A program made the translations under genes and the position numbers. Below are positions 1-64,000 of a stretch of 64,000 bases of DNA, one piece after another (the first letter of the stretch is position 1; the number at the start of each line of letters is the position of its first letter). This stretch comes from Morchella semilibera (taxonomy: Eukaryota; Ascomycota; Pezizomycetes; Pezizales; Morchellaceae). The stretch is from positions 682,001-746,000 of the forward strand of contig WBVU01000012.1 of the NCBI GenBank assembly GCA_009192285.1, given 5' to 3'. The notes under the pieces are model-generated. The model did not search any database, was not told the DNA's origin, and saw only the letters and a list, made by a program, of their open reading frames with translations.

Positions 1-3000
1 CGTAGAAACACTTACCTAAAACTTCAATCATAAATCCGGCGGCATGAACATCTAGGTAGACCATGGATAATCTTTTTTGTGATGCCCATGCGGGTGGGTC
101 AATGATCATGAGCCAGTGATTCACATAACGGCAATATTTCTGCATACACCCAAGCCCGTGTTCGTGTGCATACACATGGCTGTAATGCATCCAAAATAAT
201 AACATCAGCGTCTTTTTGCTTCTAATATCATGCCTAGTCCTGCTGGCGTTCCTCATCCCATCGCCGGCAAGTGGTGTTATCTAGAACACAAGAGTTCTTG
301 TTTTCCGATCTAGAAGAAAACTCATAGAAACACTAGTTAGTGGTGATCTGCCACCACACCCGAACCACATATAATAGCATGTACAGCCAATAACATAATG
401 CTTGTGTTACCAGATGTTTGACTCGACCTTATACCTAGGAAAATCCCCTTGCAGGCACTAATATTATATTAGGTAGTGCATATGTCGTTGATTTTCAGCC
501 ACAATTCCGCAATAGGCGCCGGTGGTAGTTGGGCTATCCTTAAGCTTGTCAACTAATAGGAAAGCATATCGGTTGTTACTTGATATCTGAGGAGCTAGAA
601 CTCTCTATGGGTGCCCCCTCAGGCCCGGGGACGTTGCCTTTTGGTAGATTTCGTGAAAACACCATCCCATGTTCAATCTCCCCCGGGCCCGCTAACAATG
701 GTCAGAACTAGTTTTCTAGTTTGGAATTCTTGTTTTAATGTATATTCTTCAAACAATCGTCTTGACTCACCTTGAGTCAAAAGCAGGGCTCTGTAAGGTT
801 TAGGGCCCGTTTAATTGGCGGGCCGTAGCAAAGATAACAGCGTTTTGAAGCAATCACCAAAGACGTAGCGGAGTTCCGTGTTGAAACAGAGTTTTCTAGG
901 TGGTTGCCTTTGTCCGAATGGCTCCAGTAAAACAGCTATAATCTGACCTTGATTTTTTTTGAAAGTTTCTATACCTTTGAGCATACCTACCCATGCCCAT
1001 ATTGCGGAAGCAAGCAAGAATTCCCACCAGACCTTAATAAACCACATAATATGGATTTATATAGGGTCGATACCTAGACCTAACGATAGTAATCGTTCTA
1101 GTCCTTAAATCCCACATCAAGGAGACTGATATGTTGCAGCTTAATTGAGTTCTGGGGAGGTTAAACTTAGGGCTAGTGGCAGCTAATTAGCTAAGATCTT
1201 AAGACGAACGCTCTCAACCTCAATCCTGATATTATCTGATCATCTTAGTGACGCCTTATTCGTGTATATATACATAGGTTAGTTCGTTGATGGAGTAAGG
1301 CCCACTGAACTTGCGCTTCAGTTGTCAAGGAATATAACCACACCAACCCTACCTAGCATATTTATATTATACCCAAAGGCTGCACTGGAACCCAAGGTTA
1401 TGGCACTATGTAGCCTAGAGATACAGGGTTAGTTTTGAAGGTTACCCTATATAAGAACTCTCAATGTAATGTTGACCCAGTTCATACCTTCTGAACTCGA
1501 GCTGTACCTAAACAATAATATTGGTACTTATCGTAGGCCTCGGCTCCATACCAAAGACCAACACCACTATGATTTCGGTTAATAAACGCGCGGTGGGCGC
1601 CGACATTTCTTATTGCAGTATTTTCTGGTGCGAGGTTGAGGAAAGCTTTTAGCGGGAGTTTTTTTTTTTTGTTTACATCAGTAATCGTATCTTTTAGCGG
1701 GAGTGAACCCTGAGAGCGAACTGATGAAACTACCCAATAATTGAACCGATGGTAAAAACGAGGAGAGAAGGAGGAAGGGGGAAGGTCCCTCTATAGTATA
1801 GTTTTGAAAAGAACAAGTGTCTACAATATCAAAGTACACGCAGTTTGGCGGCTACAGTGAAGGCCAAACAAGTACATATATGACGTAACAAATGACAACC
1901 AGCAAAAAAAGAAGCCAAAATCGTCCCATCTGCCATTTACAATGCCCAGCCCTGGCCCCCGCATGGAAAATTTGCATAAAATCTCGATTAGGGTTAGGGT
2001 TTCCGGAATGCTTTCTCTGGACCCATGCATGGGATATCACTCACTTTTTTTCTTTACATCTATCGATAATCAGAATTCGACCCGGCCGTTTCGTAGCGGA
2101 GAACTGATTTGCCCATGCCGTTGCAAATACACCCACTCTCCACTCCTAAATCTCTCCAAAAACCCATTTCCCCCCTTTCCCATCCTAAAATACACGAAAC
2201 CCAGAACACCTCTAAAATAACCCGCACAACCTATCATTACCCTCCCTGGGAGGCCCCGGCCCGAATTCATCTCCATCCTCTTCCCCAAGACTCGGCCGAC
2301 CGCCGGACGGTACAATCCTGACACTCCCTTTTTTACCCACCACAGGACTGGGATTGGCTGGGGTGTTTTTTTTTTCTTTTTTTTTTTCCTCCTCTGATCA
2401 GTGTTGCGGTCACTGGGGATCACTCGCTCATTGCTACTGACAAGAGAGCCTCAGGTAATAAGGAGGACGTTGTTCGTTAGTTGGGGCAGGGCGGATCCGG
2501 CCACGACCCGATCCCGGGCCAATGTTTCAAGTGATATCACAGTCAAGCCAAGGGGACCAATGAATGGCATGTATCAGCCATTGTACCGTTCAGACCAACG
2601 GCGGTAACGAGGAAGATTATCTTATCGGATATAACTACTCGGCTTGGCCTCTTGACATGTCTCTAGATGGCCCTATAGCATAGCATATATGGGGTGAAAT
2701 GAAATTTCAATACTCTACGGAGGTAGGTAGTCCAGCTCTCTCATAGCTAACTAGCACGTGGCTCAATAGCTGCTATGTACCTTCAAGACATCATCAAACA
2801 GGGCAGCATGTACATGTAGTTAGTTATACACCCGGCCAAACCCGGCCCAGATTATTCATTTCCGCAGCCATAGCATAATTTCACTTTCCTCCTCCGTCAC
2901 CGTCACAGAAAAATTATCATGATGATGATATGATGCGTCAACCAACCCATCTTTTGAAATAACGATCTTCTCCCTCTGTCCTTCCGCCTGTCCTGCTTTG

Positions 3001-5050
3001 TTTGGGCCGCATGACAGCACCTGTAGCCATCCGAGGGGAGGGGAGGGCTTCTCCGAAACCAATTGCCCAGGTAAAGCAAAGCACCCGGGCCCCGCATATT
3101 CCAACATATGTACTGCCTTTGCCTGTAACCCACATGAAGTGAGTAGTAAAGTCCAACTGGTAAGATATTGGAAACGTAGTATCGCATCACATCGCATCAG
3201 CGCGGACGCTGGCCGCACAAGGAAAGAAAACAAGGGCGCCTGATGGCCAGTGGCGATCGAGCGTACGGGAGGGATAATAGGGCCAGTTGGTCTAGTTAAT
3301 CAGCTAAGGCTACGTTCCACCCTATTGATTCGGTTTCGCAAACCGTGCTAGCTGTCCTGCGAGCAATGGACCGCCAGGTCCGTTGAAACAGTAGCTATGT
3401 ACGTCGGTAACTAACCCAGCTCAATGTATGTGGGTAGGGCACATATTCATGGAGAATCACTCGCCCGTTTCTGCTGTTTCTATTTTTTTTCTTTCTTTTT
3501 TCGTGGGTTCAGCTCGGATGAGGTTAGGAGACCGCCGTCCTGTAATTTGATACGAATCATCGACTAGTCAGTTAGTCGGCTTTCAAACATGTCCGGAACA
3601 GAAGGTGATGCCGAGCACTCGTGCTCGAGAGAGTAAGAGGCGAAACGTCCTAGGCACTCTATTTCGGTCGGACACATACATATCTGTTATGCGCGCGGGT
3701 TAGGTACATAATTCCACGCAGCTGGGTTATCTAGGCACGCATTGCTTGTACCTGTGTAGGTAGAGAATACCTATTAATAATAGGCAGGGTAGAGTATGCA
3801 CTCTATGGAGATAGAGTAGGTTGTAACAATGCATTAAAAGTGGCTGATGCCCTTCTTCCCTCAGCTGCCACGCTGCCGCTGCTGCACATCGACAACGACC
3901 AACTGTCTCGATCCGATTATTCCATCCCGTGCTGCGATTGGCCGCCACGTCGACTCAAAGGTCCCCTCTTGAGATTGGGCGTTGGGTGGGGTTAGGCTGA
4001 GCGAGTGTGAGTTGCTTTGTTTATGTTAGATTAGAGATCAGGTAGAGGCATGTAGATAGCCTTGGGTGATTCTTTATGATGCAACCTTGGTCATGATGGC
4101 AGGTTGTCTTGGTCTTGGGTGTGTTCTGGTTGGCTGGAATGTCAACGACTGATTTTCATTAATTAGCTTAGCTCGTAGGTCAAGTAGCTGTGTAGAGCAG
4201 GTACAATACATACCTGATACCTAATACAGTACAGTCAGTCAGACCTCAGCGAACTTGTTTGTTTCTTTTCCCTCCGGATCATATTCCTCGATATCATTTA
4301 ATCACATGCACCACGCCCCATCAGCCCAGCTCGGAGTGCGAGGCCCATATCGAGGAGTCGATTAGAAACAGATCATCTACATTACATCCACCGCAGCAGG
4401 AGAGCAGGGGCCAACAAAACACTTGTGCACAAACCACCTTGAGACCTTGACATGACAGGTCGCTAAGCTCACAGCAGCACAAAATCAAGATTCGGCAATC
4501 CCACACGGCGAATTGGGCATCTTCTTTGCCACGGGCTATTATTCCCTATGCCTATGTCCCCATGGTCCATGGCCCATGGCCCAGGGCGCAAGCTGCTGTC
4601 TGTCTGTCGATCCCGTTTTAATTGTAGATCCCGTTGCTTACTGCTTTATGCTGGCCTGCCTTGCCCGTTGCGCGCGACTCACAAAACCCACTAACTAACC
4701 CAGCCTAACAGCTCTTAACACCCGCCGAGAAAACTCACTATCCATCTGTTCTCAAGACAAGGCAAGCACCGCTGGCCAACGGAACCGAATAAACTCCATG
4801 CCCCTCATACATCTCAATCATCTACATATGCCGCTCTCATGACCATGTTTCCCGATGAGCCCTGTAGGGGGGACCCGGGAAGGGGGTGGATCCAACGTAT
4901 AGCTAGCCCATAGACAGATAGATACGAACTATCATATCATAGGCATGCAACGGCCGGGCGGTTGATCCAGTTTTAGCTTCCATTTTTATTTTTTAATCTG
5001 GTTTTTGTTTTTGTTTTGCCTTTCCAGTTTGCCTTTAGGAAACATCTCGC

Positions 5051-5078
5051 GACGACGACGACGACGACGACGACGACG
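5051..5078. repeat. GAC trinucleotide microsatellite
   Basis: About nine perfect tandem copies of GAC lie in non-coding DNA. It is a simple sequence repeat and nothing suggests a coding role. Confidence 0.95.
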
Positions 5079-6072
5079 TGCACTAGGAAGAGGTGATACT
5101 GAGATTGTTATATGGATATATAGAATAGGATGATATAGTAGAGCTAGGGCATGCATAGAAGAGTGATACTAATTTTGCATCAGATTCTCGTCATACAGCC
5201 ATAGCCAGGCCAGACAAGCCCAATGCATGCCCACTCCCACTCTATCGGTCAGTCAGTCGTGAAAGTGTAAGTTATATAGTAAGCCTGAAAACCGGGTTTG
5301 GCCTCGACGAAGATCGTAAAACGAAAAAGAAAAGAAAATGGGTTAAATTCACCAACAGGAGTAAGGTGTCTTATTCAGGTGAATGTCTGTTAAGACACTA
5401 CTTCCGTCACTACACTTGTTGTTATTATTATCGCAACTAGAATAGCAATCAATGTATGCGCGGGATAGTGACCGCCGAATTGGTTATAGTTTAGATATGT
5501 GGAGCTCTCCTCTGGCTAAGCATGTATTCTCTCTCTGACATATATCCACCATCCTTCATTAACCTCATGCGACACCATATATGTAGGCGGGATGGTGATG
5601 ACGATGCATATGATTATGATGGATGGATGACTCCAAGTGCAAGTGCAAGTGCAGAAGCCCGACGACGAAGAAGAAAAAGGGAGGAAGGGGAAGTGGAAGA
5701 CGAAAGATTCATCCTTAACCAACAAAGAGCAGGAGCCCGTCCGTTCGATCGCCAGTCGTGGCGGTGTCCTACGTATTCATGAGCACTTAATTGTATACAG
5801 CGGGAGTAACCCGTTTGCCATAACCTGTAGGTACATTCATACATGACATAAATTATACCCCCCGTAACAAGCTAGCCTGCATGATATGGATGGAGTAGCC
5901 TCTTGGCATTGATTGATAGCTGGTTCATAGATAATCACTCGTAGATTAATCCATTTACGATTGTTGACTAAAACCATATGATCGATAACCGCAGCTAGTT
6001 AATTAAATGTAGCATGTCAATAAACTCATCATCTTTCTTGTTGTTCCACTGATCGCCCTGCTTGATGCTGCT

Positions 6073-6091
6073 CGGCGGCGGCGGCGGCGGC
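6073..6091. repeat. GGC trinucleotide microsatellite
   Basis: About six perfect tandem GGC/CGG units lie in intergenic DNA that is otherwise AT-rich. Confidence 0.9.
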
Positions 6092-6386
6092 AGTGGCATA
6101 TATAGGAACTACATGTAATGTAGAATTAGGAGGGAAATATATATATAAATACATGTATATCAAAAACAAGCACGAGAGGGAAGGAGAAAGCATGTCAGCT
6201 CATTTTACCGGCTTAGCCTCACTCAATCATGCTTACTTTACTTTTGCGATGTGCAATGGGGACTAGGAAGGAAGGGAGATTAAGGGACCTCAACCTCCAA
6301 ACTATAACTAATGCAACCAGCAGTATCAGCAGCTATCGCAAGCAGTAAGTGAACGACCAGCAGTATCCAATTCCCAATAGTGCACA

Positions 6387-6403
6387 GTAATAATAATAAT
6401 AGC

Positions 6404-6438
<35 letters not shown>
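6387..6438. repeat. AAT trinucleotide microsatellite
   Basis: A run of about 17 AAT units is interrupted once by AGC. It is a simple repeat in non-coding DNA. Confidence 0.95.
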
Positions 6439-6439
<1 letters not shown>

Positions 6440-9300
6440 CAACGGCAACAACACCTCTTCTCGCAACCCCAGCGATAACAGGTTCATGTCGATCATCAGG
6501 CTCATGCTTCAAAGGACGCCCGCTAGATCAATGATACGAACATTACCTCGTTCTCGTTGACCCTCAATCATATCACGCAGGCCCACCTGCCTGCTTTGCC
6601 CTCATCCTTGTAAAATGCCAATCGAATCATATCATCAAATGCGGCTACTTCCTTACCTCTAAGAATTACTTTTTGGGTTGACAAATCACTGGTACTTCTA
6701 TAACCCCATTTAATGGATGGATTGGGGATGTGGAGCGTGTATCAAGCAAGCATAATGCATAATAGGCGAAGGGAGGGGAAAGAAAGGCTACAGCCTTGTT
6801 GTCTGTCAATCAGTCAGTTGGTCAGTATATACAATACATACCACGGCACTGTTTCCGAGTCAAATAAGCCACAGGAATTCAGTTGTGTCTTGTTACACGA
6901 CCTGCATAATAATACTACATCCTTCTTTTTTTCCTTCTTTGCCCTGCCCCGCGGGTGGCAGATGGGTTAGTCATAATCGATTTAGATTCCAAGAAACACC
7001 CATTCCTTGTAAAACATGACGGGTTCGAATAAAAAGGATCAAGTGAAAAAAAAAATGCACCCGGTAAGTATGGTATATGGCGCCCAGCTGTGGTTTTCAG
7101 GTTTTCGTTTTCGCCCGCGTCCTTTTATTACTTTTCTTTTTTGTTGCTCCTCCGGCCGGGAAGTTACAGGCAGACCCAAAAAAAGAAAGGAACCGCAAGG
7201 CCGGTAAACAAGAGTTAAGGGCGTATGTATGTAGATCAACCATCCCAAACTTAAGCCCAAGGATTATTGACGGGAAGCGGAGCGGTCCACCATATGAATC
7301 AAAAGGTAAATAGAGCTAACGATGCCAGGCAGCCCTTAAATGATGTTTCAGCAAATAGATAGGCCCTACTACCGCCATGCATCTCACCCCACCAATTAAT
7401 TGGCAAGGAGGGCCACGATTTCAATATCGAGGAAACCAGTTAACCGCAACAGAGGAATAAGAAAATAACCCCACCACAGGGGTACGGCATGCACGTGCGC
7501 TCTGCCTTTTTCCTCCGCCGTTCGACGATTCGACGTTTATTTTGTGTTTTACGATTCGATTAGCCTGCGTTGCATGCGGCCTTCCATTGGTCCACAGCAC
7601 ACCACCGAAGACTCCGAATCTGAGTTTTTGTGATCTTGATCTGCGCCCAGTGTTTCTATTAGCTCTTAATTATGTTCTCTAAGTTCATGAGTCCTCAGGA
7701 CACTGGAGAGATCAAGCTAGTAGCGCCTTCGTTTCATTAATTCCTTTTTTTTTTGAGGATTTCCCCGCGTGCTCACATTAAATTTCTTGATCTTTTTCCT
7801 TCTTCCATTATTATATTTAGTTTTTCTTCCCCCGCCCATTCCTTCTGCAAAAGATATATTGCTATCATTTGTTTGAGTCAATCAAATCAAAAGCCACGAG
7901 CCCAGATGTCTGTCCCGACCAGTAAGGGAATATCATGAGTGGCGGCGAAGACATCCACCACGACCACCGCCCCACTCACTCCTCCACTCACCTTGCTCGT
8001 AAGTTGTTTTGTTATTTATTTGTTTTGCTCACCTTTTTTTTTATCGTTGTTCCTTTTTCTTCGAACACGTATTCTACCCAGCAGCGAGCTAGGGTTTTAG
8101 AGTAGATGCGATAGATCAGTCTTTTTGTAAACACAACCCGGAACAACCCTTTCGAGATTACACTCATGCTCACTCACTCTCACTGGGGCGTAATCTATCG
8201 AGGCCTTTTTTTTTGTGAGCAAAGGTGAGTGAATTAGGTAGGTAGCTTAGGTGTGTAGTGGTAGAATTAGAAGATGTGCATGTAAACAGAGTAGGTTGTT
8301 GGCCATAGGTGGATTATGTCTCATCCAGTACCGAATTATCCCACCACTTCCCCCATCTATTTTTACGCCCCCTCAACCGGGCGCGTTTCAAATGCATCTA
8401 TCACAGCCTGTCACTCGATCGCTGGGATTATCCTCTTCCACAACCCATCTTTTCTACATATTCACATCCATCCCCAACCCGACCAACCGATGTTTGTAGG
8501 TGTTTCGAAAGAACATAAAGATCCTGGTCGTGGTCGAGGACAGAATCTCGAATCTCGATCGAGTATCGAATAGAGATGAGTAAAGCCTATCAGGATCTGC
8601 GAGGCAAGTTGTATTTAACCCAGCGCAACCCGGTCAAGGAGTCAATATATCGACAGCTTTGCCCAGCTACTTCCAACTTGGCCACCAGCATACATGTAGA
8701 CATAGACAAATACATGTTAGATGTATGAAAGTAAGATAACATGGTATGTCAGTACCCCACGAAAGGCACAGCCAGTAGAGTGACAGCATCCATCCATCCA
8801 GTCAATCAATCAGCCAGCCAGTCAGACAGACCGTTCCCGACCGGCAGACAAAACCTCATAAAGGTGATATTGCGTGATCCGGTGCGCCGCGCATAACTTC
8901 TTGTCTGGAGAGGAGTTACTGCACCCACCCACCATCCAAAGTAGAAAATGAAAAAGAAAAGAAAACGAGTAATATGCGCATAAAGCTTGGTTGTCAGGAC
9001 AAAGGCTATCCCAGAACAGGTAATAAGTATATCTCCAGTAGTAGTCGGACCAAAGTAGTGTCAAAGACCCCCGAGATGTTCTAGCTACAACGTCCAACCA
9101 CCGTATGGCTGTAGCTACCGCGCATGTATCGGGCGAGTGGTAATCGCCGATAGCGGAAGTGGGGGAAGTGACATTTATATGTATCGGTGTAGAGTGCTCC
9201 ATGTGTACATATCTTTTTTTGGTCTAGGTACTTTTCTGTAGACTCGCATAGTGAATAAAAAATGATAATTTCTACACGATATCATATAAATGACTCTTGT

Positions 9301-9434
9301 GTACTCCGTTTCCCTGCTCAGCGAGAACCCTATTGACCGAGAATTGTGGCCCTCCACCACATAAAATCTGGCCGCCGAGCCTGCAGCTAGGAAATATTTG
9401 TATGTGAATCTCGCTGAGCAGGGAAACGGAGTAC
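9301..9434. mobile_element. 134-bp foldback element with perfect 25-bp inverted repeats
   Basis: Bases 9301-9325 and 9410-9434 are perfect reverse complements of each other. Both outer ends read GTAC, followed inward by TCCGTTTCCCTGC. The 84 bp between the arms have no open frame of note. A perfect long terminal inverted repeat with a short non-coding core and TA at both outer edges is the structure of a miniature inverted-repeat transposable element (MITE). No second copy was seen in this window. A transposon family cannot be assigned without a genome-wide search. Confidence 0.75.
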
Positions 9435-12400
9435 TTTCATTTTTTTTTTCTTTCCATCCTTCGCTGCTTCTGCCGCGTGTAACTGACCCTTGTTATTCCT
9501 TTCTGTAATTTGCTGTTCTGCTGCGGTCATTAGCTCCGAGTTATAGTTCTCTTTTAACTAGCATGTCTTATCCCACTTCATGATCGATGAGTTGCTTCTG
9601 CTGTTTCCTTGCTGGCAGCATATCATGCATCACTTTACCTAGACTCCTAACTCTACTCTAGTGAGTTCAAAACCCCGAAAATACGGGGACAAACCAGTCA
9701 GTGTGATATGTCGCCATTGCGGTTTCCAGGAACGGTAAAGATCCGGGTCAACCCTCGAGGAAAAGAAAAAAAAATTCTCACGAACTCTATGATATGAGTT
9801 AAATACAAAGCTAAGGTAAGGAGTGAGAAGTATTAGCATGAAATTGGAGAATGAGGAAGGGATGCGGCGAGTGAGGGAGGGACGGTGCAAGATATCATGC
9901 AGAAGATAAACCGCACAGCGCGTACATGTAGGTACTTTACGAGATACTCAACACCACCAGAAGAAGAAGAAAACATACTTTACCTACTTTACTCTACTCT
10001 GCAGCTCAGCAGCATGTCATGTACCTCTAGAGCATCGGAACATTCCCTGCTGTCCACGAGATTGACGGATTACCCCTCACTGTTTCCGTTGCATGCGTTG
10101 TAGGCATCCATCCACGGTTATAATTTTATTATTATTATTTATTATTTTGCTTGATCCTTCCCTCCCTCATACATATAAAATTCCGGGAAATAATATCATT
10201 TCGCTATGCACTCCTTACACGATATCAACGGATAGAGTGCATAGAAGGGGGAGTCCATGTAATAGAGTAACGTACTTTACAATTCAAAGAGGCGGGTGGG
10301 CATGCGTGGCCGAACCGACCCTGACCCGACCTTACTTGGAGTATTATCGATTTTCTGGTATCGCTTGATCCCTTCATACCAAAGATTCGCAGGCGGCGTA
10401 ACTGTCGCCCTGGGCCTTGCGAGTACGTATGATCAGAGCTGCGTGGATAAGGAAGAATAAGTAAAGTAAAGTAGACTAAGCATGTATCAGACCCTTTTGC
10501 TGCGGACCCTGTTCGATCGGGGTCACCTTGTAACAAACGGTTGCTACATAATAAATCGCACCGCACAGTGCAGCGGACGTAACAAGCTTAGCAAGACGAA
10601 CCAAAATAACAGGTCCTACCTAAAGTACAGACCATTAGACCCGTAGAGTAGGCATCAGGCAGGGTTCCGGTAGGTGGGTACAGTACTGTAGGTAGGGAAA
10701 TTCAGGCGAATAAATCTCGAATGATGACATGTACTTACTTGCGCCTACATACCCATTCTAGGCAGTGTAAATAGAGTAGGTATGTACCTGGGGTATTTTC
10801 CCCAAGTAGACAGTCAGCACTCTAGAGTAAAGTACCTAGAGTACCCAGAGTACCTACTTACTTTACCAGTGCTCTGCCTGGTAGAGTAGGCACTCTACTC
10901 TATGTACTGGTAGTTTTGGTAGGCATGTACCCCCCGCGCGGCGATGGCACAAACAGGAGCAAGTGAGTAAGTTAGCAAGTGATCAGTGCCACAATTTCCT
11001 GCAACTGGGGCCATTCTAACCTCAATTCCCCCCCGGTGGCGCACTCCGCGAGGTAACCAGGGTTGCTACGAACTAAGGTAAAACGATTTATTCATAGCCG
11101 CGTTAATTGGTTAGCTAGATGAGCAGGAGTGTGGTGGTGGTGGTGTTGAACACAGGAGAAACAAAAATTATCCGACGACGAAGCCCGCCGTACCCCATGC
11201 CTGCCATGCAACAAAAAAAGTTCAGCGCCAGTTCATTAATAGAACTTGCAAGCGAAGGGCCAATAACCAACTCAACCTGAAGTTTTCCCGGATCCTTGCG
11301 CAAAACAAGGTTCAGGCGCTTGGGCATTGGGGAAAACGTGCAGTGCAGATCGCAAGGGTCTTCTCTGGAATTGAAATCACAGATGAAGGTGGGAAGAAGA
11401 GGAAAAAGGGCACTTGTGAACTGAACCTGTCTCTCGTACCGGTCTAAGCCATTCTTGGTACTGCATATCTGACCTACATGCCGAACGTTGATAGAGTAAA
11501 AGTGGCTTCTCTCATCAAACGGTCGCTGATCAAATCTGTTTTTGTGTCCCGACCCAATTAACCAAACAATTTGCCATCGAGTGTCATGAAAGTGCATCAC
11601 GATCAAGGAGCAGAAGCGCAGCACCATGAAGATTACGCAAAAAAGTGACCACCAACCACCAACCAACCACAAACCCCCCTCCCAGTCCTACAAACGTTGC
11701 TCAGATCCGGCAATCTACACAAGTTTCTGATATTTGTGTTTCGTTTGTTATGTTCATATCCGCAGCCAGCGGCTGGTTACGTTTTGGCGTACCGGAATCT
11801 TCGGAAGAAGGCGTTTTTATCTTTATCCTTTTCGGTTTGGCCCAACTCTAAGATTGCACTTTCTTCTTCCAACAAGTTCGTCCTGGTTGAAACCTCTTTG
11901 TGCTCCCTTTTTTCTATTTTTTCTTTTCTTTTTCTTATCATCATCAGTTCCCACGAGGAAAGTTCATGACCGACCGGTCGGGCGATCCATGTCTTTTTTT
12001 CGACTTTTCTTTTTTCCATCACTTTTCTTTTTCCTTTACCACTTTTGCACCTAGCTGATCATGATTTAGCTTGGTTGGGTCCTAGTTCCCGGCCCCCCAG
12101 CTCGTTAGGCTGGTGGAGGGACAAGTTGGCTGTTCGGGGAGCAGGCTCGGAGACAGGCGATGACGTTTGATAAAACATGGCAAATTAGCGCCTCACGAGT
12201 CGAATCAGTTTTCTGGAAATTTTGCCGGCGGCGGGGTCCAGAATTTCCAGATCCCGAGTTGGGTATTTCCATCAGACCTTCCTTCCTGTGGGGGCGAACC
12301 GAGTGGGTTATCTAAGGAAACATATCCTTGACCCTAGTTTACCTGGTGGAGCAGACAAATAAGCGAAGCTTGCTTCGAACACAGGCTGCAGATCTTGATG

Positions 12401-15363
12401 GACTAGACCTGGGCAGTGATAGGGCGAGGAACCAGGGGCACTCTCTGCGAGGGAATTCTCCTCCTCGTGGTACGGCGGCGTAAGTGATCCTTAATAAGTG
12501 GATTAATATGCGTACTTACTTGCCGACGAGATCTACCAGGAAGCAAGCCTTGATTGACATTGGCTGGTCAAATTGTAGGTGAACAGAGCCTGTGGGTGAA
12601 TGAGTGATCAATGATAATTTGGTGAGAGACTGAGTCGGAGTACTCTACTAGGTAGCATGTACCACCTAAGCTGGGACGCCCGTCCCAACTCTACATATCA
12701 TCCATTGCCAGTGTGATACTGTAAAGTGGCTCATGTATATTTCGAATTCAGCCCCTAGCATCCTTCAGCCGTCATCCTGCATTGATGCTGTTGTCTGCCC
12801 GGAATTGGGCGCGAGTTCGGAAGGTATACAAAGCTAAAAGGCAAGGAGGGTATTTGGATTATCCTTTTTTGAGATCACACACAATTGACATGGAAACCCC
12901 AATTCAACTCGTGGATGGATTGACGGTATGTAGCACAGAAATCAACTGCCTGTCTGGCTATATACATATCTGTGGCCCAGTCAGTCATCAACCCATACCC
13001 GGAGCAGGAGTAGCAGCACTGCAAAGGCTATACACAGTATGTGGGGCAGCTCCTTTATTACCGTATGTATGTGAGATTTTGTCCCTGGGCCTCGGTGCAA
13101 CCTGTGAGCCTGAGCCTGAGCCTTAAGAACACACGAAAGAGAAAGTGAGAGAGGAGTGAGAGAGCAAGTTACGCGTCCTCCGATTCGTCCGCGATCGAGT
13201 TAGATTAGTTTTTGGGTGTCACTTACAAGCGATAGCCAAATATGCCTCTAACCACCTATTTCATCGCCAACTAGCGCCCCATCACGAGAGTTTTCTGACT
13301 CTGGACTGGTACCCAGTCACATACAGGTGTCTCCTCTCCCTGTCTTCCTCTGGAAATAAAAAGCAAAAAAGAAATCATCCGCGTCATTCTGCTGCATCTT
13401 CTCCGCTTCAGACCATGTGTTGGCTGTTTTGGAAATATAGACAAAATTGACTACTATTGGTAGAAAATTGGGCTGTCCCGGCAATCTGGCTGGGCGTCAA
13501 CCTTGACCCACAACTCGGCTTTCTGATCGTGCGTCCGTGCAGCATCATCCTCGCGACTTACTTTCGTTGAACCGCATCGTAGTTAGAAGAGTTAGAAGAG
13601 GACCAACTATTTTGGAGCAAGCCTTGTCCGACCAACCACAGAAGAGGCTTGTGACAAAGACAATCCTGGGTGGTCTAGGTCTTGATCTGTTTTTTTCCTT
13701 TTTTTTTTTTCTCCTGTGCTAAGGGAATACTTTTTTAAGGCCTGACATTCGTTTTTTTTTTCTTCCCACGATTTCTGATCATATGCATCAGAACTATGTT
13801 TTCTCCCTCTATTAGTCTCATAAACAGGACCAAAAAGTTATTATGATTGTGCTGACTGTCGTTCTCAATCATAATCATAATAATAACAACGAACAGAAAA
13901 GAGCAAGACAGGTAACAATAACAAGTAGTGAGCATATCATGCAGCTAGGCAAGGAGTGAGGGAGGACGAAGGAGAGAAGCTGTTGCGATCCAATCTGCCA
14001 TCATGCCCATAGCAAAGGCGAAAAAAAAAACATCATCTCCGATCCATCGATTATATCGGCTTCAAGAGAGTAGGTACATACATGAAGTTAATTAAGCAGG
14101 AGACAGGAAGGGATCATCACCTTATCTTTTACCTAAAATGATTTATTTCCAACTTGTTCTTCGTATTTCCTCTCGGATGTTCCGTTTCACATCAAGTATT
14201 TAATATTGTTTTGGGATAAGCGGAATATCGGTTATGGGCACGACCTGGGGGGGGGGAGAGAGAAGCAAGCGAGGGATGAGTTATAGATTAGGAGGTATAT
14301 GATAGGGAGAGGAAGAAGAAGGAGGCAGAAGCAAGTGACAGACAGCAGCGGTGAGGGGTCCGCCAAGGTGCATACATACATACGAGGACGACGACTACTC
14401 TTCTACCTTGAAGGTAGGACGGTGTATGTACCCTAGATACTCTAGATACAACACGAGCTCGTGGGGTGCAAAATAAAAAAATAAAAAATAAAAAAGGTGT
14501 TCGGGAATATCCATGCTTCATCTAGACGCATGGCGTTTTTGAATGCTTGGACGACTTTGCTCTAACTACATGTACATGTACTTACACAGGATGGGTTGTA
14601 TGTAATGTAGGCTATTGTAGGATGTGCGGTAAGTATCACCAAGAGTAAATAAAGCACTGTCATCCGCTCGCCATGCAGTTGAACCATCGATGGATGATGG
14701 GTCTGCTACCGTCTCGGTATTATTATTTGTAGGTGAAACCCAACGGGATTCTTTCTTCAAGCAACCCCCCCCCCCATCCCCCCCACTATAAACCCAGACC
14801 CCAATCATTACCCCTGCCCTACTTGATCATGTATGTACATGTATGTATATGTATGCATGTAGGCCTATCAGACTGATCTATCGTTCACTGCAGCACCCTT
14901 CTTTTAACATTGATACCCCTGCACATCTCCACACAAGCCATGATCCCACAATCCACCCCAAATCTGGCCCCCTGCGCCCTGCGCCCGTTTGCTTCATGAC
15001 GATTGGAGATGCATGCCCGGTAAGGTTCGGTGACGCTAGGACGCAGACAGCTTAACTACCCGCTGTTCCATCCACCGTTCCTACCTCCTACCTGTATACT
15101 TTATAAATTTATGTATGTGTAGCCGTGCAGCAGTTCTCGCTAACTCGGATGATGGAATCTTGTCGGCGGTCGATGCGCCATCCATCCACAATCCATCATC
15201 CTGGCTCAGGAAGTTGGAAGTCTACCAGAAGGAGGTTGGAGCCTCGTCCTGATATGCCTGTCTCTTTCGAGGTTTCCTTTCTGTGTCTCTGTGTCCCCCC
15301 CCCCCCCTAGCTTGAGCTACAGATGTTGTGTCTCTGTTCTTGAGACTCAGTCCAAATTATGGA

Positions 15364-15482
15364 TACAGCCGTTCACGGGGTTTTGACGAACACGGGGGTT
15401 GGGGCCAATAAAAATCATTATTCTTAGGCGTTGCTACATTGCTACATAGAGAGAGATTCGCCAAAACCCGTGAACGGCTGTA
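15364..15482. mobile_element. 119-bp MITE-like element, TACAG ends, Fot1/pogo-like
   Basis: The left arm starts TACAGCCGTTCACGGG at 15364. The right arm, 15461-15482, is its reverse complement apart from one extra G in the left arm, giving about 21 bp of inverted repeat. The outer TA on each side could be the TA target duplication used by Tc1/mariner/pogo transposons. Next to the left arm lie TTGACGAA and, further in, GGGCCAATA. Both also occur in the element at 30820-30989, so the two are probably related. It has no coding capacity and would need transposase supplied from elsewhere. Confidence 0.7.
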
Positions 15483-16864
15483 CCCTAGTTCATATACTAC
15501 ATGATACATATCCACACTAATTACTTCATCTATGATTTCCGGTACCCCTCCCATGATATTCTAGAGTTTACACACACCACGCCTGCCTACCTAGGCAGGT
15601 TGGACACAATTCATCCATCACCCATAACACACTCAAAACTGAACTATGCCATACCATACTATCATCGTACATTCTGTGTATGTGTCTGGTCTGGTATCTT
15701 CTCCTCCTTCTCCATGCCACATGTACGGCCTCAGTTCCGCATATGTCGAGCGTCCCTCTCCAACCAATCTTCATTCCTTCCAACAGGAAGTGTGGGCTGC
15801 AAACCTATCCATCTGTTTCAGCCGGCATTCTCCCATCGTCGTCTCTGGATACCATGGCGGGCTACCCTGCCTAACAGGAAGAAGATATCATGTAGAGCAA
15901 TGTAGCATCAAGCAACTGCTTCTATCTATGTTACATGATGCTGCTGCTGCACTTTCCCACACGCGAATGCGGTACGTACGTATCATAATCATAATTTTAC
16001 CCCATTCCAAACCAACCAAAAGCCTTCAAGCCTTCATCTTACAAATTTACCACACGCCGTATATGTACGTAGGCCGGTAGGTAAAGTAAGGTAGGCAGGC
16101 AGGCAGTCAAGCAGGCAGAACGGATTGTCTAGTGTTTTTTTTTTTAAATGATATCCTTGCCATTGCATTTTTTTTTTCTTTTCTTTTTTTCCATTTTTTT
16201 TTTATTCCCAACACCATGTACGTTATTCAAATCCTGATACTTTACATGTCTCCGCGGGAAGCCGCCCATTTGCACGCCATCAAAAATGTAGTCGAACTTC
16301 TCCATGCCTACTGAATCGAGATCTTTCAGCCGCGTGCATGATGGTCTTTTTTACCAAGCGTCCCACACACTGACCCTCCCATCCATCCCTCTTCTATGGA
16401 ACCCCAGTTCCCCGCCCCATGTCTTACTAGTCAATAGCAACTACATATTCAAACTACTCATCGTCACTTAGACACCTCTTTATTATAATGACCCGGCACC
16501 CCCTTTCAATTTCCGTTCCGCCTCCCCCTCCTTTGGGTTCTTCCGTGCCCCCAACCCCAGAAGAGTGTTTCTCTGGTCAGCCGCTTCACCGTGCACATGT
16601 GGCTTGGGATCTGAAGCTACATATACTACTTATCAGTCCTCTTCCTCTTCCCTTCTATCACTATCGTATCTCCATACACGCCCCCTCCACAGTCCATATC
16701 TCCCAGGAAGAATATCATCATCATCACCATCATCACAACCATCATCAGTACTCACTCACAATACTTCATTGAATTGTAAGTTCATCGAGTATATATATAT
16801 ATATATAAGATCATCTTTTTAACATTGCTTCAGTAACGCCCCAACCAAAAACCATATACTCATA

Positions 16865-17803
16865 ATGTCTTCATACACCACAATGGATGAGTCTTTCACA
16901 AACGAGAGCGAGATCTATTACGCAAACTCAAATTTCTCAAACTACCCAATGTTCTCAGAGCAGGAGCTTTACTGCTTCCTGCCAACCGAACAGAATGCAT
17001 ATCAGGATGCGGGTGCAAGGGCAGTGTACCCACAATTTGCGACGGGATATTACGACAATGGGATTGTCCCGATGCAGGAGTGTTACTCAATGGGGGCTCA
17101 GGATGGATATATGAGTGCGGAGGAGGATGTCTTCAGTTGCCAGCCCAGTCCATTTCTCGAGCAGCAGTACCCAAGGTCTTCTTTCATGAGCAACAATGAC
17201 TGTGCATCTCCAATCACCCCCTCAGGATCGCCACTTGCATCAGAGATCGAATACTACCACAACTCAGTACCTTCATTTATGCTTGTCCCCGGGTATCAAA
17301 ATGACCAGGTCCAGGACTACGGCTATGGAGTTCCTGCAGTCTACAATGTCCCTTCATTGGCCAGCAGTGTCAGTAGCACCCAGGATATGGTTCAGGATTC
17401 GCCTTGTCTGTCCTCGCCAGCATTGGGCAGTCCCGGATCTGACGACGAGGAGGATGAAGAGGAGTACGAGAATGACATGTCCCTCCTTCCCAACCAGGGT
17501 AACAAGGAGCTCCGGGGAATGGGACTATACGACTCGCCCCCAGATCTTCTGTACACCAACTGTTCCACACCTACAGGATGCTCACCTGTCTCGCCTCATG
17601 CCACTTTGGGAAAGGGATTGGTTTTGGAAAGGAGTTGGTTACCGAAGAAGGGGAAGGTTGAGGTTGAGGAGGAGGAGGAGGAGGAGGAACCAATGATGTA
17701 TGATGAGGAGGAGTGTGGAGAATGGGATGGCACTTACCAGAGCACCTTCCAGCCACAGTATGATATTTCCTTTTATGCCTCTCAAGCTAATAGAGCGTGG
17801 TAA
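16865..17803 (+). CDS. hypothetical acidic low-complexity protein (312 aa)
   Basis: This is one uninterrupted 312-codon frame. It starts at an ATG with a good fungal context (A at -3, after CATA) behind a pyrimidine-rich leader, and ends in TAA. I do not recognise a family. The first 150 residues are rich in Tyr, Ser, Asn, Gln and Phe. Ser/Pro-rich patches follow at about 110-125 and 178-192. There are two strongly acidic tracts, at about residues 193-204 and 266-274 (almost all Glu), the latter preceded by a short basic patch (KKGKVEVE). There is no signal peptide, membrane segment or zinc-finger pattern. The composition resembles a disordered regulatory or activation-domain protein, but that is inference. 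A GTAAAT right at the last codons could be a splice donor; the T-rich DNA beyond looks like a 3' UTR and I see no following exon. Confidence 0.65.
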   Translation: MSSYTTMDESFTNESEIYYANSNFSNYPMFSEQELYCFLPTEQNAYQDAGARAVYPQFATGYYDNGIVPMQECYSMGAQDGYMSAEEDVFSCQPSPFLEQQYPRSSFMSNNDCASPITPSGSPLASEIEYYHNSVPSFMLVPGYQNDQVQDYGYGVPAVYNVPSLASSVSSTQDMVQDSPCLSSPALGSPGSDDEEDEEEYENDMSLLPNQGNKELRGMGLYDSPPDLLYTNCSTPTGCSPVSPHATLGKGLVLERSWLPKKGKVEVEEEEEEEEPMMYDEEECGEWDGTYQSTFQPQYDISFYASQANRAW

Positions 17804-18610
17804 ATATTTTCTTACTTCTCCTTTCCTTTACTGTCTATTATACTGGGTTTGGTGGTTTTTGGCTTTTTCTTGCTGGGGTGTTCTGTCTTATATACATTTT
17901 TGCGATACATTGTCTGATATGGGTTCTGGTTTGGCTTTCTGTTTGTTTGTTTTTGCTCATGGGGGGGTTATCTGTTTTTTTGCAAAGAGGATTTGAGTTG
18001 TTTTTCCATACTGAGCTTACACATGCCTGTATCACTATCACGACTTTTCTTTGTCCATTCATTCAGCGTTTGGTGTTATAACGGCATTTTGGGGATTACT
18101 TTCTTCTTTCTTACTGGGCGGTTTTTATTTTCTATTTCTGTTTTTTTTTTTTTTTTACATTACCCCTTTGTCCAAAAATTCATGGGGTATCTTAGCACGG
18201 GGAAAAGCATCTTTCCTTTACCTTTGCATTACTTTGCATTAGTATTGGTTTTTAAAAACCGATTGTACCAATATTATATACAACCCACATTTCGAAATTC
18301 GAGATTGTGTGGTGGTGGTTTCAGAGAAGAATCATTTATGATCATCGTCACGGCATGCGAGGAGTTCCAAAATAGAGGGCGTTTTTTTTTTTTGCTGGTT
18401 TCATAACATGGCATAGAAATCCTTTTTTTTCGCACCCATGATTTTTTATTACCATAATCAAATTTCCACCTATGCATACTACCCACATGCGTGCAGTGCA
18501 GTGCAGCAGCAGTACAGTTTTAGTTTTTTAAAATCATTTTTTTCGGACTTGCTTTTTTAGTGGTGAGGGCGGGTAGAGTACGAATAATGACGATGATGGG
18601 GTGGTTTACA

Positions 18611-18616
18611 GCTGGT

Positions 18617-18660
<44 letters not shown>
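18611..18660. repeat. GGCT tetranucleotide microsatellite
   Basis: About 12 tandem GGCT units in non-coding DNA, the first one slightly diverged. Confidence 0.95.
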
Positions 18661-18661
<1 letters not shown>

Positions 18662-18934
18662 TCATATTAGCTCGAGTCTTAATAGCATATATGGGACTCG
18701 AGTTCACTTTTCGTTGGTTCGTTGTCGTCGTTGTCGTTGTCGTCCTCATTGTTGTTGTTCGTCGGCAATTATATTTCACTTTCCACTTTCTGCATGTGAT
18801 TATTAACGATTTCATAGGTAGTAGGCCTGTAGTTGATACCAGGAATGGTTGGTTAGTTAGCCGGGGTTTCATTTTGTCATTTCGCACCTCTTTGGATGGA
18901 CAGACGTACAGACGCATGGTTAGAAACGTTCCGC

Positions 18935-18974
18935 TACGTTATGTTACGTTATGTTACGTTACGTTATGCTACGG
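18935..18974. repeat. short tandem repeat, 10-bp unit TACGTTATGT
   Basis: Two full 10-bp units are followed by a half unit and a diverged unit ending GC. It sits in non-coding DNA. Confidence 0.8.
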
Positions 18975-19298
18975 GGTGGGATACGGTTATGTATCACGGG
19001 TTAGTTTGGTTTTAATAAGTACATCTTTGATACTTTGCTTGCTTGCTTGTCTGTCTCGCGCCCAGCCCGCCTGTCTTTCTATGTGGTGGGGCTAGTTGTC
19101 TGATATATGATTAGAATCAGATAGATTAGTCTGACTACAACCTACCTAACATCGACATCATCATCACCACCACCATCATCATCACCATAATTATCATCAC
19201 ATCTACAACAACAACAACATACAAGCAATATGGGGAAGCCGGGCGTATGCGCGAACGGATAAGTGCTTGATTAAGGAAGGAATGGAACTACTTAAGAG

Positions 19299-19987
19299 TA
19301 CATGTATATATACTATAGATAGAGGGATTAGCACAGACAAGCTAGCAGACAGGAAGGAGAATAATAGCAAGAATAATAATTAAATACATGAAGTGCGCCA
19401 GTATTTCTGGAGTACATGTACAGAGAGAGATGTGCAATGATACTCCTTCCTGCCTGGCTTCCTGCGGGCCTGGATGACCTCCCCCTCCCTAGAAGTTTGA
19501 TCATTACCTCTTTGTATAATGCTATACAATCTATGTATAAATATCTGATCGCGATCAGATCCGGCCGGACATATCCCACATTCCTCCGCTAATATTACCA
19601 CTTTAATATTACACCAGCTCCTGACATACTACCTACCTAGTTTGTATAGTAGGGTGCTACATGTAGTATTAGTTATTAGTTATTGCTCCACATCCGTACA
19701 TGATAAAGTCTTACCCTGCTTCTTGACTTGTCTTGGTCTTGGTTTTGCAATGTAACCTGTTGGATCGATCACTGTCCCCCCCCCCCACCCAGTACATGTA
19801 GCTAGACCTAAATATATTAGTCACCACCACCACCACCACACATCGACCGTCGGGAGGTTTCCCGCAGCAAGTCTCACTTCCTTCCGTCCTCATCCATCTT
19901 TTCCCACCGCATCATGTGCGAAGACATACATAACTTAGTTTTATGTGTAACACGTTCGTTGAGTTATGTAGGTACATGTACATACCT

Positions 19988-20020
<33 letters not shown>

Positions 20021-20822
20021 CTAACTAACTAGTTAATACCCTAGAGAAAGAGACTGAGCTTGATCCCGGGGCGGCGCAGCCGGCCTTTTCGAAGGTTCTT
20101 TTGATTCTCTGCCTGCTCTAATTCACACCACATACATACTACATGCACTAATATACCGTATCCCTGTCGGCTGGCCCTGCAGAAGAGAGGGAAAGTGTGG
20201 TTAACCTCAATTAAGGCTTATCGACTGCCGTCTGTATCGGCCGGGGGTTAGGTTATTTAGTAAAGTAGAGTACAATATGTAGGGGGGGAAGGGAGGGGGA
20301 GGGGGAGCCAGTTAGCTACATAGCTAGATGAGCTGAGTTGACTTGACTTGAATTGCCGAGCCCTGGATATGCTGGGTTGGGTATCCCTACAGGCTTCTGG
20401 AGTGCGCACGGTATTAGTACCTACATGGAAGTCTCGTAGGAAAAGGAAAGAAAAAGGGCTACAATTAACGGCCATCCGTCGGTGAAGATGGGATGCATCC
20501 GCCGACAGTTCTGGAGCAGTATCAGTCGCAGTAGTATTAAAAAAAAATATTTAGACGCGGACTGGCTGGCTGGCTGGCTGGATGGCTTGAACTGTTACTG
20601 GTCTTGCACATCCTGGAGCACGGAGGTAGAGTACATAGAGTACATGTATGTACATGTACCTACACATCTCTCTCCGCACTACCTGGCAAATGTTCCTACA
20701 GGCAGGTGAGGGAGTATCCAGTTTTTTTTAAATGCTCTAGAATTGGCAAGACCTACAATACATACATGTACATACAACATACACATAATACACACAATAA
20801 ATAAGTAGTACATGTACATGTA
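19299..20822. repeat. cluster of ten TACATGTA palindromes
   Basis: The exact octamer starts at 19299, 19413, 19658, 19793, 19973, 20641, 20651, 20763, 20809 and 20815; the last two overlap. Spacing is irregular, so this is not a tandem satellite. Surrounding DNA is also rich in GTAGGTA/TACCTAC words. It could be a set of protein-binding palindromes or insertion targets; the sequence does not say which. Confidence 0.75.
19990..20018. repeat. poly-T tract
   Basis: A homopolymer of about 29 T in intergenic DNA. The exact length may be unreliable in any assembly. Confidence 0.9.
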
Positions 20823-23800
20823 AGTCTACATCGCCCCGTGTGGTATGCTACTATCTAGAGCCATGAAATGGCACATCCCATCAACCACCCACGCACTTAC
20901 TGCATAGGGACCCACGCAAACCGCCAAAACCACGCAGAAAATCGGGCATGGGGGGCTAATTATGAAAGAGAGACAGATACGGTTGATTCGGGGGTTTATC
21001 GCTCTAGAATCCCAGGGTTCTTGCTGTTGTTTATAGCGATCTAAGCGAATGAGAAGAAAAAACATTATCCATAATATGTTACTTCCAACCCCCCAGTCCT
21101 CCTCCTCCCCCCCCCCCCCCACCAATGATCAGGATCATCACATACTTATGCCCCCCCCGCGCGCGTCCTGATCCACTCCGGGCTCCCCACCCCGTGTTTC
21201 AACTGTTTTCAATTCTGGAACCGACCCGAGGTTGAGCGTCCCTGGCTTAGGAAGGCAGGTAGGCAGTTAAGGCAGGGTAGGGCTGGCCGGCATCGAGCTG
21301 AACATCTACCTCTTCATGAATCGAGCCGGCAGAGGATATATTACGCCCTTTCCTGTCGGGTAATGGAAATAATAATGAAAATATATAACATCCTTCCCGT
21401 TTCTCCCTTCCTATTCTCGTATGTCAACAAGTACGGGACAATTGCAACACATACACTCCGACGTCTATTTAGGGGTGTTTTAAATACGCACATCACATGC
21501 ATTACCTTCCTACATACGCACAACTTGAAGTACCTACATACCTTAATGTGAAATTGGTTTCCGCTCAGGAAGGACAGGAAGACATCATCAGCAGGCGAAA
21601 CGAAATACCGGTAGACCGGAAACTTTTTGGGCTGGCTAGTGTTTAGGAACCCCGATAGTGTGTGAGCACTCATGGGCCTATTTTGGGATGTCAGGCACAA
21701 CAAACAGTATGTATATATTTTGTACCTAGCCATGTACCTCCAGTACCGGCGGTATCTCCCTGCTCTTTCTCACACCTAAGCCGCTCCTTCCGTTTAAATG
21801 TACATAGATCGAATAGTTCGGAGTTTGCCTTATTCCCCCCGTATGGAGGTAGCACTACGGGGCGCGCAGGATAACTTACGTTCTCACTTTATGTACAACA
21901 TTACCACTTTTTTCCCTCCATCGGTTGGGGTTTGAGATCGCTTGCGCTTGGGTAACCGTGCACCGTCCCTCCTACGTGGCGGTAGGGTCTGATATAGACA
22001 AGGTACATATAAATTTTATACCTAACGTTTTATATCTGCTTTTTGCCTTGGATTAGCTATTGGGATTTAGAAAGGGCCTACCTGCCCATTTATCCAGTCA
22101 ATTTAACCCGATATACCCTGCACTGTGGTACCTGGCTTAGGTACCTCAGTGATAGCGATGGGGTTTTAAAGTTGCATGATCATTCTAAATTCCCACCCCC
22201 TCTCTTTTTTTCCATTTCGAGGAGCCGGTTTTCCACCCGAGTGCAAGATTGTGAATGGATTTAGTGATCGAGTGACTAAGCGGGAAATAAGCCCGAAATC
22301 TTATCTGCGGCAGTGCGTGCACGCCTAGCCACAGGTTTGGGCCTGAGGGAAGGTCGGAGGTGGAAAGATTGATCTGTGTTGTAATTTATGTACTGAGAAT
22401 GCTGTGTTTGCCTAGGGACCTGCAAGTTGATCAATTATCACGGTAATCATACGTTCTCGCTGGTAAGTCTCAGACTTACCATCCCTTTATGGTGCCACAA
22501 GAGGTCAATGTGTAAAAGGGTGTCATTGATAATGAACTCGAGTGGAAAGTAAGAGGCAAAGTCAGCCGACTCTCGAGATGGCCTTGGCGCCCAGCATGAC
22601 AAAAGCTTATTTCCGAAAGAAATCAAAACCGGGCGCATACATGTATGTAATCCGCAGCCTCGGTTTAGGATAAGATGTGTGTTGGTATTGGGCCATTCAT
22701 GATAGATCACTCGGAAGTCCCAGCGATGGCGGTTAGCAACTGAACTAACTGGACGCGCGAGAAAGGAATAGCGAAACCCAATCTTAGCCCCGGCTACAGA
22801 AACCATGATCGATAATATTGCGAAGGTGGATGTGATAGGTTCAGAAACATTGCTAAGTGGTTGGTGGTTAGCTCTTCAGAAACATCAGCTAAGCTATGGT
22901 TAGACCGGGTGATCGCGAGAAATCACCAGAAGGAGGAGGACTTCGTGTCAGGTAAGCGCAGCACACGATATGTAGTTGGTTTAGGGCGCACAACACAGAT
23001 CCGATATGCTGTATATTTGTAGGTATGTATGTCTTCAATCTTGAGGTTGAAAGTCAGTGGCGGTGTTTGCTACCGTATTGAGTCTCTTGTTGGCATCATC
23101 TAAAACCTGACACAGACATATCCGACACGCACGCTTTGTTATATCGGGTCACGCCACTTGGTAAGAAGGGTGGATATTTCTTTCCGCGTGTGTGGGACTT
23201 GTCCCGTGGGCCTGGGAGCAGCAGCAGGAGCAAAAGAGAAGAGGTCTAAGCTTTGTGAGGGGATCCGGGTTTGGACTCTGATCACGTGCACGGACGGTCT
23301 TTCCTTACATTCGTTATTTGTCTCAGCCCGGAGAGCGGCGGTGGGTGACAGCACGTACTTTATATGAGGACCTCGGATTTGGCAGGCCGGAGGACCTATG
23401 TTTCATAGTCTGCGGATCACAATTAGCTAGGGGAACCAGGCAGGTCAAAATTTTTTTTATTGTTTTTATGCCAGGCCAGCAGGACCATGATCCCAGGGAA
23501 CTTGACAGAGAAGGGAAAGAATGTGAGGAATGCCCTTAGTAACTGACCAAGGACTGGCATGTATGTATACTCTGGATACGCGCGGTCACATCATTTGCGT
23601 TACCTGGTTTAGCCAGACAACTGACAAATGGGAGATCCTCCTCACACACCCATATCGGACACAGAAGGCGGGGGAGAGCTAGTCTGCTAGTTGTCGTCAT
23701 CACATCAAATCCTTTGAAACAATTGATCTCCTTACTTCATTCTCTTCGTCTAGTGGTTAAACGTGCTTCTCAACAACTGACTGGACCATAGTAAACATTA

Positions 23801-24913
23801 GGTCTGGTCAACCACGAGATATAATACCTCTTTTCCTTCGGGGGACACAGTTTGAGATGGAGTCTAGAACCATCAATCACAACGTACGTATGGCGGATAT
23901 ACATTAATAGTATAACGCGGCCGCCTGCCTGCCTGCACTATTTCATTCAGTCAACCGAATTCTTGGACTTTTAGGTATATATGTATCTGGAGCAGTACAT
24001 ATCTTAGCTTTTTGTTTCAATTCTGCGGTAAATAAAGGAAGGCATGTCCGATCATGCTCATGCTTACAGTTCTCCATTCTCGTGAGACCTATTAAATAAT
24101 AGTAGTGAGCACAATATGTATGCAGGGGTTTAGCGGATAAGCGATCGACCTGTCGGGCCCTGGGGCCAAAAGTGGTAAGTAGATCAACTAAGTATCTAAG
24201 GAGGGCTAGTACTTAGGACGAAGAACAACTACCCGCTTAACTTTGTCTTTTGTCGGACGCTGGATCTAGATCTGGATGAACCGGATTAGTATCTATGGTG
24301 ATAATTGGGTGGTTTAGGAATGACTTTGCGTAGTGTGGTATTGATACACGTTGACGAGTGATTAGCAATGACTCCAATTTGGCGTAGATGACCTGGTCTC
24401 GTATTGTGGGTGCTGGTAGAGTTTGGGGGCTTGACTAAGGACCAGGAAAGAGGATGAATCTGGAGATGAAAATGAAAAACTCTCTAGTATTGTCTCATTG
24501 TTCCACGGTGTCTTTTGAGGTGTCCTTTACTGCTTGCCCCACATGTACTTTTCTATATTGAGACAACCCTAACCCAAATTTTAACTACACCCTAGATTGG
24601 ATATACATGTATGTACCACCTCATCACTTTCATCTCCAAGGTCTAGCTCTGTGATTGAGTACCGGCGAAGATAAGTCGTGCCCACCTGTTTTATATCTAA
24701 CCGATCTAACCAATAGGTTCAGGCTCTACAAGCCAACCTTCGAAGGAGCTCTATCTAGTTCTAAATACGGTGTGTATGTTCCGAGTGTTCAGACCCATAT
24801 TTGCAAAGTGAACTAATATATGATATTGAACCCCACGTTCTTCCTCTACCTATCGATAGATCGAAGTACCTAGAATATATGTCTTGCCTTGCCTTAGGTA
24901 GCGGCCCGGTAAA

Positions 24914-25002
24914 GTACTATGGTGTCAAGGGTAAGTGAGTAGAACGTAGCAACGTAAACCGCACCGCCGCGTTCTACTCACTTACCCTTGGCGCCGGAGT
25001 AC
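24914..25002. mobile_element. 89-bp foldback element, GTAC-ended family, copy 1
   Basis: Arms 24914-24946 and 24970-25002 are 33-bp inverted repeats with about four mismatches, joined by a 23-bp loop containing ACCGCACCGCCG. Each arm has the order GTAC, then GGTGTC or GGCGCC, then AAGGGTAAGTGAGTAGAACG. The same loop and right-hand half recur in the element at 33184-33250, and the arm consensus recurs at 27360-27449. There is no coding capacity. Outer ends are GTAC on both sides, compatible with a TA duplication or a 4-bp GTAC duplication. Confidence 0.75.
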
Positions 25003-27359
25003 ATGCCCAGAAAATGGTCCTCCTAGGATAAGGAAACGATCAAGGAAGGCATATTGAATCGAGACTAGAATCATGAAAGTAAAACGAGGGCTAAGGACCT
25101 AGACCTACACGTATCAGCGCATAAGTATCACAGGTATTAACGTTCACCAAGCCATTCTTGTATAAAGCGGGGGTCGGGCCGCAAAGAGAACACAGTGTGG
25201 CTCTACTCGTTAAAATATCTGCTATATACATGTATGCACTGTGGCTCACGACTCCTCGCTGCTATCTGTTCTTTAACTATAACTAGGATCAAACAGCACA
25301 TAAAGCGGAGCGGAGAACAAGACTGGGAGTACCTTATTCACATAGAAATCTGGGGCACTCTCGCGGTCGGTAGTTTAACAATGTATCTAGCCATTGAGAA
25401 ACAGTTTAAGGCTTCTTCTACCGAGAGAGAGGGGGGAAGAGAGGGGAAGAGAGGAGGGGTGAAAGGCCGGGGGAGCACTGATACATACTCATCGAAAAAA
25501 TATCGTAGGGTGACAAAAGCTCTCGTGATTTTAGGTCACGAAACGACTATAACTTGGCGACTACTAACTAGAGATACGAGAAAGATATTGGTATGATTAG
25601 AGAGCTGAAGGCTATTAGAACATAGTACTAGGCCTAAGTCCCTATTTCGGATTAGACTTTTAGAGAAATTTTCTCACCCCACAATATATAACTCTACACG
25701 AACCAGAAAGCACTGCTATATTTTAGTGGGCTCGACCCCGCGATTGGAGCATTGGGACTGTCTCGTGTGTGCCGGTCAAGCGCAGGATTGAAGATACTAG
25801 TGGTTGTCTTATTGTGGTCAATTCGTTAATTGTATAAGATACTATACCTGCTATTTCTGGAGCATAGAGTATTGGTAGGTACGTTCAGGGTTGGGGGTAT
25901 TTATATAATTATTGGGGGGGGGGGGTCAATGATCGTTTGCCGGTTTGGTTATTGGGGTATAATTATGATAATTATGATTATCCCCAAGGATCAATTCTAG
26001 GTGTACTTAATTAGCTTTAGATTTGATTAAGCTAGTCATGCACTGGGCCGGGTCATAGTATACGTATACGCCGATAACCATACATGTAATGTTTGTTTTA
26101 AACACGCTGGCTCTTTACTGTGAATTACGACAAGTTCCTAGGGTATGCGGGCGTACGATAGTGTGTGTATTGATCATATCATTCGGGTAGGGAAGTGGCC
26201 AACACAGTTGGTTAGGATTATGTTATCGAGTTTAGGAAAGTATGAGAAATATTGCATTATTACATAAAGTAAATTTTCTGAGGAGTGGAAATTAAAGGGT
26301 TGGTTGGTGTCGATAGGGCCCTTGATTCAAGTCTTTGCTCGGCCGGGAAAGATGTCTGTCGAACGTACAACTGCAATATGTGAGGCTACATGTACTTATA
26401 TGTGTCCGCTCATATCATCAGAAGGAGGCTCAAGAGAAGTTACTATATTTCATGCTTTCGATGATGAAGGCGTTGGTAATAATTGGGGATTTCGATACTG
26501 GGGATGGGATCGATATATAGGCACCCGGATTAAGATGGATATAGTGATAGATACATCAAGGTGTTGGCCAAGTTTTAAATAAATACAGCTATTGATATAT
26601 ATATGGGAAAGAGCGGCGGTTTCTACTTGTGCCTTGGTTAACATTAGCACCTACCTACATGTATTCAATTTAAACGGTCATGGAAATTACTAATTTTTTC
26701 CTTTATTTTTACATATGTAGTTATCTTCCTAGTCTCCTTCTTATCTATACTGATATTCCGGCGCCGAGATGCAATAGTGTTTCTGCTGGTGTCAATATTT
26801 GGTCGCCAATGAGCTCCGGAACCTCCTAGACACGGCCGCGGCTATACCTTATAAAATTGTAAGCCTCTAAACCAGTAGAGTGGTGGATTAACGAGCGCAT
26901 TTTCTTATTTCAATCAAACCCGTTCAGCCCCGACCTGCAACTATATCTTAAGCTGTCCGTATAGGTTCACTAAACTGTAGTGAGTGAGTATAAAAATTTT
27001 CAATCTATCCATAATCTCTACGTTCTATATAATTTGTCTATTGGTGATAAATATAACCGGTCTCTCCTGTCAAAAGGTGCTATGCTGCATCCCTTCGAAT
27101 TCCGATCTCGGGAGCAGATACATGTAGTTCTCTATCTAACTCTGGTAGAATTGGATCAGCCAATGAGGATGCTACCTGTTTATGTCGAGACTCCTACTCG
27201 TTTACGCCCCTATTTAGTAATGCAGCGATGCAATTGATATATATATGGTCTAGGTACATACATCAAATAAATCAAGAATGAGCGGGGCAACCCACTCTAA
27301 ATCTTCTTTGAATGACTACTATGCATGCAGGACTCTGACCTAGATACATATACATGTAT

Positions 27360-27449
27360 GTACCTTGGGTGTAGGGGTAAGTGAGAAGACACCACTCTAC
27401 CATGGTTGCGTGAAGGGTGTCTTCTCACTCACCCCTACACCCGAAGTAC
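27360..27449. mobile_element. 90-bp foldback element, GTAC-ended family, diverged copy
   Basis: Arms 27360-27393 and 27416-27449 are 34-bp inverted repeats with three mismatches around a 22-bp loop. The arm core GGGTGTAGGGGTAAGTGAG matches the arms of the elements at 24914 and 33184 at most positions, while the loop differs. It lies directly beside a TACATGTA at about 27351. Outer ends are GTAC on both sides. Confidence 0.7.
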
Positions 27450-28233
27450 AGTACATAAACAGTGATATGTCGTTTGGTTTTGATTCGGCTGAGATAATAA
27501 GGTAATTTATGACGAGATAGCCATTTCTTAATTAATATCTATCTATCCGATTGAACTCCTAATCGTATGTCTGATATCATGATCAACATTTGGGCGCTCT
27601 TTGAGTTGGTAATTACTTATAAAATGAACTATCAATTAAAGAATAGCTCAATTGGATCCATCCCCAGATGTCTAGGATAAGTTCGAGAGAGCGATAAATG
27701 CTATACGCTACCACTATTTCATCGGAGCCGGAGATCGTTTCTGTTATCGGCCCTCAACAAGAATGGAACGGTAGCATCCCGAATTTTTATCGTCAGCACC
27801 TTTACTCAAGCCGGGTTGGCTAGTGACGCCCCTGCGCTAGGCAGAGAAGGAATTTGAGTTAAATACGATATACGCCATGACATACGTACGCCGATAGTAG
27901 AGGTGAAAATGATGGAAATTTCAGTAAGGGGGTATCTATGGTTATCTATATAGAGGCGGGCATAGCTAGGAATTATTGGGCTTATGTGCATACCTTTAGG
28001 GTATACGTATATGATAAGGAGCGATGCATGGCGAACTGTTTGGTCAAAGGACTTCATGAAGAAGGGTGTGGTTATTTGATTGAGGAGTGGAGATTGCTCC
28101 TTATACTTGTTTACAAGCCATCTGGCTGCCGTTTGTGGGCGCCAGGACCTATTATTTGCCAAGAAAACATTATTTTACACCACCCAAACATTTACGCGGT
28201 CTACAGATTTCTCTAGGCCAATTGTCAACAAAT

Positions 28234-28675
28234 TACATGTACTTACATGTAGGTTAAAAGTATTGAGTGCAAATCTGACTACACGTATGCGGGGTCCCCG
28301 CTTCCACCTATTCTCTCCCGGACCGGTTGGGGGAGCTTTCGGTTGTCGAGGGAAAGATTAAAAGGTTGGCCCATGTATTTTTGTGCCAGTTAGGTAAATA
28401 AGGGTCATTGTAGTTCACCATAGATCATGGAGTATCACTCGAATTTGAGATCCCGAAGGGAGGATGTTTTTTTTGTTCAATTAATCTGATAAGATAAACA
28501 CACCAGATTCTCTTATCAGATTCCTCTATTCTTCGTATTTACCCTCGACCCCCGGTACATACATGTATACATGTAGGTTTCCCGTGTGTTTTGGGTGCTA
28601 GCTATACATGAATGTACATGTACATAAAGTACATGTAGTTCCTTTTTCTTTTTTTGTTTAATTCACATACATGTA
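28234..28675. repeat. cluster of seven TACATGTA palindromes
   Basis: Exact copies start at 28234, 28244, 28560, 28568, 28615, 28630 and 28668. Two of them (28630, 28668) share the longer word TACATGTAGTTCC. The cluster lies just beyond the stop codon of the SET-domain gene. A separate 12-bp perfect inverted repeat (28483-28494 with 28511-28522) contains GATAAG and its complement. Confidence 0.75.
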
Positions 28676-28769
28676 GTTCCTTAGAGATGGGGATGTAATT
28701 ATCAGTTACCAGGGAAGTTCATACCTTCGCCTGTTATTTACAAACTTCTTTTCTTTTCGAGATCACGCT

Positions 28770-30479
28770 TTAGCGTAAATCCTCATCTTCCTGGATCTCA
28801 TCTTGATCATCGGCTTGCTGCCCAACACCCTCTTCTTCTGCCATCTTTATTAAGTATCCCTTAACCACTTCGGTCTCCACTAGCAAGTTCTTTTGAACCT
28901 CCAAGTCATCTACCGCCTTCCTCAACAGATTCTTCTCTAGGACTCGCAGTCTCTCCGCCACCTGACCAACTTCACCGGGTACATCCTGCATCTCCTCCTC
29001 TGCGGCCATCAACTCATTCAATTGCTCAATCACCCTTCCCTGGACAAGAGACACCGCTCTTAGCTGGTACACCTCCCACAATGCACTTTTTTCTAGCAGG
29101 CTCTCCAGGTGGGAAATCTCTTCCACCACCTCTCCTTCCCACATCAACAGCAGCTTCCTACTTCCATCATTCTCCTGCAATAGTCTAAATGATAAACCGT
29201 CTTCGTCGTTAACACACATTAGCCAGATAAATGTACCCAGCCAGGTTATCTCCCCACCCAATAGGATGATCCTTAGCCTCGGCGGCTCCCTCATCACTGC
29301 TTCCTTGGCTATACCGAGTGGGTCTTCAGGGTCGCAGTTCAGCTCGAGAGATAGCCACAAGGCGTTCGACATACCGGCATCGATGAACCCGTATGAGAAT
29401 ACCATCTCGGCTGCAGACTTCTCGCTTCCATAGCTGTGACGCCACCATCAGTCATCCTCATAGACGCCAAAGTGTAGTACGTACTTGATAAAAACTTCCC
29501 CTTTTTTTTTGTCTACACCTTCTCTCCATAGCAATACAACGTCACCCTCCTCATCTACGCTATAGTATGCAGTTGGATCACCATGGTTAACAAAGTCCAG
29601 GACAGGCGCCATCCCTACACCCAACCGGGGGAACTGCAACACGCGGGACCGGAAAATCGAATCGATATGGATCCAATCCTCGAGTAATAGTTCCTCTGGA
29701 GGATCCCACCAGTGAGTCCTGCACCATGGCAGGTGGGCCGTGCTGGTCTGTAGATGTGTAAACTCGGTCATGAGGGTGTGCAGCTTGCCTTCTACTGCCT
29801 ATGTGTCAATGATTACGAGGTTAGTTTTTGGGATCTAGTTCCCCTGTAAGGGTGAGATCTGATGGAGCAAAAGAACAGGTGGTTTACAGTAGCTAGACTT
29901 GTGCCTTTAAGAAGATGACGCTCGTGCTCGGTCCAAGTTGTTGGCAGTGCTACCCTATCAGGAAGGAATTTGACATATCTTTCCCAATTCCATAGAATGT
30001 TAGTTACTATCCTTCCTGACTACTACTACCTAAAAAACCATGCTAGTACTGCTAGTAATAGTAACAGCGGTAATAATAGTACAATAGTAGGAGAATTATT
30101 GTAGCACGCCAACTTACTCGCTCCACGCACCCCTTTGTCCAACGCCCAAACCAGCTGCTGTACTAAAACTGACCAACAGAAAAACCATTATTGCACCTCT
30201 GGGGCTCCTTGAGAAGTCCCCAACAGCCCTTAAGACTTCTGCGAGATGGTGGTCATATTTGGCGCGGGCTTCAATGGTGGAAGCGCAGAGTATTAGATCC
30301 TGTGGGATTTTCACGAGCGGCTCTGCATTGTGGTCGTCGTCGTGTTCGTCAGAGGCGGTAAAACTAAAGTGAAGACCGGTGCCAGATGAAGGAGTAGTGA
30401 CGGGCTTTAACGCCAGATGTATCTGGTTTAGGTGTGCGAAGGCGGGGAGGGAGTCTGGGGGCAGGTGGGTGAGGTGCAT
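28770..30479 (-). CDS. SET-domain protein lysine methyltransferase (SETD3/RKM-like), 476 aa
   Basis: Four exons join in frame: 30479-30118, 29978-29888, 29798-29485 and 29433-28770. The introns are 139, 89 and 51 nt. The first has a CTAAC branch site about 20 nt before its acceptor. The spliced protein is 476 aa. The split SET domain runs from about residue 20 to 275: a proline-rich start, WSEYVKFLP at about 119-127 across the first junction, the cofactor/substrate motif DFVNH at 219-223, INYG at 255-258 and FSYGFID near 267. These are the signatures of the Rubisco-LSMT/SETD3 class, which methylates lysine (or histidine) in ribosomal proteins, actin or translation factors using S-adenosylmethionine. 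The C-terminal third is helical and Glu/Gln-rich, as in the substrate-binding domain of this class. The substrate is not predictable here. It is divergently arranged with the aldo/keto reductase at 31436. Confidence 0.85.
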
Positions 30480-30649
30480 TCTTGATTGGTGATGGGGATT
30501 GAGGTTAAGGTATGCAAAGTGTTGCGACGGTATCAGTTATTTGTGAGGCTCTACTTTAAACTCAACATGGATATTCGAATTTAAAGTATCTACTCTACAT
30601 CCCTTGCACCCCAACTGACCCCCCAACTCGCCTATCAATGTCGGCGTTG

Positions 30650-30752
30650 TACAGCGGTGGGTAATAAGTCATCGGATACCCTAGCCACAATTTTGCCTGC
30701 AAACGCGCATTCTGGTAGCGTTTCGTCCGATGATTTATTACCCACCGCTGTA
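30650..30752. mobile_element. 103-bp MITE-like element with 27-bp inverted repeats
   Basis: Arms 30650-30676 and 30726-30752 are inverted repeats with one mismatch in 27. They begin TACAGCGGTGGGTAATAA and end in the mirror image, CCGCTGTA. Flanking bases make GTAC at both outer ends. The 49-bp core is non-coding. The TACAG start and TA edges match the elements at 15364 and 30820, but the arm sequence differs, so a common family is not proven. Confidence 0.7.
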
Positions 30753-30819
30753 CATACGTAGGCGCAGGATTAACTATAGATAATTTTAGACACGTCTCCG
30801 CGCTGTACCTGATTACATG

Positions 30820-30989
30820 TACAGTCTCTCACAGTCACTTGACGAATACTGCCAGTTGACGAACAAGGGACTCTGGGCCAATAGAAGCTAGAGTTGACTG
30901 GAGATCTCGCGGCTTGGCTATTCCCTGCCATACTTGGAATCCCTGTTCGTCAAGTGGCAGTATTCGTCAAGCGACTGTGAAAGACTGTA
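30820..30989. mobile_element. 170-bp MITE-like element with 50-bp inverted repeats, Fot1/pogo-like
   Basis: Arms 30820-30870 and 30940-30989 pair over about 50 bp with few mismatches. The ends read TACAGTCT and AGACTGTA, with TA at both borders as in Tc1/mariner/pogo insertions. Inside the arms are CTTGACGAATAC and TTGACGAAC, and the core has GGGCCAATA; the latter words are shared with the element at 15364. Fungal Fot1/pogo terminal repeats are often of the ACAGTC...ACGAA type, which supports this class. The left end abuts a TACATGTA palindrome (30814), so the insertion may have used its TA. There is no open frame for transposase. Confidence 0.75.
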
Positions 30990-31435
30990 GGTCTTATCTT
31001 CTTATGATCGTCATGTTAATACAATATATTGATTGATATTAATTACTAGTAGTTGTTTTTAGCCTAGGTATTGAATGTTGTCATGTATGTACAATAGAGA
31101 TGTCAACGATATTTGGCCCTTCAACTCGCAATTCGCACAATGTGTTGCGAGTGATCTAAGTATTGACCTGTTTTTTTTCCCCCCTTCTTTTCTATGCTGT
31201 TAGCTTATATCTTCACAGGTTTTTATTCTTCTCCCTCCCTGCTGCTGTAGCCTGTGAGATTTTATCAGCATTATCCAGATCAATCGATTACCAGTGTCAC
31301 TGTGATTGGCCCCGTCTCACTAGCGTTCTAGCCCTCTATCTCAGCCCCTCAGCAACCCCTCATCCCGATCTTCCTCGGCCACAGCTCCCTCCCTTTCAAA
31401 AAAAGAAAGAAAGAAAGAAAGAAAAACATAGCAAA

Positions 31436-32519
31436 ATGGCACGGCCACCTCTCTCTAATGTTCTCCCTCCCTTCGTCCTCGGAACCACAACCTTCAACAG
31501 CCAATACAACGCCGCCCCGCACCTGCTACCCACAACCGCCATCATACACAGGGCCCTTAGTAGTGGCATCGCCGCATTCGACACATCGCCGTACTACGGT
31601 CCGGCCGAGGGCATTCTTGGCGCCGCCCTCTCCACGGCGCCACATGATCGCGCCTCGTACATCATTAGTACAAAGGTCGGCCGTATTTCGGCGGACACGT
31701 TCGACTACTCGCCAAAATGGATCAGGCAGTCGCTGGCGCGCTCGCTGGAGCGGCTGGGACTAGTTATGTGGATATTGTGTACTGCCATGACGTGGAGTTT
31801 GTGAGTCCTGAGGAGGTGCTGGTGGCGGTGAGGACACTGAGGGAACTGAGGGAAGAAGGGAAGCTGAGATATGTGGGCATAAGCGGGTATCCCACGGGCG
31901 TGCTGGTGGAGCTGGCGAAACGCGTCAGGGAGGAGACGGGAGAGGCGTTGGACGCGCTCATGTCGTATGCGCACTATACGCTGCAGAACACGGTGCTTGC
32001 GTCGGAGGGGTTCTGGGACGGTTGGTGGCTGAGGCTGGAGTCAAGTGCGTGCTGAATGGGTCGCCGTTGGGGATGGGGCTGTTGAGGAGCCAGGGTGTGC
32101 CAGTGGGTGGTATGGGCGATTTCACCCGGCGCCGGCGGGGCTTCGGGGAAGGTGTGCGGAGGCGGCTGAGGTGGTTGCTGCGGCGGGGTCGAAGCTGGAG
32201 ACGTTGGCGCTAAGGTTTAGTATTGAGGGGTGGGTGCGGGGATGGGGCGATAGCTGGGTCAGCGGTGGGTCCGGTGGTGGCTGGGAGAAGGGTTGATGCG
32301 GGCGGGATGATGGGCATCTCAGTGGGGAGTGTGAGCTCATTGAAGGAGCTGGAAGAGTTGCTGGCGATCTGGGGGAATGTTGTGGAGGACCTTGAGCGGA
32401 AGCATCTGTATGGAAAAGTGCAAGGAGTATTTGCCAGAGGCGTAGCAGAGAAGAACGATTGGCGCAATTATTCGTGGCCGAGTCCAGGGGAAGGATATGC
32501 CCGTGGTAAGTTGGAGTAA
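31436..32519 (+). pseudogene. D-arabinose 1-dehydrogenase (Ara2-like aldo/keto reductase), broken by four frameshifts
   Basis: Reading across frames gives a near-complete Ara2-type aldo/keto reductase of about 360 aa, close to the family length. Such enzymes oxidise D-arabinose with NAD+ toward D-erythroascorbate. The start ATG follows an A-rich leader. The catalytic tetrad is visible: D49 and Y54 (AFDTSPYYG), K80 (STKVGR) and H118 (YCHD). Later segments are SPLGMGLLRSQGVP, FHPAPAGL, LALRFSIEGWVR, MMGISVGSV and the ending YSWPSPGEGY. The frame changes four times: near 31756-31760 (one base missing in a G run), near 32019-32022 (one G missing), near 32120-32123 (one base missing) and near 32238-32241 (one extra G). 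No introns with GT..AG explain these shifts. It is either a recently decayed gene or one with local homopolymer sequencing errors. The neighbouring SET gene reads cleanly. Confidence 0.85.
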
Positions 32520-33183
32520 TGATATGGCGGTCACTGTGACCAAAGCGGTGGACATTGACATTTGCTACTGCTGCTAGCTAACTAGCTAGCTAACTTGGCC
32601 AAGACCGATTGCATCCTCCCCAGTAAGTTGACGAGGGGGGGGGAGAAAAAAAGAAAAAAGGAACATCGAGCTATAGGTAAATAGCTATATCATCAATAAT
32701 TCGTTAGCAGTAAGGCGTGTCCTTCATTTATTCCTTGTGCCGCAACTGTGCTTCTTAGGCAGATATGCCCTTCCCTCCCATTGACCGTAAAATATCCTTT
32801 GCTCCGGGCGGTGTGCGGTGCGTACACACACATAATTAAACTCCTTTCCGACTGTGATTTGCGTTGCGTGTAGTAGGTATACTGCAGCTGATCAAACCGA
32901 TGGTGTCTTTTTTTTTTTTTCCTCCTCCTTCTCCTGTCCGTTATTCGTCCCCCTTTGTTTTAGAGCTCGGTGGGGGTGAGGTGGGGGGAGGGAGAAATGT
33001 ACTTTATAGAGGGGCTTTTTGTATGCGTGGTGAGGGGCGGGGCAAGAGTGGGCTGAGGTGAGGTGAGGTGAGTGAGATCAGGTGGGTGAAGCCCGGCCAG
33101 GATGGGTTTGGTTAATTCCCTTTTTTTTTTCTCTGGTGCGAGGCCGAGTGAGATCCTGTGGATCTGTGACATGCACCAAGTAT

Positions 33184-33250
33184 GTACTACGGTGTCAAGG
33201 GTAAAACCGCACCGCCGAGTTCTACTCACTTACCCTTCACACCGTAGTAC
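33184..33250. mobile_element. 67-bp foldback element, GTAC-ended family, internally deleted copy
   Basis: It has 21-bp terminal inverted repeats (33184-33204 and 33230-33250) with one mismatch. It matches the element at 24914-25002 along its length, including the loop ACCGCACCGCCG and the right half GTTCTACTCACTTACCCTT, except that 22 bp of the left arm are missing. The arms are therefore asymmetric inside and symmetric only at the ends. Outer ends are GTAC on both sides. Confidence 0.75.
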
Positions 33251-33422
33251 AGCCTCCCTCCGCTATAACGAACCTGCATATCCCAGATTATTAGGTACAG
33301 CGGACGAAATTCCACCATTTTCTATGTGAAATTGAAATTCGGGTCACCAAAACCTGTTTGTAATAGCAAATTTGTGGCTTTATTGGCATTCGGCATATAT
33401 AGCAGAGGTAGAGTACTGTAGG

Positions 33423-33991
33423 TACATGTAGGTAGTAGGCGCACAGGTATTTTGGTGCTCTCCCAGGTGGTGTGCACAATAGGCACTACACCTACATGGA
33501 ATGAGAAACCCGGTCCCTACATACATGTAGTATCGTATCTGCGTGATGTGCTTGACTGACCCTCACAGCTACGTATTTAGTTGTAGGTACCTGGTGTCGC
33601 AGTCTGCAGCTGGCCGGGACGAGGCTAAAATATCCGGGAGGGTGACAGACAATTGGTGCGATTCAACAATGGGTCATTCATCTATTAAAAGATGGAGAGG
33701 TTAGGCCCTAGAATGTGTTGGGACCCGGAGGGTACATGATCAGTACATGTATACGTAGGGAAAGTTGGTATTTGAAAAATAAGGATATATTTTCGACAGT
33801 AGTAGTTAATTGTAAAAGTGATGTTAATTGCTGAATTATGCACCTACTATCGACGCTCCAGCTTGAATTCGACTTGGGGGGCGAAGAGTGGTGGGTCTTG
33901 GGAGTTGACATGATATGAGTGATCCATGGTGAGAGACTGGGTGATTACATGTAGTGACACTGTCAGTGAAAATAGCTAAAAGGTACATGTA
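33423..33991. repeat. cluster of five TACATGTA palindromes
   Basis: Exact copies start at 33423, 33522, 33744, 33946 and 33984, in AT-rich non-coding DNA just beyond the short foldback element. Confidence 0.7.
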
Positions 33992-36900
33992 ACATATGTA
34001 AAAAAAATATTTTTTTTATAATTGAAATAATATAGTGATATCCATGGGCTTACTGTTTAAATTCACTACGTAGAACAATTCATGTTATATTCCGACCCTT
34101 TACTCTTTTGAGCCGTGTTAGTGATTGAGTCTGTAGTGAGAAAAGATAAGATAAGAAAGTGATAGTAGATAAGATCCTCGTGCGTCTCAGAGTCCTGATT
34201 TCAAAGCGCAGGAGATGTGGAGACCGGCCGACTGGATTATTCTAAATATTTGCTGGTACCAACGCACTGCAGTTTACGCACGATACTATCGCCCCCATTA
34301 ATGCAAGCCCTCCCCTCTTGTCCGCATATACGTTCAATGGATTCAAAGTCGGAATTTCCCGGAGGTACCAGAGTAACAAGTCTCATTATTTCCCTCCCAG
34401 GCATTACGGCCCCCATACGAGCTAAACTAGCTTGCTGGTGCCCATCGCTAGTTCGTACAGGAAAGATAGATTTATTACACTCCACGTTGATCGACCCCTC
34501 CCCAGACTCCAGGAGGCAGAGGTAGTACTCAAACTGTTTTATTTTTTCGCTTATCCCCCCCGCGCCGGAAGGAGGCGTTTAGCCCTCAATCTTTTGGCCC
34601 CCCTTTCATTGAATGCTCATATCATGTGAGGTTTATAGCTTAGTTGGACATGCATCATGGTTTACAATTGGCCACGAGTTACTGGATATAGTCTGTCTTG
34701 CAGCTATTTCGATATATAAAAGTAAAAAATGAAAAAAAGAAGGAAGGAAACCGACCTTATGCTTAAGCGGCCCTTGGCCCTCTGGCATGGATCCCACGAG
34801 GTACTTTCGAGTGATATTCAATGAGCGAGTAAAAATATGGTTATCGAGAGACTCGCTTGGGCCAATCTTATCTTCCTCCTGCGTCTACATGTTTTGCCGA
34901 GAGTTAATTGATTGAGTTGTGTAGGGTTCCTGCATGAGTAATTGGCAAGGGCGTTAAAACATCTACACACTCTAGATCTATCGGTGCCGTGTATTTACAT
35001 TGCACGCTGCCATAGCGTATCCCTTTTGAATGATTGAGTGTGCCCACTATTTCTCCCTGGGTAATTACCCCTTCATGGAGATATATTCGAAATTAAAATT
35101 TGGCCCGTTTGAGCGGGTGTGTGAGGCGCCTTGGAGTATCATCTACCGCCTTGATAAGCACTTTATTAAGCAATATATAAAAAGTGATTTTACCGATATC
35201 TTGCTCTGCACTGACGATTGTTAGATTTTTGACCCTCAGTAGAACACCAAGAATCAATATTTGAGACGCCCCTCGACAAAGCCGCTATTCGAGGGACTCC
35301 GATTGAATTGCGAATACGGTATATGCCGCTTGAAACCACCCAGCTCAAGTGCAGGTTTTATTTTTTCCGTGAGACCGCATAAGTTTTTTTTTTTTTTTTT
35401 TGCCGTGGGAGGCGGGGAGGTATGTGGAAATACTTTCTCAAAGTGGTTATATTTAAGAATGCTGTCGATGGTATTAGTCGTTATGAAATAACGAGTAGCC
35501 TCAACATACAAAAGGTGTAGCCCGTGACATGCTTGCTGAACATGCCCCCGCCCCCACCATCCCCGCCCCTTTTGTTTCTCGTTGCCTTTCGGCACAACTT
35601 CCAATTATAATAGTCCATCGATATCGATGACAGAATGGAGCTCGCCAGGTTCATCGGTGATCACTCGAGGGGCGCGTATCGATCTACTTCCACGTTTTTC
35701 TCGCGTGTTCCCATTAATAGTGGTATTAGCGGTGAGTGTCGCATGGGTGACCGGCTTCATCCTGCAGGCGGTCGGCCGCAAAGTCTGTCCAGGTTCATCA
35801 AGGTGGTGGTTCATGGGAAGTTCCCTGGAGAAAGGGTGAGCACTAGCCAATTGGCGAATTGGGCACAACTAACGGTACCTGAAACTCTCCAGTTTTCCTG
35901 AATGTACCTATTCTTAATGACTAGGTATCTGTTATTTGGGATGGTAGAGATCTCTAGAGAGAAGTAGGGGGATGTTCTGTTGGGTACATACATGTAGATA
36001 GAACCTGGGAAACGCAAGAAGGAGGTTAGTGTATGTTGTGTAATATTCCCGTAATCCGTACTCGCCAAACAACCACTCACAACTACATGCACTAATGACT
36101 CCTGACTGTGATGTGCGATTCGGATGCTACTATTGCCTAAATACCCTTTTTCAATGAAGACTAGTTGCTGCGCTGGTGATCCTTACTGTCTTGATTAATA
36201 ATTATTGATTTGAGGTATATTTCTCTAGAAAATTGGTTCTGCAAATTGCATTTGCTGGCTACGATAATTCTCGGAGTGCTCTGGTGTCTTTACGACTGAA
36301 AACAGCCGGGGGCTCGAGGGGGGGGACTTAACTCTAGGTATTCGGCGATTGATAGTTTTGTATAAACCCACCAACCACGTGTGCCACATTCGGGTCTCAG
36401 CTGGCAAACCTCCAATTCTGTCTCGGGGTCTTACACTCAGAACACACCCAAGAACAGCAGTCTCTCACTGATTCCTTATGAGACATATGGATCGGAAAAG
36501 CCGATTCCCTTCCCGAGAAACCTTCCCGAATCTCTTGGGAAGACTCCAAGGCTCCAAGAATGGCCAAGCAATTGAGGAGGTCGAACTCGCGAAATCTAAC
36601 TATTGCACATCGAATGATCATTTCCCACCACCTTTTCCCTTTCCCCTTCCTGTCCAGGCTGTCTTATTTACCACGCGTCATTAACCTCATGCTCATGCAA
36701 TGCAGAGTGCAGTGCACTGTGGAAGGATGGTCCCTGCAAGATGGATTTTTTCTCTCCCTCACTCTTGACTTCCTCAGCCCTCCCGTATCATATTCTTTTT
36801 TTTTTCACTTCCTTCATCTTCCGGAGATATCGATAACCGGATTTGCAGGCCGTAAAGGCCCGAATCTCACTGACAGGGGAGATGAGAAAGGGCGATCATT

Positions 36901-37858
36901 CACACAAATGAAACGCCATCGGTGGGGTGTTTTGGGTGTTTGGAATGGGCCTCATCGAAACAAGGTACCGTAGGTACATGTATTAGAGATACCGTATGTA
37001 TGTAAATAAGTTGCTTGCGCTCCATGGAGAAAAATGCCACATGGGGGGGGGGGGGAACCCTGGACTGTGGGCGAGGTCGAAAAATTAAATTAACCCTGCC
37101 AGTACTCTCTTACTCTCTAAGCTACCTGCTAGAGTACTATAGAGATGATGGGGCAAATCTGTTGGGAGATGGAGGGAGGGACCTTACATACTGGCCTGTC
37201 TGTATACTTTGTATAACATGCCTACCTTTAAACTCCTCATTTGAACACCAGATCCAGCCAGTGCTACAGAAGAAGGAGTTCAATATCAAGCTTCCCCGCC
37301 TTTCTAAACGGTCGGTTTTTGCTGGTTGAGGATTGGCGTACTATTATTATACAGGGAATAGTCATGTACATCCTGGGATTACCCTGGTTTGTATCCTGGG
37401 CCATTCCTGGCCATTTCTGCTGACGACACCCCATTGACAGGAGCAATCGCTCTTGCCCTTCTATCCACACTTACCTATTCTCACCTCCCAAGAAAGGTCC
37501 CTCCGCTACTCGACCCTCGATCACTACGCATACTGGTATAGTAAATACCACACATGTACATGATACAATTAGGTAGGGTGTTCTCGGTTTTCATTCCACA
37601 GTGACTGACTGGTCCACTGCCACCACCACCACCCACCACCACCCACCCACCACCAAGGCACCAGTTCTCCCGCTAACAGCTAACTGGCCTACAGATCTTT
37701 TTGCCCCTTGAGAGCTTCGCCTGATCACAGTAAAAGTCTACTAGAGCCTTGTTAGTTGGTTTGCTCGTTTCTCCCCACACTGCCCCAGGTTGCCAGGTAT
37801 CATCCTCGTCTTCTCCACATTTCCCAGGCTTTACCATACATCCACCCCATCCTTCTTG

Positions 37859-37984
37859 ATGCACCTGACTCCATTTGAGAAGGAGACGACAACACCGCCA
37901 GCAAGATCAAGAAGAGGAGGAGGAGGAGGAAACGTCCCAGGGAAGCAGCAGCAGCAGCAGCAACAGGAACAACCACGATATTAG
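37859..37984 (+). other. upstream open reading frame in the Cat8/FacB leader (41 codons)
   Basis: An ATG at 37859 opens a 41-codon frame ending at a TAG 190 bp before the main start. The predicted peptide has a Gly run followed by a Gln run encoded by GGA and CAG repeats. I see no other ATG between its stop and the main ATG. Whether it lies in the mature transcript depends on the unknown transcription start and any leader intron, so a role in translation control is only a possibility. Confidence 0.3.
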
Positions 37985-38174
37985 AGGCGCCGGAGAAATA
38001 AACTGTCCCGAGGGAAAGGGTTTACTTTTTATTTTTTATCTTACTATACCATTTAACTACCAAACAGCGGTCGATCATTTAACCGCGTCCCTTTCTGTTG
38101 AAAACCCTTCATCCATCCCCCACCCACACCCAAGTTCCCTTTCTTATCGACACCGACATCAACAATCTACAAAG

Positions 38175-41100
38175 ATGCCTGGAATACTTCCAATGAAACT
38201 CATCAAATGTGGCAGCAGTCAAACCCGTATTGCACAAGCTTGTGACCGCTGCCGTTCAAAGAAGATACGTTGTGATGGGATCCGACCCTGCTGTTCCCAA
38301 TGCGCAAATGTCGGATTTGAGTGCAAGACATCTGATAAACTATCGAGACGTGCCTTCCCGAGGGGATATACCGAGTCACTAGAGGAGAGGGTGCGGAGTT
38401 TGGAGCAGGAGACGAGGGAACTGAAGGACTTGTTGGACTCGAAGGATGAGCAACTGGATATGCTCTCACGGATACACTCATTCTCGCCATATTCACCGCC
38501 CGCGAGTGCGGCATCAGGAGTATCACATCGTAATAGAGGTTCGCCAGCTAGTGCCAGGAGCGAGTCGGCGGAGGTAATTGTGGAGGATACTTTTGTGACC
38601 CATGAGAATCCCTCTTTAGTGGCGGGTGATGAAGACGCTACAGGTGGATTCTATGTAGGCTCTTCTAGTGGGAGATCTTTTGTTGGTATGTTCATTTCAT
38701 CCAATCTTTCTTTCCTTCTTTCTCTCTCTCCCTTACTTCTTTCTTTTCTTCTTTTTTCGGCCCTATGTTTTGGGGCGTTTTTGGTGTGCCTGCCCCACAC
38801 TTTGGATCTGTAATCAAAAATCCTAACATCCATTTCCCCGCAAAAGATCTGTTCAAACAGAAAGTACAGAACGGCTGTGCCGATTTTCGAAGTGATACAT
38901 TTTTCCGAGGCCAGACCCTCGTGAAACCATCAGCAGACGCACCACAGACCCGGCAACCGAATAGCATCAAAGCGCCCCCACGGCTTCTATCGGACCATCT
39001 TCTCGTCTCTTACTTCCAAGAATATCATCCCCTCTTTCCGGTCCTACATCGCCCGACATTCTTGGCCTCGTATGAGATACTGGTTTCCGGGGACGGGTCG
39101 ACAGCCGCCCCGTTGCCGAACCATGCCATTGCCCAACTCTTTTTGGTTTTCGCCATTGCCTTGCAGCAGAGTGAGGTATGTGGGATATCTCCGCCAAGCC
39201 CCTGATACCTAACCCAATTATTCTTTGTACACTACCTTGTTTTTATATGTCTTCACTCATCAATACTGACAACAATAATAGCCAAGGAATGGTGTTGAAG
39301 ATCAAGTCAACGCCCAATGGCAGCAAGCCCTTGACGCTATCCTTCTAGATAGCACAACAGAGACCCTACAATGTCTTGTTCTAGCCCAACTTTATTGCTT
39401 CTCGAAAGGCGATTATGCACGTCTGTTACAATACAAGTCACTCGCTGTAGGCATCGTTCTTCAATTAGGGCTTAACCAGTCTCAAAAGAAATTCTCTCTC
39501 AGTGCTTTAGGTGGCGAGATGCGAAAAAGAACGTTTTGGTGTGTTTATTGCTTAGACAGGTACAGTAGCCTAACCCTGTATCATTTTTTCTCGTGACTTG
39601 AATCATTGACTCTCATTTCCCCTTTCAGTTTTTCCGCGGCTATGCTCGGCCTACCTAAACTTTTAAACGAAAGCGATGTAGACACCGAGTATCCATCAGA
39701 TATCGATGACGAGTATGTTTCTGAGAAAGGGTTCCTGCCTACCCTGCCGGGGGATTCGACGAAAATATCTAGCGCACTTGCGTTGTTCAGGAGTAGTCGG
39801 ATACTAGCGAGGGTGCTGGATGCCGTTTATCCGACTGGTGGATTGAAAGAATTGACTTATACCAAGCTCAAAGAGTTGGAGGATGAACTTGATGCATGGA
39901 AATCGGGATTGGCTCCTCATTTGAGGTTGGAATTCGTGAATGGGACGCCAGCGACAAATGTCGTGCATAGTCGCAGTCCGTTGTTGGTATGCCATCATTT
40001 AGCTTTTAAAGACGAAGGATTAGCAGACGAATTACCCGATTCGGCCTGGATTATTATAGAACTTATCAGAAATGATTAACTGACTGGATTTTTTCTTCTA
40101 GGTTTTGTCATACCACTACATCCGCGTATTGATTCATAGACCTGTTGTTGGCTCTACTCTACAGCAGAAATCAAATGCGTCTTTGCACATCATCAGAGAA
40201 TCGAGCAAATGTATTGTTCAGATCGTTCAACTCCTAACTGAGCGAAAACTCGGATTTTCTTTCTGCCTTAACAAGGCTAAGATACTTGTGTTGGCTGGGT
40301 TCATCCTTCTTTATAGCTCTGCGGAATGCCCACAAGACAGCTCACTAGCAAAGGAGAATCAGAAATTGATTGTCGGCATGCTAAAAGAGTTGGAAAGCTG
40401 CTCCCCACCCCTATACACAGAGCTCAAGTCAATTGCTGCATCAATCATAAAACTTGAGTCTCAAACCCCACGGAGATCATCAGTCCCACCGTTATCATCC
40501 CGCCATGATAAGCCTAGGGAATCATCAGTCTCACCGCAATCTAGCCCACAGAGCAGCCCTCAGTACGCCGAAGATTCTCATCCATCCTTCCTGGGATGGA
40601 TGTCCGGAAATACAAAAACCCGGTTGCGGCGCGCCGGGCCAGCGCAAGTGCACAGGACATGTCTAGTAACACGCCATACGGGCACCGACTAACATCGGCG
40701 TCCCTTACCGATCTGTTACCGCGGAATCGATACTCGGCTGCGCCATCAACAAGTCCGTTTGACATACCGTATAATATGGAAAACGTGTGGAACGTTGGCG
40801 CGGTAAATGGCAGCACCACCTCGCTACCGCAGACCTCATCGTCGGACCGGGTCTCAATGTCAACTAATGATTGGGAGCGGCTACTGGCAACAATGGATGC
40901 TACACATGCAGCCCACATATACGGTGATGGCGGCGGCGATATACTACCTACTAGTGATATGGACATAGGTGTCCGCCCGGTTGATCAACATTGGAGTCTA
41001 AATGGCTCAACAAGAGAGTACTCACATAACAGCAATGTTGCTCCAGCTCCACCTAGCACATCAAGTTTCTCGACGCTGAGTGAAGAGGGGTTTCAAAGTG

Positions 41101-41213
41101 ATGATAACTGTGGGTATCCGGAAAGCGAGGATCTCGGTGACTTTTTGGGGCCATTGATGTCCACGGGTGGAGGAGGAGGGGGTGCATTGTTGGAGGGAGA
41201 GTGGCCCATGTGA
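38175..41213 (+). CDS. facB: Cat8/FacB-type Zn2Cys6 transcription activator of acetate and gluconeogenic genes
   Basis: Five exons: 38175-38685, 38847-39175, 39282-39559, 39629-39986 and 40102-41213. Introns are 161, 106, 69 and 115 nt. The start MPGILPMK is the family's usual N-terminus. The zinc cluster is CX2CX6CX6CX2CX6C with C23, C26, C33, C40, C43 and C50, followed by the FacB/Cat8 linker ([16 protein letters not shown]) and a coiled coil to about residue 100. The fungal transcription-factor middle region lies in exons 2-4 ([23 protein letters not shown]). The tail is Ser-rich and acidic and ends EWPM. With one base restored at the A run 40614-40618 the protein is about 862 aa, close to FacB (867 aa); without it the frame stops at 40692. 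FacB/Cat8 proteins are nuclear and activate acetate, glyoxylate-cycle and gluconeogenesis genes when glucose is absent. Sip4 relatives are the main alternative. Confidence 0.9.
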
Positions 41214-42270
41214 TGTGATTCTTTTTTTTTTTCGTCTTGGTTGGTTTATTTTGTTTTTTAAAAAGAGGTTAAAGAAAATGGTATGTAGGCTAAGGCTGGT
41301 TGCGGTTTTATTTCACGACGCTATGTAAAACCTGACATTGTGGTCATTTTTTTTTGTCGGTAGTTCTTGTTTTAAACGCCTTGCTTTTATTATGCGTGGG
41401 CCTGGCTAGCTGTTTTGTCTCGTGCGCTCTTTTATATATTTGTCTTTTAGCCTTTGTTCTAAGTGATATAATTACTTTTTTTCTTTCTCGTCGATATATG
41501 TATCGGATTTTTATTTGAACCCTAGCTTGCTTCATATGCTTATCACCTCTGTGGTTATGACGTTGGGTTTGCCTCAATTGTCGAGTTTGCTGTTCATTGT
41601 TCTGGTTTGTCTTGCAAGCTTGGGGTCCACCTGAGCGCTCCTTCCTAAGTTATATCTACGGCCTCTATACCTCTGTTCCCCCCACCGCTCCATTCGGCCT
41701 AATTCCTCTTTTATTCCTGCTCCTCCTTCCGTCTCTTGCCTACCTACCTGCCTGTTTCCCTGCAGGCTCAATGTCAAGAGATGAGGTCAGCCAGCAGCAG
41801 CAGACATCGGATGGAGGGGTGTGCTTTGGGGGAGGGTAGCCCTAGCGCCTAACTCTCTGTCTGATGGGGGAGGAGGAGGAAGGGAAGGTACATGCATCTG
41901 GTGATGATGATACCGTTTTTATCTCCGTTTCTGCTTTTCTATCTGTTTTGCGGTTCTCTGTTGTATTGTCTTGTATGAGTAAGTAGCAAGCAACAACTAC
42001 GGGTGGATGTGTGCTATTGTACCTACATGTATAGTTAAAGCCAAGTTGGTTTTTATCTTATGGACATGCTTTGATATTTGACCCGTGCTATTATGGATAA
42101 AAGAAAGGCCAATTGCGTCTTGTTGAGGTGCAACTAGATCGCACTTGAGTATTGCCGGTGTGATGTAAGGGAGAGAGACGGATAGAGAAGAAGTGGGTGT
42201 CAAGTGTCCGTTTACTCACGGCTTAGCACTCGCTCTGACCCATGACGACGATGATGCCTCGCAACACAAC

Positions 42271-42360
42271 CACGACCTGGAACCACCCGATCTACAGCCA
42301 CCACCACGACCTGGAACCACCCGATCTACAGCCACCACCACGACCTGGAACCACAACCAC
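42271..42360. repeat. 34-bp tandem repeat, about 2.6 copies
   Basis: The unit begins CACGACCTGGAACCACCCG and starts again at 42305 and 42339. The first two copies are identical; the third is partial and diverges after CACGACCTGGAACCAC. It is a minisatellite in non-coding DNA. Confidence 0.85.
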
Positions 42361-42555
42361 TCACTCCACTTTTCTGGCACTGGTCTCCGTTTTAGACTTT
42401 TTTCTTGTCTTTCCTTTTCTCGCTGAACGGTGACACCTCCAGGGGAGAATCCCCCGATGGGGGAGCGGAGGGATCCACATGAGTATAATTGACTACATTA
42501 CAACACAGAGGCCAATTTGTCCAATTAAATCCTAAGGGAAAAAGAGAAATGGAGA

Positions 42556-42561
<6 letters not shown>

Positions 42562-42588
<27 letters not shown>
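42562..42588. repeat. poly-A tract
   Basis: A homopolymer of about 27 A in intergenic DNA. Confidence 0.9.
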
Positions 42589-43483
42589 GCCAAAGGAAAA
42601 AAAAGTAAAAAGAAAAGGCTATAATGTAGCTATAGCTGTACCATTACGTATTTCAAGATTTGTTGGATTCCGCCTTCAAATCGGTTTCATGGCGCTCGCT
42701 CCACGTCAACGTCAACATGTCAAAAGACGCACATGTCGGGCCGATCACAAGGGATAGTTTCTCCTTTTCCTTTTTTTTTCTTTCTTTCTTAGAGCTAGAG
42801 CTCTATATTGTAGATTCGTTTTTTCTTCTTATCCGGTTAGAGGAGCAATTGGCCGAACAGAAATGTGATGTGAAGGGAAGGAACAGAGTAGGTATGTCGA
42901 TATGCCAGACCCTCGAGACCCCAGTAAGTAGCGAGTCCATGGACTCTCACTCGTGACCTTCCTTGCCTTTTTTTTTTCCCCGGTCCCTCAGAACCAAAAA
43001 AAAAAAGAGCTTTGTGACCCAATGTACGCATGTGGGTAATCACCAGGTCAGGCAAAGCAATCTACTCTCCACGTACCATTCAGCCATCAATCAATCAATC
43101 AATCTGCGCGCAGCCTCTGCACGCAACCACCCGGCACTTTCAATTCCAGCCCAGAGAGAGTATACCAAGAGTATATTATTGTACCCATATACCAGCCATG
43201 TAGCTCCACCGCACACCAAAGTGCAATAGTGACCTCCCCCCCCTTCCCTGCCAACTGCACGTACCCCTCCATTCCCCACGTTTTGGGAGCACCGGCGGGG
43301 GTGGTAGTCCCGAAGATTTGCTATCGGAGTGGGAATCTTGGGTGTAGCGTGAGATAGATGTGGTGCGGGAGTTCCCTTCCCTCGGTGTGGTGGGTGTGGT
43401 AGGTGAGTGAGCGAGCGGTGTACCTACGTACATGCCGCAGAGATTTGTTTAATACTCTACGGCGGGAAAACGTGGGCTGTTGT

Positions 43484-43510
43484 GCATGGCATGGCATGGC
43501 ATGGCATGGC
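43484..43510. repeat. ATGGC pentanucleotide repeat
   Basis: Five tandem ATGGC units in intergenic DNA. Confidence 0.9.
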
Positions 43511-44194
43511 TCGGATTGTGATCAGGATGAACGAACAAGAATGGAGGAGAGAAAACGTATCGGGAGCTGTAGGTACTGGTTGGTCTGTGAATAGGTGGTA
43601 GGTACTGTAGATGCCGTAGATACATGTACTAGGTGTAGCTATTAATTGGATATACTCGTGAGGGATACCCACATATGCTGGGGATTTGTGATTGTAGAGA
43701 AGTATACATGTTCGTACCTACAATACATGTAGTGTTATTATTGTATACATACACGGAATGATAATATCGACATGCAGGTCGCTGGATGGGTTCTCTAGAC
43801 GTAGAGTACAGACGACAACCACAACCCCGCGATGATTACCGTCCGCTACTTAGCAGTCAGTGGAAGTGACAGTTGCTACTACAATTTCTGCTGAAACTGC
43901 TGAGATGAACATGCCTAAGCAACAAGCCAGATAGGACAGACACACACTCACAACGGTTTCCGATATTCAAGCAAGACATCAATAATAATAATCTCAGGTC
44001 AAGTCACCATAGTAAGAAGCAAAAAAAAAAGAAAAGAAAAAGAAAAAAAACAAGCTAAGAAGGGCAAGAAAGCGATAAAAATATATATATAAAAAGATTT
44101 TACGCAATTGGGTATATCAACCCCAGATAACAAAAAAATTTATACCCCCATTGCAAGTGCCGGAATGCACTTCTGCCCACCGCACCACCAATTA

Positions 44195-47074
44195 TCACAC
44201 CCGTGACCTCCCCAGCAGCCTCCCGCACAACTGCTCATCCACCACGCCGTCACTATTTCCCAACCTATCGACTGCCTTGATCAAGTCATAGTTGATGCTC
44301 TGGCTCACGACGCTATCACCCCTATAGTCGGGATGGGTGCGAACAAACTCCCTAATCCACGCGGCACCCGTCTGCAGCTCCCCGCTTGCGCGCTTCGAGA
44401 CTAAGCTTAGATATCCGGCCAGCTCGCATCGGGTCACGACGTCGACGTTGACTGTGTCGAGGTAATTCTCAATCAGGGGGATCAGCCCCAGGAACTCATT
44501 GGTCTTGCTACCGTTCATAATCTCGTCGATTGTCATGAGGCAATACTCCTTCTCGACGGGACCAGGGGAGGCGGGGCGTGAGGGTGCTGGGGTGCCCCCG
44601 CTCGTGGTCTTGCGCGGTGGGAAAAGGTTTTTGCGGAACCAGAACTTTTCAGTCAAGACCGCACCACGGCGGTGTGCCGTTGCCATGTTCTCATCGACCT
44701 GGTGGTTGTGGACCTAGGGTTAGCTAGGGACACAGGATTTGACAAGTAACTAGGCTCATGTGTGCTGGCCCCAGCTACAGGTAGCAGGAAAGGGATACTA
44801 CTGATACCAACCTTGGATATCGGGATATAGAAGTTCAATCCGTAAGACAAGATCACCCTCGTGAGAAGTATGATGAATATTGCAAATGCAGCATTCTCAT
44901 TGTCAGTCAATTGAATTTCCATACTACGGAATTCTACCCTCCAGCCAATGTTACCACCTGGTGGAGGAGGCTTGAACCGCATATGTTGCCAGTTTGTCGA
45001 TTGGATATTCTTAAAACCCCAAATAAAGAGCGAGGGTCAGCAATCGCTTCCTGTCGCGTTCTACCGAACTGGTCTCACCTCAAAATGGTCCGCCTTACCT
45101 TCCGGTGACCCATCTAGGGTCTCCTGGAAGATAACCAACGGGTCCCGGATGAACAAGTGGGCAAAATGGGTTGCTAGGTTCTCGTCCATACCTGCATTTT
45201 GCAAAAGAAAATAAAAAAAGTCAGCCACGCGTTATTCCCGATATGATACGATGGTTATGATAAACCGAATCCAGGATGGAGGGGTGGGTGCCAATCAGAC
45301 CATCATCCATAAGTGACTTTTTAATATCATTGTCGATTACAAGATCCGTATCATTATACTCTGGCCTAAAACGGGGATCCTGCGAGATGTACGCCGATAC
45401 AGAATCGTATCTTGATTTTGGTATCACGAAACGGTTATTTTTGAGCGGCTGTAACTTCCGTATCAGCATCTCTTATTAACCACGAGATCCACTCTGCCAA
45501 CATTTGAATCATTTCAAGAGTAATGATTAGGAAGAAGGGGAAAAGGGGGAGGCGGTTGACCTTCAATCCCTTTTCTTCATCGGTACGATCGTCTACAGCT
45601 TGGGAGATGACATTCCACCTCACATCCACATCCGCCAAAAAGCCCTTGAAAATCGGGGTAGCCGCCGTTAAGGCCAACATTATCGGGCCCAATGGGCACA
45701 ACTGATCATAAAGCATCCTTGCCTCGACGATATTCTTCGCCTGCAGCGTGATCTGCAAGCAACAGCAGCCCATCCCAAAACCCATAGCGTCCATATAAAT
45801 GTGACCTTCCTGTGCCGCGCCATTCCGCACGTCGTCGTCCTCGGGAAATAGATGTCGATCGTAGTCTATTGTAGGGTCACGGAACGGTCGGGGCGTCTTC
45901 TCGTCATAGAAGACGGGCATATTGATGGCCACCTTCTTGCCACGCCGTGACCGAATGTTGGCCGATAGCGTTGGAAAGCGGATGTGCGGGTTGATCACAA
46001 CGTCGGAGAGGAACTGACTACGTGACCTTGACCCATCCGCAACTACATGAGGATGAGTGAACACATCCTTTACACCCAGTAGCGGGAAGTTTGGCAGCGT
46101 GATGACCGCCTCGTTTTTCGCCATGTGCTGCTTTGCAATGACTCTCCTGCAAACGCAAAAAGTAAATATTAAAAAAAACCTGTTTTAGGGCCTCGTACAG
46201 GTTCAGTAGCAGAAGTGTGCTCTAGCTAGCTGGCTAAAAACGGAGCCAACTAACGAAAGACAAAACGACGCACCTGCGCTTCATGTCTTTCTCCACAGAC
46301 AACAAATCCTTCCAGGTCAGGTTGAAGGGCGCACCAGGGGTTGATTCGATCTGGAAACGCCCGTACTCGGGGTGGAAAGTCGGCATGGGCCCACAGACAC
46401 TGCATAGAAGAAGCTTATTAGACATTTACTCCCTACTAGGTTGCAGTGTAACTACTGACTCTTCTGGTTTACTGATCTCTGGAACACCACCCCCTGCCTT
46501 CCTTAATTTCTCGTCATTGGCAAGCTCCTCGAGAATTTCGGCTTGCCGAAGCGAGAGGAGAGCATGTTTCTTCTCATCATCATAAGAGACAACGAGATAT
46601 TCAAGCTATAGAGCAATGTCGTCAGTAAGCCGTATTCGAACTCAAGTCCGTAGTGAGAGAGATATTAGTGGAACATATAAGAAGATCTCATATAGCCCCC
46701 CCCCCCCCAAGATTAACATACCTCATCTCCCCACAATAACACATCCCTCTCGTTGCCCCTGTAATTCTTCCAGATCTCCAGCAATTGCTACAGAGACACC
46801 AATTATCATTTATCAGTATCCCCACCCAAAAATTCGGCCAAAAATAAAAATATAAGTTGTGAAAAAACCGCACCCCCTGCATTGGGCCCGGCTGTACACC
46901 TCGCATACCTGTATTCCTAACTTCCGAACCTCATCGGCATGGTACTTTGCATCCTCCCATTCCAGCGGGGTTCCAAGAGCTCTAATTGGGGGGAGAGGTG
47001 GCTTAATCAGCAAGATTCATTTCCCCAGGACGGCGGGCGGGGTAAATGGTAGGTAAGACATACAGTAGACCCAT
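44195..47074 (-). CDS. gcs1: glutamate-cysteine ligase (gamma-glutamylcysteine synthetase), 662 aa
   Basis: Ten exons: 47074-47064, 46981-46909, 46787-46722, 46605-46456, 46413-46274, 46146-45561, 45448-45301, 45191-45079, 45009-44812 and 44698-44195. The first coding exon is only 11 nt and splices to give [12 protein letters not shown], the family N-terminus. The enzyme joins glutamate and cysteine with ATP, the first and rate-limiting step of glutathione synthesis in the cytosol. Motifs include LLWGDELEYLVV (43-54), [10 protein letters not shown] at about 110-119, [13 protein letters not shown] (266-278), [60 protein letters not shown] and [17 protein letters not shown]. The length is close to fungal homologues. 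The junction of exons 4 and 5 is the weak point: the frame needs an AAG acceptor at 46414 (42-nt intron), while a better-looking CAG at 46400 would break the frame. Two donors are the uncommon GTCAAC and GTCTGA. Confidence 0.92.
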
Positions 47075-50000
47075 TTACGATCTATTCCCTGGGCGTGGGC
47101 GTGGGTGCGGCGGCGGCGATATGCGGCGGCTAGTAGAGTGATTGCAAGTGATTGGAGGAGTGCTAGCACAATTGGAATTTGCGGGCAGCCGTGGGGTGGG
47201 TTCTGGGGGGGGGGTTGTTGGTGGTGGTGGTAATGATGCGACGTTGGGCTTTGCTTGCACTATTTGCTGCGGCGCGGGGTTGATTTGCAAGGAAATAATT
47301 TTTTTCCCCCTCCCTTTAGGACTCTGCTTATCGTTTCGTTTCGGCGATAAGATTGTGGCTGCACTAAGAAGCTAGCCTTCGGTTTCAAACGCCCGTATTC
47401 CTTTTAGAACAGGTACAGATTTAATTTGTGTGAAGTGTGCCTAGACCTAGAAAGTGATGTACCTGGTCAATGAGGATTTTAGACAAGCTCTCCCGATCCC
47501 GCCATAGATCAAATCAATCAAAAACCCAATCAACTAATCCCTGGAGGCTGCAGTTTCCGAAGATTACTAACTTGGCTATTGGAATTACAACCAGTGAGGT
47601 CCGTCCCTAGATGCTCGATCACAACACACAGCAGAAGACGCAGCAGCGGTTTGAGACACGAACAAACGAAACGCAGGTCTCGGGGAGGATAAAGGGCTCG
47701 TGGGCCAGAGAGTGAGAGGAGACTGTGTGGAGGTGTACGGAGAATGGAAGGGGATAGGATGCACATACATACACACACCAACCAGATGCGTAAATAAAAA
47801 AAAAAACATCCCTCCCCTAAAATAAAATAAAGTCCCTATTTATGTGCTCCATGTATGTACATACAGCGAGAAATGCGGAGCGGGGAAGATTACCAATTCA
47901 AATTCCATATGAACCCTTAACTTCGATGCTCTTCTCTCTCCTGTAAAGGACTGACTGTTTTTCTTACGGGAGCGGTGAGAGCAGTGACTCAAAGAGTTGC
48001 TACATGTTAGAAAATCCCTACACTCTTTTCTTTTTAGGTGCCCGACTAGCTGCAAATGTAACCCCTTCCCCAGTTTAACGCGAATTTATCGACGTTCATC
48101 TCGATATGCCTACCAAACAGAGAGGTAGATAATCCACCCTATCTGGTTACTGCAGATGCTGTGCAGGTACCCGTATTCCCCTTCCCTTTCGTAGCCTTGC
48201 GGTACATATCCTCCATTGCCTGGAAACCCACCTACTGGTGGCAATGGATAGGGCCAAACACAATATTTACCGACATTGTAGCCGCCAGGTATAATAATAA
48301 TAATGTATGTAGAGGAGATAGGTCATCATCGCCGTCGTCGTCGTCGTCGTTCATCATCTCGGCTGGCCCGGTCATCCAAATCCCGATGCACTACTAGATT
48401 TTGCTTTTTCAACAACAGCAACAAATATACTCAAAAAAGAATGATGGCCACGAGGTGCTCAACAGCAGCTTGTCCGTTGGATGGCGATGCACCCACATCC
48501 ACTTAATTGCCACCTGTTCAAAGTGTAAAGCTCTCACCCCTTTCCCCTTCTTTTTCCACCACCACCACTAGCACAATGGCTTGCGTGATTATTCCCTTCA
48601 CCCATCAGGTCATAAATTCGGAGAATCGACACGATGCATATTTCGGTACGCCCGCCCTGGGCCTTATCGCCGTGCTTATCCTCGCAAAACACCCTGCGTC
48701 CGAAATTGCCCGTTTCGTTTCTGCATTGCACCCGGGGAGAGAGAGGGCGTGTACAGTAGTATCATAGAGCATCTGTAGGTCTCTCTATTATAGTAATGTT
48801 AACGGCCCAATACAGAATAAGAGCCTCACGTAAAGATCCGCCCCTCTGTTAGCTGCACGATCTGACATCTTTCCTTTTGTACCCCCCTTGTCTCCCCATC
48901 TGAAACGATTTTCCTGGGGGCTGGATCGGACTTTTTGCTGCTCGTTGTGCTATCTACCTCAGATTTTGAGTGAATTCCGCCGCTGGGAAAACAAACATTT
49001 CCTCCGCGCCTGGCTGACGTAGGTCCCTGAAGGTGTTTGTGAGGGGGGAAGGGGAAGGGGGTGGTAGAATCTTGTTCATGTCGGGTATATGGATCGGAAT
49101 GTGCCAATTTATCGTAGAGTAACGACAAAAAAAATGTGTGATTATAAACAGTAACCCATCACCGCCATTTACCACCAACTACTGCTGTGCGTCCTGTCTT
49201 CCTCACCTCCCACGTGGTTTTCGTTTCGAAAAGAACCAGAGAATTAGATAAAATAAAAATGTTGTATCCATAAATTGGTTGTATTTCTAACGAGTTATAT
49301 AGCATCGTAAGCTGGGGCTCTGATCCACCCTGTGAAGTCGTACAGACAATCCACCATAACGAAGCAATTTGCATGTGCCGTAGACAAACACAACATCAGC
49401 GGTTGTATTTAGAACCCTTCCCATAAATCGCCTGTCAAAGTAATAATCGCCCCTGTCGGTAATCTGGCCGATCCGAGTTGAGTCTTCCATGCCGCGGGCA
49501 TATATATGTGCAGAACAGATATGTAGAGTGCATGGACTCTAGATAGGTGTTACCCCCCAAGGCGAGGTTGTCATACAAGATGCAAGATAGATGATCGCCA
49601 TTCGAACCAGCGGCGGCCTCGGTTCGCCCAGAAGATTGCCGGTAAAAGAAAAGAGCGATCGTTTCGAAATTTCCCCCACCCACCCCGAATCCTCGCCGCG
49701 TAGAAGTCCGTCGGGCTAAATTGTCCCATCTTTGATGAATGGGCCGATCTGACGACGAGACGACGATTAAACTATCAGATCGGGCCCTTCCCCGACATTC
49801 TCACATGGCATACTGGTACAGTATAATATTCCATATTACTAAAGCAATAATTATTAGTTAGTGGTGAGGCAGGGGAAGCATATGTAGGCATGTAGGTAGT
49901 AGTCCCTGCATAACTAATAGAAGAATATTAGCAGGTAGGCAGATGCTTATCTTGCCAACCACGCAGATGATTGGTCGCCACACTTTAATTGGACGTCGTT

Positions 50001-53000
50001 GCTAATGTGGCCAGACCAAAATTGTCGCACAACGTCCGGTGGTGGACTCCAACCTCATACTATGTATCTCTGTCGTTTTATATTCATAGTTGCAATTGGA
50101 GATCTGTGGAAGAATTAGCTAAATTAAGGGGCTTCTGATATGTTTGTATGTATTTGTTTTTGGGTAAGGGTAGGGGAGAACTCGGGTAGTCAAAGTGAAT
50201 CTCGTACCTCCTATCAGCCAAGTACTTGTCATTGTGCCTAACTGGCCAATATAGAGCAAGATTTCCCCGTAGTATTTTATATTGAATAGCTATTGTGGCC
50301 TTTTGAGGTTTTATTGTGTTCTAAGTACGCCACAATAATGATGGTAAAGTTCAGGTGTAACATTAATGGTCGACCATGCTATACCATCACCATGGCCAGC
50401 GAAAGAAATCGGCCTCAGAGATATTGTAAGCTGGTTAAGGAAGGCCAACAGGATGAGGACAACACCTAAACTTTAATCTATGAAAGGAGTGTTTTTTTTT
50501 CCCCACTGCCTGCCTTACCTATTTCTTGTATTTGATCATCGCCCCCGGCCTGCCTTGCTCAGGATCCTCGGTACATGGCATCAAGGGGGATGGCACGGCT
50601 ACGAGATACCCAGGGGGTGCGCGTTTGCTTTTTTCGCGATCTATCCTCGCGTATCTATCTTATTTTACCAGCATTCTAGTTCTAATTGGCACGATTCACG
50701 AGTATAAGGCTTAGATCTCCTGATCGTGCAGGATGCCAGGGATCATGCCAGTTATCAAAGAAGAAGAAAAGAAGGGAGGGGCACATTAGATCGGCTGGTA
50801 GGTGATTGTTAACTGGTGGGCGCGAAGAAAGCGGACGGTCTCACAGCGAAGTGCGGACTTGTAGACGTGTTCATCCTGGTTTCCAAAGTGGCTAAGTTTT
50901 TCAAAGAAACCTGGTTTGATACTGCAGGTCCCTTGAGGTTCTGTAACAGTTTAGTAAAGTCCTGACCTGACCTTGACAAGGTTTCAGACTTGACTGGAAA
51001 GCAGGGAAATGAAATAATTCAGGTCCTGTGTCCCTAGGTCAACTTGGAATAGTGAATCATTGACATATAACCTACCTGCATCGTTGATCTTTGTCCCAGT
51101 CAGACAAAGATCCTTCAGGTCTACTAAAATCCCGAGATCTAGAACAAGCGGCCCCCGATATGAGACGATTCACTGATGCAAGGCCCGTCAACTTACCCAG
51201 TTTAGGGGGTGAGCGCATTTATCAAATCTAGTAGCCAAAATACCGCGCCCAGTAGATGTCTGATGATATCCGGTGTATCTCACAAAGCAGAGCACGGGGA
51301 CCATTGGTTTAAATTGCTGCCTTGAGACCCTGGAACAGCAAGTTTTTCCATACGCAATCCCGAGTTTCTAAGCCTACTTTAGTCAAGATAGGCGACTTTC
51401 AACGGCTTTTGGTAGGGGGGAGGGGTGTTGTTGTGGTTGGGAGGGATCTTGTCCAAGAAAAAAAAGGAAATACCTATACAGAAAAAAGGTCTCAGATCTC
51501 CATGTACATATACTTCCATCTCAGATCGAAGTAATTCGAGATCGATTCACATGTTTCACACACACACACACCGCAACAATGTTTAAGGTGCACTGATGCA
51601 CCCCACATGAGAGTTGTCTCCGGGATTCAGTAGTACGTGGCCGTTGAGCGATCAAGGGTTTTTTGTGATTCTGGGTTCCTGTTTTCCCTGGTCTCAGATT
51701 TTTGAGATCGAGGCAGGGTTAGGGTTGTAACAAGCTCAGGACCCTGATTTTGTAGATCAAATGACGTCAATAAGACCAGGCTGTGGGTAAGGCTGCTGAT
51801 GCTGGGATACCGTGTTGTTTGGATGAATATGAGACATGAAGGAGTAAAACTTTTGCGGTAGAGCTAAGAGCTCCCACCCTGTACGAAGCTGCGGTAAGAC
51901 AGGTCGAAATACATGTTAATAATAGTAGCTAGCAGTGCTGGAGCCGGAGCTGTAGTAAGACACAAAGATATCAGAAGAGGAAGGGAGAAGAAGAGAAGTT
52001 CGATATTGTTCCTCTCACTAGTCTCTAATTGGCTACACACTATTTCCTTTTGCCCTTTGCAGATAACCAGTTGGGCTAGTTCCCGCTTCTTTTGGTGGTA
52101 CGGAACCATCCCTCAGCCACTATGGCCAGATACATGTAGTCAACCTGAATGTTACCTACAGCATATGCACACATACACTCTCTATCTACATGCAGTACCA
52201 TCTGGTCTCAGGAACAACCGCCCTTAGACTCGGTGTCCAACAGTCATTTCATCCATCTTCCATAGATTTCTTTCACCTTCACCCAATGCATCCTTGCATC
52301 CTCCTGCAAGATTATGATTATGCTGCGCTAGGGAATGCGTTCCAATTATGGATGGCCCAGATATCAAACGGTCTGAATATCACTCGCTCCATGAAGCAAT
52401 CCGGGAAATCAATTCCTCTAAGGGTATTCCTATCCCTATTATTCATCACACAGTCAAGGAATTCTGTGGTAAATAGAGCAAAAGAAACTGACTGACTACA
52501 TGTAAGTAGTTATTTGGACTGGCCTTCTCGTCTCACGAATAACACGCCATACATATAGTACTAGCGCCACAGCTCACTTGGTTGACCGCACGAATAATCC
52601 CGCGCCGAGTTTGAGGAAGCATCCTGTCAGCAAGATTACCGAACCGATGCAGCTTGTGCATACAAAGCGGGCACGAATTATACCGTCTCATTCTTTCTCA
52701 TATGGGCAACTCATTATTAACCAACCAACCAAACTAAAAACCTTGCCTGTCCACCAGATACCAAACACATGGATCCCCCAATAAACATACAGGCCTTCGC
52801 CGGTTGCTGACTAGCTAGTCCAGTCATTCCACAACGCTCCATAACGAGCCACTCACCCTTCCTTGGACCGCGTCGTTATCCTGGGAAGAAAAATCGAGAA
52901 TTCCAACGTGGGCCACTCTATCTCCCTTACCCCTCTCGACCCCATGCATTACAAAGTTAGATACACCACTTAGAGGCTTTATTGCAAGAAAAGCCACATG

Positions 53001-55172
53001 CTAGTAGATAGCTCGGTGGTGCTTTCCTTAGATAGATGCTCATCTGGTTCCTTCTGTGACTGAGATTGTTTAAACGGTGCTTTGTCCCAAACCGATCAAA
53101 AGCACCCTATACAAGAAACGTATATACCCACTCTCCGTGCGCGCCGAGCGAACCGAACCGATCGTGCAAATCCTCAATCAATGAAAACCCATCCCTTCAT
53201 ATCACATCTCACACTTTTTTTTCAAACTGTACTACCACGCCTTCCTTTTCTTCATTTATTTGTTTTCTGTCATTAATTAAACATCCTACTATAGCTGCTG
53301 ACCGGGGAAATTGATCTCCTTGACTCCAGATACACATCCCCCTCGCGAATCGCATATCGTGCGTTGTCCCGCGGGACAATCAGTTGCCTACAGGGTGGCT
53401 AGTCTAATCTTATTACACCCTTACTAAGTTAACTATTTGCAACTATTACTACAGCAACAACCACAACCACAACCACAACTACCACTCTACCGCCCAGTCG
53501 GCTTTGTGCGCTTTCAGAACAGTCATTCGAACAGTCAGGTCGGCAGTAGGGCACAAAAAAAGAAAAGAGAGAAAAACCACAAGGCACATAAAACAAAACA
53601 AAATGTTCCGAACTAATAACTCCCCTGTAGGTATAGTTGTCATTAACGCAGCTTCCTCTATCAAAAAGCAAAACCTACATACAAAACGTCTTCTAGGCAG
53701 CGATGATAATAATCAATTCACTAACAATTGACCAAATTACCGGATGGTATCTGATGACCCTTTCTCTCCAGATTTCCCACCACTTCCCCCGGCAGATTTC
53801 CCACCGATTATACCTACATCTAGCCCTAACCCACACTCCAACATCAACATCACCTCACCTCACCTCATAACCCAACAAAAATAATATTTAATAAATAATA
53901 ACAGCATATCCAATTCCCCACTCTGCAAGTTTCGTTTCGCTTGACTTTCGCTCACTGCTGGTCCTCTCCTTTCCGTACCCGTAGCCAGCTAGCCTGGGCC
54001 TCCGCTAAGCTTTTTTTCCCTCCTATTCCCTCCCCTCCCCCACCCGCCAAGAAAAAGTCTGGCCCTTTCTCGCGTGGCAGCCCTTAGAAATGTGGTCTAG
54101 GCGACGGGCATCCCCCACTGCGGGTAGGTTACTATATTCGCCCTCCCACCCATCTCACTTTTTTCCCGGCGGAGGAGGAGGAGCAACTAACTAGTAACTA
54201 CATGTAACTACTGCTAACTACACTCGCCCACGGGGTCCCTCTGTAATGGCCGACAGGGATTTTCAAGCCAATAGTTGGCGGCGCCAAGCTCCATTATAGG
54301 ACACACCCACCATCGGACAGGATCCGTGAACGAGTGTACCTACTAATCATAGTGTCTGGATGGCGGATAGAGCAAAATTATTACAGCAGCAGTGAGCAAG
54401 TGTGGGAAATGAGATCCCCTGATTTACTTACTTAACCTGGGTGTGGGGTGGGAAAAAAAAAAAAAACTTGGTAAGATACTGGCGGCTCTCTGTGTCTCTT
54501 GCCTGAAACTTGTTTGACTTCTTAATACCCTAGTTTCCTATTTCCTAAAACCCAGAATAAAATGCGATATACATTTCGATATGTCTCAATGCCAAAAGAA
54601 GTTAAAAAAAAAAAAGAAGCTTTAAGTTACCTGTAGAAAAAAAGTTGTGACAAAAGAAAGGTCAAGAAGGCCCCAAAGAAGAAGTTGTGCATACAAAGAC
54701 CCAAAATCCCAGTTTTTTCCGTGGGTTAGATCAATTGAAGTGGGAGGTAAAAAAAAAAAAATGGAAGTAGATTCCTCGTTCGCCGACGAGTGGAATTTGA
54801 TGTGAAGATAAAAAAAAAAGGTCCGTACGAAAAAAAAAAGGTGAGATCCGTTTTAAGTAGCAGCGTTGATAAAACAAATCGCAGATGCGAAGAAACAATT
54901 GACGATAAAAAAGCAGGCTCAATCAAAACAGAGAACAAGAAGGTATAACACCGCTGCAAAAAATGAGAAGAAAAAAAAAAAATCATGATCATGAAGAACG
55001 CCCCAAGACCCCCATGAATGGAAAACAAAAAACGAGCCTGGCCTAGCCAGGGGTTTATTGGGTAGCATGGCACCACACACCGTCATCAAATGCAAAAAAG
55101 GAAAAGATGAACCATCGGCAATAAGAAAAAGTAAACCTAAAGGGAAAATGTGGCTGGTTTTTCTCACTTTCG
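47075..55172. other. 8-kb intergenic region, no supported gene
   Basis: It includes the promoter of the glutamate-cysteine ligase gene on its left and the 3' flank of the GATA-factor gene on its right. No frame shows a known domain. TACATGTA occurs at about 52133, 52498 and 54200. The last 600 bp are purine-rich on the plus strand, with many A runs, and are likely the 3' UTR of the GATA gene. Confidence 0.6.
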
Positions 55173-56923
55173 CTATGGCAGGGGCGAATTTGGTGCGTTC
55201 CTTCCCGCTATTTGTCCGCTTCCGTTCGTGTTCATGTTGGATTTGCTCAACTTCCTGGTGAGCTTAGCGTAATCTGTTTCAATTTTTCAAATCAGTATAC
55301 TTGTTCTCCTATTCACCCCTAAACTTTCCAAGAGTGCATGTGACATACGTAGTCCGCAAGCGTTACAGAGCGTTCTTGCACCATCAGGTCCTCTTCTCCA
55401 CTCAGGTGTCTCGGCCCGGTGGCAGCTATGACAGCGCCCAGGTGGTGCAGCCCGCTGTTTCAAGTCAGCGGGGATGAAAACTAGGAAAACCCTTTTGGGC
55501 ACACAAGAGCACTCACGCCTCTCCGGATTTTCTTGGCATCGGGTTGTGCCGATCCGTTTGACCTGGTATCATCCGCATACCCATGATTGTCATCGCCCCC
55601 ATACTCCGACGAATGGCTAGTGTTCACCCTCTGTGCATTCTGCTCCGCATATTCCTTCGCACATAATTCCTGAAACACCTGTTGGCAGCTTCTCAAAGCC
55701 TCCGTGTTCCGATTCGAGCAATCAACCGCCTCCGCCAATTCCCTTAAGCAATGGTCCAAAAGGTTGGGTTGTAGGTTTTTGGCGACATCTTGGCAACTTT
55801 GTACGATGTAGTAGATTCTCGATGAGTTATCTTTTGTCTGTAAAAAAAAAAAAAAAAAAAGCAAAGAATGTTAGAGTTTCATGTTACTCCTAATATAGTC
55901 GTTGTCCTTGCTTACCAAATCAAAGTCCCTTCGTAACGTCGAGATAGAAAGCGCCCTCTCTATTGTAGATCCGTAATTCCTCTTTATCCCTACCCCTGAA
56001 CCAGGTGACGATTGAGGTGGATCATGCGGTGGATATCCATCCCGCGGGTATGAGTACGACGAAGATGAATGTGGTTGTTGCGAATGTGGCTGATATGTTG
56101 ACTGCGACGGTGGAGCACTCGAATGCTGCGGGAACGGATACTGTTGTGATGAACTACTACCACTACTATACGAAGGTGTCGGCGGATATTGTGGTGATGC
56201 TATATGATGTGGTGGCGGCGGAGGATACGAATGTGATGGCTGAAACGGAGGAGGATGCCCATTTACCGGTGGGTACGGGTCGCTTGATTGAACTCTTGGA
56301 ATCACAGGTGGTGGAGGCGCAGCTGCGTAAGGGTTAGGTGGTAAAGTCCTTGAATGCTCTTGGCTGTTTCGTCTATTATATGATTCGTGGCTGTGTAGAG
56401 GGCCAGGACCTGCTGAGCTCTGCGGCGCCGGTGGAGGAGGAGGCAAAGGCGGTGGATGTGAGTAAGTTGAACCCGACAGTGGCAGTGCCTGCACACTCGG
56501 CAGTGTCTCTGGTTGACTTCTCGGCATCGAGTCGGGATGTGAAGCTGAAGGCCCCGAGAATGAGCCCTGTCCTAAAGGCGGTGTCTGCATTGGCGACGGT
56601 GCTGGAAATGTCCTGTCATCCTTATTGTACAGGGCCTCCGACAGCGACGGCAGCGACTGCCTCCCCTCCGCCATCGGTGGAAGGGTCTGCCTACAATCCT
56701 CATTCCTCGATGTCTTTCGCGAGTCTGGTGGTGTGTTGTAGCCGCTGGTTGCGTGTGATGATGATTGTGGTGGTGGGAAAGATAGTGGCGGCGTTGGGCC
56801 GAATGTTGTTGTTGGACTGATGGGCGAGGCTGTCGATATACTATTGCGATTATTTATCGACGGATGTCGCTGGTGGTATTGGGCACCCTCCCTCAATACC
56901 CCCTCGAAACCCATGTAAGCCAT
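55173..56923 (-). CDS. nsdD: NsdD/SUB-1-like GATA transcription factor (sexual development), 511 aa
   Basis: Four exons: 56923-55916, 55837-55517, 55454-55349 and 55273-55173. Introns are 78, 62 and 75 nt with GTAAG, GTGAGT and GTATGT donors and CAG acceptors. The spliced protein is 511 aa. Residues 1-336 (exon 1) are Pro/Ser/Tyr/His-rich and disordered, with runs of proline. Exon 2 holds a helical region with [19 protein letters not shown]. The C-terminal GATA finger is type IVb (C451, C454, then 18 residues, C473, C476) inside [20 protein letters not shown], followed by HYAKLTRKL across the last junction. The pre-finger RAAPPGR and post-finger HYAKLTRK are characteristic of NsdD/SUB-1 rather than of WC-1, WC-2 or AreA. 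NsdD promotes fruiting-body formation and represses asexual sporulation in Aspergillus; SUB-1 acts in light-regulated development in Neurospora. The role here is inferred from those homologues. Confidence 0.88.
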
Positions 56924-58460
56924 CGATGGCAGAGTATCACTAAAAGACCAAGGTTAGACACAGGCCTGTTTGGTATTTAAAGGTATCCTTGCGTCTTTTG
57001 TAGTTTAAGTCCTCGAAAAAGCGTATCCATTACGTCGTCTCTACCTAATGAGGAGTAAAGAGGTAAAGCATAGAGAGGTATTATGAATATAGAGAGGAGT
57101 GAAAGGCGGAGTGGACTTGGGGAGTTGAGGAGGGATGGGGAGGTAGTAAGGTAGGAAGGGGAAGAAAGGGAGGAAGAGAGAGAGAGAGGAAGAGAGAGAG
57201 AGGAGTATTTTGGCAACTATGTGTGGCTCTTTACGTACCTCTGCCTTCTATTTTCCGATGACTCCATGCCTGTGGCGGGAGACAAAGGAGGTGATAACGG
57301 GTTCACGGGGGGAAGAATGTTGAAGGCTTATCTCGAGATGGAGGTAACTTTCTTGAATAAGGCGGGAGGCGAGCCGCCGGTAGCTGAGACTAGTCTGTTA
57401 CTGGAGCTAAGAGGGCTGGATCGTGGGGAATCGAGGTAGTGTATGGTCGTTGCGGTGGACAACGAACGAACGACGAACAGCGAACAGCGACAATGACAAC
57501 CGACGACGACAACAACGACAAAAGGCTAACTACAATAGTTCAGCCTTAAGGTTTACCGCGTATATCGTTTAAAACTGGCGAATTGACGCAATCTGTGTAG
57601 AAGTTTTAAATCTTAGTATTGTCTATGGTCCCTGAGGATAGTGAAACTTTATCAGTCGCAAAGTCTCCCAGGGCTAATTACCAACGCAGCAATGAGCCAG
57701 TTAGTGTTGACAAATGTAGCCGTGGGTCTCCGAAGTTAAAAGTAGGTAGGTACCGGGTTCCGGTAAGTGATGTGAATCGAACTATTATAACTAATAGCAA
57801 CGAGGACTGCAACGACGTCGTTGATAATAATAATAATAATGACAACAAAAATAACAACAATAACAAAAACACAACCCTGATGTGTTCTATTATCTTGGTT
57901 CCTGACTGATTGTAAAGAAGGCCAGGCGTGACGACGTTGTGGGATAGGTGGGTGTTATGTAGTTGATCGAATGTGGGAGTAACAAACGAATGTCTGCGAC
58001 GACAGATGGGGGACCCTGGGGATAAGTAGGTATTATGTTATGCGAACAGGTGGCGGAAGCTAGCTCTTCTGTTGCTTCTATCTATGTCTGGTAAGGGACT
58101 TTGTGAGCATATGAAGCTTTTTGCGGGGGGGGGGGTGGTAGTGGAGGTGGTGGCAGTAATAAAGTTAGGGTGTGGTGTGTGTGTATGTGGTGGTGGGTTG
58201 AGCCTAGCGAGACTAGAGATCGATCCAACGATCTAACAGCGGCACCGGGGAGGCTTCTGTCTGGATGTGATATAAAGATGGGGGTGGTTGTGGTGGTTGT
58301 GAAGTGAGGAATATTATGTAGACTTACTTTTACACTCACTCAGGAAAAATCAATGAGCAGGAGAAGCGCGGCAGTATGTAAGAAGAGGCAAGCGAGGAAT
58401 GGTCGGACCAACAGATGAAGGGAGACACCCGGGACGGCAGAAGAAGTAATTGACGGATTT

Positions 58461-58504
58461 GGGGGGGGGGGTTGTTCTTGATCTGGGGGGGGGGGGGGGG
58501 GGGG
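58461..58504. repeat. two poly-G tracts (11 and about 20 G)
   Basis: Runs at 58461-58471 and 58485-58504 are separated by 13 bases. On the minus strand they are poly-C. Such tracts can form four-stranded structures and are often mis-sized in assemblies. Confidence 0.9.
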
Positions 58505-58603
58505 TGGTGGTGGAGAGAAAAGAATAGATAGAGGTAAAAAGTGTGAGCGCAAGAAGTAGTAATGTATGTATGTAGGTGAGTACTGAACTGACTAGATGGG
58601 AAA

Positions 58604-58638
58604 GTACGGTAAGTACGGTAGGTACGGTAGGTACGGTA
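58604..58638. repeat. 9-bp tandem repeat GTACGGTAG, about four copies
   Basis: The unit starts at 58604, 58613, 58622 and 58631. The first copy ends AA instead of AG. Confidence 0.85.
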
Positions 58639-58674
58639 CAGTGAGTGAGTATTTGTGGATGTGGGTGGGTGGTG

Positions 58675-58713
<39 letters not shown>
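58675..58713. repeat. TGTC tetranucleotide microsatellite
   Basis: About nine perfect TGTC/TCTG units in non-coding DNA. Confidence 0.95.
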
Positions 58714-60437
58714 AGTGTATGTACGCACGAAATGTGTGTATGTACGAATATGTATGGGTATGGATGGTATGGGGGGTGGGAGTGGAGTGTGGGATGGATG
58801 TATGTGTGAATGAAGCAGCAACAGCAGCAGCGGCAGCAGGAAGCAGATTGAGTGAGTGAGAGAAGATGTGATGGCTAGTCAGAATAGAACAGCGAACAAT
58901 GGGAGGACGCGGACGGGGGCGGGCTGGGATTATTAGATCGAGATGATGATGACAGCGACTTTCTTTTCTTGGGGTCCAAGTTCTGCTTTAAGGTGGTGGA
59001 TGGGTGGTGGATGGATGTGGATGTGGATGGGTGGATAAGTAAAGTATTGAAATGATGGTCACTGGCGTATGTATGTAATGTACGGTACACAGCTTCTTCT
59101 TTCTGTCTTTCCTTTCCCTTCAGATGAGGCAAAGAAATAAAAGAAATGAGAAAGAAAAAAGAAAAAGGAAAGAAAAAAAAAGGAAAGAAAACCAAAAAAA
59201 AAAAAATAGACAGTGAGGACCCGCCTGAGAAACTACTACGAAACCAGGCAATAAATATAGAAACCCACCCGGGAGTAGAGGAGCTGCTTCTCAAACCCCC
59301 CCCCCCCCCCCCAAAGCAAGATCTGCGTAAAAACGGGGGAAGCAAATAGAAGTGCTGATGGAGATATAGCTATGACTAGCTAGCCAGTTAATTATGCAGG
59401 GTGTTTCGCGAGGAACCGAGATATGAAGTGAAGGGGGAAATCGAGAATTAAATCTCAGGGCGTAAGATATGATGATGTATGTAAGAGACAAAAGATACAT
59501 GTATATGTTGCACGCGCAGAGATAGAAAATGGAGATACTGGTAAAAATCGAAAGATAGGAGGAAGAGAATAAGAGATCTATCCTTTTCTCCCCCTTACTC
59601 AACTCTTTCTAACTGCTCCAATTGCTGCTATACTGCCACCCTCATAAACACAAGCTTGACTTGAGAGCCGTAGCCACAGTCGCCACACGATATAAGCAAG
59701 GTCAAATGGACAAGTCAGAACGGCAAACTGATAGTAATCCAATAACCCCAACTCCAGATACATCTTAGCAGCTACATAGCTACATGTAGTCATGTAGAAG
59801 TAGTATAGTAGCAGCAGAAGCAGCAGCCAGCTGGGTATGTGCTTCCCTTTGACATCTGGGGAGAAACGGCCAAAGGTTTAAAACAGAACATGGCATCTAT
59901 CCAATCAACCCGATGGAACTGATGATGATTATGATGTCCAGTTACAATGTCGGCCTTACCCTCTTCCATTTCCCTTCCTTCACTTCTTCCTACATACATA
60001 CCTAATTCTACTGGCAGGAACCTCCTCCGCTTCTACAAATGTATGTACCTAGGCTACGGTACCTACATGTACATACCTCCCCCCCCCCCCCCCGTAACCC
60101 AGGCGCCAAAGCAGAAACCGTTCAAGGCAACAGGGTATACCAGGGCCGGGGATCAAACGGGCCTACATCGACGATTTGACTCTCCCCTCCTTTCCCCCTT
60201 CACACCCCTACAAACTACTACTACTCTAATTCCTGTTTAAACAGTGCGTCGATCTCTCACACGCGCAAGAATGAAAAAATTCCTGTAGTTGATAAACCCG
60301 CCGCCGGCGGAGATCATGAGGTCTAGTTTGGTATGGGAGATGGAGAGGGGGGGGGGGCGTCTATTACTATTACTATTACATTGCTGTTTTATATCGCTCT
60401 GCTACTCCGACGGACTTCTACTCTCCTACCTACCATT

Positions 60438-60463
60438 CCACCACCACCACCACCACCACCACC
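60438..60463. repeat. CCA trinucleotide microsatellite
   Basis: About eight tandem CCA units in non-coding DNA. Confidence 0.9.
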
Positions 60464-63400
60464 TTCACTTCCTCCTCAAGGCGGCTAGGATGGGGATATC
60501 AATTGGATTGGTGGACCTCCTTCTCCTCACAAAAAAGAAGCAAAGCAAAAAAATACACCCCAGTACCATCATAAAAAGAAAAGAAAACTAAGGAAAAAGA
60601 ACAAGAGGGGGAAAAGAACCCACCATACAGTCCAGTTCATGCTCGCGCCGAAGTGAACGAACAATTCATTAAATTATGACCCTTCCCTCCGTCCTTCCCT
60701 CATTCCTTGACCGGCTTCAGCGGCTCTTTCGTAAATATACTTTATCTAAGCAATTAGTCCTCTTCGGCGGCGGCCACAAGAGAAGTGCGGAGAGACTCGT
60801 TAAGGTGACCTTGGGTATTGGGCCTGGGGGGGGGTTAACCCAGCCTGGTCTAGTACTCCCACAAAAAAGGCGTTACATTACACTAAACACGCTAGTGCCC
60901 CTACCCTACCCTCCACCACTCCACGCGCAACCGTGATCGATTTCATCGACAAGCGGTTTCGACCCGCCGGGAATGGACCAAAAGTAGATGCGTTGACGCA
61001 TCTGCAGCTCACCACCACCACCCAACCCATGGGTCCAGGTCCAATCCGTTCAGCTGGGTTCTGTCACTGTTATGTGTATTCCCGAGGGCGTGTGATCTCC
61101 TGTGACCTATGAGACTTTTTTGCTTTTTGGTCAAAGGGGAAGAAACTGGTGATGGACCTTTCCCAAGATCTCGTGTCTCTTCGCTTGATCAAAAAAGCTC
61201 GCAAATCGTCTTTTCGGATTCACCCGGCGCCCCCTCCCCCCTTCCCCCCATCGCTCCCTCTCCTTGGCATATACTAGAAATGGTCTGTTGGACCAATTGG
61301 AGATCGACTGGAACGAGCCAGATGATATTTCATGATCCTGCAAGAAAAAAAAGAAAGAATGAGTGAAAAAAGAAAAAAAGAGAAAAGAAAAAGAAAAACA
61401 GAATCAATCAAGACCCGGTAACCTGCCTCCCTCACTTCCTCTACTCTACCGGTGCTGCAACTAAACTATACTGCATGGGTTCATTGATTCATGAGTAAGA
61501 AGAGGGTGAGTTGGTACAGTAAGTAACGTTAGAACGAAAAGAGATTGAAATGAAAGGGGCACTCAAAATACGAGCAGCACACATGAATTGACAGTTCCTG
61601 TACGTCCCGTCTAACCAGTATGTACGTATGTACATAGAGTCCCAGCTATCTGGCATACTCCGCGCGCAACACAGACCAGCTGGGTCGTAAGGCATAAACT
61701 TCTCTCCCATCAGGTGGAGGCGGCTGTGGGGAGCGCGGGAAGAGGAAAAAAAAAAACGTTTTTTCATTTATCCAAGGCTTTCCTTGCTAGGCTATCTCTA
61801 TCTCGTCCACGCCTAATAACTATTTTCTTACGGGGAGAGCCGAATATATGGCCCATACCTAGATCCATGATCCATCCGGCCCCGAAAACAGCGAAAGAAA
61901 AAGAGAAAGGGAAGAAAAGAGAGACCCAGATCTGGAATTTCTCATCCATCTAATCGAAGCTTCTCTCACATCAGCCAGCCACGCGAAAACCCAGGAAATT
62001 GGTCAGTCAGTAGGCCTAGAAGCGCGGAAAAAGCAAAAAGGGGTGAAAACATCAGAAACAGAATAGGCCAGCTCAACGCTTAAAAAGGGAAACAGAAGCA
62101 AAAAAGAAGCAGTAATTTTCTCTGAGGCTGACTGGCTGGCTGGTATGTCCGTCAATCTCAATCTTCCTCACGCATTCCCCCATTCCTTATGTGGGCGATT
62201 TTCGTGCACTTCCTTACTCATTTAATACACATGCCCTTCTTTGGGAGAGTCTATTAGATAATGGACCAAAAAAGTGGTATGGTGCAACCCGATCTTCAAG
62301 GTGACAGCCTTTCAAATTGATATAACTCCCCAACCACAAAAGATATTACGATTACATTAGATACGGGAGTAGATATGTTGGTGAAGATGCTCCGTATCTA
62401 GTTAATAGATATTCTAATTGTGGTGTTGTTATCCAGTCCAAATTGCCCGTTTTGTATGCAGAATATACAATGAATGGTAATATTATACCATTTATACCCC
62501 CCCCTCCTCAACCCCAAACGTCCCATCACACTGAGCATAGCGAAGCGGCTACAAAATAACCTTCTCATTGGCCGAAAAGTCTCTTTTTAGCCAAGATTGC
62601 CCCACTCCAAAAGAGGGATATGCCACCTTTTAGAGCTGGACGCGCCATGCCTAGGTAGTTGGAGACGAGAGATCCAAGAGATCTCCTCTCTCTCTAGCTG
62701 TCTGTGATCTCCGCGCACGCGCTCCAACCTCCTTTCGAGTATCATAAAAAGAAAATAAAGGGCGACTTTTCTACATTTTCCTTTACTTCTTTTTTTTTTT
62801 TTTTTTTTTGCTTCTTCTCTCGCTGGGCTGTTGGCGACGATCTCCCATCGTCGAACGCCATACGGCCCCCCCGAATCCAATGATAGGGGGGCGCGCGTGC
62901 GTGCAGGGGTGATACTACTGATAGAGAGAGAGAGAGAGGAGAATGTGGAAGTGTTTTTTTTTTCTTTCCCTCTCACTCTCTTTTAATTTTTCCAGCGGAC
63001 GATGTTACACATTACATGTAACCCTCCACAATAACGCCTTCTAAGCGGCCTGGTAGGGGAATATCGCTCAAGGGCTTCTGGGGTTTTTTTCTTTTTTTCT
63101 TCTTCCCAGATCTGTGCAAGAAAAATTTCACCATGACGGATTTACACATCTGTCACGTCAAAGTCAGCTCACAAGGCAATTGCAAGGTGTGCGGTTTTGG
63201 GGTTTTGCGGTTGCGGAACATCCCATCGCGCGAGCTCTCGCGCGGCCCCACACCCCCGGGTCAAGTTGCCAACCACACACCCATCCCGATCACCCTCCAG
63301 ATCCGAGATTTCAGATAACCGGCAGACAAGTCCCCCGGGGGAGGATGTGCCGGGGTATGGCATGAAGAAACATGTACTAGTAGGGGTTTAAAGAGATGAT

Positions 63401-63472
63401 TGACATGATAGAGGTCTGTCCGCTACAGACAACAGTTACCAGCTGCTGGTTTCAGTAAGTTGATTGTGATTA

Positions 63473-63481
63473 TGATGATGG

Positions 63482-63517
<36 letters not shown>
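63473..63517. repeat. GAT trinucleotide microsatellite
   Basis: About 14 GAT units with one interruption (GTG), in non-coding DNA. Confidence 0.95.
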
Positions 63518-63519
<2 letters not shown>

Positions 63520-64000
63520 ATAGGCAGCAAGGGCAAGGGGGGGGGGGAAGAAGGGGGGAGGTGTGGAGGTTATATCTTAATATCTATATTTATTTATATG
63601 GTTTTGGAATATCAAGATCAAGATGTTAGAGATCTTAATCTTGAACGTCATCTGGCAGGTACAGTAAAGGAGACTGACTACATGTCTCTCTTTTTTCTCC
63701 CTCTTTCTTGTCCTCTCACTCTATCCCCCCTCTCCACCCATCCTTCCTACTGCAATTACCTGGTACTCCTCACCTTTGGCTACATAACCCAGGTACAATA
63801 CATGATACCTTACCTGATCATCCCTCCTCTCTCTCCGCCACTGGCACCCAATCTCGGCAAAGCAGGTCACAACCACCAAGCCATCAACCCCTAGATCCCA
63901 AATCTCTCTTCTACCCCGGGTGTCTGAATCGAATCGGAAAACCCGCAGTCTGTGAGTCGCAAGAGAGGGTGGGTGTGAGGTAAGAGGAGCCGGATCTAAG

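Follow-up and report, generated by a model that had tools for sequence, protein, structure and literature searches.

What accounts for the abundance of a single 8-bp palindrome, TACATGTA, in the DNA of Morchella semilibera? The window, by which we mean the whole 64-kb stretch analysed here (contig WBVU01000012.1, positions 682,001 to 746,000), was searched for exact copies of the word, with the following result.

2811 to 63020, unstranded: 51 exact copies of TACATGTA, from the first (2811-2818) to the last (63013-63020), by word count; probably excision footprints.

Dinucleotide shuffling of the window gave a mean of 1.09 copies and a maximum of 4 in 100 shuffles, and the window is therefore enriched about 47-fold. 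The original prediction had given about 50 copies and an excess of about 50-fold, in good agreement with these values, and a span of 2811 to 63017, of which the start is correct and the end falls 3 bases short. It had also named a count near the Markov expectation as the result that would speak against it; an order-3 Markov model of 292 kb (the window plus sampled loci) predicts 12.7 copies on both strands, whereas 252 are present, an approximately 20-fold excess. In the whole genome, which RPB2 places within or beside Morchella, there are 22,206 copies compared with 3,723 of the reversed control word ATGTACAT (56,756,124 bases counted), the density in the window being about twice the genome mean (51 versus about 25 per 64 kb). 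Because certain contigs nearly duplicate one another, the genome total is somewhat inflated; contigs C9 and C10, identical across 9,952 bases, were for that reason rejected as informative alleles. The excess belongs to the exact word, as each of its 24 one-mismatch words has only 0-7 copies in the window, and the 51 copies lie in differing flanks. Four loci fetched for the motif (L001-L004) and duplicate loci were omitted from the Markov, flank, promoter, decay and TA-NN-TA word counts.

None of 160 sampled copies, a count that includes L001-L004, overlaps called coding DNA, as against 17 of 213 copies of the 24 one-mismatch words; the coding segments, called by a rough self-trained HMM, make up 61.6 of 298 kb. 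The chance expectation for TACATGTA in these segments is only 0.9 on both strands. The enrichment is thus absent from called coding DNA, and the counts fit chance without demonstrating a purge below it, which upholds the proposed confinement of the word to non-coding DNA but not a depletion beyond chance. HIP1 of cyanobacteria is likewise an exact 8-bp palindrome found far above expectation across the genome; unlike the morel word, it has another sequence, occurs in coding DNA as well and has no link to element ends.

Such a link to mobile elements is found here. After four of 11 rows, all from one tandem-repeat region (L016), had been dropped from the element listing, seven elements of the form TA-CAG...CTG-TA were counted in the window and sampled loci, two of them in the window. 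A further 12 rows with the head CAT were counted but left unused, since they were taken as pairs of TACATGTA.

15364 to 15482, unstranded: 119-bp MITE including its TA duplications, TA-CAGCCGTTCACGGG...-TA, with inverted CAG...CTG ends at TA.
30650 to 30752, unstranded: 103-bp MITE including its TA duplications, TA-CAGCGGTGGGTAAT...-TA, with ends resembling those of the Tc1-like element L031.

Allowing at most 3 mismatches, ends related to the 103-bp MITE number 304 in the genome versus 4 for the control, those related to the 119-bp MITE 77 versus 7, and those of a third element family 15 versus 0. L031 and L029 contain open frames with DDE_3 and HTH_Tnp_Tc3_2 domains and a D-to-E spacing of 34 by hand count, and the closest solved transposase to the L031 product is that of Sleeping Beauty (E 1e-34). 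L031 occurs in full length three times, with two of these copies on contigs that are duplicates; it was rejected as the sole source, and MITEs were therefore sought.

The flanks of the word and of the intact elements have one common target preference. An A at -3 or a T at +3 is present in 148 of 246 TACATGTA flanks compared with 586 of 1884 flanks of eleven other TA-NN-TA words, and the same signature occurs in 11 of 14 intact-element flanks (P 2.5e-4), most of which come from few families. This fraction becomes 19 of 22 if the L016 tandem rows are kept, and 9 of 12 without L019, whose arms differ by 4 mismatches. A matrix built from the TACATGTA flanks scores the element flanks at 1.16 versus -0.63 for TA sites at large, a value reached by none of 100,000 random draws. 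The signature is also carried by the putative half scars TACATA and TATGTA (255 of 622 flanks, P 8e-6).

What was observed here comprises the elements with their termini, the transposase domains of the superfamily, the common target preference and the single filled/empty case described below, and we conclude that TACATGTA is probably an excision footprint of Tc1/mariner-superfamily elements, most of them likely short MITEs moved in trans. In the proposed mechanism, an element with CAG...CTG ends would enter at TA and duplicate it, giving TA-CAG...CTG-TA. The transposase would then cut 2 nt inside each 5' end, a position that we infer from the word itself, and end joining would seal the leftovers into TA-CA-TG-TA or, where one leftover is lost, into TACATA or TATGTA. 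Insertions in genes would be purged by selection, and we propose that scars gather in non-coding DNA for this reason. Most of the 22,206 copies may have arisen as scars in this way, with the 2-nt stagger and repair route given above, and the elements may still be active. The chemistry of such excision is already known, and it is the scale that is unusual: the three patterns recover about 396 element ends, i.e., some 56 scars per end found, a disproportion that counts against the footprint reading.

In one repeat family of 22 copies, L057 carries TACATGTA at a position that is occupied by TA in 16 copies and is deleted or changed in five others, which is the single clear case of a filled and empty site. 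L057 also lacks one A nearby, and a second alignment shows this event as two separate ones, +2 and +3. When 6 bases were removed to see whether periodic arrays reappeared, the predicted spacing was found at 4 of 158 sites and an unrelated spacing at 5 of 158. Decayed scars are few, the one-mismatch words being less numerous in the genome (38,153) than those of the control word (41,979), which, like the singleness of the L057 case, counts against footprints. One-mismatch words of TACATGTA number 406 on both strands versus 256 expected (order-3 Markov, 292 kb), and the flank signature is scarce around them; since transition ratios are similar for other palindromes and this signature is weak, one-mismatch decay was rejected as support. 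The same applies to the raw excess of TACATA (2.19), which is equalled by TAATTA (2.17) and TAGCTA (2.09), TACGTA being similarly enriched.

Among known systems, Tc1 of Caenorhabditis elegans shares the TA site, the CA...TG termini and, as a reported but rare footprint, taCATGta (PMC3520976). The typical scar in worm soma is described as +4 (78%) (PMC13148408), whereas here it is the +6 word that is conspicuous, with 22,206 copies. Sleeping Beauty resembles the morel elements in the L031 transposase match and is reported to cut 3 nt inside its ends (PMC7827188); a cut of this type would leave TACAGTA/TACTGTA, which is near expectation here (44 versus 36.9 in 292 kb) and therefore argues against the footprint reading. 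The footprints described for Sleeping Beauty and Frog Prince are C(A/T)GTA, and these elements and ZB, with footprints of 3 nt or shorter, differ in this respect from the morel word (PMC3878927). ZB, in turn, is reported to start with TAcagcgg and to favour a palindromic ATATATAT target (PMC7913693). The available part of a report on Magnaporthe MoISW2 palindromes does not contain TACATGTA, and that comparison was dropped (PMC11481914). In the open-licence literature, a scope that excludes most subscription papers, no paper joining TACATGTA and Morchella was found.

The main rival of the footprint reading, which we regard as unlikely, is that TACATGTA is bound by a regulator that recognises palindromes (for example a homeodomain dimer of the Irx/TALE type, or a factor with a general role in regulation or architecture) and is maintained by selection at about 22,000 places. 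Such selection would agree with the exactness of the word, as its one-mismatch words (38,153 in the genome) are fewer than those of the control word (41,979), and with an old repeat in which TACATGTA is intact in 19 of 22 copies. Irx homeodomains are cited as favouring TACATGTA, and Phytophthora motif-1 is the same octamer, which is found upstream of 12,070 genes and shows a correlation with gene induction; the authors of that report judge it to be no transposon footprint (PMC3520976). In contrast to both systems, the morel copies show no promoter peak: 6 copies lie at most 300 bp upstream of 54 rough gene models versus 6.6 expected by length, in a test restricted to records of at least 9 kb (264 kb). 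Relative to length, the word is as common downstream of genes (54 versus 34.0 expected) as upstream (60 versus 51.9 expected). A regulator also fails to predict the flank preference shared with TA-inserted elements, the presence of the signature at TACATA and the change from TA to TACATGTA in L057. Of the options in the original prediction, the binding site thus lacks its promoter enrichment and survives as a rival, while the mobile-element scar gains from the Tc1-type CAG...CTG elements at TA and from their shared flank preference.

The copies are unevenly distributed, and all three clusters of the original prediction were recovered with 10, 7 and 5 copies at the places given, together with two doubles of the word, TACATGTACATGTA.

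14567 to 14580, unstranded: double TACATGTACATGTA (word count), where a footprint TA may have received, and again lost, a second element.
19299 to 20822, unstranded: 10-copy cluster (word count), downstream of the plus-strand gene model 16831-17767.
20809 to 20822, unstranded: double TACATGTACATGTA (word count).
28234 to 28675, unstranded: 7-copy cluster (word count), lying 3' of the minus-strand model 28780-29218.
33423 to 33991, unstranded: 5-copy cluster (word count), lying 3' of the plus-strand model 31460-32042.

The DNA that holds the 10-copy cluster (19200-20900) is single-copy, with one genome match. It seems very improbable that the copies of TACATGTA were multiplied in TA-rich non-coding DNA by slipped replication or by the tandem duplication of units resembling TACATG. 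Doubles are frequent in the genome (501 versus 90 for the reversed word), 4-bp and other tandem insertions are present in the repeat family, and non-coding TA-NN-TA words are about two-fold enriched in general, as slippage would have it. Against this, doubles account for 501 of the 22,206 copies, the clustering is irregular, and the process would yield neither isolated exact octamers in differing flanks nor a target signature; on the first two grounds a tandem or microsatellite origin was rejected. Head-to-tail arrays were not found in the window, where only one of 36 tandem-repeat rows holds the word, in a short 2.1-copy array (28605-28637), consistent with the earlier view that it is no tandem satellite. 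Least credible of all is that the word serves as a signal in replication, recombination or chromosome structure, an option raised at the outset for replication and structure, which fits the genome-wide presence in non-coding DNA but not the irregular clustering, and which does not predict a link to elements. With excision footprints, we propose that doubles and clusters are favoured because each scar would provide two fresh TA targets.

Most work on footprints has dealt with small numbers of them. Should some 22,000 scars survive as one exact word, past transposition could be counted from them although intact elements are scarce in this genome, and they could show how often elements leave, which targets they choose and how the breaks are repaired. 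For motif finders this is a warning that a palindromic octamer can owe its strong enrichment to being a transposon scar, a point of relevance to Phytophthora motif-1. It is tempting to speculate, although we consider it a long shot, that cut-and-paste transposons have here left behind mainly scars rather than elements, that their exit, each scar being a perfect homeodomain-dimer site, may have supplied the genome with candidate regulatory sites by the tens of thousands, and that the same process could also underlie Phytophthora motif-1.

The octamer TACATGTA occurs 51 times in the window, against a mean of 1.09 and a maximum of 4 in dinucleotide shuffles, in line with the original count of about 50 exact copies, and the three clusters named there are present. 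The flanks of the 51 copies differ, and only the T run and the A run are commoner octamers in the window, with the G run equal. The excess proved to be genome-wide: in the assembly of the same genome (56,756,124 bases, 23 contigs, the window being C11:682001-746000) we counted 22,206 copies versus 3,723 of a control word with the same letters in reverse order, both counts being somewhat inflated because some contigs are near-duplicates. In 292 kb comprising the window and sampled loci, 252 copies were found on both strands, where an order-3 Markov model predicts 12.7; of the octamers counted 40 times or more in this sample, TACATGTA contrasted most strongly with its own one-mismatch words. The near-duplicate contigs (C9/C10, identical over 9,952 bases, and C12/C13 and C21/C22, which carry paired match places) reflect two nuclear haplotypes or, alternatively, redundancy in the assembly. 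RPB2 on C22 was, among the matches listed, 99% identical to Morchella sextelata, with 96% identity for five Tuber entries and 84-88% for the remaining Pezizales, which makes the fungus a morel or a near neighbour of the morels.

Position relative to genes was assessed using coding DNA called by a rough self-trained HMM (61.6 of 298 kb). None of 160 copies was coding, as had been claimed for exons; with a chance expectation of only 0.9, this means that the enrichment is absent there, depletion below chance not being established. The 24 one-mismatch words fell in HMM-called coding DNA in 17 of 213 cases. Measured against length-based expectations around 54 rough gene models (264 kb), 60 copies lay upstream versus 51.9, 54 downstream versus 34.0 and none in introns versus 0.9; seven were in gene-free records. 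There was no peak near gene starts (6 copies within 300 bp upstream versus 6.6 expected in the same models). The 10-copy cluster lies in single-copy sequence. Pfam matches in the window identified the following genes:

31436-31804, plus strand: aldo/keto reductase gene (PF00248)
38157-38810, plus strand: Zn2Cys6 transcription factor gene (PF00172)
44195-46184, minus strand: glutamate-cysteine ligase gene (PF03074)

Three further long frames, 16868-17800 (plus), 28770-29447 (minus) and 55871-56953 (minus), had no Pfam match.

The genome contains 69 DDE_3 matches, many of them partial; TcMar-Tc1 is reported at 121 and 117 in two published M. importuna assemblies (PMC6164635). Elements of ~1.68 kb at the sampled locus L031 and on C9 and C10 are 98% identical and have inverted ends CAGCGGTAGGTAAAAAGT with TA on either side. 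Open frames of L031 and of a second locus, L029, carry DDE_3 and HTH_Tnp_Tc3_2 with a D-to-E spacing, counted by hand, of 34 residues in both, and L031 matched the Sleeping Beauty transposase (E 1e-34). Screening for inverted repeats that begin with CAG and are bordered by TA yielded seven elements once four tandem-repeat rows had been removed; two of the seven are MITEs in the window:

15364-15482, no strand: MITE with CAG ends, TA-flanked
30650-30752, no strand: MITE with CAG ends, TA-flanked

Allowing up to three mismatches, we found 304 L031-like ends (control 4), 77 like those of the MITE at 15364 (control 7) and 15 L029-like ends (control 0). A near-perfect 103-bp inverted repeat at 27354-27456 (81% to its own reverse complement) adjoins the TACATGTA at 27351.

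Excision of Tc1/mariner elements is described as leaving 2- or 3-nt overhangs, which end joining converts into a footprint (PMC3878927). With CAG...CTG ends, a 2-nt stagger would leave TA-CA-TG-TA, which is TACATGTA itself, and a 3-nt stagger would leave TACAGTA or TACTGTA instead; the latter are near expectation (44 versus 36.9 in the 292-kb sample). We infer the 2-nt stagger from the product, TACATGTA, whereas Sleeping Beauty, the nearest solved relative by the L031 match, is reported to cut with 3 nt (PMC7827188). In accounts of worm Tc1, a +4 scar is favoured in soma (78%, PMC13148408) and the +6 word, taCATGta, is a rare footprint in C. elegans (PMC3520976); these reports, like the Sleeping Beauty stagger, count against a scar origin here.

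Target preference argues for such an origin. A stands at -3 in 150 of 251 TACATGTA flanks and T at -4 in 126 of 251. After exclusion of microsatellite contexts, 148 of 246 flanks had A at -3 or T at +3, versus 586 of 1884 for eleven other TA-NN-TA words; intact elements showed this in 11 of 14 flanks (P 2.5e-4; 9 of 12 without L019, the weakest element). On a matrix built from TACATGTA flanks, the element flanks scored 1.16 versus -0.63 for TA sites at large, a score that none of 100,000 randomly drawn sets of 14 attained. The ATATATAT preference around the target TA, described as common to ZB, Sleeping Beauty and Bari (PMC7913693), likewise places A at -3 and T at +3.

A palindromic binding site could draw on PMC3520976, where TACATGTA is the site preferred by Irx homeodomains and the same octamer is the abundant Phytophthora motif-1, judged by the authors to be no footprint. 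Such a site does not predict the target signature on the half scars TACATA/TATGTA (255 of 622 flanks, P 8e-6), which is expected of excision. The 2.19-fold raw excess of half scars in non-coding DNA is not specific, because TAATTA and TAGCTA are equally raised. TA-NN-TA words in general (TAGCTA, TAATTA, TACGTA, TACCTA) reach ~2x the low-order Markov expectation in sampled non-coding DNA and not in coding DNA; TAGAGTA is also raised (74 versus 36 expected). This general excess is possibly due to other TA-targeting elements.

A dispersed non-coding repeat of ~275-290 bp beginning ACTAGGGGTT (at least 56 genomic match rows, with scoring of 40 of 105 candidates) lies at L017:7293-7585 and ~20 further places (L016, L039-L058), its copies being ~63-100% alike. 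Of 22 copies compared, two of which (L051 and L052) seem to represent a single locus present on duplicate contigs, 19 have TACATGTA at one common position. At a second position 16 of 22 have TA (..AAC-TA-A..) and five carry a deletion or change, whereas the sequence of L057 is AAC-TACATGTA-ATCC, a +6 difference at TA that is accompanied by the loss of one A immediately upstream. In L057 the common TACATGTA is doubled; a +4 insertion in L017 is readable as TA -> TATGTA. In pairwise alignment the L057 event is broken into +2 and +3; the same alignment shows other insertions in the family to be mostly ordinary duplications. L057 would count as one clear filled/empty case, a single instance without statistical weight. 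Doubles TACATGTACATGTA number 501 in the genome versus 90 reversed. With ~18,300 TAs per 292 kb, scaled to ~3.6 million genome-wide, scars hold ~1.2% of TAs and doubles stand at 2.3%, above random targeting; scar TAs suit the target preference, which may account for the excess, and slippage may contribute.

The ~396 element ends of the three patterns are ~56-fold fewer than scars, so that most source elements must have left, decayed or come from families outside these patterns. One-mismatch words (38,153 versus 41,979 for the control word, genome-wide) reveal few decayed scars, their flank signature being weak (0.35 for transitions in the sample; 33 of 96 flanks for four central-transition words, microsatellites removed); if the scars are neutral, they must be recent on the time scale of mutation at eight bases. 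When six bases were taken out to see whether periodic arrays reappear, 4 of 158 sites fell at the predicted spacing and 5 of 158 at an unrelated one. Among the three options originally offered, a binding site, a structural or replication signal and a mobile-element scar or target, the last is best supported, by the CAG...CTG ends at TA and the flank signature, and we consider a scar the probable origin. The mechanism, a footprint of excision, is already known; its scale in this genome is unusual as far as the literature searched goes.
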